42,614 nucleotides of DNA from Comamonadaceae bacterium. GTDB taxonomy: Bacteria; Pseudomonadota; Gammaproteobacteria; Burkholderiales; Burkholderiaceae_C. The position numbers and the translations under genes were made by a program. The stretch spans positions 1 to 42,614 of the forward strand of contig JAUMYU010000013.1 of the NCBI GenBank assembly GCA_030528485.1, read 5' to 3'. Positions 1-42,614 of the stretch are shown here, in pieces (the stretch's first letter is position 1; each line of letters opens with the position of its first letter). The notes under the pieces are model-generated. The model saw only the letters and a program-made list of their open reading frames with translations, had not been told where the DNA came from and ran no database searches.

Positions 1-1
1 T

Positions 2-124
2 GAGCGCAGCTTTGCCTGGTTGGACAAGAACAGAAGGCTGTGGAAGAACTGCGAACGCCTGCTCAATACCAGCTTGCAGTTCATTCACCTCGCTTTCCTG
101 GCGCTTATCCTCAAAAAATCGTGA
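2..124 (+). CDS. IS5-family transposase, C-terminal fragment (cut by window edge)
   Basis: An open frame runs from the window edge to a TGA at 122-124 and gives 40 residues that include FAWLDKNRRLWKNCER and a hydrophobic LAFLALILKK tail. This is the familiar C-terminus of DDE transposases of the IS5 group (established family knowledge), the part after the catalytic glutamate. Only the end of the gene is visible, so I cannot say whether the element is intact. The sequence just after the stop (about 123-147 region, read on the other strand as AGAACCTGTTCACGA) is the likely outer terminal repeat. It abuts or overlaps the ilvE stop codon, so this end of the element lies against the 3' end of ilvE. 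Confidence 0.75.
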   Translation, partial: ERSFAWLDKNRRLWKNCERLLNTSLQFIHLAFLALILKKS

Positions 125-131
125 ACAGGTT

Positions 132-1211
132 CTAAGAAACCACGCGCACCCAGCCGCGTGTGTCGGCAATCTTGCCGCGTTGCAAGGCGGTGAGTTCTTC
201 GCGCAGCGCGTTGGTGACAGGGCCGCTCTCGCCCTGGCCGATCTGGAAGGAGCCGCCCTCGAACTTCACCTCACCGATGGAGGCCACCACGGCGGCCGTG
301 CCGCAGGCAAAGACTTCCTTGACCTTGCCGCTGGCTACATCGGCGCGCCATTCGTCAAAGGAGTATTTGCGCTCCTCCACCGTCAGGCCCTTGCTGCGGG
401 CCAGCTCGATGAGCGAGGCGCGCGTGATGCCCGGCAAGATGGTGCCCAGCGGCGTGGTCAGCAGGTTGCCATCGTCCTTGACGAAAAAGATGTTCATGCC
501 GCCCAGCTCCTCGATCCATTGGTGCTCGGCGGCGTCGAGAAAGACCACTTGCTCGCAGCCGTTTTCATAAGCCTGGGCCTGCGCCACCAGGCTGGCGGCG
601 TAGTTGCCGCCGCACTTGGCCGCGCCGGTGCCGCCTTCGGCGGCGCGGGTGTACTCGCGCGAGACCCAGACCTTGACGGGCTTGGGGCCGCTTTTGAAGT
701 AGTCCCCCACGGGCGAGGCGATGACGCAGAAGGTGAAGTGGTGCGCCGGGCGCACGCCCAGGAAAGGCTCGTCAGCAAACATGAAGGGGCGCAGGTACAG
801 GCTGCCGTTGCCGCCGGGAATCCAGTCGCGGTCGGTGCGCACCAGGGCCTGCACGGCTTCGACGAACACCTCCTCGGGCAGCGTGGGCATGGCCATGCGC
901 TGGGCGGAGGCGTTAAAGCGCTTGGCGTTTTGATCGGGGCGGAACAAGGTGATGGTGTCGCCCTCTCCACGGTAGGCTTTCATGCCCTCGAAAATCTCTT
1001 GCGCGTAATGCAGCACGGCTGCGGCGGGGTCGATCCGGAACGGTTCGCGTTTGCGCACCTGGGCGTTATGCCAGCCCTGGCCCTCTGTCCACTCGATGGT
1101 GACCATGTGGTCGGTAAAGGCGGTGCCAAATCCTCCTTTGTCCAAAATGGCTTGGCGCTCGGCGGCGGAGGTGGGAGTGTCGGTCGGATAGATGGAAAAG
1201 GTCATGGGCAT
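132..1211 (-). CDS. ilvE: Branched-chain amino acid aminotransferase
   Basis: A PLP-dependent class IV aminotransferase of 359 aa that makes leucine, isoleucine and valine from their 2-oxo acids with glutamate as donor, in the cytosol. Visible family marks are the EIFEGMKAYR segment near residue 72, YLRPFMFA near 139, the PLP lysine K199 in GAAKCGGNYA, and EELGGMN followed by the PGITR phosphate loop. The start is ATG at 1211, preceded by GGAG five bases upstream; the frame stays open further upstream but that part has no family similarity. The gene is transcribed toward the IS fragment, and its TAG stop sits at the presumed IS boundary, so the last residues (RVVS) may have been altered by the insertion. 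The gene diverges from yggX. Confidence 0.95.
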   Translation of the reverse strand: MPMTFSIYPTDTPTSAAERQAILDKGGFGTAFTDHMVTIEWTEGQGWHNAQVRKREPFRIDPAAAVLHYAQEIFEGMKAYRGEGDTITLFRPDQNAKRFNASAQRMAMPTLPEEVFVEAVQALVRTDRDWIPGGNGSLYLRPFMFADEPFLGVRPAHHFTFCVIASPVGDYFKSGPKPVKVWVSREYTRAAEGGTGAAKCGGNYAASLVAQAQAYENGCEQVVFLDAAEHQWIEELGGMNIFFVKDDGNLLTTPLGTILPGITRASLIELARSKGLTVEERKYSFDEWRADVASGKVKEVFACGTAAVVASIGEVKFEGGSFQIGQGESGPVTNALREELTALQRGKIADTRGWVRVVS

Positions 1212-1450
1212 GTTGGCTCCTGTGTGGTTATAGGGTGTATGGCATGCCACGCGAGCAGACCAGGCCCCGGGCGGCAAGCCGCGAATGATAGCGACTGCCC
1301 GGGCATGGGCAGGGCAAGCCAAGGCGCTGGCGGGCGGGCTTTTCTTGCTACAGTCGCGCCTTTGCCGCGCGCGGCTCCCCTGATGGGCAGCGTGCGCACA
1401 CCGCCCCCATCGCCGCGCCATCCCCGCTGATCGCGCGAGCGCATGCCACC

Positions 1451-1476
1451 CAACGGCCAGTTTCTGGCCGTTTTTT
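1451..1476 (+). terminator. Terminator-like hairpin in the yggX leader
   Basis: AACGGCCAG, loop TTT, CTGGCCGTT then a run of T: a perfect nine-base-pair stem with a U tract on the + strand. It lies directly before the ribosome-binding site of yggX and after the divergent ilvE start. It therefore either stops unseen transcription from the left or acts as an attenuator inside the yggX leader. Confidence 0.7.
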
Positions 1477-1490
1477 CAGGAGTTCACGAT

Positions 1491-1763
1491 ATGGCCCGCA
1501 TGGTTCAATGCATCAAGCTCGGCACAGAGGCCGAAGGCTTGGATTTCCCCCCTTATCCCGGCGAGCTGGGCAAGCGCATTTTCGAGAACGTCAGCAAAAA
1601 AGCCTGGGGCGATTGGATTCGCCACCAAACCATGCTGGTCAACGAGAACCGCCTGAACCTTGCCGATGCCCGCGCCCGGCAGTACCTGGCGCGCCAGATG
1701 GAACAGCATTTCTTCGGCGATGGCGCGGATGTCGCCCAAGGTTACGTGCCGCCCACGGCGTAA
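1491..1763 (+). CDS. yggX: Oxidative damage protection / Fe(II)-trafficking protein YggX
   Basis: A 90-aa protein of the YggX family. It is thought to protect iron-sulphur clusters and to take part in Fe(II) handling (family knowledge, SoxRS-linked in enterics). Typical features are MVQCIKLG at the N-terminus with the conserved cysteine at residue 7, the PPYPGELG segment, and the [18 protein letters not shown] helix. Length matches the family (about 90 aa). ATG at 1491 has AGGAG at 1478-1482 with eight bases spacing. An earlier in-frame ATG at 1443 would read through the terminator hairpin and is rejected. mnmC follows 20 bases downstream and is probably cotranscribed. Confidence 0.93.
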
Positions 1764-1783
1764 GCGCCAACGCCGCACACGCC

Positions 1784-4156
1784 ATGAAGCCAGGCGATGC
1801 AGCGCCCCGGCCAGACGCACCAGCCGCCCCCGGGCTGACCTGGCTGGACGATGGCAGCCCTTACTCCCCCCGTTTTGACGAGCGTTACCACAGCCACCAC
1901 GACGGAGGCCTGGCGCAGGCGCGGGGCAGCTTTTTGCACGGCTGCGGCCTGCCAGCGGCCTGGGCGCAACGCCCGCAATGGCGCGTGCTGGAGACGGGCT
2001 TTGGCCTGGGGCTGAACTTTCTGGCCACCTGGCAAGCCTGGCGCGACGACCCGCAGCGCTGCGCGCGCTTGCATTTCATCTCTACCGAGGCCTATCCCGT
2101 CAGCGCCCAGGCCCTGCTGGAAGCGGCCCGCCAGCGTTATCCGGAGCTGGAACCGCTGGCGCAGCAACTGGCCACCCAATACACCGATATGCACACGGGC
2201 GTGCACCGCCTGAGCTTTGACGACAACCGCGTGCACCTCACCCTGGCCATTGGCGACGCCCGCGACAGCCTGCGGCAGGAAAGTTGGCAGGCCGACAGCG
2301 TGTTCCTCGATGGCTTCAGCCCCAGCCGCAACCCACAGATGTGGAGTGTGGACATATTCAAAGCCCTGGCGCGCTGCTGCGTGGCCGGGCATACGCGGCT
2401 GGCCAGTTGGTGCGTGGCTCGCAGCGTGCAGGACGCGCTGCGGCAATGCGGCTTTGAAGTAGAGCGCGTGCCGGGCACGCCGCCGAAAAAACACAATCTG
2501 CGCGCGCGCTATGCGCCTGCCTGGCAGCCCAGGGAGCGGCGCGCTGGCGCTACTGGTGTGTCGGCGACCATCGCCCCCTTGCCCGAGGCCTTGCGCCAGC
2601 AGCCGCAGCGCCATTGCGCCGTCATCGGTGCGGGCATCGCCGGGGCCAGCGTGGCGCGGGCCATGGCCGAGCGGGGATGGAGCGTCACCGTGCTGGAGCA
2701 AGCCAGCGGCCCTGCACAAGGCGCTTCGGCCCTGCCCGTGGGCTTGTTCGCCCCGCACGTTTCGCCCGACGACGCACCGCTGTCCAGACTGACACGCGCG
2801 GGCGTGCGCTGCATGCAACGCACCGCCGCCCGCCTGTTGCAACAGGGGGTGGATTGGCAACCCTCCGGCGTACTGGAGCACCGCATTGGCAAACGCAGCG
2901 GTTTGCCGCCTGCCCCCGCTGCTGCGCCTGCATGTGCTGCGATGGTGTTGGAACAAGCCAGCCACCGGCCAGAAGAAGCTGCTGCGCTCGCTCCCGATCC
3001 CGCTTCGCCCACGCCCCGCATTCCCAGCACCGCCACGCGGCTGGCAACGCAAGCCGAGCGCCTGAATGCGGGCATGGATTCGGGCATGGATGCAGCGGAG
3101 GCTGCCGCCAGTGCGCATCCAGTCTTGATGCACACCCAGGCTGGCTGGCTGCGCCCGGCGGCGCTGGTGCAGGCGCTGCTGGCGCACCCGCGCATCAGCC
3201 TGCGTACGGGCTGCTGCGTCAGCGCCATTGCGGCGCTGGAACCAACGCGCCCGCAAGCGCAGAACGCGGACAAGGGCACTGCCAGCACGCCCCACGGCGA
3301 GCATGAAAGCATGCTGCGCTGGCAAGTGCTGGGCCATGCCGCCGAGCCAGACGCGACGCCATCCCCCGCGACAGGGGCAATGAGCGCAGCGCCAAACGCC
3401 CCTCCACAGCCGCTGGCCCAAGCCGATTGCCTCGTCCTGGCAGGCGGCTATGGCAGCCTGGCGCTGGCGCGTTCGGTGCAGGCAGAAGCCGCGCAGCCGC
3501 CCCAGGCATCCCAAACGCCGCAAGCGCCCCAGCCTCTGGCGCACGCCGAGCTGCACGAAAGCCTTGTCCCCCCGCTGAACGCCGTGCGCGGGCAGGTGGC
3601 CTGGGGGCTGATTCCCCCTTCCAGCTCGCCAGAAAGATCGCCGCCAGAAGGGTCGCAGCCCTCTTGGCCCGATTGGCCCGCCTGGCCGGTCAATGGCAAA
3701 GGCAGCCTGATCGCCATCCCCGCGCCGTCGGGCCAAGGGCGGTTGTGGCTGAGCGGCGGCACGTTCGAGCGTGAAGACCCGCTGCAAGCGCCCACGCCGC
3801 AAGCCCAGGCCGATGCCTTGCGGCACAACCGCGAGCGCATCGCGGCTTTGCTGCCAGCGGCCGGGCCTGCGCTGGCGGCGCGCTTGTTTGACGGCGGCAC
3901 GCCCGTGCAACGCTGGGGCGCTGTGCGCTGCACCGTGCCTGATCGCTTCCCTGTGTACGGCCCTTGGCTGGCCCAAGTGCGAACGGGCAACGCGTTGCTG
4001 GCCACGGGCCTGGGTTCGCGTGGCCTGACGCTGGCGTGCTTGTGCGCGGAAATCCTCGCCGCCAGCCTGCATGCAGAGCCGCTGCCCGTGGCCCGCCATC
4101 TGGCCGCATCGCTGTTTGCAGGCCGCTTTGCGGCTGCAAGGACAGATCACTCATAA
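1784..4156 (+). CDS. mnmC: Bifunctional tRNA mnm5s2U biosynthesis protein MnmC
   Basis: Makes 5-methylaminomethyl-2-thiouridine at the wobble base of certain tRNAs. The C-terminal FAD domain removes the carboxymethyl group and the N-terminal SAM domain methylates the product. The N-terminal half shows ETGFGLGLNFL (SAM loop, near residue 66), FLDGFSPSRNPQMW, and PGTPPKKHNLRAR. The FAD domain begins near residue 278 with VIGAGIAGASVARAMAERG and ends with TGLGSRGLTLA. At 790 aa it is longer than the usual 650-670. The extra length is Ala/Pro/Gln-rich low-complexity insertion within the FAD half (roughly residues 380-450 and 510-640). Start chosen at ATG 1784, 20 bases after yggX; the frame upstream only overlaps yggX. 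Confidence 0.93.
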   Translation: MKPGDAAPRPDAPAAPGLTWLDDGSPYSPRFDERYHSHHDGGLAQARGSFLHGCGLPAAWAQRPQWRVLETGFGLGLNFLATWQAWRDDPQRCARLHFISTEAYPVSAQALLEAARQRYPELEPLAQQLATQYTDMHTGVHRLSFDDNRVHLTLAIGDARDSLRQESWQADSVFLDGFSPSRNPQMWSVDIFKALARCCVAGHTRLASWCVARSVQDALRQCGFEVERVPGTPPKKHNLRARYAPAWQPRERRAGATGVSATIAPLPEALRQQPQRHCAVIGAGIAGASVARAMAERGWSVTVLEQASGPAQGASALPVGLFAPHVSPDDAPLSRLTRAGVRCMQRTAARLLQQGVDWQPSGVLEHRIGKRSGLPPAPAAAPACAAMVLEQASHRPEEAAALAPDPASPTPRIPSTATRLATQAERLNAGMDSGMDAAEAAASAHPVLMHTQAGWLRPAALVQALLAHPRISLRTGCCVSAIAALEPTRPQAQNADKGTASTPHGEHESMLRWQVLGHAAEPDATPSPATGAMSAAPNAPPQPLAQADCLVLAGGYGSLALARSVQAEAAQPPQASQTPQAPQPLAHAELHESLVPPLNAVRGQVAWGLIPPSSSPERSPPEGSQPSWPDWPAWPVNGKGSLIAIPAPSGQGRLWLSGGTFEREDPLQAPTPQAQADALRHNRERIAALLPAAGPALAARLFDGGTPVQRWGAVRCTVPDRFPVYGPWLAQVRTGNALLATGLGSRGLTLACLCAEILAASLHAEPLPVARHLAASLFAGRFAAARTDHS

Positions 4157-4234
4157 ATTTAAATCAAAAGGAAATAAAAATACCATTTTTAGGCAAATCA
4201 GTAATCAAATCAATTTTACTTTGAAATATAAAAT
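4155..4234. repeat. Dispersed AT-rich hairpin repeat, copy 1 (reverse orientation)
   Basis: An AT-rich 80-base block between mnmC and earP. Read on the - strand it has the family pattern: arm ATTTCAAAGTAAAAT, core TTTGCCTAAAAATGG, arm ATTTCCTTTTGATTT. It is the only copy in this window whose core is on the - strand. Its right end runs directly into the GGAG that serves earP. Confidence 0.7.
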
Positions 4235-4245
4235 TGGAGCATGGC

Positions 4246-5505
4246 ATGCGTTGGGACATTTTTTGCCAGGTGATCGACAACTACGGCGATGCGGGCGTGT
4301 GCTGGCGGCTGGCGTGCGAGCTGGCCGCGCGGGGGCACAGCGTGCGCCTGTGGATCGACGACCCCGCCCCGCTGCACTGGCTTGGCGGCCTGCCCGCCAC
4401 GGAACCAGCCATCACCCAACCGTCCGCCACCGAACGCCCCATCCAACACCAGGGCCTGACCATCCTGCCCTGGCGCCCCGACCATGCCCAGCCCATCGCC
4501 CCGGCGCTGCTGCCCCAGGCACGGCCCGATGCTCTGCCGGGCACACTGCCCAATCCACTGCCCGATGTGCTGATCGAAGCCTTTGGCTGCGACATCCCCC
4601 AACCCTACCTCCAGGCGCTGGCCCAGCAGTGCCGCCCTGCGGGCGCGTCGCCCTGGCCCGTTTGGCTGAATCTGGAATACCTCAGCGCCGAGGACTACGT
4701 GCAGCGCATGCACCGCCTGCCCTCGCCTGTCATGCACGGCGCGGCGCAAGGGCGCAGCAAAACCTTTTTCTACCCCGGCTTCACCGCGCAAACGGGCGGC
4801 CTGCTGCGCGAGCAAGACCTGGCCGATCGGCAAGTGCGCTTTGACCAGGCCGTGTGGCGCCGCCAATGGCTGCCCGCCGTGCCACCCTCGCCTGCGCAGA
4901 CCTTGTGGATCAGCCTGTTCGCCTACGAGCCGGCCTGCCTGCGCGATTGGCTGCACCAATGGGCTTTCCCGGCCTCGACTGCGGCCCATCCTCCCCCGGT
5001 TGTGCACCTGCTGGCCGCCGCTGGCCGCTCGCAAACCTATTTGCGCCAATGCTGGGCGCAATTGGGCTGGCCCGAGCCGAGCGCCAGCGCCCCCTGGCAG
5101 CAGGGGCAATTGCATGTGCACTGGCTGGATTTCATGCCCCAGCCCGCCTACGACGAGCTGCTGTGGGCCTGCGATCTCAACATCGTGCGCGGCGAAGACT
5201 CGCTGGTGCGTGCGCTCTGGGCGGGCAAGCCGTTGCTCTGGCACATCTACCCGCAAGACGACAACGCCCACCACGCCAAGCTCGACGCCTTTCTGGACTG
5301 GCTGCAAGCCCCGCCCGACTGGCAGCGCGCCATGCACACCCTCAATGGCATGAGCCAAGCCCCCCACGTCAGCCCTGCGCCCACCAGCCCTGCGGCGCTC
5401 AGCCCCTGGCAAACCTGCGTGAGCGCCGCGCGCTCGTCCCTGCTGGCGCAAGACGATTTGGCCACTCAACTGCTGCTTTTCGTCCAACGCAGCCGGGAGG
5501 CTTGA
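4246..5505 (+). CDS. earP: EF-P arginine rhamnosyltransferase EarP
   Basis: A cytosolic inverting glycosyltransferase (GT-B fold, GT104) that transfers rhamnose from dTDP-beta-L-rhamnose to Arg32 of elongation factor P, which is needed for EF-P to rescue ribosomes at polyproline. The diagnostic N-terminal DNYGDAGVCWRL is at residues 11-22 and contains the two catalytic-site aspartates (D11, D15). The C-terminal nucleotide-sugar site RGEDSLVRALWAGKPLLWHIYPQ is also present. 419 aa against about 375-390 in most EarP. Start ATG 4246 has GGAG at 4236-4239 with six bases spacing; an in-frame TTG at 4234 is less likely. The target efp is in this window at 15699 and encodes Arg at position 32. The two genes are usually adjacent, so here they have been separated. 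Confidence 0.93.
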   Translation: MRWDIFCQVIDNYGDAGVCWRLACELAARGHSVRLWIDDPAPLHWLGGLPATEPAITQPSATERPIQHQGLTILPWRPDHAQPIAPALLPQARPDALPGTLPNPLPDVLIEAFGCDIPQPYLQALAQQCRPAGASPWPVWLNLEYLSAEDYVQRMHRLPSPVMHGAAQGRSKTFFYPGFTAQTGGLLREQDLADRQVRFDQAVWRRQWLPAVPPSPAQTLWISLFAYEPACLRDWLHQWAFPASTAAHPPPVVHLLAAAGRSQTYLRQCWAQLGWPEPSASAPWQQGQLHVHWLDFMPQPAYDELLWACDLNIVRGEDSLVRALWAGKPLLWHIYPQDDNAHHAKLDAFLDWLQAPPDWQRAMHTLNGMSQAPHVSPAPTSPAALSPWQTCVSAARSSLLAQDDLATQLLLFVQRSREA

Positions 5506-5607
5506 ACGCTGCACACAAGCCACGCGCAGCGGCTTTTGTGGTCGTTTTCGCCTGGATGCAGAGCCATAATCGACCCTTGTCCTTTTTCTTGTATTTGGGA
5601 GCCACCC

Positions 5608-6240
5608 TTGTTTTCCATCATCCAAGCCGCTGGCTGGCCCATCTGGCCGCTGATTTTTTGCTCCGTTATCGCCCTGGCCATCGTGGCCGAGCGTTTTTAC
5701 AGCCTCAAACGCGCCGCCATCGTTCCGCAAGGCCTGCTGAAAGAGGCGAAAACCGCCTCCTCCAAATACATCCCCCCTGCTGACGTGATCGACAAGCTGG
5801 AGCAAAACTCCGCCCTGGGCGAGCTGCTGGCGGCGGGCTTGCGCGCCCTCCAGGCCAACCCGCAAGCCAGTGAGGAATACCTGCGCCACGCCATCCAGAA
5901 CCGTGGCCGCCTGGTGGCCAACCGGCTGAACAAATTCCTGCAACCGCTGGCCACCATCGCCACCGCCGCGCCGCTGCTGGGCCTGCTGGGCACCGTGGTG
6001 GGGATGATCGCCATCTTCGCCTCGCAAGGTTCGATCGACGTCGGCGTGGTCACGGGCGATCCGGGCCAGCTCGCGCACGGCATTTCCGTGGCCTTGTACA
6101 ACACGGCGTTCGGGCTGATTGTGGCGATTCCGGCGCTGATTTTCTGGCGCTACTTCCGCAGCCGCGTCGATAGCTACATCCTGGAGCTGGAAGTGGCCAG
6201 CGAAGATTTCGTCAAGCACTTGCGGGGTTTGCAGCCATGA
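5608..6240 (+). CDS. MotA/TolQ/ExbB proton channel family protein
   Basis: Inner-membrane proton channel subunit that, with the ExbD/TolR-type partner encoded next, converts proton motive force into work on the envelope (TonB- or Tol-type system). One N-terminal membrane helix (IIQAAGWPIWPLIFCSVIALAIV) is followed by a cytoplasmic loop. Two further helices include the conserved LLGLLGTVVGMI and GISVALYNTAFGLIVAIPAL segments. I chose TTG at 5608, because the family begins with FSIIQAAGWPIWPL and a GGGA lies seven bases upstream; the frame before it has no similarity. 210 aa. It overlaps the next gene by four bases (ATGA). No tonB, tolA or tolB is nearby, so ExbB and TolQ cannot be separated. 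Confidence 0.9.
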   Translation: MFSIIQAAGWPIWPLIFCSVIALAIVAERFYSLKRAAIVPQGLLKEAKTASSKYIPPADVIDKLEQNSALGELLAAGLRALQANPQASEEYLRHAIQNRGRLVANRLNKFLQPLATIATAAPLLGLLGTVVGMIAIFASQGSIDVGVVTGDPGQLAHGISVALYNTAFGLIVAIPALIFWRYFRSRVDSYILELEVASEDFVKHLRGLQP

Positions 6241-6668
6241 ATTTCCGCGGTTCGCGCTTTCAGGACGGCACGGGCGAGCCGGAGATCAACCTGATCCCCT
6301 TCATCGACATCCTGCTGGTGATCCTGATCTTTCTCATGCTCACCACCACCTACAGCCGCTACAACGAGTTGCAGTTGAACCTGCCCTTGGCCAACGCCGA
6401 GCCGATGCGCGACAAGCCGCAAGAGATCGTCGTCTCGCTGGATACGGGCGGCAACTACGCAGTCGATGGCGCAGTCGTCGGCCCCGCCAGCCCCGCGCAG
6501 CTCACCAGCCTCTTGCAACAAGCCGCGCGCGCCAAGCCGCAAGCCATCGTCGTCATCAGCGCCGATGGCCTGGCCTCGCACCAATCGGTGGTCTCCATCA
6601 TGGAAGCCGCGCGTAACGCCGGCCTGGCCCGCGTGACGTTCGCCACCCAGGCCACACCAGGGCATTGA
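6237..6668 (+). CDS. ExbD/TolR family biopolymer transport protein
   Basis: 143-aa partner of the preceding channel protein. It has a short cytoplasmic start, one membrane helix with the key aspartate in NLIPFIDILLVILIFLM (the proton-responsive Asp near residue 23), and a periplasmic domain with NLPLANAE and AKPQAIVVISADG. ATGA overlap with the upstream gene indicates translational coupling. In many Burkholderiales exbBD is followed by lpxK and kdsB; here the operon ends at a hairpin repeat and the convergent pyk. Confidence 0.9.
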   Translation: MNFRGSRFQDGTGEPEINLIPFIDILLVILIFLMLTTTYSRYNELQLNLPLANAEPMRDKPQEIVVSLDTGGNYAVDGAVVGPASPAQLTSLLQQAARAKPQAIVVISADGLASHQSVVSIMEAARNAGLARVTFATQATPGH

Positions 6669-6740
6669 GCGCCCCACTACCGGGCAGCTCCCCCTCGCGC
6701 CGCCGCCCCCTGAAGCCCAAGGCCGCCATCGCGGTCTTTT

Positions 6741-6826
6741 CATTTCATGGGAAAATACATTTCAATAACAGCATGCCAAAAATATGATGATTTGTTTGCC
6801 TATTGATTTGAAATTTATAGGCAAAT
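6741..6826. repeat. Dispersed AT-rich hairpin repeat, copy 2
   Basis: AT-rich block between the convergent exbD-like and pyk genes. Core GCATGCCAAAAATA is on the + strand, left arm ATTTCAATA and right arm TATTGATTTGAAAT. A second overlapping hairpin, TTTGCCTAT (6795-6803) with ATAGGCAAA (6817-6825), is formed by its right end and could end transcription from either side. Confidence 0.68.
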
Positions 6827-6859
6827 CCCCATCCGGCGCCTATGCCCCGCCACGCTACT

Positions 6860-6883
6860 CCCTCTCCCACTTGCGGGAGAGGG
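6860..6883. repeat. REP-like stem-loop CCCTCTCCC/GGGAGAGGG
   Basis: A perfect nine-base-pair stem with loop ACTTGC, followed by GCTTGGGTGGGGGC. This C/G-rich inverted repeat resembles a widespread class of proteobacterial intergenic repeat (established knowledge). It sits in the 3' gap between the exbD-like gene and pyk, next to the AT-rich repeat. Confidence 0.6.
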
Positions 6884-6945
6884 CTTGGGTGGGGGCGCCC
6901 GCCAAGGCGCCAAGGAGCCAGCGGACACACTATTGAAAACAGGCC

Positions 6946-8469
6946 CTAAAACCCATTGGCCCCACCCCCTACGCGCGCAATGCGCAGCAAATTGGTCGTG
7001 CCCGGTGTGGCAAAGGGCAGGCCGGCGGAGATGACGATGTAATCGCCCTCGCGGGCAAAGCCGCGCTCCTGCGCGACTTGCCTGGCCATGTCGGAGATCA
7101 GCTCCACGCTGACATCGGCGGCCAGCTCGGGCGAGATCACCGGGTGCACACCCCACACCAGGGCCAGGCGACGCGCGGTGGCCAGATGCGGCGTCAGGCC
7201 GATGATGGGCGCGGCGGGGCGTTCGCGCGCGGCGCGGATGGCGGCAAAGCCGGAGCTGGTGAAGGCTACCGTGGCCGCGGCCCGGAGCAAGGCGATGGTG
7301 TGCCGCATGGCCAGGCCGATGGCATCGGCGGCGGTGGGTTGTGGCGGCACGTAGGCCACGTCCATGACGTCGCGCCAGGTGGGGTCGGCCTCGCTTTGGC
7401 CGATGATGCGCTGCATCATTTCCACCGCCTGCACGGGGTAGCGCCCGGAGGCCGATTCGGCCGAGAGCATGACGGCATCGGCCCCTTCGTAGATGGCGCT
7501 GGCCACGTCGGAGGCTTCGGCCCGCGTGGGCACGGGCGAGGCGACCATGGATTCGAGCATTTGCGTGGCCACGATGACGGGCTTGCCCATGCGGCGGCAG
7601 GCGCGCACGATTTGGCGCTGGAGGGAGGGCACTTGCTCGGCAGGCATTTCCACGCCCAGATCGCCGCGCGCGACCATGACGGCGTCGGTTTCGGTCACGA
7701 TGGCTTCCAGCGCGGCGATGGCGGCGGGTTTTTCCAGCTTGGCGACGATGCCGGGGCGGCTGGCGGCCTGGCTGGCTGGTTGCTGGGCTGGTGGGGCCGG
7801 CTGCGCAAAATGGGCCTGGATGAGTTGGCGCAGCTCCTGAATATCCTGCGCACGCTGCACGAACGAGAGGGCAATCCAGTCCACCCCCAAATCCAGCGCA
7901 AAGGCCAGATCGGCGCGGTCTTTTGCCGTCAAGGCGGAAATGGGCAGCAGCACGCCGGGCACGTTCACGCCCTTGCGGTTGCTCAAGCGCCCGCCGATGA
8001 CGACGGTGGTATCGGCAAAGTCCGCCCCGCAGCACTGCACGCGCAGGCGCAGCCGCCCGTCGTCGAGCAGCAGCTCGGCCCCCGTGTGCAGGGCGGCAAA
8101 AATTTCCGGATGCGGCATGGCCACGCGCGTGGCATCGCCCAGGCGCGCCGTATCGAGATCGAGCCGGAAGTCCTGCCCGGCGTGCAGCTCCACCGCATCG
8201 CCCTCAAACGCGCCCACGCGCAGCTTGGGGCCTTGCAAATCCACCAACACGCCTATGGGCTGGCCGGTTTCGGCCTCGATTTCACGAATCCAGGCGTGGC
8301 GCTGCTGGTGGTCGGCATGCGCGCCGTGGCTGAAGTTGAGCCGGAAAACATCCGCGCCCGCCTCCCAAATTGCGCGGATGGCGGCTTTGTCGTTGGTGGC
8401 CGGGCCAAGGGTGGCGACGATCTTGGCCTGGTTGCGCGGGGGCATGGTGAAGGTGGGCGTGGCGCTCAT
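6946..8469 (-). CDS. pyk: Pyruvate kinase
   Basis: Final step of glycolysis, phosphoenolpyruvate plus ADP to pyruvate plus ATP. 507 aa. Visible marks: TLGPATN near the start, RLNFSHG (substrate site), LVDLQGPKLRVG, the catalytic lysine in VAKLEKPAAI, the metal-binding MVARGDLGVEMP, and ATQMLESM. The C-terminal domain ends with the GTTNLLRI motif. An Ala/Gln/Pro-rich insertion lies just before the catalytic lysine strand. The start at 8469 puts the conserved RNQAKIVATLGPA near residue 12, as usual. It is transcribed from the same strand as the toxin-antitoxin pair 36 bases upstream. Confidence 0.95.
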   Translation of the reverse strand: MSATPTFTMPPRNQAKIVATLGPATNDKAAIRAIWEAGADVFRLNFSHGAHADHQQRHAWIREIEAETGQPIGVLVDLQGPKLRVGAFEGDAVELHAGQDFRLDLDTARLGDATRVAMPHPEIFAALHTGAELLLDDGRLRLRVQCCGADFADTTVVIGGRLSNRKGVNVPGVLLPISALTAKDRADLAFALDLGVDWIALSFVQRAQDIQELRQLIQAHFAQPAPPAQQPASQAASRPGIVAKLEKPAAIAALEAIVTETDAVMVARGDLGVEMPAEQVPSLQRQIVRACRRMGKPVIVATQMLESMVASPVPTRAEASDVASAIYEGADAVMLSAESASGRYPVQAVEMMQRIIGQSEADPTWRDVMDVAYVPPQPTAADAIGLAMRHTIALLRAAATVAFTSSGFAAIRAARERPAAPIIGLTPHLATARRLALVWGVHPVISPELAADVSVELISDMARQVAQERGFAREGDYIVISAGLPFATPGTTNLLRIARVGGGANGF

Positions 8470-8505
8470 GGTGGTGATGGTGGTGTGGTGGTTGCAAGAA
8501 GGGGC

Positions 8506-9354
8506 TCAAAGTGCCTGTGTGAAGCCGTGTTTGAAGGCTTGGAGCAGATTTTCCATGCGTTGCTCGACCGCATCGCTATCCAGCCCGCCCTGAGCATGCA
8601 GCAATTGGTCCATGAGGCGCTGGCAAAGCTCCCCATCATCCAGCATGGACTGCACTGCGCTGGCCGTCTCTGCCTTGCAAAGCACTGCGGCATCACGCCC
8701 CAGCAGTTGTGCACCGGCCAGCTCCACGTCCCCGTGGGCGGCCAACAGCAGTTGCGTTTCGGTGTCGTACAAGCGATCTTCGTTCTGGGCCGGCCCGTAG
8801 GCTTGGGCAATGAGCAAAAAATCCATGGCGTCCTTCTTCGTTTGGCTGGCCCGATCCCGCCAGGCCAGCAACTTCAAGATCGCCAGAGCGGGCAATGAGC
8901 AAGTTGGCACCGCCAGCCCTTTGCACAACTGCACAGTGAGCGCCGATTGCCAGGCTTCCTCAAAACCGGCGACGTTCATGACGATCGCGTGCTCGGGCGG
9001 CCAGGCAATGGATTGCCCCTTGGCCACCTTGCCAAACGGTATCAAGTCTAGTGGCCAGCGGCTGTTGTGCCACAAACGCTGCGCGCTGCCCTGGGCTGGA
9101 GTGAAGCGGCCCGATGCCACAAGCCGGTTTTTCAGCGCCTCGAATTCGGCCCAATCGTTGACATACAGGCCCAGATCCACATCGCGCGTGGCGCGACGGA
9201 TTTTTTGCCCCAGCACGTGCGTCAGCAGAATGTCGCGCGCCGTTGCACCGCCCACGAAGAAGGGCGTGCCCAGCTCCTGGGCTTGCTCGCTCACTTGCCC
9301 AAGGATTGCCAGCAGCTCGTCGGAGAGGGGCGATTCAGGCCGGATCGTCAGCAT
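8506..9354 (-). CDS. AbiEii-type nucleotidyltransferase toxin (type IV TA)
   Basis: 282-aa protein with a nucleotidyltransferase-like fold. It has a GGATARD loop at residues 35-41 and RDVDLGL at 57-63, whose two aspartates are the likely metal ligands. Later comes LPALAILKLLAWRDR with a downstream KKDAMDF, the usual AbiEii helix that carries the general base or charge pair. AbiEii toxins are held in check by an AbiEi partner and can cause reversible growth arrest or abortive phage infection (family knowledge). Start ATG 9354 overlaps the antitoxin end by 20 bases, which suggests coupled translation. The frame continues upstream inside the antitoxin gene but only as a shadow. It could instead be a non-toxic nucleotidyltransferase of the same fold. 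Confidence 0.82.
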   Translation of the reverse strand: MLTIRPESPLSDELLAILGQVSEQAQELGTPFFVGGATARDILLTHVLGQKIRRATRDVDLGLYVNDWAEFEALKNRLVASGRFTPAQGSAQRLWHNSRWPLDLIPFGKVAKGQSIAWPPEHAIVMNVAGFEEAWQSALTVQLCKGLAVPTCSLPALAILKLLAWRDRASQTKKDAMDFLLIAQAYGPAQNEDRLYDTETQLLLAAHGDVELAGAQLLGRDAAVLCKAETASAVQSMLDDGELCQRLMDQLLHAQGGLDSDAVEQRMENLLQAFKHGFTQAL

Positions 9355-10354
9355 GCAACAACTGCTCCCACAGGCGCGCGGCGGCCTCCCGGTTTCGGTC
9401 GTCGCGGCTGGCCAGCAAATCGGCGTAAACGAGCAAAGCCGGGGCCAGCCGCGGATCGCCGCCCTGGGCGCTGAAGGGCCAGAACGCATCCAACACCTCG
9501 ACCTCGCCCGCCGTATCCGGGCGCAAACGCTGCTGCACGATAAAGGGCGTGCGCGGCATCCAGCTGTAAATCGTCGCCTCGGCGGGCTGAAGATAGCCAT
9601 CCATGCGCTGCGCTGCCACCTCTGCTCCCCAGACGGCCTGGCCTGGCTGCAAAGTCATGTCCTGCCAATGGCGACCGGCCCCCACCGCGTAGCGCTGCGG
9701 CTGGAGTTTGTGCCGCAGCGCCACGTGGTAATGCTGTGCCCATTGCTGTACCAGCGCTGGCCTGGCCAGCAAGCGGCGGCGCACGGCATCGCCCGCGCTG
9801 AGATGGCCCATTTGTTGCAGCTCGCGCAGTGTCTTGCCCACCGAACCCAGCGCCACGCCCGCCTGGGCCGCCATGTCGCGCTGCGTCTGGCGCACCAAGC
9901 CCGGCTGCGTCAGCAAGGCAAACACGACGCGCAAACCATTGGCCGTGCCCCAAACGCCGTGGGGTGGCAGCGCCTGCGCCTGCTTGGAGCGGCGTTGGCC
10001 CGAGACGAACACCAGACAGCCCGGCACGTCGATGTGAACATTACCTGCCGCATCAATGAAGTTCAGGCCCAGCGCGCGGCAGGCCTGGGCCATCGTTTGC
10101 GAAAGGTAAGGCGCCACCAGCAAAGGCGGCTGCACCAGCCCGCGGGCCTGCTGCTGCAAGCCATACAGCGTTTCCAGGCGATCCACCGTGCGCCTGACCT
10201 CCACGGCAAACGCCACGCTGCGCCCGTCTGCCAGAGGCAGGCGCACCACCGCATCGCACCAGGGTTCAAGGCCCCAGTGCGTGCTTGCCAGCTCCAGGGG
10301 CACGCTCGCCTGTGCAGCCTGCAAGGTCTGTTCAAGAAGGGCTTGATCGTTCAT
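9335..10354 (-). CDS. AbiEi-family antitoxin / autoregulator (type IV TA)
   Basis: About 339 aa. The first third has CDAVVRLPLADGRS...VEVRRTVDRL and then PLLVAPYLS and FIDAAGNVHID. This pattern resembles the restriction-endonuclease-like domain found in some AbiEi proteins. A winged helix follows (RVVFALLTQPGLVRQTQRDMAAQAGVALGSVGKTL, about residues 130-170), and then a C-terminal domain. AbiEi proteins repress their own operon by binding inverted repeats and neutralise the toxin. Two palindromes sit directly upstream here, which fits. Candidate starts are ATG 10354 (used), ATG 10363 and GTG 10369; the last lies inside the promoter palindrome and is least likely. No good ribosome site is seen, so a very short leader is possible. 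Confidence 0.8.
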   Translation of the reverse strand: MNDQALLEQTLQAAQASVPLELASTHWGLEPWCDAVVRLPLADGRSVAFAVEVRRTVDRLETLYGLQQQARGLVQPPLLVAPYLSQTMAQACRALGLNFIDAAGNVHIDVPGCLVFVSGQRRSKQAQALPPHGVWGTANGLRVVFALLTQPGLVRQTQRDMAAQAGVALGSVGKTLRELQQMGHLSAGDAVRRRLLARPALVQQWAQHYHVALRHKLQPQRYAVGAGRHWQDMTLQPGQAVWGAEVAAQRMDGYLQPAEATIYSWMPRTPFIVQQRLRPDTAGEVEVLDAFWPFSAQGGDPRLAPALLVYADLLASRDDRNREAAARLWEQLLHADDPA

Positions 10355-10363
10355 ATTCCACAT

Positions 10364-10380
10364 GTTCACGTAACGTGAAC
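10364..10380. promoter_or_regulatory. Palindromic operator at the AbiE promoter, proximal
   Basis: GTTCACGT, one base, ACGTGAAC: an eight-base-arm palindrome just before the antitoxin start. A TAGAAT (minus strand, 10390-10385) lies next to it and is a plausible -10, which places the palindrome over the transcription start. This is the expected position for autorepression by the AbiEi protein. Confidence 0.6.
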
Positions 10381-10396
10381 GTTAATTCTAGATGAA

Positions 10397-10415
10397 CATC
10401 ATGCGACGCATGATG
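10397..10415. promoter_or_regulatory. Palindromic operator at the AbiE promoter, distal
   Basis: CATCATGCG-A-CGCATGATG is a perfect palindrome with nine-base arms. It covers the -35 side of the presumed antitoxin promoter. Its sequence differs from that of the proximal palindrome, so it may bind a different protein or the other half of an AbiEi assembly. A third, shorter inverted repeat GCCGTA/TACGGC follows at 10426-10445. Confidence 0.55.
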
Positions 10416-10567
10416 GCTTGACGCTGCCGTATGAGGACGTACGGCGCCGCCTGGGCCACGCAAGGGGACGTAGGCGCACAGACCAGCGCTCCGCCTGCCG
10501 ATCAGGGTTTTCCTGGGTGCTTCCAAAGGCACAATGTCACACGGGTCAACCATCTTTTTCCGCCAAG

Positions 10568-13309
10568 ATGCCGCACGCAAGCCAACCCCCTTCACCGCCC
10601 TGCCCGCCCGACTGGCATTTGCTGGACGCAGACGAGGCGCTGCGCGCCCAGCGCAGTGATGCCGCCTGCGGCCTCAGCGCCGATGAGGCCGCGCGCCGCC
10701 TGGCCGCGCATGGCCCCAATGCCCTGGCCACGCAGCAGGCGCGCTCCTGGCCCGCGCTGCTGCTGGCGCAGTTCCGCGATTTCATGATTGTGGTGCTGCT
10801 GGCCGCTGCGCTGGTTTCGGGCGCGCTGGGCGAGTGGGTGGACGCGCTGGTCATCGCCGTCATCGTGCTGCTCAACGCGGTGATTGGCTTCACCCAGGCG
10901 CGCCGGGCCGACCAGGCCATTGCCGCGCTGCGCCAGCTCGCGGCGGCGCAGGCCCAGGTGTTGCGCGACGGCCAGCCGCGCACGGTGCCCGCCAGCGAGC
11001 TGGCGCCGGGCGACATCGTGCTGCTGGAGGCGGGCGGACAGATTCCCGCCGATCTGCGCCTGCTGGAAGTGGCGCAACTGAAGGTGGACGAGTCCACGCT
11101 CACGGGTGAATCCGTCACCGTTGAAAAAAGCGTTGCCGCGCTGCCTGCCAATGGCGAAACGCTGGCCCTGGGCGACCGCGTCAACCTGGGCTTCAAGGGC
11201 ACGCTGGTCACCCACGGCCGTGCGCGGGGCCTGGTGGTGGCCACGGGCATGCAGACGGAGCTGGGCCGCGTCGCGGGTTTGCTGGGCGATGCCATCGATC
11301 GCCGCACGCCCTTGCAACGGCGGCTGGCGCGCTTTTCCCGCCAGCTTTCGCTGCTGGTGCTGCTGATCTGCCTGGGCCTGTTCGGCCTGGGGCTGGCGCG
11401 CGGCGAGCCGCCGCTGCTGATGCTGCTGACGGCCATCAGCCTGGCGGTCGCGGCCATCCCCGAGGCGCTGCCCGCCATCGTCACCGTGCTGCTGGCCGTG
11501 GGCGCGCGGCGCATGGCCGACTTCAACGCGCTGATCCGCCGCCTGCCCGCGGTGGAAACCCTGGGTTCGGTCAGCGTGATTTGCTCGGACAAGACCGGCA
11601 CGCTGACGCAAAACCGCATGCATGCCGAATTGGTGCTCGCCGGCGGCCAGGCCTGGCGCCCCGGCAACGCCAAAAACCACGACACAGACCACGCCGCAGC
11701 CGCCCTGCCCGCGCACCATGCCCTGCTGCGCGCCGCCGCGTTGTGCAACGACGCCAGCGCCCTCGACCCCGGCCAGGCCAGCGCCCCCGGCGGCTGGCAG
11801 GGCGACCCGACCGAAACCGCGCTGACCGCCGTGGCCGCGCAGGCGGGCTGGTTCAAGCCTGCGCTGGAAGCGGCCGCACCGCGCGTGCTGGAGCTGCCTT
11901 TTGATGCCGACCGCAAGCGCATGACCACCTTCCATCGCGACAGCGATCAGGGCCACGGCGGCTTCACCGCCTACACCAAGGGCGCGCCCGAGAGCGTGCT
12001 GCCGCGTTGCACCGGGCAATGGACGCCCGAGGGCGTGCAAGGGCTGGACGCGCGCGCGGTGCTGGCCGAGGCCGAGCGCCTGGCCGCGCAGGGCCTGCGC
12101 GTGATGGCCCTGGCCTGCCGCGCCTGGCCCGCGCTGCCGCCCGCGCCGCACAGCGCACAGGATGCAGAGACCATCGAAAGCGGGCTGGCGCTGTTCGGCC
12201 TGATCGGCCTGATCGACCCGCCGCGCGAGGAGGCCGCCGCCGCCGTGCGCGACTGCATCAGCGCCGGCATCCGTCCGGTGATGATTACCGGCGACCACCC
12301 GGCCACCGCGCTGGCCATCGCCCGCCGCCTGGGCATCGTGGGCACAGAGGAAACCGAAGTGCTCACCGGCGCGGCGCTGGCCGCGCTGGACGACGCGGCG
12401 CTCCAGGCCCGCGTGCAGGACGTGCGCGTGTACGCCCGCGTCGATCCGGCGCAAAAAATCCGCATCGTGCAGGCCCTGCAAGCGCATGGCCAGTTCGTCG
12501 CCATGACTGGCGACGGCGTCAACGACGCGCCCGCCCTCAAGGCCGCCGACATCGGCGTGGCGATGGGCCGGGGCGGCACCGACGTGGCGCGCGAGGCTTC
12601 CGCCCTGGTGCTGCTGGACGACAACTTCTCCACCATCGTCGCCGCCGTGCGCGAGGGGCGGCGCATCTACGACAACATCCGCAAGTTCGTGCGCTACGCC
12701 ATGACGGGCAACTGGGCCGAGGTGCTCACGCTCTCGGCCGCGCCCCTGCTGGGCCTGCCCATGCCGCTGCTGCCCATCCACATCCTGTGGGTCAACCTGG
12801 TCACCGACGGCCTGCCCGGCCTGGCGCTGGCGGCCGAACCGGCCGAGCGCGGCGTCATGCGCCGCCCGCCGCGCCCGCCCGGCGAAAGCCTGTTCGCCCA
12901 CGGCATGGGCTGGCACGTGCTGCTGGTGGGCGCGCTGCTGGCCGTGCTGTGCCTGGGCTTGCAGCACTGGGCCATCGCCACGGGCCAGGGGCACTGGCAA
13001 ACCATGGTCTTTACCGTGCTCACCCTGGGCCAGATGGCGCACGTGCTGGCCATCCGCTCCGAAACCGAGCCGCTGTGGCGCCTGGGCCTGGGCAGCAACC
13101 GGCCGCTGCTGGGCGCGGTCGCCCTGACCTTCGCCCTGCAAATGGCGACGATTTACGTGCCCTGGCTGCACCCGGTTTTCAAGACGCAGCCGCTGTCCGC
13201 CGGGGAACTGGCCCTGTGCCTGGCGCTGGCGGCATTGGTCTTTGTCGCCGTCGAGCTGGAAAAAGCCTGGCGGCGGCGCGCCCGCACTTTTGCGAAGAGC
13301 GCGCCATGA
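10568..13309 (+). CDS. Calcium-type cation-transporting P-type ATPase (P2A)
   Basis: 913-aa membrane pump, most similar in pattern to SERCA/PMR1-type Ca2+-ATPases that expel calcium at the cost of ATP. Domains in order: cation ATPase N-domain; actuator loop with TLTGESVTVEK (TGES); M4 with AIPEALP (near residue 297, the Ca2+-binding glutamate). Then the phosphorylation site SDKTGTLTQNR (Asp near residue 341), the nucleotide domain with KGAPE, the hinge TGDGVNDAPAL (near 647), and M6 with WVNLVTDGLPGLAL, whose Asn and Asp match Ca2+ ligands. Start ATG 10568 is chosen because the upstream 50 residues are Arg-rich and dissimilar. It overlaps the antiporter gene by four bases. Confidence 0.9.
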   Translation: MPHASQPPSPPCPPDWHLLDADEALRAQRSDAACGLSADEAARRLAAHGPNALATQQARSWPALLLAQFRDFMIVVLLAAALVSGALGEWVDALVIAVIVLLNAVIGFTQARRADQAIAALRQLAAAQAQVLRDGQPRTVPASELAPGDIVLLEAGGQIPADLRLLEVAQLKVDESTLTGESVTVEKSVAALPANGETLALGDRVNLGFKGTLVTHGRARGLVVATGMQTELGRVAGLLGDAIDRRTPLQRRLARFSRQLSLLVLLICLGLFGLGLARGEPPLLMLLTAISLAVAAIPEALPAIVTVLLAVGARRMADFNALIRRLPAVETLGSVSVICSDKTGTLTQNRMHAELVLAGGQAWRPGNAKNHDTDHAAAALPAHHALLRAAALCNDASALDPGQASAPGGWQGDPTETALTAVAAQAGWFKPALEAAAPRVLELPFDADRKRMTTFHRDSDQGHGGFTAYTKGAPESVLPRCTGQWTPEGVQGLDARAVLAEAERLAAQGLRVMALACRAWPALPPAPHSAQDAETIESGLALFGLIGLIDPPREEAAAAVRDCISAGIRPVMITGDHPATALAIARRLGIVGTEETEVLTGAALAALDDAALQARVQDVRVYARVDPAQKIRIVQALQAHGQFVAMTGDGVNDAPALKAADIGVAMGRGGTDVAREASALVLLDDNFSTIVAAVREGRRIYDNIRKFVRYAMTGNWAEVLTLSAAPLLGLPMPLLPIHILWVNLVTDGLPGLALAAEPAERGVMRRPPRPPGESLFAHGMGWHVLLVGALLAVLCLGLQHWAIATGQGHWQTMVFTVLTLGQMAHVLAIRSETEPLWRLGLGSNRPLLGAVALTFALQMATIYVPWLHPVFKTQPLSAGELALCLALAALVFVAVELEKAWRRRARTFAKSAP

Positions 13310-14304
13310 GCAGCATTTCCCCCGCATGGGTGTTTCTGGGCGGCTTGGCCCTGGTCGTGCTGGGTGCCGAGCTGCTGCTCAAAAGCGCCACGCGCATCGC
13401 CAATTTGCTGCGCGTCAGCCCCATCGTCATCGGGTTGACGGTGGTGGCGATTGGCACCAGCCTGCCCGAGCTGGCGGTGGGCATCACCGCCGCGACCGAG
13501 GGCAAGGGCGCGCTGGCGGTGGGCAACGTCGCGGGCGCCAACATCATGGTGCTGCTGCTGGTGCTGGGCCTGAGCGCGGCCATTGCCCCCCTGCCCATCC
13601 GCCCGCACAGCCTGCGGTTGGAAGTGCCCGCCATGATTGGCGCCGCGCTGGCGCTGCTCATCATGTCCATCGACGGCGCGCTCACCCGCACCGAAGGCGC
13701 GCTGCTGGCGCTGGCCGCGGGCTTTTACACCGCGCTGATCGTGCAATCGAGCCGGCGCGAGCGCCGCGCGGTGGCAGCGGAATTCATCAACGAATTCGCC
13801 AGCTCGCCCCTGCCGCCCCAAGCGCAGCGCCGCCAGTCCTTCATGCGCCATGCCGCGCTGCTGGCGCTGGCGATGGCCCTGACCATCGTGGGCGCCGACT
13901 GGCTGGTGGCCGGCGCCTCGGCCCTGGCCGAGGCTTTTGGCGTCTCGGACGCGGTGATCGGCCTGAGCATCGTGGCGCTGGGCACATCCTCGCCCGAACT
14001 CATCACCACCGTGGTCGCCACGCTGCGCGGCGACCGCGACGTCGCCATCGGCAACCTGCTGGGCAGCAGCGTTTACAACATCCTGGCCATCCTGGGCGCG
14101 GTAATGCTGACCGCGCCGCAGCCCATCGACATCAGCCGCGAGCTGCTGCTGATCGACTTGCCTGTCGCCACCGCCGTGGCGCTGGTCTGCCTGCCCGTGT
14201 TTCGCAGCGGGCGCCGGATCTCGCGCTCCGAAGGGCTGGGCTTCGTCGTCGCCTACCTCGCCTATATGACCTTGCTGCTTTTGACGCGAACCCAGGGCCT
14301 GTGA
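13306..14304 (+). CDS. Calcium/sodium antiporter (CaCA family, YrbG-like)
   Basis: 332-aa integral membrane exchanger made of two inverted halves. Each half carries the ion-binding alpha repeat: GTSLPELAVGI near residue 50 with VGNVAGANI, and GTSSPELITTVV near residue 226 with IGNLLGSSVYNI. These acidic and Asn residues bind Ca2+ in the family. The ATGA overlap with the upstream Ca2+-ATPase indicates one coupled operon, so the two proteins probably act together in calcium export: a high-affinity ATP-driven pump and a high-capacity exchanger. The exact counter-ion (Na+, H+ or K+) cannot be read from sequence. Confidence 0.92.
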   Translation: MSSISPAWVFLGGLALVVLGAELLLKSATRIANLLRVSPIVIGLTVVAIGTSLPELAVGITAATEGKGALAVGNVAGANIMVLLLVLGLSAAIAPLPIRPHSLRLEVPAMIGAALALLIMSIDGALTRTEGALLALAAGFYTALIVQSSRRERRAVAAEFINEFASSPLPPQAQRRQSFMRHAALLALAMALTIVGADWLVAGASALAEAFGVSDAVIGLSIVALGTSSPELITTVVATLRGDRDVAIGNLLGSSVYNILAILGAVMLTAPQPIDISRELLLIDLPVATAVALVCLPVFRSGRRISRSEGLGFVVAYLAYMTLLLLTRTQGL

Positions 14305-14329
14305 CGCCCTCACTTTGCACCCCGGCCAA

Positions 14330-14405
14330 TTTACAAATCAATGTAAAATTCATTTCAATACAATCATGCCAAAACAATAGTATTTTGTTTCTTTTGATTT
14401 GTAAA
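14330..14405. repeat. Dispersed AT-rich hairpin repeat, copy 3
   Basis: The outer arms are a perfect 12-base inverted repeat, TTTACAAATCAA (14330-14341) and TTGATTTGTAAA (14394-14405). The core AATCATGCCAAAACAA lies between them. It follows the antiporter stop and ends 11 bases before the LhgO-like start codon, so it contributes the leader of that gene. Confidence 0.75.
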
Positions 14406-14415
14406 AATAACGAAA

Positions 14416-15537
14416 ATGCACACCTTTCGACCCCAAAACAAAACCGCTCTCGTCATTGGCGCGGGCGTCATCGGCCTGGCGACGGGCCGGGCGCTGGCCC
14501 TAGCGGGCCATGAAGTCATCGTGCTGGAGACGGCCCGCGCCGCTGGCACGCAAACCAGCTCTCGCAGCAGCGAAGTCATCCACGCCGGCATTTACTACCC
14601 GCCCGGCTCGCTCAAAGCCGCGCTGTGCGTGCAAGGCAAGGAAATGCTGTACGAATACTGCGCCGCCCGCCACATCGCCTGCCAGCGCCTGGGCAAGCTC
14701 ATCGTCGCCACCACGCCTGCGCAGCAGCAACAGCTCGAAGCCATCGCCCAGCGCGCCTGGGCCAACGGGGTGGACGATTTGCAGCCGCTGACCCAGGCCC
14801 AGGCCCGGGCGCTGGAGCCAGCCCTGCATTGCGAAAGCGCGCTGCTCTCGCCCAGCACCGGCATCATCGACAGCCACGCCCTCATGCTCGCCCTGCGCGG
14901 CGACCTGGAGGACGCTGGCGGCATGATCGCCTTCATCTCCCCCGTGCAAAGCATCGACTGCACCCACCCCGACGGCCGCAAGCGCCTGCGCACCGAGGAC
15001 GGCACGGTGATCGAGGCCGATATCGTCGTCAACGCCGCAGGCCACGGCGCCATCCCGCTGGCTGGGCGCACGCAAGGGCTGGCCGCGCAGCACATCCCCA
15101 CAGCCTGGTTCGTCAAGGGCCAATACTTCACCCTCAGCGGGCCCGCGCCCTTCTCGCGCCTGATTTATCCCGTGCCGCAAACCGGCGGGCTGGGCATCCA
15201 TCTCACGCTGGATCTGGGCGGCCAGGCCCGCTTCGGCCCCGATGTGCAGTGGGTGGAGCACGCCGGCGATTTGCACGTGGACCCTGCCCAGCGCGAACGC
15301 TTTGCCCAGGCCATCCGCAGCTACTGGCCTGCGCTGGATGCGCAGCGCCTGCAACCGGGCTACGCGGGCATTCGCCCCAACATCGGCGGCCCGGGCGAAG
15401 CCGCGCCGGATTTCATCATCCAGGACGCCACCGTCCACGGCATCGCCGGGCTGGTCAACCTCTTTGGCATCGAATCGCCCGGCCTGACCAGTTGCCTGGC
15501 CATCGCACAGCTCTGCGCGCAAGCCGTGGCCGACTGA
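14416..15537 (+). CDS. FAD-dependent oxidoreductase, L-2-hydroxyglutarate oxidase-like
   Basis: 373-aa DAO-superfamily flavoprotein. It starts with a dinucleotide-binding [19 protein letters not shown] and ELE-like LETARAAG. Next comes [21 protein letters not shown], which is characteristic of the LhgO/L2HGDH branch. VVNAAGHGA and PNIGG close to the C-terminus fit FAD binding. Members oxidise L-2-hydroxyglutarate to 2-oxoglutarate and feed electrons to the quinone pool. The nearby gdhA also works on 2-oxoglutarate, but they are not one operon (efp lies between). Substrate is inferred, not shown; other 2-hydroxyacids or an unspecific family member are possible. ATG 14416 is the only sensible start. 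Confidence 0.85.
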
Positions 15538-15698
15538 ATTTCTCTCTCCAGCCAAGGGAAAACGCCTACAAAAGCCGATAGAATCCACGCCCCGGGCGTT
15601 TTGCCAAGCGGCCTTGGGCGTTTGCCCCGCCGCCGCCCCACACTGCCCCTTCTTCTGCCCGCAAGGCAGGCTCCTTTGATCTCAAGACATTTCTGTTT

Positions 15699-16253
15699 AT
15701 GAAAATCGCGCAAGAAATCCGCGCCGGCAACGTCATCATGCACGGCAAGGATCCGATGATCGTCCTCAAAACCGAATACGCCCGTGGCGGCCGCGGCGCA
15801 GCCACCGTGCGCATGAAGCTCAAAGCCTTGCTCTCCAACATGGGCACTGAAGTCGTGTTCAAGGCCGACGACAAGATCGACAACGTCATCCTCGAGAAGA
15901 AAGAGTGCACCTACTCCTACTTCGCCGATCCGATGTACGTGTGGATGGACACCGAGTTCAACCAGTACGAAGTCGAAGCCGCCAACATGGGCGATGCCCT
16001 CAACTACCTGGAAGACGGCATGACCGCCGAAGTCGTGTTCTACGACGGCAAGGCCATCTCCGTGGAGCTGCCCACCATCGTCGAGCGCGAAATCACCTGG
16101 ACCGAGCCTGGCGTCAAGGGCGACACCTCGGGCAAAGTGCTCAAGCCCTCCAAAATCGCCACCGGCTTTGAAGTGGCCGTGCCACTGTTTGTCAACCAGG
16201 GTGATCGCATCGAAATCGACACCCGCACCGGCGAATACCGCAAGCGCGTCTAA
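15699..16253 (+). CDS. efp: Elongation factor P (Arg32 type)
   Basis: 184-aa translation factor that binds between the P and E sites and stimulates peptide bond formation at polyproline stretches. The three beta-barrel domains are recognisable, with the C-terminal signature [15 protein letters not shown]. The tip loop reads [13 protein letters not shown] and residue 32 is arginine, the residue rhamnosylated by EarP; the matching earP is at 4246 in this window. Start ATG 15699 gives the family length exactly. A strong hairpin terminator follows, so it is probably transcribed alone. Confidence 0.97.
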
Positions 16254-16290
16254 GGGCCATCGGTACAAGCACAGCACACCCGCACCTGAA

Positions 16291-16322
16291 AAGCTCCATC
16301 CCTAGGGAAGGGGCTTTTTTTT
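16291..16322 (+). terminator. Rho-independent terminator of efp
   Basis: AAGCTCCATCCC, short loop, GGGAAGGGGCTT followed by eight or more T. The stem has one G-T pair and one mismatch and ends in a clear U tract, 37 bases after the efp stop. Confidence 0.85.
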
Positions 16323-16372
16323 GCCGCGCTTTCACTTTTTTTCATTCACCCATCAGCAGTAAAGGATTGTTC

Positions 16373-17716
16373 ATGTCTGATCTGTCCCTCCAGCAATTTC
16401 TCGAGCACATCGCCCAGCGCAACCCCGGTCAGCCCGAATTCCAGCAAGCGGCCACCGAAGTGTTCGAGAGCCTGTGGCCCTTCATCAGCAAGCACCCGCA
16501 ATACGCCGAACACAACCTGCTGGAGCGCCTGGCGGAGCCCGAGCGCATCATCATGTTCCGCGTCTGCTGGGTGGACGACGCGGGCAAGGTGCAAGTCAAC
16601 CGCGGCTACCGCATCCAGCACAGCATGGCCATCGGCCCCTACAAGGGCGGCCTGCGCTTTCACCCCTCGGTCAACCTCTCGGTGCTCAAATTCCTGGCCT
16701 TCGAGCAAACCTTCAAGAACGCGCTGACCACCCTGCCCATGGGCGGCGGCAAGGGCGGCTCGGACTTCGACCCCAAGGGCAAGAGCAATGGCGAAATCAT
16801 GCGCTTTTGCCAGGCCTTTGCCGCCGAGCTGTACCGCCACGTCGGCGCCGACACCGACGTGCCCGCGGGCGACATCGGCGTGGGCGGGCGCGAGATCGGC
16901 TACATCGCCGGCTACATCAAAAAGCTCACCAACCGCGCTGACTGCGTGCTCACCGGCAAGCCGCTGAACCTGGGCGGCTCGCTGATCCGCCCCGAAGCCA
17001 CCGGCTACGGCACCGTGTACTTTGCCGAGGCCATGCTCAACGAGGCGCGCAACTCCTTCCAGGGCATGAAGGTGGCCGTCTCCGGCTCGGGCAACGTGGC
17101 GCAATACGCCATCGAAAAAGCCATGGCCCTGGGCGCCACCGTCGTGACCTGCTCGGACTCCAACGGCACGGTGTACGACCCGGCGGGCTTCTCGCCCGAG
17201 AAGCTGGCCATCCTGATGGACATCAAGAACGTGCAGTACGGCCGCGTCAAGGACTACGCCGCCAAGGTCGGCGCCGAGTACATCGAAGGCAAGCGCCCCT
17301 GGCACATCCCGGCCGAAGTCGCCCTGCCCTGCGCCACGCAAAACGAGCTGGACGAGAACGACGCCAAGACGCTGATTGCCAACGGCGTGGTCTGCGTGGC
17401 CGAAGGCGCCAACATGCCTTGCACCATCGAGGCGGCCAAAGCCTTTGAAAACGCCGGCGTGCTGTTCGCGCCCGGCAAGGCCAGCAACGCCGGCGGCGTG
17501 GCCACCTCCGGGCTGGAGATGAGCCAGAACGCCATGCGCCTGGCCTGGACGCGCCAGGAAGTGGACCAGCGCCTGTTCGGCATCATGCAAAGCATCCACA
17601 AGGCCTGCCTGGAGTACGGCCGCCGCGCCGACGGCAAGGTCAGCTACATCGACGGCGCCAACATCGCCGGCTTCGTCAAAGTGGCCGACGCCATGCTGGC
17701 CCAGGGCGTGGTTTAA
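16373..17716 (+). CDS. gdhA: NADP-type glutamate dehydrogenase
   Basis: 447-aa hexameric-type GDH that makes glutamate from 2-oxoglutarate and ammonia. Conserved parts: YKGGLRFHPSVNLSVLKFL with the substrate lysine, then PMGGGKGGSDFDPKG (catalytic lysine region). DIGVGGREIGY, the Rossmann loop VSGSGNVAQYA, and EGANMPCTIEA follow. The length and the DSNGTVYDP segment after the cofactor loop point to the NADP(H) biosynthetic form. Start ATG 16373 has AAAGGA six bases upstream; an in-frame TTG at 16367 is less likely. The gene has its own terminator at 17751. Confidence 0.95.
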   Translation: MSDLSLQQFLEHIAQRNPGQPEFQQAATEVFESLWPFISKHPQYAEHNLLERLAEPERIIMFRVCWVDDAGKVQVNRGYRIQHSMAIGPYKGGLRFHPSVNLSVLKFLAFEQTFKNALTTLPMGGGKGGSDFDPKGKSNGEIMRFCQAFAAELYRHVGADTDVPAGDIGVGGREIGYIAGYIKKLTNRADCVLTGKPLNLGGSLIRPEATGYGTVYFAEAMLNEARNSFQGMKVAVSGSGNVAQYAIEKAMALGATVVTCSDSNGTVYDPAGFSPEKLAILMDIKNVQYGRVKDYAAKVGAEYIEGKRPWHIPAEVALPCATQNELDENDAKTLIANGVVCVAEGANMPCTIEAAKAFENAGVLFAPGKASNAGGVATSGLEMSQNAMRLAWTRQEVDQRLFGIMQSIHKACLEYGRRADGKVSYIDGANIAGFVKVADAMLAQGVV

Positions 17717-17750
17717 GCCTTTTCAAGCCCCCGGCCACGATCTCGTGCCG

Positions 17751-17786
17751 AGCCGGATGGCGGAACCCCCGCCATCCGGCTATTTT
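17751..17786 (+). terminator. Terminator hairpin of gdhA
   Basis: AGCCGGATGGCGG and CCGCCATCCGGCT form a perfect 13-base-pair stem with loop AACCC, followed by ATTTTC. The following AT-rich repeat begins inside its tail. Confidence 0.85.
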
Positions 17787-17860
17787 CATATCAAGATAAA
17801 AACAATTTGAATACCACCATGCCGAAATAGGCATATTTTTTTGCCTATTGAATGATAAAA
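17782..17860. repeat. Dispersed AT-rich hairpin repeat, copy 4
   Basis: Left arm ATTTTCATATCAA, core CACCATGCCGAAATAGGCAT and right arm TTGAATGATAAAAAT. Inside the core CATGCC/GGCAT also pair, as in the copy at 38 kb. It starts at the gdhA terminator tail and its right arm contains the ATG at 17852 that opens the folK frame. Confidence 0.72.
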
Positions 17861-18442
17861 ATGAATGAAATCGCTGCCAAACCCACCGCTTCAGCCCCTC
17901 AAAACAACCACCACCTCGTTGCCAGCGACGCCCTGGCCTGGATCGGCCTGGGCGGCAACTTGGGCGACGCCATCGCCACCCTGGAGCACGCCGCCCACGC
18001 CCTGGCCCGCCTGCCCGACACCCGGCTGGAAGCCGCCTCCCCCCTCTACCGCAGCGCCCCCGTCGATGCCCAGGGGCCGGACTTCATCAACGCCGTTGTG
18101 CGCCTGCGCACCCGCCTGGCGCCCCTGCCCCTGCTGCGCGCGCTGCTGGCGCTGGAACTCGACGCAGGCCGCCAACGCCCCTGGCGCAACGCCCCGCGCA
18201 CCCTGGATCTGGACCTGCTGCGCTACGAGCAGGCAGGCGCCGCCCTCACCTGCCACAGCAAGGAGCTCACCCTGCCCCACCCCCGCATGCAGCAACGCGC
18301 CTTCGTGCTGCGCCCCCTAGCCGACATCGACCCCACCCTGGCCCCTGCAACCGCCCTGGCCGCCACCGCCGATCAAACGCTGGAGCGCCTGCCCCAGGCA
18401 CAGCAATGGACATGGAGCGAGCAGCCCGCGAGCAACTCCTGA
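17852..18442 (+). CDS. folK: HPPK: 6-hydroxymethyl-dihydropterin pyrophosphokinase
   Basis: Transfers pyrophosphate from ATP to the pterin, the step before dihydropteroate synthase in folate synthesis. Marks: WIGLGGNLGD, SPLYRSAPVDAQGPDFINAVVRL, the RPWRNAPRTLDLDLL segment (the usual GPRTLDLDLL with Ala in place of Gly) with the Mg-binding DLDLL, and LPHPRMQQRAFVL. 196 aa from ATG 17852; ATG 17861 is equally possible. Similarity begins only near residue 30, and both ATGs fall in or at the edge of the hairpin repeat. The N-terminal extension may therefore be derived from the repeat. In other Burkholderiales folK usually follows pcnB; here it follows gdhA. Confidence 0.9.
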   Translation: MIKMNEIAAKPTASAPQNNHHLVASDALAWIGLGGNLGDAIATLEHAAHALARLPDTRLEAASPLYRSAPVDAQGPDFINAVVRLRTRLAPLPLLRALLALELDAGRQRPWRNAPRTLDLDLLRYEQAGAALTCHSKELTLPHPRMQQRAFVLRPLADIDPTLAPATALAATADQTLERLPQAQQWTWSEQPASNS

Positions 18443-18455
18443 ACTGTTGCTGCGC

Positions 18456-19346
18456 TCACTCCCGCATCCCGCCCGTGCAGCGCGCATGCCCGGCCAAGTC
18501 GCAGCGGTGGCTGATGTGGCGCAGGCCCGCCTGGGCCAGGATGGCCGCTACGGCGCTGGCCTGATCCCAGCCGTGTTCCAGCAGCAACCATCCCCCCGGG
18601 GTCAGCCAAGTGGGGGCCGCCCGGGCGATTGCCCGGATATCGGCCAAACCATCGGCGCCGCTGACCAGGGCTTGCCGGGGCTCATGCGCCAGAGCGGGCA
18701 GATGGGGATCCGCTGCGGCGATATAGGGCGGGTTGGAAACCAGCACATCCCATTGGCCTGCGCCGGGCAAGGGCGGGGACTGTACGGAGGACTGCACGGA
18801 TGATTGCCCGTCATCCGCCGCTGCATCGAACCAACTGCCTTGCAGCCAATGCACTTGCAGCCCCAAAGCCTGGCCGTTTTGGCGGGCCACGGCCAGGGCG
18901 CTGGCGCTTTGGTCGCTGGCCCAAACCCGGGCATCGGGGCGCTGGCTTTTGATGGCCAGGGCGATGGCGCCGCTGCCTGTACCCAAGTCCCACACGCTCG
19001 GGTTGGTGCGCGGGGCCAATGTTTGCAGCGCCCACTCCACCAGGGTTTCCGTATCGGGGCGGGGATCGAGCACGTCGGGGGTAATGGCCAGCTCCAGGCC
19101 GAAAAAGCCTTTGCGCCCCGTCAAATAAGCCACAGGAACGCCCCGCTGGCGCTGCGCCAGCAGGTGGGCGAAGGCGGTTTGCTGCGCAGGAGTGAGGGTT
19201 TGCTCATCGTGGGCAATAAGCCAGGCGCGGCTGCGCTGGGCCTGGCCAAGCGCGTGCAGCAAAAGCAGTTGCGCGTCGATGCGCTCCAGGCCCCGCTGGG
19301 CAGCCTCGCGCAAAGCAGCGGCAATCGTGGGGAGAACAACAGGCAT
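18456..19346 (-). CDS. prmC: Release factor glutamine methyltransferase
   Basis: SAM-dependent methyltransferase that methylates the Gln of the GGQ motif in peptide release factors. 296 aa. The N-terminal helical domain is followed by PDVLDPRPDTETLVEWAL, the SAM loop VWDLGTGSGAIALAI and the catalytic substrate-binding motif NPPYIAAADPHL. It ends with GGWLLLEHGWDQ. A short Ser/Gln/Val repeat insertion (SSVQSSVQS) sits before the NPPY motif. Start ATG 19346 is used; the frame runs upstream into an intergenic repeat, which would add a spurious Cys/Arg-rich N-terminus. It converges on folK with 13 bases between stops. Confidence 0.93.
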   Translation of the reverse strand: MPVVLPTIAAALREAAQRGLERIDAQLLLLHALGQAQRSRAWLIAHDEQTLTPAQQTAFAHLLAQRQRGVPVAYLTGRKGFFGLELAITPDVLDPRPDTETLVEWALQTLAPRTNPSVWDLGTGSGAIALAIKSQRPDARVWASDQSASALAVARQNGQALGLQVHWLQGSWFDAAADDGQSSVQSSVQSPPLPGAGQWDVLVSNPPYIAAADPHLPALAHEPRQALVSGADGLADIRAIARAAPTWLTPGGWLLLEHGWDQASAVAAILAQAGLRHISHRCDLAGHARCTGGMRE

Positions 19347-19363
19347 GGCATTCACACTAGGGA

Positions 19364-19518
19364 TTGTTGAGATTGGGTTTGCGAAGCGGTTTTTCGAGAC
19401 AAAAGCCGCAGATGCAAGGCGAAAACGCACACAAGGCGTGAACAGCTTGCAAGCGTTTTCAACGCCGCAGATGCACAGTTTTGACCGAAAACAACGCCGC
19501 AATACTGAATCTCAACAA
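19364..19518. repeat. Intergenic inverted-repeat element (MITE-like), about 155 bp
   Basis: The largest gene-free stretch (19347-19730) holds this element. Its ends are TTGTTGAGATT (19364-19374) and AATCTCAACAA (19508-19518), a perfect 11-base inverted repeat with a further TTGCG match inward. Internally CCGCAGATGCA occurs twice, each next to a GGCGAAAACG- or CCGAAAACAACG-like stretch. On the - strand it is open and reads as an Arg/Cys-rich peptide, the kind of spurious protein often seen when such repeats are translated. The rest of the gap (19519-19730) shows no gene; it is the leader of the nitroreductase. Confidence 0.65.
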
Positions 19519-19730
19519 GCCCTCGGTCGGGCATCGCAATCGCTGCACAACGAGGGCCGCAAAGGCGGCTGTGCGCCGGTTGAAAGGGGCGGGATCGACA
19601 GCCAATTTTCCGGGCTTTTGCATTGATAATCCGGCGCTTTTGCGCTTTTTCCGCGCGCTTTTTGCCTGGAGCGGGTGCGCTGCGGTTTGTGCAGCACAGC
19701 TTCAGCCATTTTTTTTCAAAGGGGGTTTCA

Positions 19731-20354
19731 TTGACTCAAGCTGCCACCGATACAGCCGCACCGGCCGCATGGCCTGATGAGCCGATGCGCCAGCAGGCGC
19801 TGCAATACCTGACCACGCGCCGCTCGCGCTGGCCGTTGCAAGAGCCGGGGCCGGACGATGCGGCGCTGGCACAGATTTTCGCGCTGGGCGCTTGTGCGCC
19901 CGATCACGCTGGCTTGTATCCGTGGCGCTTTCAATATGTGCGCGGCGCGCAGCGCGAAGTGTTGCTGGAGCGGGTGATGGCGCACCCCGATGCGCAGTCG
20001 CCCGAGGTGCAAGAGATGCGCAGCAAGTTCGCACGCAAATTGACAACCGCGCCGGTGGTGATGGTGCTGGCGATCCGCGTGGCCGAACATCCCAAGGTGC
20101 CGGAATTCGAGCAATTTCTCTCCTGCGGCGCAGCGGTAATGAATATGCTCAACGCCGCGCATTGCCTGGGCTTTCAAGGGTTTTGGTCCACCGCGCCCGC
20201 GCCGCTGGATGCGCTGCTGCGCAGCGTGATGGGCTTTGAGGCGCAAGACCGGATGGTCGGCATACTCAATTTCGGCACGGCAGCGCAGCCCCCATCCTCC
20301 CCGCTGCGCCGTGTGGCGCCCGAAGCTTTTGTGCGCGCCTGGGACGGGGCCTGA
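19731..20354 (+). CDS. Nitroreductase family flavoprotein (YdjA-like)
   Basis: 207-aa FMN-dependent NAD(P)H oxidoreductase of the nitroreductase fold. It shows the N-terminal LTTRRSRWPLQEPGP segment (Arg pair for FMN phosphate), ACAPDHAGLYPWRFQYV, and the C-terminal QGFWSTAPAPLDALL and GILNFGTA. YdjA-type members are small and have few contacts to a specific substrate, so the physiological role is unknown. I chose TTG 19731 because AAAGGGGG lies five bases upstream and similarity starts just after it; an ATG-initiated version would need a long Phe-rich extension. Confidence 0.85.
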   Translation: MTQAATDTAAPAAWPDEPMRQQALQYLTTRRSRWPLQEPGPDDAALAQIFALGACAPDHAGLYPWRFQYVRGAQREVLLERVMAHPDAQSPEVQEMRSKFARKLTTAPVVMVLAIRVAEHPKVPEFEQFLSCGAAVMNMLNAAHCLGFQGFWSTAPAPLDALLRSVMGFEAQDRMVGILNFGTAAQPPSSPLRRVAPEAFVRAWDGA

Positions 20355-20361
20355 AACAGGC

Positions 20362-20388
20362 GGCTTGCGCCCGCTTGTCTCGCAAGCC
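20362..20388 (+). other. Stem-loop after the nitroreductase gene
   Basis: GGCTTGCG (20362-20369) and CGCAAGCC (20381-20388) pair perfectly and can be extended by ACAGGC/CTGT with one bulge. There is no U tract, so it is either a weak terminator or a 3' stabilising hairpin. Confidence 0.45.
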
Positions 20389-20467
20389 TGTCCCCAAGAA
20401 TGAACGCGGCGCGAGGATTTCGAGAACAGGTTCTTCCCCCCCGCCAGCCGCCCCCAGCACTGGCACA

Positions 20468-21142
20468 ATGCGCCCTCCTATGCAGCCACCGTCTCACTCT
20501 CCCTTCGACCTTCAACGCATTGCCCGGCTGGCGCTGTACGTCATCGTGCGTCCGGCGGAATATTTCCGCACCATGCCCCGGGGCGGGCCGCTTGTTGAAC
20601 CCATGGTGTTCACCGCCGTACTGAGCCTGGCGGGCGCCATCATCTTTGCCCTGATTTCCTGGCCCATGACGGGGCAGATCCCCGCATTGGGCAGTTTGTT
20701 GATCGTGCCGGGGCTGGTTTGCGGAGGGGCCTTATTCGTTGCCTTGATTTTGATGCTGCTGTGGAAGCTGCTGGGTTCTCAACAGAACTACGCCACGGCC
20801 TTTCGCTGCGTGGCCGCGACCATGGCGATCGTGCCCTTTACCGCCTTGCTCACGCCCCTGCCCGATCTCAGCCTGATAGTGAACGCCAGTTGGAGCATTT
20901 ATCTGCTCTACGTCGCCAGTCTGGCGGTGCACGGCATAGGGCGGCCCAAAGCCTTGTTGCTGCTGGCCTTGCTCACGGGCGTGATGGGCGCCAGCCTGTG
21001 GTCCAACCACACGTTTCAAACGCTGGTGCGTGAGCAGCGCCAGCAACTGGGCGTCAGTGAGCAGGCTTATGAACAAATGAGCGAGCAGGAACGCCTGGAG
21101 ATCGACCGGCGTGTGCTTGAGCGCCTGCGCCAGCGCCCTTGA
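20468..21142 (+). CDS. YIP1-family membrane protein
   Basis: About 224 aa with four to five predicted membrane helices (for example VFTAVLSLAGAIIFALIS, LLIVPGLVCGGALFVALILMLLWKLL, ALLLLALLTGVMGASLW). A short cytoplasmic C-terminal tail rich in Glu, Arg and Gln follows. The pattern RLALYVIVRPAEYFRTMPR before the first helix and the later SLAVHGIGRPKA are typical of bacterial YIP1-domain proteins, whose function is unknown. Start ATG 20468 or 20480; the earlier frame is not similar. It is followed 30 bases later by the ccsA-like gene. Confidence 0.75.
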   Translation: MRPPMQPPSHSPFDLQRIARLALYVIVRPAEYFRTMPRGGPLVEPMVFTAVLSLAGAIIFALISWPMTGQIPALGSLLIVPGLVCGGALFVALILMLLWKLLGSQQNYATAFRCVAATMAIVPFTALLTPLPDLSLIVNASWSIYLLYVASLAVHGIGRPKALLLLALLTGVMGASLWSNHTFQTLVREQRQQLGVSEQAYEQMSEQERLEIDRRVLERLRQRP

Positions 21143-21172
21143 AGCGCCCTTCCCGCCTGCGAGAACACCACC

Positions 21173-21979
21173 ATGCTCAGCCCTGCCGCTCCCCTTGGCC
21201 CCGGTGCCTGGCTGCTGCCCTGGGCGGCGCTGGCTGCGCTGGCCTATGGTGCAGCGATGGTGTGGCCCCGCGCCCATCAAGGCCATCCGCCGCGCCTGCT
21301 GCTGCTGGCGGCGTGGTGTTTGCACCTTGCGAGCATTGCTTGCGGCCTGCTTTTGGCCGTGCCCACGTTTGGCTTCGGCCCGGCGCTTTCCATCACCGGC
21401 TGGCTGGCTTTCACCGTTTACGCCATCGAATACCAGGTGCTGCCGCGCTTGCCGCCACAACGCTGGCTGCTGGCTGTAGCGGCCGCCTCGGCCTTGCTGG
21501 GCGCGCTCTACCCCGGCCCCCCCCTGCCCGATCGCCATAGCCTTTGGATGGCTACGCACATGGCGCTGGGCATTTCCTCCTACGGCTTGTTTGCTGCCGC
21601 CGTATTCCACGGCTGGCTGATGCGGCGCGCAGAAAAGCGCATGCGCAGCGCCTGCGCGCTGGATGCTGGTGATGATTTGCCCCTGCTGGCTTTGGAGCGG
21701 CTGACTTTCCGTTTCGCGCAGGCAGGCTTTGTTTTGCTCACCGCAACGCTCATTGCCGGGCTGTTGTTTCGCGATACGCTCTATGGCCAAGTTTGGGCCT
21801 GGCGGCACAAAGAGGTGTTCTCGGCGCTGGCGTGGATGACTTTTGCCGCTTTGTTGCTGGCGCGCTGGCGCATGGGACTGCGCGGCAAAAAGGCCGTGCG
21901 CATTCTCAATGCGGGGGCGATTTTGCTGCTGCTGGCCTACGTCGGCTCGCGTTTTGTCATGGAGGTGATATTGGCATGA
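21173..21979 (+). CDS. CcsA/HemX-like inner membrane protein (cytochrome c assembly domain)
   Basis: 268-aa protein with eight or so membrane helices. The conserved HSLWMATHMALGISSYGLFAAAV and the later VWAWRHKEVFSALAWMTFA carry the histidines typical of the cytochrome C assembly domain (CcsA/CcmC/YpjD). In Burkholderiales this gene type usually sits near ffh or pilS and is annotated as an inner membrane or c-type cytochrome biogenesis protein. True CcsA partners (ResB) are not in the window, so a role in heme delivery is inference. It overlaps the next gene (ATGA at 21976). Confidence 0.85.
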   Translation: MLSPAAPLGPGAWLLPWAALAALAYGAAMVWPRAHQGHPPRLLLLAAWCLHLASIACGLLLAVPTFGFGPALSITGWLAFTVYAIEYQVLPRLPPQRWLLAVAAASALLGALYPGPPLPDRHSLWMATHMALGISSYGLFAAAVFHGWLMRRAEKRMRSACALDAGDDLPLLALERLTFRFAQAGFVLLTATLIAGLLFRDTLYGQVWAWRHKEVFSALAWMTFAALLLARWRMGLRGKKAVRILNAGAILLLLAYVGSRFVMEVILA

Positions 21980-22215
21980 GCAAGTGGCTCATTCTTGCCC
22001 TGGTCGTTGGCGCGCTCGTCTGGCGCTGGTCGCAACGCCGCGCCGCCCGCATGGCGTCCTCCGCCCCCCGTCCCGAGGCTGCCCCGCAACCGATTGACAT
22101 GGTGCCTTGTGAGGTGTGCGGCGTGTTGATGGATGCGCGGCTGGCCATCCGCAGCCCTACAGGCCACCTTTGCCACACGCATCGCCACGGCGCACACCCG
22201 CCTGACGCACCATGA
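21976..22215 (+). CDS. Small PP0621-family protein with metal-binding-type cysteines
   Basis: 79 aa: one N-terminal membrane helix (WLILALVVGALVWRW), an Ala/Pro linker, and a mini-domain with CEVCGV and a later CHTH. This Cys/His pattern suggests a small zinc ribbon facing the cytoplasm. The family (PP0621) occurs between a ccsA-like gene and pilS in many beta- and gammaproteobacteria; its function is unknown. It overlaps both neighbours by four bases, so it is translated as part of the same unit. Confidence 0.85.
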   Translation: MSKWLILALVVGALVWRWSQRRAARMASSAPRPEAAPQPIDMVPCEVCGVLMDARLAIRSPTGHLCHTHRHGAHPPDAP

Positions 22216-23930
22216 GTTTCTGGCGTACTGCATGGGGCCTTTCGCGCTCCATTGAAGCCGCGCCGGGGCCGTTTCAGCGCCTCTGGCGGGGCTTTCTCAT
22301 GGGCCGGCTCATGCTGGCCGCGGCGCTGCTGTTTTTGCTCGGCACCGAGCGGCTGCTCACAGGCGCAGTGCCCTCACGCGTGCTGTGGCTGGCGCTGGGC
22401 TACATGCTGCAAACAGCCCTCATCCGCTGGCTGTGGGGGCGCCAGCAGCCACAGCGCAAGCCCGCCTTGCACTGGGTGCTCACGCTGACCGTGGATATTG
22501 GCGTGTGCACGCTGCTGCTGCACTGGCACACCAGCGGCTTCAGCTTGATCCCGCTATTTGGCCTGCCGGTGCTGATGGCGGCGGCTTTGGGCAATTTCAC
22601 CGTGCTCATCGGCACCGTGCTGGGCGTGATCGCTGCACTGGCCTGGGTCACGCTCTCGCCTGCCACCAGCGAAATCCGCCCACCCGAAGTTTTGCAATCG
22701 CTGCTCAGCGGCATGGGTTTTCTGGTCCTGGGGCTGCTGGTACACGAAATGGCTTCGCGCCTGCTGGGCGAAGAGCAGGAAAACCGCAAAAGCCGCGAAG
22801 CCGCCTTGCTGCAAAGCCAGGTCAACGCCCTGGTCATCTCGCATTTGGAGGATGGCGTGCTCGTCGTGGACGCCAACATGGTCGTGCACTCTGCCAACCC
22901 CGCCGCCCTGGAGATTCTGGGTCTGCCCGCCAATGTCCCGCTGCCGCTGGATTTGCAGCAGGATCCGGCCTGGCACCCCCTGGTGGCCATGGCCAAAGTC
23001 ACCATCCGCCGCGGCACCCCGCAAGTGGCCGATCTCACTTTGCTCAAGCCCGGTTGCAGCCCCGTGGGCGTGCATGCGCGCTCCTGGATCACGCAAGCCC
23101 TCCAATCGCGCCGCCGCCTGGACGACCACCACGTGCACTGCGTGGTCTTCCTGCATGATTTGCGCAAGGCCGAAGCGCAAGTGCGCACGGAGAAACTCGC
23201 CTCCATGGGCCGCATGTCGGCTGCCGTGGCGCACGAAATCCGCAACCCGCTCACTGCCATCATTCAAGCCAATACCCTGCTGGCGGAAGATTCGCAAGAC
23301 GCCGCCACCCAGCGCCTGACGGAGATGATCCGCCAAAACGCCGAACGCCTGCGCCGCATTGCCGAGGACATCCTCGACGTGACCCGCGTGCAGCGCCAGA
23401 CCGATGACGATGCCCGCCACGAGGCCTTGGCGCTGGACGAATGGAGCAGCGCATGCGTGCGCGACTGGCAAGCGCAAGAACCAGCCGTGCGGTTGGTGCA
23501 AATGCAGTTGGGCGCGCCCAAGGCCATCGTCGCGTTCGATCGCGACCATCTGCGCCGCATCCTCGTCAACTTGCTGGACAACGCCTTGCGCTACATGGGG
23601 CCGCACGACGACTCGTTGCAGGTACTCACCGAGCAAAGCGCCAATGGCCAGGCGCGACTGACCGTCTGGAGCGATGGCGCACCGCTGGAAAAAAGCGTTG
23701 AGCAGCACCTCTTTGAGCCGTTTTTCTCCTCCGAAAGCCGCTCCTCGGGGCTGGGCCTGTTTCTCTGCCGCGAGCTGTGCGAGCGCCACGGCGCCACCAT
23801 TGGCTACCAGCGCCTGGAGCTGGACACCGCGCGCGGCATTCAGGCGGGCAACGCCTTCATCGTGCTTTTCAAACGCCCCGTCAAAAGCCGGCATGGCCAA
23901 GCGCCCATGCTGGATGAATTGGTGATTTGA
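22212..23930 (+). CDS. pilS: Sensor histidine kinase PilS
   Basis: 572-aa membrane kinase of the type IV pilus two-component system. Six membrane helices occupy about residues 30-190 and a PAS domain about 200-310. The phosphoacceptor is in VAHEIRNPLTAI (His near 340), the N box is LVNLLDNALRYM (near 450), and the G2 box is SSGLGLFLCREL. The kinase senses unassembled pilin in relatives and phosphorylates PilR, a sigma54 activator. The G1 region reads WSDGAPL, normal for PilS. The expected pilR is not downstream: the next gene, pbpC, starts on the TGA stop. The kinase is therefore an orphan within this window. Confidence 0.9.
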   Translation: MSFWRTAWGLSRSIEAAPGPFQRLWRGFLMGRLMLAAALLFLLGTERLLTGAVPSRVLWLALGYMLQTALIRWLWGRQQPQRKPALHWVLTLTVDIGVCTLLLHWHTSGFSLIPLFGLPVLMAAALGNFTVLIGTVLGVIAALAWVTLSPATSEIRPPEVLQSLLSGMGFLVLGLLVHEMASRLLGEEQENRKSREAALLQSQVNALVISHLEDGVLVVDANMVVHSANPAALEILGLPANVPLPLDLQQDPAWHPLVAMAKVTIRRGTPQVADLTLLKPGCSPVGVHARSWITQALQSRRRLDDHHVHCVVFLHDLRKAEAQVRTEKLASMGRMSAAVAHEIRNPLTAIIQANTLLAEDSQDAATQRLTEMIRQNAERLRRIAEDILDVTRVQRQTDDDARHEALALDEWSSACVRDWQAQEPAVRLVQMQLGAPKAIVAFDRDHLRRILVNLLDNALRYMGPHDDSLQVLTEQSANGQARLTVWSDGAPLEKSVEQHLFEPFFSSESRSSGLGLFLCRELCERHGATIGYQRLELDTARGIQAGNAFIVLFKRPVKSRHGQAPMLDELVI

Positions 23931-26398
23931 TGCCAAAGGCCCAGGCGCTCGCCCGCTCGCATGCCCTGCTTGCCGGGGCGCTGGTGGCCGCTGTACTGGG
24001 CAGCGCCCCAAGCGCCTCTTGCGCACCCACCCTGCCCGGCTTTGCCCAGGTGCGCGCAGACTTTCACGGCTCAGAGACCTGGCTGCTCGATCGCCAGGGC
24101 CAGCGCATCCAGCGCGTACGCACCGATTTCCAGGCCCGGCGCGGCGACTGGACTGCCCTGGAGGACATCTCCCCTGCCCTGCTGCACGCCATCTTGCTCA
24201 CCGAGGACAAACGCTTTTACGAACACAGCGGTGTGGATTGGGCCGCCGTCGGCTCCGCCGCCTGGGGCAACTTGTGGAACGAGCGCACCCGTGGCGCCTC
24301 CACCATCACCATGCAACTGGCGGGCCTGCTCAACGCCGAGCTGCGCGCCCGCACAGGCGGGCGCACCTGGCGGCAAAAATGGCGTCAGCTCTGGAGCGCG
24401 CGCGATTTGGAGGCGCACTGGAGCAAGGCCGAAATCCTGGAGGCCTACGTCAACCTCGCCCCCTTTCGCGGCGAGCTGATCGGTATCGACAGCCTGGCGC
24501 GCAACACCTTCGGCAAAGCCCCCAATGGGCTGGATGCGCGCGAAGCCGCCCTCACCGCCGCCCTGCTGCGCGCACCCAATGCCCCTGCAGCCCGGGTGGC
24601 CGAGCGCGCCTGCCTCATCCTCGCCCAGGCCCAATCGCCCTGGGGGCAAGATTGCCGTGCCCTGCGGCTTTACACCGAAGCCGCGCTCAGCCGCCCCGCC
24701 CAGCGCGCCGCCAGCGGCGACGCCCCGCACTTCGCCCGCTACGCCATGCGTGGGGCCGTACAGCCGCAACCCGCCCAGCCTGCCGAGCCGGCTGCCCCCC
24801 ACAATCACACCGCACCAGCCAACGCCGCCCGCGCGCGCGAAGTGCGTGCAGTGCGCGAAATCCCCAGCAGCCTCGACAGCCGCCTGCAACGCCACGCCGC
24901 CCAGGCGCTGCAACAGCAGGTACAAGCCCTGGCCCGGCACAACGTGCACGACGGCGCCGCGCTCGTGCTCGACAACGCCAGCGGCGAAGTGCTGGCCTGG
25001 GTCGGAACCTCGGGCCTGAGCCGCTCGCCCGAGGTGGACGCCGTGCTCGGCCTGCGCCAACCCGGCTCCACCCTCAAACCCTTTCTCTACGCCCAGGCCA
25101 TTGCGCAAAAACGCCTCACTGCCGCCTCGCTGCTGGAGGATTCGCCCACGCGCATCCCCACCGCCTTCGGCCTGTACGCGCCCGAGAATTACGACCAAAG
25201 CTACAAAGGCTGGGTTTCCGTGCGCCAGGCCCTGGGCAGCTCGCTCAACATCCCCGCCGTGCGTGCGCTGCGCATGGTTTCGCCCGAATCCTTTGCCCAA
25301 CTGCTGCGCGCGCTGGAATTGAACCTGCCCGAACCAGCAGGCTATTACGGCTATGCCCTGGCCCTGGGCGGCGTGGACGCCAATCTGCTGCAACTGACCA
25401 ACGCCTACCGCACCCTGGCCAACGGCGGCCTGCACAGCCCCATCCGCACCCAGGTGCAGCCCCCGCCCGCAACTCTGCCCGCAACAATGCAAGCGGCCAA
25501 CGCCGCCCTGCCCGTTGCATCACCCACCACATCGCCCGACGGCCACCGCGTGCTCGATGCGCCCGTGGCCTACATCGTCGGCGACATCCTCTCCGACCGG
25601 CACGCACGGCTGCTCACCTTCGGCACCGACAGCGCCCTGGCCACGCGCTTTTGGAGCGCCGTCAAAACCGGCACCAGCCAGGACATGCGCGACAACTGGG
25701 CCATCGGCTACACGCCGCACTTCACCATTGGCGTGTGGGTCGGCAACGCCGACGGCTCGCCCATGCACAACGTCAGCGGCATTGCGGGCGCAGCCCCCGT
25801 CTGGGCCAGCATCGCCGCCTTCGCCCACCGCCTGCGCCCCGGCAAGCGCCCCGCTCCTCCGCCAGATCTGGTGCGCCTGCGCGTGCGCTACCTGGCTGAA
25901 AACACCGGCGGGGGCGCCAGCGAGAACGACCGCCCCAGCGCCGCCCCCGCCCCCTTGCTGGAAGCCGAACGCGATGAATGGTTTTTGCCCGGCACCGAGC
26001 AAGCCCAAATCACCCTGCGCCGCGCCCCGGCGCCCGCACTGGCTGCGCCCTCCGGCACTGGCGCTGGGGGGCGCGATCCAACTCCGGCCCGGCCCGACGC
26101 GCGCATCCTGGAGCCTGCCGACGGCACCATCCTCGCCCTCGACCCCGACATTCCCCCCGCCAACCAGATGCTGCGCATTGCCAGCAACCACCCCGCCCCC
26201 AGTTGGTGGCTTAACGGCCAGCGCGTCAGCGGCTTGCAGCCAGGCCATCGCCACTGGTACTGGCCGCCCGCGCCAGGACGCCACACCATCGAACTGCGCA
26301 GCGCCAGCGGCCAGCGCGTAATCGACCGCGTGCGCATTGAAGTGCGCGGCGCCAGCCTCAAGTCCGGAAATTCAATATACCAATCAAAAGAAAATTGA
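23930..26398 (+). CDS. pbpC: Penicillin-binding protein 1C
   Basis: 822-aa bifunctional class A PBP. N-terminal signal anchor (LLAGALVAAVLGSAPSASCA); GT51 transglycosylase with LTEDKRFYEHSGVD near residue 90, RGASTITMQLAGLL and GRTWRQKWRQ. The transpeptidase has the serine in PGSTLKPFLY (near 380), SSLNIPAV and KTGTSQDM (near 578). A C-terminal BiPBP_C domain ends near residue 810. It starts on the last base of the pilS stop. The final residues (SIYQSKEN) and the TGA are encoded by the left arm of a hairpin repeat, so the natural C-terminus was probably altered. A partner alpha-2-macroglobulin gene, common beside pbpC, is absent. Confidence 0.93.
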   Translation: MPKAQALARSHALLAGALVAAVLGSAPSASCAPTLPGFAQVRADFHGSETWLLDRQGQRIQRVRTDFQARRGDWTALEDISPALLHAILLTEDKRFYEHSGVDWAAVGSAAWGNLWNERTRGASTITMQLAGLLNAELRARTGGRTWRQKWRQLWSARDLEAHWSKAEILEAYVNLAPFRGELIGIDSLARNTFGKAPNGLDAREAALTAALLRAPNAPAARVAERACLILAQAQSPWGQDCRALRLYTEAALSRPAQRAASGDAPHFARYAMRGAVQPQPAQPAEPAAPHNHTAPANAARAREVRAVREIPSSLDSRLQRHAAQALQQQVQALARHNVHDGAALVLDNASGEVLAWVGTSGLSRSPEVDAVLGLRQPGSTLKPFLYAQAIAQKRLTAASLLEDSPTRIPTAFGLYAPENYDQSYKGWVSVRQALGSSLNIPAVRALRMVSPESFAQLLRALELNLPEPAGYYGYALALGGVDANLLQLTNAYRTLANGGLHSPIRTQVQPPPATLPATMQAANAALPVASPTTSPDGHRVLDAPVAYIVGDILSDRHARLLTFGTDSALATRFWSAVKTGTSQDMRDNWAIGYTPHFTIGVWVGNADGSPMHNVSGIAGAAPVWASIAAFAHRLRPGKRPAPPPDLVRLRVRYLAENTGGGASENDRPSAAPAPLLEAERDEWFLPGTEQAQITLRRAPAPALAAPSGTGAGGRDPTPARPDARILEPADGTILALDPDIPPANQMLRIASNHPAPSWWLNGQRVSGLQPGHRHWYWPPAPGRHTIELRSASGQRVIDRVRIEVRGASLKSGNSIYQSKEN

Positions 26399-26453
26399 CT
26401 TTATATGCAACATGCCATAGAAGGGTGATTTTATTTCTTATTGATTTGTAAAA
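26370..26453. repeat. Dispersed AT-rich hairpin repeat, copy 5
   Basis: Left arm AATCAAAAGAAAAT (26382-26395), core GCAACATGCCATAGAAGGG, right arm ATTTCTTATTGATTTGTAAA. It lies between the convergent pbpC and queG. Its left arm overlaps the end of the pbpC reading frame and supplies the stop codon. Confidence 0.75.
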
Positions 26454-26465
26454 TGCATGTATCAT

Positions 26466-27686
26466 CTACCCCGAAACGCCTGTCGCTCGCCCTTCTCCGC
26501 TTGGGCGATCAGGCGCCGCCAGCGCCCAGGCGATGTGCTCTTGCACCAGTGCTGAAGTGGCCGCATCCGCTTGCCACTGGGTCAGCGCCTGGCGCACTTG
26601 CCGCGCCAACGCGGGCAGCAGCTCTGCGCTGCGCAGCGCATTGCCGCTGACCACGGCCAGGTTGCGTTGCCAGCGCTCGTAGCCAATGCGGCGAATGGGG
26701 CCGCCTTCGGTGCGCTGGAGGAACTCCTGCTCGCTCCAGCGCAAAAAATCGAGCAACCCGCTCTGCGTCAGCGCAGGCCGGGCGTCAAAGTCCGCCAGCG
26801 TGGCGGGCTGGGCAAACTTGTTCCAGGGGCAGGCGGTTTGGCAATCGTCACAGCCATACAGGCGTTGGCCGATCAGCGGGCGCAAATGTTCCGCAATGGG
26901 GCCGGGGTGCTCGATGGTCAGATAGGAGATGCAACGCCGCGCATCCACGTGGCCGGGTGCAACGATGGCATCCGTGGGGCAGGCCGCCATGCAGGCGTGG
27001 CAGGTGCCGCAATGGCCCGTCACAGGCGGCGTGGGCGGCAGCGCCACATCCAGAAAAATCTCCCCGAGAAAAAACATCGACCCCGCATCGCGCGAGAGCA
27101 GCAGGCTGTGCTTGCCGCGCCAGCCCAGGCCGCTGCGCTTGGCCAGCTCGGCTTCGAGCACCGGCGCCGAGTCGGTGAACACGCGGTGCCCCAGCGGCCC
27201 GATCTGCGCCTGAATGCGCTCGGCCAGCTTTTGCAAACGCGCACGCAACACTTTGTGGTAATCGCGCCCACGGGCATAGACGGAGACGATGGCTTCGCCC
27301 GGCTGCGTCAGGCGCGCGCGTTCGCGCCCGGCCCAGTTGGGCGGGGTATCGCGGGGCAGGTAATCCATGCGCGCGGTGACGATGCTGACCGTCCCCGGCA
27401 CCAGCTCGGCCGGGCGCGCGCGCTTGAGGCCGTGGCGGGCCATGTAATCCATCTCGCCATGAAAGCCCTGCGCCAGCCACGCCAGCAAGCCCGCTTCGGC
27501 ATCGCGCAAGTCCACGCCCGCCACGCCGATCTGGGAAAATCCCAGCTCCCGCGCCCACAGGCGTATTTGCGCCACCAGCGGCGCCCCAGCCAAGCTGGGC
27601 GGCGAGGCGGGCAGCGGCCCGCTCTCACTGCGCTGGCTGCGGCCCTCCTCGCCGAGGCGGCGGCTTGTTTGCTCGTGCTTTGTCAT
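26466..27686 (-). CDS. queG: Epoxyqueuosine reductase
   Basis: Last step of queuosine synthesis in tRNA: reduces epoxyqueuosine to queuosine with a cobalamin and two 4Fe-4S clusters. 406 aa. Visible: RELGFSQIGVAG near the start, SVYARGRDYHKVLR, and the ferredoxin-like clusters CGTCHACMAACPTDAI (near residue 225) and CDDCQTACPWNKF (near 278). The C-terminus has RIGYERWQRNLAVVSGNA (HEAT-like tail). Start ATG 27686 gives MTKHEQ; the frame further upstream is the shadow of tsaE. It is divergent from tsaE with 117 bases between. Confidence 0.93.
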   Translation of the reverse strand: MTKHEQTSRRLGEEGRSQRSESGPLPASPPSLAGAPLVAQIRLWARELGFSQIGVAGVDLRDAEAGLLAWLAQGFHGEMDYMARHGLKRARPAELVPGTVSIVTARMDYLPRDTPPNWAGRERARLTQPGEAIVSVYARGRDYHKVLRARLQKLAERIQAQIGPLGHRVFTDSAPVLEAELAKRSGLGWRGKHSLLLSRDAGSMFFLGEIFLDVALPPTPPVTGHCGTCHACMAACPTDAIVAPGHVDARRCISYLTIEHPGPIAEHLRPLIGQRLYGCDDCQTACPWNKFAQPATLADFDARPALTQSGLLDFLRWSEQEFLQRTEGGPIRRIGYERWQRNLAVVSGNALRSAELLPALARQVRQALTQWQADAATSALVQEHIAWALAAPDRPSGEGRATGVSG

Positions 27687-27803
27687 GCGCCGGCCATTGT
27701 AGGCAGGCGTGTTGCACGGTACAGGCACCGCGCCCCTCATTGCCCTGCGCTGCTCTCCACCATCCTTGCGCGCCCTGCTATCAGGCTGCGCCATCGAATT
27801 GCC

Positions 27804-28343
27804 ATGCCCCCCTCCCCAGCTATTTGTGAACACACCCTGTCGCTGCCCGATGAACTGGCCAGCGCCGATCTGGCCCGCCGCTTCGCCCAATTCCCGGCCT
27901 TGCTGGCCCAGGTGCGCATCGACCTTTACGGCACGCTGGGCGCTGGCAAAACCACCTGGGTGCGCCACTTGCTGCGCGCCTTGGGCGTGCAGGGGCGCAT
28001 CAAAAGCCCCACCTATGCACTGCTGGAGCCTTATGCCCTGCCCGATTGGCCGGGGGAAATCTTCCACTTTGACCTGTACCGTCTGGAGTCCGAAGAAGAA
28101 TGGCTGGCTTCGGGCTTGCAAGAAACCGCACAAAGCAGCGGCCTGCGGCTGATTGAGTGGCCGCAAAAAGCTGGCCCCGCGCTGGGCCAGCCCGATTTGG
28201 CATTGGAGTGGCACATCCCCGCTGGCGACGACGGCAGCGACGACGACGACAGCGGCAACGGCGAAGCCCGTCAGGTGCAGTTGAGAACATACACGAGCAC
28301 AGGCCGGGAACTGCTTGAAAATGTGCTGAAATGCGCCCCATGA
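27804..28343 (+). CDS. tsaE: tRNA t6A37 synthesis ATPase TsaE
   Basis: P-loop ATPase that works with TsaB and TsaD to make threonylcarbamoyladenosine at position 37 of ANN-decoding tRNAs. Walker A is GTLGAGKTTW (residues 43-52); KSPTYALLEPY, FHFDLYRLES and RLIEWPQKAG are the family signature segments. 179 aa, slightly long because of an acidic Asp/Gly/Ser stretch (DDGSDDDDSG) near the C-terminus. Start ATG 27804. It overlaps the amidase gene by four bases (ATGA at 28340), a common queG-tsaE-amiC arrangement. Confidence 0.93.
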   Translation: MPPSPAICEHTLSLPDELASADLARRFAQFPALLAQVRIDLYGTLGAGKTTWVRHLLRALGVQGRIKSPTYALLEPYALPDWPGEIFHFDLYRLESEEEWLASGLQETAQSSGLRLIEWPQKAGPALGQPDLALEWHIPAGDDGSDDDDSGNGEARQVQLRTYTSTGRELLENVLKCAP

Positions 28344-29977
28344 AGCCGATCTTGCCGCCCGCCGCCCCAACCGATTCCCCCCCAAAAGCCGCAACCCCCG
28401 CCAGCGCAATCGACCGCCGGGGGCTTTTGCGCGCTGGCACACTGCTGTGCCTGCTGGGAGTGCAGCATCTGGCGCAGGCGCAAAAGCATTCGCCGCGGAT
28501 GGAGCCGCTGCCTGAGCCGCAAAAGGGCACCAAGAAAAACGGAAGCAAAAACGGCGGCAAAGACGGCATTGTGGCCGTGCGCATCTGGCCCGCACCAGAG
28601 TATTCGCGCGTCACCATCGAATCGGACGAAAAGCTCCAGGCCAAACACGATTTCGCCGCCGACCAACCGCCGCGCCTGTACGTCGATTTCCAGAACATGC
28701 GCATGGGGCAGGAGCTGCGCAACATCGCCACCAAGGTGCAATCCGAAGACCCCAACATCGCAGGCATCCGCATCGGGCAGCACTCGCCCACGGTGGTGCG
28801 CATGGTCATTGACTTGAAGCAGCCCGTACGCCCGGAGGTTTTCACCCTCAAACCCGTGGCGCCTTATCGGCACCGGCTGGTGTTTGATTTGTATCCGCTT
28901 CACGCCGTCGATCCCATGGCCAAGCTGATTGAGGAGCGGCTGCAAACCATCGCCCAGGCGCCTGGCATGGAGGCATCGGTTCCCGAAGCACCACCCACCG
29001 TAGCGCCTCCTGCAACACCTCCTGTGGCGCCCCCCACCAGCAGCGGCGCTGACCCGCTGGGCGACTGGATCAACCGGCACAACGGCACAACGCCTGCCCC
29101 GCCGCTGCCACCACCACCCCAACAGCCCCCAGCGCGCCCGGTGCAACCGCCCAAGCCAGCGCCTGTCGTGCCGCCCAGCCCGCCGCCGCGCCCCGAGCCG
29201 CCTGCCCCGCCCATGACGCCCCGGGTCAGCCCGCGCGCCACGCGCCGCCAAACCGACCGCATCTACATCGTTGCGCTGGATCCCGGCCACGGCGGCGAAG
29301 ACCCCGGCGCCATCGGCCCGGCACGTGTGTATGAGAAAAACGTGGTGCTGGCCATTGCTTTGCAGGTGCGCGAACGCATCAACCGCACCCGTGTGGGCGG
29401 CGTACCGCTGCAAGCCTTCATGACGCGCGACCGGGATTTTTTCGTTCCCCTGGCCTCGCGGGTAGAGCGGGCGCGGCGCGTGCAATCCGATTTGTTCGTC
29501 AGCATCCACGCCGATGCCGCCCTCAACCCCAACGCCCGCGGCGCCAGCGTTTACGCCCTCAGCCGCCGAGGCGCCACCAGCACCATGGCGGGCTTTCTCG
29601 CAGAGCAGGAAAACCGCGCCGACTCCATCGGCGGCCTCAACATCCGCACGGCCGACCGCCACGTGCACAACACCTTGGCGGACATGAGCACCTCCGCCCA
29701 AATCCGCGACAGCCTGATGCTCGGCCAATACATGCGCGCCCAGTTGGGCCACGTCACCCGCGTGCGCGGCAGCAAGGTCGAGCAGGCCAACTTCGCCGTA
29801 CTGCGCAACCCCGACACCCCCAGCGTGCTGGTGGAAACCGGCTTTATCAGCAACCCCGAAGAAGAGCGCCTGCTGGCCTCCGCCGCCCACCAGGCCCGCT
29901 TGGCCGACGCCATTACCGCCGGCATCGTGCAGTACTTCCAGCAGCACCCGCCCTTGCCGCGCGTGCGCCGGGTGTAA
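28340..29977 (+). CDS. amiC: N-acetylmuramoyl-L-alanine amidase (AmiC type, Tat-exported)
   Basis: Periplasmic zinc amidase that cleaves the peptide from muramic acid during daughter-cell separation. About 545 aa. The N-terminus has a twin-arginine motif, DRRGLLRAG, before a hydrophobic stretch, so export by Tat is likely as for E. coli AmiA/AmiC. An AMIN domain follows (about 75-185), then a long proline-rich linker (about 200-305) and the Amidase_3 domain. Catalytic-site marks are ALDPGHGGEDPGA, YEKN, FVSIHADA and VETGFISN, holding the zinc ligands and the glutamate. An alternative ATG is at 28331. mutL, often next, is absent. Confidence 0.92.
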   Translation: MKPILPPAAPTDSPPKAATPASAIDRRGLLRAGTLLCLLGVQHLAQAQKHSPRMEPLPEPQKGTKKNGSKNGGKDGIVAVRIWPAPEYSRVTIESDEKLQAKHDFAADQPPRLYVDFQNMRMGQELRNIATKVQSEDPNIAGIRIGQHSPTVVRMVIDLKQPVRPEVFTLKPVAPYRHRLVFDLYPLHAVDPMAKLIEERLQTIAQAPGMEASVPEAPPTVAPPATPPVAPPTSSGADPLGDWINRHNGTTPAPPLPPPPQQPPARPVQPPKPAPVVPPSPPPRPEPPAPPMTPRVSPRATRRQTDRIYIVALDPGHGGEDPGAIGPARVYEKNVVLAIALQVRERINRTRVGGVPLQAFMTRDRDFFVPLASRVERARRVQSDLFVSIHADAALNPNARGASVYALSRRGATSTMAGFLAEQENRADSIGGLNIRTADRHVHNTLADMSTSAQIRDSLMLGQYMRAQLGHVTRVRGSKVEQANFAVLRNPDTPSVLVETGFISNPEEERLLASAAHQARLADAITAGIVQYFQQHPPLPRVRRV

Positions 29978-30086
29978 GCGGCCTGTTCAAGGCCGCCGCT
30001 GCATTGCGGGATTACCCCATGCAACACACCGTAGAATGCGCAGCTTTTGCGTTGAGCCAACGCCCTCACTCCTTAAAACCTGAAAC

Positions 30087-31388
30087 ATGGCATTGATCGT
30101 CCATAAATACGGTGGCACCTCCATGGGCACCACCGAGCGCATTCGCAACGTCGCCAAGCGTGTAGCCAAATGGGTCCGGGCCGGCCACCAGGTCGTGGTA
30201 GTTCCCAGTGCCATGAGCGGCGAGACCAACCGCCTGCTCGCTCTGGCTGCCGAACTCGAACCTGCCGAGCGCAGCACCGCCACGCGCCGCGAGCTGGACG
30301 CGCTGGCCGCCACCGGCGAACAAGCCTCCTCGGCCCTGCTGGCCATTGCCTTGCAAGCCGAAGGGCAGCCCGCCATCAGCCTTACCGGCTGGCAAGTGCC
30401 CGTGCGCACCGACAGCTCCTACATGAAGGCGCGCATTGAATCCATCGATGGCCAGCGCATTCACCAGGAACTGGCCGCAGGCCGCGTCGTCATCGTCACC
30501 GGCTTTCAAGGCATTGATGAACAAGGCCATATCACCACGCTTGGGCGTGGCGGCTCGGATACCTCCGCCGTAGCCATCGCTGCGGCCATCCAGGCCGATG
30601 AATGCCTGATCTACACCGATGTGGACGGCGTTTACACCACTGACCCGCGCGTAGTCCCCAACGCCCAGCGCCTGAAAACCATCAGCTTTGAGGAAATGCT
30701 CGAACTCGCCAGCCTGGGCTCCAAAGTCTTGCAAATCCGCTCCGTCGAGTTTGCTGGCAAATACCGCGTCCCCTTGCGCGTGCTCTCCAGCTTCACCCCC
30801 TGGGATATCGACCTGGCCGAAGAAGCGCGCTCAGGCACACTCATCACTTTCGAGGAAGACGAAAAAATGGAAAAAGCAGTCGTTTCAGGCATCGCCTTCA
30901 CGCGCGACGAGGCCAAGATTTCCGTGCTGGGCGTGCCCGACACCCCCGGCATTGCCTACACCATCCTGGGCCCCGTGGCCGACGCCAATATCGATGTGGA
31001 CGTCATCATCCAGAACCTGAGCAAAGAAGGCAAAACCGACTTCAGCTTCACCGTCAGCCGCGCCGATTACGACCGCGTGGTGAAGGTCATCAACGAAACC
31101 GTCTTGCCCAAACTCGGCGAAGGCGCCAGCCTCAGCAGCAACACCCAAATCAGCAAGGTCAGCATCGTGGGTATCGGCATGAAAAGCCATGCAGGCGTTG
31201 CCAGCACCATGTTCCATACCCTCAGCAAAGAGGGCATCAACATCCAGATGATCTCCACCTCCGAAATCAAAACCTCCGTGGTGATTGACGAGAAGTACGT
31301 GGAACTGGCCGTGCGCAGCCTGCACACCGCCTTTGGGCTGGACGGCCAATCGCACATCGAAGTGCCCAAACGCAACGACGAAAAATAA
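30087..31388 (+). CDS. lysC: Aspartate kinase
   Basis: First step of the aspartate pathway to lysine, methionine and threonine: phosphorylates aspartate. 433 aa. N-terminal kinase domain with HKYGGTSMG (residues 6-14), [30 protein letters not shown] and [13 protein letters not shown]. The C-terminal regulatory half has two ACT domains ([15 protein letters not shown] and [17 protein letters not shown]), where lysine and threonine usually bind to inhibit the enzyme. Start ATG 30087. A TAGAAT lies at 30032-30037 and may be the -10 of its promoter. tRNA-Ser follows 53 bases after the stop. Confidence 0.96.
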
Positions 31389-31441
31389 GCCCGTTTTCGA
31401 AAGAACCGCTGCAAATTCATGCATAATGGCGGGCTTGCAAC

Positions 31442-31534
31442 GGAGACGTGACCGAGAGGCCGAAGGTGCTCCCCTGCTAAGGGAGTATGCGGTGATGAGC
31501 TGCATCGAGGGTTCGAATCCCTCCGTCTCCGCCA
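31442..31534 (+). tRNA. tRNA-Ser(GCU)
   Basis: Acceptor GGAGACG (31442-31448) pairs with CGTCTCC (31524-31530), followed by G and an encoded CCA. The anticodon stem CTCCC/GGGAG encloses CTGCTAA, with anticodon GCT at 31476-31478, which reads AGC/AGU serine codons. The long variable arm and GTTCGAATC T-loop are typical of class II serine tRNA. CATAAT at 31422-31427 is a possible -10, followed by a G/C-rich discriminator as in stringently controlled genes. Confidence 0.97.
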
Positions 31535-31540
31535 GATCAA

Positions 31541-31574
31541 AAGCCTAAGCAGTCAAGCTGCTTAGGCTTTTTTT
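31541..31574 (+). terminator. Strong Rho-independent terminator after tRNA-Ser
   Basis: AAGCCTAAGCAG and CTGCTTAGGCTT form a perfect 12-base-pair stem with loop TCAAG, followed by a run of T. It ends lysC/tRNA transcription before the convergent regulator gene. Confidence 0.95.
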
Positions 31575-31636
31575 CTTGCCTGCCTTCCTCATGCAAGACA
31601 CTCGAAGACAGGCGAAAGCCCCCACCGACGAAAACT

Positions 31637-32209
31637 TCAAGCATTTCGCTGCGTTGAGATCAGCAGCATGATGTGGGCTTGCTCGTCGCCGATATTGCGA
31701 AAGCCGTGGGGCACGTCGGCGCGCAACGTGGCCGTATCGCCAGCGCCGAGGGTGAAGGATTCCTCCGCCATGTGGATTCGCACTTGCCCCGCAATGATGT
31801 GAAAAACCTCCCGCGTGCCGCTGGGATGGGGGGCGAAGTGGCTGCTTTGCGCGCCGGGCGGCAGGGTGTAGACCACCCATTCCATGCCCGGTGCGGGGCG
31901 TGCGAGGGCCAGGCGCTGCACGCCTGAGGCTGGATCGGTGTAGCGAGCGACATCGGCAGCGCGGGTGATGCGCGCCGTCTCCTGCACGACCAGTTCCGCC
32001 AGATCACAACCCAAGGCCTGGGCAATCGCCAGGCCGTAATTCAGGCTGGTGCCCAGTTCATCGCGCTCAATGCGCGAGAGCGCGCTGCGGGAAATGCCCG
32101 TGGCCTGTGCCAGTTGTTCCAAAGTAATGCCCATCTGGGCGCGCCGCGCGCGCACGGCCGCGCCAAAGGCTGCGTCGCGGCGGGGAAGATCGTCGGATGG
32201 AGTGCGCAT
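31637..32209 (-). CDS. XRE-family regulator with C-terminal cupin
   Basis: 190-aa DNA-binding protein. The helix-turn-helix is in VRARRAQMGITLEQLAQATGISRSALSRIERDELGTS (about 18-55). A cupin domain follows at about 105-185, with the metal- or ligand-site pattern SSHFAPHPSGTREVFHIIAGQ. XRE-cupin regulators sense a small molecule in the cupin and control transport or catabolic genes. It is divergent from the lactate-permease-type gene and shares with it a 73-base gap containing the palindrome ATTTGCAAAT. The simplest reading is local control of the permease and of itself. The ligand cannot be predicted. Confidence 0.9.
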   Translation of the reverse strand: MRTPSDDLPRRDAAFGAAVRARRAQMGITLEQLAQATGISRSALSRIERDELGTSLNYGLAIAQALGCDLAELVVQETARITRAADVARYTDPASGVQRLALARPAPGMEWVVYTLPPGAQSSHFAPHPSGTREVFHIIAGQVRIHMAEESFTLGAGDTATLRADVPHGFRNIGDEQAHIMLLISTQRNA

Positions 32210-32238
32210 AAGGGTTTATTCGGCCCTTAAATTCCTCT

Positions 32239-32260
32239 ATTCGCAATAAAATTTGCAAAT
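32239..32260. promoter_or_regulatory. Probable operator of the XRE-cupin regulator
   Basis: Perfect palindrome ATTTGCAAAT at 32251-32260 with a related ATTCGCAAT at 32239-32247, in the gap between the divergent regulator and permease. A TAAAAT (32247-32252) that could be the permease -10 overlaps the palindrome. The same palindrome is found at the mmsA promoter. Confidence 0.6.
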
Positions 32261-32282
32261 CAGGGAATTCAGGGGATTCATC

Positions 32283-33725
32283 ATGATGGCTTGGGCGGCA
32301 TTGTTACCCGTGCTGGTGGTGCTTGGGGGCTTGTTCCTGGGGATTTCATCGCTGCGCGCGGCCTGGATGGGCTTGGCATTGGCGCTGGGCCTGGCGGCAT
32401 GGGGCGGCTGGATGGGGGCCTATGCCTTGCCTGATGCGCCAGTGCTCCAAGCCGCCGCACTGCACTGGCTGCCCGTCGTGCTGGAGGTGGCTTGCATCAT
32501 CGGCGGCGGGCTGGCTTTAAGCCACTTGTTGCAGGCCAGCGGGGCGCAGGCAGCCTTGGCGGATTGGTTGCGCCAGCGCGCAGGCTCGGGCGTGGCGGCG
32601 GTGTTGCTGGTGGTGCACGGGGCCACGCCGTTTGCCGAATCGGTCACCGGCTTTGGCATTGGGGTGACGGTGGGCATTCCGCTGCTGTTGCATTTCGGGC
32701 TGTCGCCCGCACGGGCGGCGCTGGTGGGGTTGCTGGGCTTGTGCACCGTGCCTTGGGGATCGATGGGGCCGGGCACTTTGATTGCGGCGCGGATGGCGGG
32801 GGTGCCGGTGGATGCCTTGGGCGTGTCCTCGGCCTGGTTGAGTTTGCCCCCTTTCATGGTGGCGGGCTGGGTGGCGGCCTGGCTGGCGAGCGGGCCTGGG
32901 CAACGCTGGCAGGCGCTGGGCCTGGCCAGCGTTTCGGCCCAGGTTTTATGGCTGGCGGTGCTGCTGGCCAATAGCCTGGCGGGCACGCCGCCTGCGGGGG
33001 CTTTGGGCGCGTTGGCGGTGATGGGCTTTCACCTGGCCTTGCGCCCCGGGGCCTGGCCGGCCTTGCCGCCTTTGGCCAAACCGGCTTTGCAAGCGTATGC
33101 CATTGTGCTGGGCGGCTTGCTGCTGGCCCGCTATGGCTTGCATGTTGGGGGCTGGCGTGGCGGCGCAGGCGCGGTGCTGGCTTCGCCCGCCTGGTGGCTG
33201 TGGATGGCCATTGGTTTTGTGCTGTGGCGCACAGGCGGGCATGGCTGGCGGCAAACCGCGCGGGCGCGGCTGGCCCGCGCGGTGCAGGGCTGGGGCAATG
33301 TGGCCCTGGTGGCTGTGCTGTATATCGCGCTGGGGCTGGTGCTGTCGCTCTCGGGCATGGCGGCGCGGCTGGCGCAAGCGCTGGCATCGCTGGGCGGGGG
33401 TTATGCGCTGCTCGCGCCGTTTGTGGGCGCTTTGGGCGGTTTTGTCACAGGCTCGAACACTGGCGCCAATGCCATGCTGGCCGATACCCAGGCGCGCATG
33501 GCGTTGCAAATCGGCGCGCCGTTGCTGCCGTTCATGGCCACGCACAACGTCAGCGCGGCTTTGCTGTTGATGGCTTCGCCTGCCAAGGTGGAGATGGCGG
33601 TGCGGCTGTGCCCGCTGCAAGCGGCGCAGCAGCGGGCCTGGGTGCAGCGCATGGTGCTGCTGGCGGCGCTGCCTTCGGTGCTGGCGATGGCTGCGCACAA
33701 TGCGATGATGCTGTGGGGCGGGTAG
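32283..33725 (+). CDS. L-lactate permease (LctP) family transporter
   Basis: 480-aa inner-membrane protein with about 12-14 helices. The family signature is FAESVTGFGIGVTVGIPLLLHFG together with GLCTVPWGSMGPGTLIAARMAGV and, near the end, LGGFVTGSNTGANAMLADTQ. LctP members import L- or D-lactate or glycolate with protons. Shorter than classical LldP (about 550 aa), so a different small organic acid is possible. Start ATG 32283 has AGGGGA at 32271-32276 six bases upstream. Control by the divergent XRE-cupin protein is likely. Two tandem hairpin repeats follow the stop codon. Confidence 0.88.
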   Translation: MMAWAALLPVLVVLGGLFLGISSLRAAWMGLALALGLAAWGGWMGAYALPDAPVLQAAALHWLPVVLEVACIIGGGLALSHLLQASGAQAALADWLRQRAGSGVAAVLLVVHGATPFAESVTGFGIGVTVGIPLLLHFGLSPARAALVGLLGLCTVPWGSMGPGTLIAARMAGVPVDALGVSSAWLSLPPFMVAGWVAAWLASGPGQRWQALGLASVSAQVLWLAVLLANSLAGTPPAGALGALAVMGFHLALRPGAWPALPPLAKPALQAYAIVLGGLLLARYGLHVGGWRGGAGAVLASPAWWLWMAIGFVLWRTGGHGWRQTARARLARAVQGWGNVALVAVLYIALGLVLSLSGMAARLAQALASLGGGYALLAPFVGALGGFVTGSNTGANAMLADTQARMALQIGAPLLPFMATHNVSAALLLMASPAKVEMAVRLCPLQAAQQRAWVQRMVLLAALPSVLAMAAHNAMMLWGG

Positions 33726-33742
33726 GCAGGCGAACCTAATTT

Positions 33743-33815
33743 TATCAATCAAAGGAAATGACACATTATGCCCATCAAGCCATAACACGCCATTTTTCAA
33801 TCCTTTGAATTGCAA
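33743..33815. repeat. Dispersed AT-rich hairpin repeat, copy 6 (first of a tandem pair)
   Basis: Left arm CAATCAAAGGAAATG, core TTATGCCCATCAAGCCATAA, right arm CATTTTTCAATCCTTTGAATTG. One arm carries a four-base insertion relative to the other. It lies between the convergent permease and SBF transporter. Confidence 0.75.
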
Positions 33816-33830
33816 AACCCAGGCCGCAGG

Positions 33831-33907
33831 ATTATCCATCAAAAGAAAACCCCATCATTGCCCATCAAGCCAAAACGGGGCGATTTATTTTCTTTTTGAT
33901 ATGGAAT
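33831..33907. repeat. Dispersed AT-rich hairpin repeat, copy 7 (second of a tandem pair)
   Basis: Left arm ATCAAAAGAAAA with inner CCCC, core TTGCCCATCAAGCCAAAA, inner GGGG and right arm TTTTCTTTTTGAT. The outer pairing extends to GGATTATCC / GGAATATCC. The CCCC/GGGG step is absent from other copies but is complementary here, which supports a folded structure. Confidence 0.78.
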
Positions 33908-33919
33908 ATCCAATCCGGA

Positions 33920-34909
33920 TCATTCATCTTCCGGCCGCTGCGAAAAACGCTGCGCCAGCACGGCGCAGACCATGAGCTGGATTTGGTGAAAGATCATGAT
34001 GGGCAGCAACATCGCTCCCATCGAGCTGGCCGAGAACAAAACCTGGGCCATGGGCACGCCCGTTGCCAGGCTTTTTTTCGATCCGCCAAACAAAATGGTG
34101 ATGCGGTCGGCCAGGTCAAAGCCCAGCGCCCTGGCAACAAACCACACCAGCGCCAGCACGATGGCCAGCATGACGCAGCACAGCACCAGCAACGCCACCA
34201 GATTGACGGCTGGCACCTGCGTCCACAGGCCCTGGTTGACGGCCTGGCTGAAGGCGGTATAGACGACCAGCACGATGGAAGTCTGATCCACATTCTTCAG
34301 CCAACTGCGGTTGCGCGTGACCCAGGCGCCAATCCAGCGCCGGGCGATTTGCCCCGCCACGAAGGGGATCAGCAATTGCACCACGATTTTGCGAATCGCC
34401 TCCAGCGTGCCCCCGCCAGCGACCTGATCGCCGCCCGCGCCCAGCAGCCACAGCACCAGCAGCGGGGTGAGAAAAATCCCGATCAAACTCGAAGCCGCCG
34501 CACTGCAAATGGCCGCAGGGATATTGCCGCGCGCCAGCGAGGTGAACGCAATGGCCGATTGCACGGTCGCTGGCAGCGCGCACATATACAAAATGCCCAT
34601 GTACAGCGACGGCCCCACCAGCGGCTCGGCCAGCGGCTTGAGCAACAGGCCCAGCAGCGGAAACAGCACAAACGTGCACGCGAAAATCACCAAATGCAGC
34701 CGCCAATGCGTCATCCCCGCGATCACCTGCTGGCGCGACAATTTGGCCCCGTGCATGAAAAACAGCAAGGCGATGGCAGCGTGCGTCAGCCAGCGAAAGC
34801 CCTCCTCCGCGCGGCCTTGCGCCGGCAAAAGCGTGGCGAGCAACACCACGCCAATCAAAATCAGCGTGAACGGATCAAGCAAAGCCCGAAGGCGGCGTGC
34901 AGCAAACAT
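33920..34909 (-). CDS. Bile acid:sodium symporter (SBF/YfeH-like) family transporter
   Basis: 329-aa membrane protein with about nine to ten helices. HAAIALLFFMHGAKLSRQQV, LYMGILYMCALPATVQSAIAFTSLARGNIPAAICSA and FGGSKKSLATGVPMAQVLF are the signature blocks of the YfeH (DUF4137) branch of the SBF fold. The crossed-helix substrate/Na+ region is in the second block. Substrate is unknown; bacterial members carry diverse organic anions and are not dedicated to bile acids. Start ATG 34909. It diverges from holC, with 106 bases between. Confidence 0.88.
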   Translation of the reverse strand: MFAARRLRALLDPFTLILIGVVLLATLLPAQGRAEEGFRWLTHAAIALLFFMHGAKLSRQQVIAGMTHWRLHLVIFACTFVLFPLLGLLLKPLAEPLVGPSLYMGILYMCALPATVQSAIAFTSLARGNIPAAICSAAASSLIGIFLTPLLVLWLLGAGGDQVAGGGTLEAIRKIVVQLLIPFVAGQIARRWIGAWVTRNRSWLKNVDQTSIVLVVYTAFSQAVNQGLWTQVPAVNLVALLVLCCVMLAIVLALVWFVARALGFDLADRITILFGGSKKSLATGVPMAQVLFSASSMGAMLLPIMIFHQIQLMVCAVLAQRFSQRPEDE

Positions 34910-35015
34910 GGAAGAACCTGGTCACAAAACCCCGCATTTTCCCTTTTTTTGCCCGCAACACCGCAAAGCCGTCCAGGACGCCAATGCAGCCGCGCTGACC
35001 GATAATCGCCCCCTT

Positions 35016-35468
35016 ATGACGGACGTGCATTTCTACTTCAACGTACCTGACAAGCTCTCCTTCGCCTGCCGCCTGGCGCGCAAAGCCTTGATGCAAGCGC
35101 GCCCCATCTTGCTGACAGCGCCTGACCCCACATTGCAAACGCTTGACGACATGCTCTGGCACATGAATGCCAGCGACTTTGTCGCCCACAACTGGCTGCC
35201 AGCGCCCGCCAACGCCCAGCTCCCCCAGGCGCCATCGCCTATCTGGCTGTGCGCGAATATGGAAGCCGAACCGCCCGAGCACCCCAACACTTTGCTCACC
35301 CTGTGGGACGAAGTGCAGCCCGCCTTCAGCCGTTTCGAACACGTCTATGAACTCGTGCTGCGCCACGACGAGGCCGACCGCCAGCGCGCACGCGCGCGCT
35401 GGCGCTATTACCAGCAGCGCGGCTATGCCTTGCACGGGCATGATTTGGAGGCCACCCCCCATGGATGA
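35016..35468 (+). CDS. holC: DNA polymerase III subunit chi
   Basis: 150-aa chi subunit of the clamp-loader complex. It binds psi and the C-terminus of SSB and so connects the polymerase to single-stranded DNA. Family marks: VHFYFNVPDKLSFACRLARKAL at the N-terminus, DDMLWHMNASDFVAHNW (the usual LW.....FiPH) and ERYEL-like FEHVYELVLRHDEADRQRARARWRYYQQRGY at the C-terminus. Start ATG 35016. It overlaps the following hypothetical gene by eight bases. pepA, usually upstream of holC, is absent. Confidence 0.93.
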   Translation: MTDVHFYFNVPDKLSFACRLARKALMQARPILLTAPDPTLQTLDDMLWHMNASDFVAHNWLPAPANAQLPQAPSPIWLCANMEAEPPEHPNTLLTLWDEVQPAFSRFEHVYELVLRHDEADRQRARARWRYYQQRGYALHGHDLEATPHG

Positions 35469-36156
35469 ATCCAGCAAGCGCGCAGATGGCCAGGCCGCCG
35501 CGCCCGCCGTGCGCTTTGTGCCCACGCTGACGGAAGTGGTCGAAGGCATGGGCAAAGAGCCAGCCGACGCGCCCTCTTTCGCATCCGCCCCCGACGCCCT
35601 GCAAGCGCCGCAAATCGGCCGCTTGCTGCGCCGCCCCGACGTCCCCGAGCAGCCAGAAGCCCCGCAGCCGCCCTGCATCCCCACCCTCAATGCGGTGGTG
35701 ACCGATGAGCCCATACCGCCGCCAGCTCCCGCACAATCAGCCCCCGTACAACCAGCGCCCCTTGCTATGGATTGGGACAAGCTGGATCTGGGCGACTGGA
35801 TCAGCCATGCCGATCAAGCCCCCCCCTCGCCCTCCCCGAGCAAGGCCAACACTGCGCCCCCAACGGCCCAGCCCCAGAGCGCCGTGGCCCCAGCCGCTTA
35901 CGCCACCGCCCACATCCGCGCGCTTTTTCCGCCCGATTTCGAGGAGCAATTGGTGCATCGCGTCGTCCAGCGCGTTGACAGCCTCATGGCTGCGCGCATC
36001 GGTGAAGTCATTGCCACCGTCGTCGAGAGCCAAACGCGCGCCCTGCTGCCCACCATCCGCAAAGAGCTGGAATTTGCCATCCGCAAAAGCGTTTACGAAG
36101 CCATGGCCGATGAGTTGAACGACATCGCCGACCAAACGCCAGATGCTCCACTCTGA
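35461..36156 (+). CDS. Hypothetical Pro-rich protein linked to holC (DUF2486-like)
   Basis: 231 aa, acidic and rich in Pro and Ala for the first two thirds (FVPTLTEVVEG near residue 19, IPTLNAVV near 78, with PAPAQ repeats). The C-terminal third is a predicted amphipathic helix bundle: FEEQLVHRVVQRVDSLMAARIGE and then IRKELEFAIRKSVYEAMADE. The repeated PTLxxVV motif and the position directly after holC recall the DUF2486 proteins of Burkholderiales; that assignment is from memory and moderate. No signal peptide or membrane segment is seen. Function unknown; the gene overlap suggests translation coupled to holC. Confidence 0.7.
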   Translation: MDESSKRADGQAAAPAVRFVPTLTEVVEGMGKEPADAPSFASAPDALQAPQIGRLLRRPDVPEQPEAPQPPCIPTLNAVVTDEPIPPPAPAQSAPVQPAPLAMDWDKLDLGDWISHADQAPPSPSPSKANTAPPTAQPQSAVAPAAYATAHIRALFPPDFEEQLVHRVVQRVDSLMAARIGEVIATVVESQTRALLPTIRKELEFAIRKSVYEAMADELNDIADQTPDAPL

Positions 36157-36254
36157 AGCGCCGCCGGCGCGCCCAGACTGCCCCTGAGCGCCCCTGACCG
36201 CCCTAACCCAACCCCATCGCCCCCGACTGCAACCGATTTCCCCCACCCGCTTGC

Positions 36255-36734
36255 ATGAAACCCGCCCCTCACACCTGCCCACCGCACTCCTGCGACCCTA
36301 TGGCGCACCCAGCCAGCCCCGAAGCGCGCCCAAGAGAGCGTTCCACCCGCCAGCGCGCCGCCATCCGCGCCGCCATGACCGCCGAAGGGCGCCCGCTCTC
36401 CCCGCCGGAAATACTGCAAGCGGCCCAGAAAATCGTCCCCCGCCTGGGCATTGCCACCGTCTATCGCAACATCAAAACCATGGTGGAGGCCGGAGAACTC
36501 AGCCTCGTTCCCCTGCCAGGCGACAGGCTGTACTACGAACTTTCCTGCAAAGGCCATGAGCACCACCACCATTTCTGCTGTGAAAACTGCGGCAAGGTGT
36601 TCGACGTCGGCGGCTGCCACGAAACCTTCGCCGCCCTGCTGCCCCAGGGCTTCGTGCTCAAAGCCCATGAATTGACGCTGTATGGCACATGCGAACACTG
36701 CGCCAATACAGCCGCAGCAACGCCCGCGCCCTGA
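36255..36734 (+). CDS. Fur-family metal- or peroxide-responsive regulator
   Basis: 159 aa (144 if ATG 36300 is used). Winged helix with STRQRAAIRAAM, LSPPEILQAAQKIVPRLGIATVYRNIKTMVEAGEL. The dimer/metal domain has YYELSCKGHEHHHHFCCENCGKVFDV and a C-terminal CEHC. The two CxxC pairs are the structural zinc site, and the HxHHHH run is the sensing-metal region. The sequence does not decide between PerR, Zur and Fur; the His-rich stretch and the CxxC/CxxC set fit PerR or Zur better than classical Fur. It stands alone between the hypothetical gene and pldA. Confidence 0.88.
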   Translation: MKPAPHTCPPHSCDPMAHPASPEARPRERSTRQRAAIRAAMTAEGRPLSPPEILQAAQKIVPRLGIATVYRNIKTMVEAGELSLVPLPGDRLYYELSCKGHEHHHHFCCENCGKVFDVGGCHETFAALLPQGFVLKAHELTLYGTCEHCANTAAATPAP

Positions 36735-36781
36735 ATGCATAGCCGCCTGCACGCGCGCCGCCCAGTCTTCAAATTTCAAAA

Positions 36782-38065
36782 ATGAAAACACCTTTTGACT
36801 TGAAAAAAAAACCGACCGCACAACCCGCCTCGCCTCGTCTGCACCGCTCCCTCGCGCTGCCTTTCGCGCTCAGCCTGGGCCTGTTCACCCTGCCCGCGCT
36901 GGCCGCCGCCCCAACCAGCAACCCAACGCCCGCCCTCCCCGGCGCTGCGGGCTGGCAAGCCTGCGCCGCCCTGCCGGACGACACCCAGCGCCTGGCCTGT
37001 TACGACCGCTGGGCCAGCGGCCAGCGGCCCGAATCGGCCCCCGCTGCGCCCGTGGCTGCCACAGCCACCGCGCAGGCCAGCCCTAACCCGCAAGGCGCGC
37101 CCCTTCATGCCGATAGCGCCGAAAACACCCCAATCGCCCCCCACACCGCCGCCGGGGCAGACAGCAGCGCCCCCTCGCCCGCCCAGCTCATCATTGCCAG
37201 CAACGACGGCTGCCGCAATCCCGCCTTCGACCGCACCTCGCGCTTTTGGGAGCTGAACACCGATACCGATTGCGGCAACTTCCGCTTTCGCGGCTACCGC
37301 CCCCTGACCATCGGCGCAGCCTGGAGCAACCGCATCAACCGCCAGCCCCTCAGCCCCTCGCACGGCCTGGCCGAGTGGCGCGACTACCAGCGCCACGAAC
37401 TGCGCCTGCAACTGTCGGTGCGCACCAAGCTCGCCAGCGGCCTGCTCACCTTTGGCCACCCCAGCAAGCGCGACTCGCTCTGGTTTGGCTACACCCTGGG
37501 CGCAAGCTGGCAAGCCTTCAACGGCGATCTCTCGCGCCCCTTTCGCAACACCGACCACGAACCAGAGCTGATCTACGTCTATCCGCTCGAATGGTCGCTG
37601 CCCGGCGGCGTGCGCCTGCGCTATGCGGGCCTGGGCATCAACCACCAATCCAACGGCCAAAGCATCCCCCTCTCGCGCAGTTGGAACCGCTACTACGCCA
37701 TGCTCGGCGCCGACCTCACCCCCCACTGGACGGTGCAAGCGCGCTTCTGGAAGCGCCAGCGCGAGAAAAACATCAAAGACGACAACCCCGGGATCAGCGA
37801 CACCATCGGCCGCGCCGAACTCATCAGCCTCTGGGATCTCAACAGCCGCAACAGCCTGCAACTGACGCTGCGCCACGCCATGCGCGACAAAGCCCGCGGC
37901 TCGGCCAGACTCGAATGGAGCCACGCCCTGGGCCAAGGCTTCGCGGGCGGCAAAAGCAACCTGCGCCTGGTCACCGGCCTGTTCCACGGCTATGGCGACA
38001 GCCTGATCGACTACAACAACCGCCGCACCGTTTTCTCCGTCGGGCTAAGCCTGCTCGATTTTTAA
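36782..38065 (+). CDS. pldA: Outer-membrane phospholipase A1 (OMPLA)
   Basis: 427-aa beta-barrel lipase of the outer membrane that hydrolyses misplaced phospholipids on dimerisation. The active site is exact: NHQSNG gives His288 and Ser290, and Asn302 (RSWNR) keeps the 14-residue spacing of E. coli His142/Ser144/Asn156. The C-terminus ends in Phe (LSLLDF), as needed for BAM insertion. The N-terminus is Lys-rich, then a signal peptide ending in LPALAAAP. A 60-90 residue Ala/Pro-rich region before the barrel contains CAALPDDTQRLACYD, a small Cys-pair motif common in betaproteobacterial secreted proteins. Confidence 0.92.
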   Translation: MKTPFDLKKKPTAQPASPRLHRSLALPFALSLGLFTLPALAAAPTSNPTPALPGAAGWQACAALPDDTQRLACYDRWASGQRPESAPAAPVAATATAQASPNPQGAPLHADSAENTPIAPHTAAGADSSAPSPAQLIIASNDGCRNPAFDRTSRFWELNTDTDCGNFRFRGYRPLTIGAAWSNRINRQPLSPSHGLAEWRDYQRHELRLQLSVRTKLASGLLTFGHPSKRDSLWFGYTLGASWQAFNGDLSRPFRNTDHEPELIYVYPLEWSLPGGVRLRYAGLGINHQSNGQSIPLSRSWNRYYAMLGADLTPHWTVQARFWKRQREKNIKDDNPGISDTIGRAELISLWDLNSRNSLQLTLRHAMRDKARGSARLEWSHALGQGFAGGKSNLRLVTGLFHGYGDSLIDYNNRRTVFSVGLSLLDF

Positions 38066-38066
38066 C

Positions 38067-38143
38067 GTATCCTATCAAAGGAAAATTCGCTTTATACCCA
38101 TCATGCCGAAACAGGCATGTTTATTTTCCTTTTGATTTGTAAA
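38067..38143. repeat. Dispersed AT-rich hairpin repeat, copy 8
   Basis: The cleanest copy: ATCAAAGGAAAAT (38074-38086) pairs with ATTTTCCTTTTGAT (38123-38136) with one extra base. The core ATCATGCCGAAACAGGCATG contains its own hairpin CATGCC/GGCATG (38102-38107 and 38114-38119). It lies between pldA and hemW and ends 22 bases before the hemW start. Confidence 0.82.
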
Positions 38144-38165
38144 AAATAAACACCAAAACTGCCGC

Positions 38166-39440
38166 ATGCCCCTTCCCAGCATCGTTGGCGCCGAGTCGGC
38201 GGCATCCGGCCAGCGCCCCGCCGACATCCAGCATTACCTGCGCCCCGGCATCTTGCAACTGCATGAGCTGCCGCCGCTGGCGCTCTACATCCACCTGCCC
38301 TGGTGCGTGCGCAAATGCCCCTATTGCGACTTCAACTCCCACGCCAGCCCTCGGGCACAAACGCCGGCGTCGGCCCTTGATCCCGCCCTCATCGGGCGTT
38401 ACCTCCAGGCGCTCGAAGCCGATCTGGACGCCGCCCTGCCCCTCATCTGGGGCCGCCAGGTCATCAGCATCTTCATCGGCGGCGGCACCCCCAGCCTCTT
38501 TTCCGCCCAGCACATCGACAGCCTGCTCGCCAGCGTGCGTGCGCGCCTGCGGCTGCTGCCCGGCTGCGAAATCACCCTGGAAGCCAACCCCGGCACCTTC
38601 GAGAAAGACCGCTTCGCCGCCTACCGCGCCGCCGGCGTCACGCGCCTGTCCATCGGCGTGCAAAGCTTTGACAATGCCCTGCTGCAACGCCTGGGCCGCA
38701 TCCACAACCGCGCCCAGGCCCTCGCCGCCGTGGAAGAAGCCCGCGACGCCTTCGAGACCTTCAACCTCGACCTCATGTACGCCCTGCCCGGCCAGGACAT
38801 GGCCGCTTTTGCCCAGGACCTGCACACCGCCCTGGCCCTGCAACCGCCGCACCTCTCCGTCTATCACCTCACCATCGAGCCCAACACCTACTTCGCCAAA
38901 TACCCGCCCCCCGCCCTGCCCGATGACGACCTGGCCTACGACATGCTCGACGCCATCACCGCCGCCACCGCCGCAGCAGGGCTGGATCGCTACGAAGTCT
39001 CCGCCTACGCCCGAGGCGGCCACACCTGCCAGCACAACCTCAACTACTGGCAGTTTGGCGACTACCTGGGCATCGGCGCCGGCGCGCACAGCAAACTCAG
39101 CTTCGCCCATCGCATCGTGCGCCAGGTGCGCCTGCGCGATCCGCTGCGTTACACCGCCGCCGCCCTGCAAGGCGCGCCCATCGCGCAAGAGAGCGACATC
39201 CCCCGCCGCGAACTGCCCTTTGAATACATGCTGTGCGCCCTGCGCCTGCGCCAGGGCTTTGCACTGCAAGACTTCCACGCCCGCACCGGCCTGCCCCTCT
39301 CCAGCGTGCAAGCGCCCATCGAGCAAGCCATCGCCCGCGGCCTGCTCGAGCAACCCCACCCCGGCCACATCCGCCCCACCGCGCGCGGTTTTGATTTCCT
39401 CAGCGATTTGCAGCAATCGTTTTTGCCGGAAGAAACATGA
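38166..39440 (+). CDS. hemW: Radical SAM heme chaperone HemW
   Basis: 424-aa radical SAM protein, formerly called HemN-like; it binds heme and delivers it to membrane enzymes rather than acting as a coproporphyrinogen dehydrogenase. CVRKCPYCDFNSH (near residue 46-58) is the 4Fe-4S/SAM motif CxxxCxxC. Next come FIGGGTPSL, EANPGT, RLSIGVQSF and LDLMYALPGQ. The later YEVSAYARGGHTCQHNLNYW and YLGIGAGAHSK contain the HNxxYW segment of the HemW branch. Start ATG 38166. The usual neighbours rdgB and rph are missing; here it is preceded by a hairpin repeat. Confidence 0.93.
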   Translation: MPLPSIVGAESAASGQRPADIQHYLRPGILQLHELPPLALYIHLPWCVRKCPYCDFNSHASPRAQTPASALDPALIGRYLQALEADLDAALPLIWGRQVISIFIGGGTPSLFSAQHIDSLLASVRARLRLLPGCEITLEANPGTFEKDRFAAYRAAGVTRLSIGVQSFDNALLQRLGRIHNRAQALAAVEEARDAFETFNLDLMYALPGQDMAAFAQDLHTALALQPPHLSVYHLTIEPNTYFAKYPPPALPDDDLAYDMLDAITAATAAAGLDRYEVSAYARGGHTCQHNLNYWQFGDYLGIGAGAHSKLSFAHRIVRQVRLRDPLRYTAAALQGAPIAQESDIPRRELPFEYMLCALRLRQGFALQDFHARTGLPLSSVQAPIEQAIARGLLEQPHPGHIRPTARGFDFLSDLQQSFLPEET

Positions 39441-39496
39441 GCTGCAAAACCGCGCAGCCCGCGTGAAAATCAGGCACTCCATATTTCCCCGAAAAT

Positions 39497-40372
39497 ATGC
39501 GCAATATTCCCCCCATTCACCTGATCGTGGCATTCGATGCCGTCGCACGGCTGCAAAGTTTCACCGCTGCCAGTCAGGAACTGCACCTTTCCAACAGCGC
39601 CATCAGCCACAGAATCCGGGAACTTGAGCAAATCCTGAAAACCACGCTTTTCCATCGCACCACCCGCAGCGTCACCCTCAGCCCCGAAGGCGCTTATTTG
39701 CACCATCAAGTGCGCGCATCGCTGGCCAGCCTCGAAACCGCCTTCAGCAACCTGACGCTGGAGCGCGATGTGGTGCGCATCAGCGCGCTCCCGTCTTTTG
39801 CAAGGTTTCGTTTACTCCCCGCATTAACGGATTTTCATAAAACCCACCGCCGCATCTCCATCACCCTGCATCCAAGCACCCAAATCGCCAATATCGACCA
39901 AGGCGAGGCCGATATTGCCATCCGGTTTTCCAGCAAAACCCCGCAAGCGCATTATTGCGAGCTATTGCTCAAAGACGAGTGGTTTCCCGTTGCCGCCCCA
40001 CGATACCTCCAGCAACTCGGCCACGGCAGTCTCAGCGAGCTTTTCGAACGTGCAGACCTGCTGACGCACAGCCGCCAACCCTGGCAACCCTGGATGCAGG
40101 CCGCTGGCATCCCTGTTTCTGCCCTCCAGCGCAATATCACCTATTCCGATACCGGATTTTTGCTCGATGCAGCCCTGAATCTGCAAGGCATTGCGCTCGG
40201 CAGGCGCTCACTCGTCCAGCGCCTGCTTCAAGACGGCAGCCTGGTTCGCATTTCCGACGTGGCCATTCCCTCCGCGCAATCCTATTTTCTGCTCGCATCG
40301 GAGCGCGCCATGTTGTCGCGTTATGGGGAAACTGTCATCCAATGGATTCGCTCCATTGCTGCCAGCGGATAA
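39497..40372 (+). CDS. LysR-family regulator (GcvA-like)
   Basis: 291 aa. The N-terminal winged helix is at about 5-65 (FDAVARLQSFTAASQELHLSNSAISHRI, then LFHRTTRSVTLSPEG). The effector domain follows with ISALPSFARFRLLP and DIAIRFSSK, in the style of GcvA/AmpR-type regulators. The gene is clearly poorer in G and C than its neighbours: 39781-39840 has 29 G/C of 60 by hand count. That suggests transfer. It ends one base before the convergent exporter pseudogene, so the two probably arrived together. It may once have controlled that exporter. Confidence 0.9.
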   Translation: MRNIPPIHLIVAFDAVARLQSFTAASQELHLSNSAISHRIRELEQILKTTLFHRTTRSVTLSPEGAYLHHQVRASLASLETAFSNLTLERDVVRISALPSFARFRLLPALTDFHKTHRRISITLHPSTQIANIDQGEADIAIRFSSKTPQAHYCELLLKDEWFPVAAPRYLQQLGHGSLSELFERADLLTHSRQPWQPWMQAAGIPVSALQRNITYSDTGFLLDAALNLQGIALGRRSLVQRLLQDGSLVRISDVAIPSAQSYFLLASERAMLSRYGETVIQWIRSIAASG

Positions 40373-40373
40373 A

Positions 40374-41277
40374 TCAGCGCAAAACGGTTAATGCAATGCC
40401 CAGCAAAACACCCAAAATCGCCACCACTTTCTGGGGAATGTGAAGCTCCCGAAAGAAAATGGCCGAAAGCAGGAAAACCATCACCAGATTCGTGCGGCGC
40501 AAAACCGAGATGACGGAAATCATTGCCCCATCCTGACGCACGGCTGCCAGGTAAATATATTCAGCCAGCACATAAGCAAAGGCTATTGCGGGGATCGCCC
40601 AATTCCGGCGCAAAAGGCTGGATACCTCCACCTCTCTGAAAATCCAGGGCAGCAACAACAAAGCCAACCCGCCGCGCTGAAGCGCCGAATACGCCTGCAC
40701 AGCCGCCAAATCCAGATGCAAAGTCGAGAGAATGTATTTGTCGTACAAGGCACATCAAGGTGGCTGCCAGCATGCACAAAACCCACACATTGCGCCCGAA
40801 GGAAATCCCTTCCTTTTTCCCTATGAGGGAAAAAAGGTAATAAGAAGCCATCGCCACGGCAAGCCCCAGCCACTGCGTCCAACTCAAAACCTCTGACAAA
40901 AACAGCATGGCGCCCAAAGCCGTCCATAACGGGCCGCTGGCCCTGACTCCCGCCGAAATGGAAAGGGGCAAGAACTTGACCGAATAATAAGAAAGCACCC
41001 AGGTCGCCACCATCAGAATGGATTTTGGCAATACGGCCATCTGCTGTGCCACCGTCAACTCCTGTGGTGACAAATGAAATGCCTGCAAAGCATCTTGGTA
41101 TGCGGGCGGGATAATAAAAAACGGCAACCACATCAGCCCCCCGAGCAGGGAGCACCAGAAAACAACCTCCAGAACGCCTTTTTCCTTCAAGGCAATCTTC
41201 GTCAAAAAATCATAAGCGCCCAGAATAATACCCGCCAGCAAACCCAGAGAAACCCACCCCATGCCTGAATCCATCAT
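40374..41277 (-). pseudogene. EamA/DMT-superfamily exporter, frameshifted
   Basis: Two open frames on the - strand together make one ten-helix DMT transporter. Frame A (from ATG 41277 or 41262) gives GWVSLGLLAGIILGAYDFLTK through SYYLFSLIGKKEG and WVLCMLAATLMC. Frame B takes over with LYDKYILSTL and runs to the stop at 40374 with LGVLLGIALTVLR. The switch lies at about 40747-40753, where two bases appear to be missing (or one gained) in TGCCTTGTAC; restoring GC gives the continuous CALYDKYIL. It is a real frameshift, a sequencing error, or less likely a recoding site. Function if intact would be export of an amino acid, drug or metabolite. Lower GC than the core genes. Confidence 0.8.
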
Positions 41278-41486
41278 GCGATATCCAACCAAAAACCTGC
41301 GATAACCAAAAACAAAACCATCAAATAGTAATGAATTTCCCCGCCACGGATTGGTGAATATTTTGAATAAATGGTTGAAAACTGCTGCAAAATCAACCCT
41401 TGTTGCGGGCTGTGCCATCCCGATTCAAGCATTTGGGGCGCGGGCTGCATCAGAGCGTGTTATGAACTTTCCGCCCCCTTCACACC

Positions 41487-42242
41487 ATGACCATGACCAC
41501 CCCTTTGCACACCCCCGCCTGCCCTTCCTGCCGCCAGCCCATGCAGGCGCTCAGCCTGGAGGCCCGCAACGGCCCGGTGGAGCTGGATTTGTGCTTTGCC
41601 TGCCACGGCATTTGGTTTGACCGGCTGGAAAGCCTGCAATTGAGCGCGCGCAGCGTGCTGGAGCTGTTCAAAACCCTGCACGCCCACCGCGATGCGCCGC
41701 ACAGCCCGCTCAGGGAGCGCATGCATTGCCCGCGCTGCGCCGAGCCGCTGGCGCGCGGCAGCGACCGCACCATCAGCGGCAGCTACATCGTGTACCGCTG
41801 CGCGACGCACGGGCGGTTTTCCACGTTTTCGTCCTTCATGGTGGAAAAAGGCTTTGTGCGCCACCTGGCCCCGGCGGAAATCGAGCGCCTGGCGCAAAAG
41901 GTGCGCATCATCCATTGCAGCAGTTGCGGGGCATCGGTGGATTTGCGCCGCGACCATGCCTGCCCGTATTGCCGTTCGGCCTTTTCGCTGCTCGATCCGC
42001 AGGCGGTGGAAAAGGCGCTGGAGCACTACCAGCAAGCGCCTGCGCCGGTGGATCCGCACGCCCGAGTGGATGAAACCAGCGCCGCCGTAGTGCTGGCCAA
42101 GGAGCGCATGCACCAGCAAAACCGCGAACGGGAGCGCCAGCGCCGCCGCGAGGAGCCGGGCTGGACGGAGATGTTCCAGGACGAACTCTGGTCCGCAGGT
42201 CTATCCCTGCTGCTGCGCAGCCTTGCCCGCTGGCTGAAGTAG
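41487..42242 (+). CDS. zf-TFIIB-domain zinc-ribbon protein
   Basis: 251 aa with several zinc-ribbon knuckles: CPSC (residues 12-15) with LDLCFACHGIWFDRLE, then CPRC with a later YRCATHG, and CSSC with CPYC. The first pair is the zf-TFIIB domain found in many uncharacterised bacterial proteins. The C-terminal third is a charged Arg/Glu coiled-coil-like stretch (RENRERERQRRREE type) ending in a hydrophobic tail, SLLLRSLARWLK. Function unknown. Start ATG 41487 (or 41493). The 209 bases before it are AT-rich and hold no recognisable gene. Confidence 0.75.
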   Translation: MTMTTPLHTPACPSCRQPMQALSLEARNGPVELDLCFACHGIWFDRLESLQLSARSVLELFKTLHAHRDAPHSPLRERMHCPRCAEPLARGSDRTISGSYIVYRCATHGRFSTFSSFMVEKGFVRHLAPAEIERLAQKVRIIHCSSCGASVDLRRDHACPYCRSAFSLLDPQAVEKALEHYQQAPAPVDPHARVDETSAAVVLAKERMHQQNRERERQRRREEPGWTEMFQDELWSAGLSLLLRSLARWLK

Positions 42243-42261
42243 CACGCCCAGAATACTCAAC

Positions 42262-42337
42262 ATATCCAATCAAAGGAATCATCGTTTTATGCTGGATATG
42301 CCTAAAAACGGTGATTTTTATTCCTTTGATTGATAAT
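42262..42337. repeat. Dispersed AT-rich hairpin repeat, copy 9
   Basis: AATCAAAGGAAT (42268-42279) and ATTCCTTTGATT (42320-42331) are a perfect 12-base inverted repeat. Inward, ATCGTTTT and AAAACGGT continue the pairing with one G-T. Core GGATATGCCTAAAAACGG. It follows the zinc-ribbon gene. Confidence 0.8.
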
Positions 42338-42391
42338 TATCCCTCCCGGGGGCATGGCCTGCCGTGCTTTGGGACGGCCTTCCATGTGTAA

Positions 42392-42401
42392 ATTTGCAAA
42401 G
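42392..42401. promoter_or_regulatory. ATTTGCAAA operator-like site, distal to mmsA
   Basis: ATTTGCAAAG, nine of ten bases of the palindrome ATTTGCAAAT, followed by a half-like ATTGCAAC at 42406-42413. It lies upstream of the presumed mmsA promoter. Confidence 0.5.
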
Positions 42402-42421
42402 AAACATTGCAACATATCCAC

Positions 42422-42449
42422 TTGATGGAGCAAATTTGCAAATTAAGAT
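42422..42449 (+). promoter_or_regulatory. Probable mmsA promoter with operator in the spacer
   Basis: TTGATG (42422-42427), 16 bases, TAAGAT (42444-42449): a fair sigma70 promoter. The perfect palindrome ATTTGCAAAT occupies 42434-42443, exactly between the two boxes. A repressor bound there would block the polymerase. The predicted start is near 42456, giving a leader of about 65 bases. Confidence 0.55.
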
Positions 42450-42519
42450 AGCGCCGCTTGACCGATGGCGGCCGCAATCCCGCGCACCGCATCCGTTTTG
42501 CCTACTTTGGAGACAACGC

Positions 42520-42614
42520 ATGAACGCTATCAGCGAACAGGGCCTGAAGGCCCCCACCGTCAAACTGCTCATCAACGGCCAGTTTGTCGAATCCAAGACC
42601 ACCGAATGGCGCGA
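42520..42614 (+). CDS. mmsA: Methylmalonate-semialdehyde dehydrogenase (CoA-acylating), start only
   Basis: The first 31 residues, with TVKLLINGQFVESKTTEWR, match the N-terminus typical of MmsA in Burkholderiales. MmsA is an NAD-dependent, CoA-acylating aldehyde dehydrogenase of valine, propionate and beta-alanine breakdown. ATG 42520 has GGAGA at 42509-42513 six bases upstream. The gene leaves the window, so catalytic residues cannot be checked; another aldehyde dehydrogenase of the same superfamily is possible. The palindrome-containing promoter upstream suggests repressor control. Confidence 0.7.
   Translation, partial: MNAISEQGLKAPTVKLLINGQFVESKTTEWR

Follow-up and report, generated by a model that had tools for sequence, protein, structure and literature searches.

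An AT-rich intergenic repeat family at gene 3' ends in a Comamonadaceae bacterium: base-level constraint, local divergence hot spots and a possible role as protein-wrapped DNA sites

Background

The described elements that most resemble the repeats reported here in position are the REP/BIME sequences of enterobacteria and pseudomonads, which are high-copy extragenic palindromes, often located between convergent genes. According to three sources, REPs are 20-40 bp long (PMC3733652), bind gyrase, IHF and Pol I (PMC1525189) and, where tabled, are mostly GTAG/GTGG-tagged and GC-rich (PMC2817692). A fourth reports that gyrase cuts BIME-2, that its 130-bp motif in E. coli has flanks with a 10.75-bp GC periodicity, that gyrase sites occur preferentially downstream of operons with high transcription, and that those of E. 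coli have no association with spontaneous mutation (PMC6379681). The function and upkeep of BIME-like elements is a long-standing question. A second comparison is offered by MITEs, such as the Correia-like and ERIC-like elements, which share with the present family their shortness, inverted-repeat ends and high copy number.

In this study, we report the characterisation of an AT-rich family of about 85 bases, nine copies of which lie in a window of 42,614 nucleotides (Comamonadaceae bacterium, assembly GCA_030528485.1, contig JAUMYU010000013.1). Judged from sequence, the family appears to be confined to one small bacterial group, and no named family could be matched to it. Comparisons were made between the source genome (80% complete) and Allofranklinella schreckenbergeri NML 97-0147 (99% complete), the only other full carrier found; both were sampled in stretches.

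Results and discussion

Identity and size of the family

A plain repeat search of the window recovered nine copies (families D1-D3 and an inverted pair, I1). The same nine were the sole window matches of a covariance model, R1 (E 3.1e-8 or lower), which had been given misplaced pair columns and thus works mainly as a sequence model, and the only window matches of two profiles derived from R1 matches; these later sequence-only profiles are not independent of R1, whereas the plain repeat search is. The original prediction of nine copies was thereby borne out at every place, the copy at 4155 lying on the minus strand, and the layout it gave, arm, core and arm, was right. AT content climbs about 6 bp ahead of the 73-column profile and drops about 4 bp past its end, which sets the element at about 82-85 bp. 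No clear subfamilies were seen, and paralogues grade in their closeness to the consensus.

Copy 1 (4154..4230, minus strand, R1 63 bits) is located between an ORF that we take to be mnmC-like and earP (TIGR03837, over cut-off); all the others are on the plus strand. Copy 2 (6739..6816, 75 bits) occupies a convergent spacer between a presumably exbD-like ORF and pyruvate kinase, and copy 3 (14332..14407, 75 bits) begins 27 bp past the stop codon of an ORF for a calcium/sodium antiporter (TIGR00367, over cut-off). Copy 4 (17785..17861, 77 bits) is downstream of glutamate dehydrogenase (NF006929, over cut-off), with a GC-rich hairpin, recognised by eye, immediately before it. Copy 5 (26378..26454, 83 bits), also in a convergent spacer, overlaps the end of the ORF for penicillin-binding protein 1C (TIGR02073, over cut-off), the stop of which (26396-26398) falls inside the element. 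Copy 6 (33743..33818, 67 bits) begins 17 bp past the stop of an ORF weakly resembling lactate permease (TIGR00795, below cut-off), and shares its convergent spacer with copy 7 (33833..33909, 70 bits; also found by the repeat search), 90 bp away. Copy 8 (38069..38145, 86 bits) begins 3 bp past the stop of an ORF resembling phospholipase A (NF008031, below cut-off) and is followed by hemW (TIGR00539, over cut-off), and copy 9 (42264..42339, 73 bits) begins 21 bp past the stop of an ORF at 41487-42242 that has no family match.

At Rfam gathering scores only a tRNA was matched in the window, the repeat being unmatched; one copy, searched by distant BLAST in plasmids and phages, matched nothing, and no exact core pattern was found in the viral contigs scanned. 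A second repeat family, at 19357-19526 of the window, differs in presence or absence at one place.

In 439 kb sampled from the source genome, R1 gave 103 matches at E<=0.01 and nhmmer 111, so that the genome-wide number, by extrapolation, is probably roughly 550-700; the several hundred copies originally expected thus hold. Unlike REPs, the family is AT-rich and about 85 bp long, its consensus lacks a GTAG/GTGG tag and its copies are mostly single, and, in contrast to REP/REPIN systems with a RAYT, a Y1/RAYT gene is missing from both full carriers. Membership of REP/BIME was rejected on length, composition, tag and transposase, and the family is best read as BIME-like in position only.

Location at gene 3' ends

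The copies sit at gene 3' ends, with the highest frequency between convergent genes. Among spacers of at least 80 bp in the source genome sample, with genes called by the second of two gene callers, a copy was held by 31/46 convergent, 54/145 tandem and 7/48 divergent spacers (convergent against divergent, p=2e-7), and no copy had its centre deeper than 30 bp inside a called gene. For the 82 copies in tandem spacers of the two genomes, the upstream stop lay a median of 17.5 bp away. Both orientations are used, neither strand being clearly preferred (20 vs 34, p=0.08), and several copies, judged by eye and uncounted, adjoin ordinary GC-rich terminator-like hairpins.

Folding and covariation

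A position behind stop codons would suit an RNA element, that is, a 3'-UTR structure that folds, or a bidirectional terminator, under selection as RNA, and some copies do fold well: the single-copy fold z was -1.8 or lower for those at 14330, 17782, 33743, 33831, 38067 and 42262, the last being the lowest at -5.2, and about 0 for those at 4155, 6741 and 26370. Weak complementarity within copies points the same way. In 100 copies of the source genome the real halves beat permuted halves in pairing by about 1.3 kcal/mol (z -4.2), with z below -2 in 12 of them.

This pairing excess was alike on both strands, which argues against an RNA, as do the use of both orientations and the presence of ordinary terminator-like hairpins beside several copies. 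RNAalifold predicted zero pairs on the nine window copies. Among 162 copies (9 of 171 aligned copies, with at least 12 gaps, being left out) no column covariation was detected, the top column-pair z over all pairs being 3.2; arm pairs matched at about the rate expected from column frequencies, and at arm pair 10-59, a variable one, G-T was no more frequent than expected (0.24 vs 0.28). When halves were exchanged between orthologues, no folding energy was lost (better in 18 cases, worse in 24; p=0.29). The arms had been described as varying while remaining complementary within each copy; the slight excess of pairing within copies upholds this weakly, while no alignment column pair covaries, and the further claim that a fold is kept by compensatory change is not supported by either the covariation or the half-swap results. 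An RNA element is, in our judgement, decidedly improbable.

Occupancy and mobility

The testable copies have been immobile since the split of the two sister genomes. Among the 111 nhmmer matches in the source genome sample, both flanks could be placed on the A. schreckenbergeri stretches sampled for 50, and all 50 sites were occupied; reciprocally, 49 of 65 A. schreckenbergeri matches were mapped and 47 were occupied, the two remaining rows representing one weak palindromic spot (15-16 bits) of unchanged length. The Y1 transposase (PF01797) had no match in either genome and was present in 5/10 genomes of the genus. No pairs of half elements occurred in the sampled stretches of the two genomes, and half profiles gave nothing credible beyond the profile matches. 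Direct repeats just outside the AT boundary showed a faint excess spread over more than one offset, so that target-site duplications were not clear. The proposal that the copies are hairpin ends of a mobile element, with a transposase carrying matching terminal repeats, is thus not supported. Unlike MITEs, the family shows no insertion polymorphism at testable sites, has almost no truncated copies, and no partner transposase was found for it.

One alternative is that the copies are decayed relics of MITE or REP type: after a single amplification in an ancestor, a non-autonomous element would have lost its transposase, leaving copies that are now functionless and lie at 3' ends only because insertions were tolerated there. 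Sharp boundaries, inverted-repeat ends, high copy number restricted to one lineage, the gradient of consensus closeness among paralogues, the faint direct-repeat excess and the existence of one copy without a 5' arm all suit such relics. However, relic families usually include truncated copies, and just one of 176 profile matches looks truncated (L034:13669, which lacks the 5' arm; five partial matches were read by eye), nor were there empty sites by length. Neutral decay, moreover, should not produce the contrast between columns described below, and we consider relics unlikely, if far from implausible.

Base constraint within a divergence hot spot

The sites are constrained, yet they are local divergence hot spots. 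Between the two genomes, informative columns, picked from paralogues alone, diverge at 47/1396 positions (3.4%) and uninformative columns at 189/679 (27.8%). Other noncoding DNA diverges by 5.9-6.2%. In figures that rest on the first gene caller, which gave false ORFs, fourfold sites diverge at 994/13255 (7.5%), and noncoding divergence falls with distance from the element, from 24% at 1-10 bp through 16% at 11-20 and 13% at 21-30 to about 10% out to 100 bp and about 5% past 200 bp; on the same gene calls, A<->T changes number 119/2791 in elements against 3/1101 in an AT-rich control, and S->W changes are likewise strongly raised. In other genes, again on these calls, fourfold divergence over the final 60 bp is 9-10%, and this gene-end effect accounts in part for the raised fourfold divergence near elements. 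Control hairpins (32 fully aligned, 56/88 being left out) diverge by 3.7% in arms, 8.8% in loops and 8% in flanks. In a segment common to the source genome and a congener (G005), differences number 6/76 at element sites against 27/1640 in the surroundings.

Across 46 pairs (4 of the 50 mapped copies, with A. schreckenbergeri segments above 260 bp, being left out), divergence per pair at variable columns was continuous from 10% to 60%, with a median of 25%, and showed no relation to site integrity. In 24 gapless pairs variable columns diverged by 24.2% and conserved ones by 1.9%, the column lists having been chosen after the divergence data were seen. Selection on the conserved core, as originally proposed, is visible in the column contrast, but acts on fixed bases rather than on a fold, and selection on fixed base identities points to DNA-protein recognition. 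The picture of a real, abundant and selected family without a recognised name stands.

Exchange among copies, in which short tracts overwrite other copies so that shared bases look conserved and unshared ones fast, could produce a similar contrast. The raised A<->T and S->W changes look as if bases were redrawn from an AT-rich family pool, and 37 paralogue pairs share at least 20/27 variable positions, vs 3.4 in column shuffles (101 copies). Yet no split between old and replaced pairs is visible in the continuous distribution, the recent differences from the congener are scattered single bases, and divergence is raised in flanks outside the element too; exchange is an improbable explanation. 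A DNA-uptake-like signal, spread by biased transformation and not by transposition, would fit the movement of copy-bearing segments to the same congener together with their surroundings, and the intergenic copies without clear subfamilies. Known uptake words are far shorter than a site of about 85 bp with three conserved blocks, and the hot spot is just tens of bp wide; we regard such a signal as very improbable.

Helical phasing and a possible wrapped site

In the flanks, AT content shows helical phasing that is clear to the right of the element and weak to its left. On the right, the strongest tested period was 10.5 bp in both genomes, with none of 300 shuffles equally strong. On the left, power at 10-11 bp gave p=0.013 in the source genome and p=0.007 in A. 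schreckenbergeri, while the strongest tested period was 11-12 bp in the former and 7 bp in the latter and in the combined set. Stops without an element also carry a signal at 10-11 bp, though a weak one (power 0.0037, p=0.015), compared with 0.024 and 0.046 for right element flanks.

We tentatively favour, at somewhat short of even confidence, the reading that the copies are lineage-specific, selected double-stranded DNA sites wrapped by a candidate protein where transcription units end. A DNA-wrapping protein would recognise each site of about 85 bp together with its phased flanks, the arms and TGCC-N-AAA core presumably making base-specific contacts and the flanks forming the wrap. The role may be supercoiling management or insulation of neighbouring transcription, as proposed for gyrase-binding BIMEs, and the hot spot could arise incidentally where the bound protein opens or cleaves the strands. 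The small within-copy pairing excess among paralogues counts against this model, as do the weak phasing on the left, the signal at element-free stops, the gene-end share of the raised fourfold divergence and the independence of divergence from site integrity.

DNA gyrase is a first guess for the wrapping protein, though a doubtful one; at a guess, some other nucleoid protein is equally likely. Strong gyrase sites resemble the family in their long symmetric footprint and helically phased GC content, the phasing in the family being strong on the right flank and, on the left, significant at 10-11 bp though not strongest at that period. Unlike the degenerate E. coli motif, the family has a strict base consensus at its centre, a divergence hot spot and phased flanks further out. 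Gyrase is a candidate by analogy; the degeneracy of that motif and the reported lack of a link between E. coli gyrase sites and mutation count against a gyrase-type wrap. No extra HU/IHF gene was found in the carriers, whose HU/IHF gene number is ordinary.

The IHF site consensus is WATCAANNNNTTR. The arms hold ATCAA, but the family consensus, inspected by eye, lacks TTR at the required spacing and does not fit an IHF site.

Conclusions

The family described here is independent, AT-rich and BIME-like. Direct tests disfavour both mobility and RNA folding for it, and the fast change of the intervening bases allows its presumed contact bases to be read from evolution. A bolder reading, which we rate as unlikely, is that hundreds of wrapping sites of the same design, about one per 4 kb at transcription-unit ends, would act as topological insulators, protein occupancy or cleavage turning every site in the genome, along with about 30 bp to its left and right, into a mutation hot spot in which selection keeps the contact bases only. 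Binding by gyrase or a nucleoid protein, if it occurs, would make the family a dense, hard-wired map of topological sites and a natural experiment in mutation caused by a protein.

Copy number and anatomy of the element

The repeat was present at all nine places named in the original prediction, as recovered by a repeat search, by a covariance model built from the nine window copies (R1) and by profiles; all nine copies (4155 to 42262) are real, and the first one lies on the minus strand. Because its base pairs were misplaced, R1 acts mainly as a sequence model. In the source genome (G000; 2.36 Mb in 132 contigs, the window being the whole of contig C93), at least 150 copies were found by R1, every one at E<1e-6 (best 150 of 1187 candidates). 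A G000 sample of 439,083 bp (the window plus 20 stretches) held 103 copies at E<=0.01 by R1 and 111 by a sequence-only profile derived from R1's own matches, and 257,116 bp of the sister genome G009, Allofranklinella schreckenbergeri NML 97-0147, held 65 by the profile, one place in each profile set being counted on both strands. The expectation of several hundred copies genome-wide is borne out by extrapolation, at about one per 4 kb or roughly 550-700 per genome.

The consensus of 162 copies consists of CAAATCAAAGGAAAA, a variable stretch, a core of approximately CATCATGCC-N-AAAC-A-AGG, a variable stretch and TTTTNTTTCCTTTTGATTTGTAAA. AT content climbs steeply about 6 bp ahead of the profile and drops about 4 bp past its end. 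As predicted, no named family was recognised, the only Rfam match of the window being a tRNA, and no description of the family was found in the titles and abstract openings of literature on the species, intergenic repeats, REP/BIME, phased A-tracts and gyrase sites.

Distribution among genomes

A search with R1 of 40 genomes (G000 and 39 relatives, with at most 119 candidates scored per genome) gave matches in four, namely at least 119 in G000, at least 119 in G009, two in the congener G005 and one in the congener G008; the other 36, six of the same genus among them, gave none at E<=0.01. An exact scan for the consensus core over 84,980 species genomes, which would miss a diverged or low-copy family and possibly did not include the window's own genome, returned 36 stretches, all from A. 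schreckenbergeri NML 97-0147, a member of the Comamonadaceae. One element copy searched against plasmids and phages gave no match, and the core pattern was not found in viral contigs.

Segment L053 of G005 shares 98% identity with G000 across 1.9 kb and 88% identity with G009, against 67% to 89%, and 96% in one case, for G005 and the genes in the first 20 kb of the window (among the matches listed); on this difference it is read as a probable recent transfer, element copy included. The second G005 element place is 94% identical to G009, and segments L053 and L055 (both on G005:C18), with their element copies, are read as likely recent transfers within the genus. The surroundings of the G008 copy have a 77% match in G009 and no strong match in G000. 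Separately, the glutamate dehydrogenase gene (16372-17719) shows 96% identity in G005 and in the congener G007, far above their other matches, which suggests a possible transfer of this gene.

The element is immobile where testable

The alternative that the copies are hairpin ends of a mobile element was not upheld. Both flanks of 50 of the 111 G000 copies could be mapped in the sampled G009 stretches, and all 50 sites were occupied; in the reverse direction 49 of 65 copies mapped and 47 were occupied, the remaining two rows being one weak palindromic spot (15-16 bits) of unchanged length. A Y1 transposase was absent from both full carriers, G000 and G009. Half-element profiles gave just 1 and 11 weak matches outside the profile hits (best E 0.62). 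Partial-profile matches numbered 5 of 176; by eye, L034:13669 is a copy without the 5' arm, and the other four keep both arms in diverged form.

A second dispersed repeat occupies window positions 19357-19526 (about 165 bp, inverted ends GGGATTGTTGAGATT ... AATCTCAACAAGCCC) and is frequent in G005, G007 and G008. At a single place, G009 and G000 show a 166-bp presence/absence difference for this family, which suggests a mobile MITE. Window positions 1-137 are a contig-end repeat common to several other G000 contigs, G009 contigs and one of G007, with a reading frame that we take to resemble the C-terminus of an IS5-type transposase.

Pairing of the arms

The consensus arms are complementary to each other, and compensatory change preserving a fold had been proposed. 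No pair of columns covaried across 162 copies (top z 3.2, all pairs), and the arms paired close to the column-frequency expectation. In a register-free test of 100 copies, with halves permuted among copies, within-copy pairing was modestly above permuted (-14.8 vs -13.5 kcal/mol, z -4.2), alike on both strands; the inner part only gave z -2.9, and 12 of the 100 copies had z<-2. Swapping halves between orthologues revealed no pairing excess (46 pairs, mean difference +0.19, s.e. 0.24). Many copies are palindromic, yet a fold kept through compensatory change is not supported, because covariation was absent and the comparison between orthologues was null.

Placement and helical phasing

Among G000 sample spacers of at least 80 bp, 31 of the 46 convergent ones held a copy, as did 54 of the 145 tandem and 7 of the 48 divergent ones. 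Every copy in this sample was centred either outside called genes or within 30 bp of a gene end. In tandem spacers the median distance was 17.5 bp to the upstream stop and 79 bp to the next start (82 copies, both genomes). Orientation relative to transcription in G000 was 20 vs 34 (p=0.08). At 26378-26398 the open reading frame of penicillin-binding protein 1C enters an element, and its stop codon is supplied by the copy. GC-rich terminator-like hairpins directly adjoin several copies (17740-17800 and several other loci; by eye, uncounted).

Phasing was analysed in 97 copies from G000 and 125 from G009; many are orthologues of each other, and part of the G009 set was obtained via the core pattern. 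The strongest tested period of AT in the right flank was 10.5 bp in both genomes, with 0 of 300 circular shuffles as strong. In the left flank, 10-11 bp power exceeded shuffles (p=0.013 in G000, 0.007 in G009, 0 of 300 combined), although the period that tested strongest was 11-12 bp for G000, and 7 bp for both G009 and the combined set. When the two sides were averaged around the GCC core, AT peaks fell near 46, 57, 66, 77 and 88 bp. The phases of the left and right flanks appear approximately mirrored (137 and -150 degrees). Element-free stops gave a much weaker signal.

Constraint and fast divergence

Columns were selected as informative or uninformative from paralogues only, and divergence was then taken from 46 orthologous G000-G009 pairs: 47 of 1396 informative sites (3.4%) and 189 of 679 uninformative sites (27.8%) differed. 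Divergence was 7.5% at fourfold sites (994/13255), 6.2% in noncoding DNA at distances above 60 bp from any element and 5.9% in AT-rich noncoding DNA; for other hairpins it was 3.7% within the arms, 8.8% within the loops and about 8% for the flanks. In distance and fourfold profiles resting on a first, cruder gene caller, noncoding divergence dropped away from the element (24, 16, 13, about 10, then about 5%), and fourfold divergence was 17% within 30 bp (n=176) and 6-8% beyond. This rise is partly a gene-end effect, since the last 60 bp of element-free genes show 9-10%. In the segment common to G005 and G000, 6 of 76 element sites differ vs 27 of 1640 around them (Fisher p=0.003). Divergence did not depend on site integrity.

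Relaxed constraint alone does not explain the fast divergence well, because A<->T changes are in excess both inside elements (119/2791) and in the noncoding DNA up to 30 bp away (29/714), compared with 3/1101 for AT-rich control DNA and 5/752 at a distance of 31-100 bp.

Discussion

According to PMC6379681, gyrase sites in E. coli and spontaneous mutation are not associated, and this finding speaks against the simplest explanation of the hot spots by gyrase. The E. coli gyrase motif of that study is one of the two nearest described parallels; the other is REP/BIME, whose elements, according to PMC1525189, bind gyrase, IHF and Pol I and lie between convergent genes, a location likewise found here. 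Fixed bases, indifference to orientation, absence of covariation, immobility and helical phasing together lead us to argue that the element is a candidate protein-recognised, wrapped double-stranded DNA site, at which a protein would recognise and wrap the DNA at the ends of transcription units.
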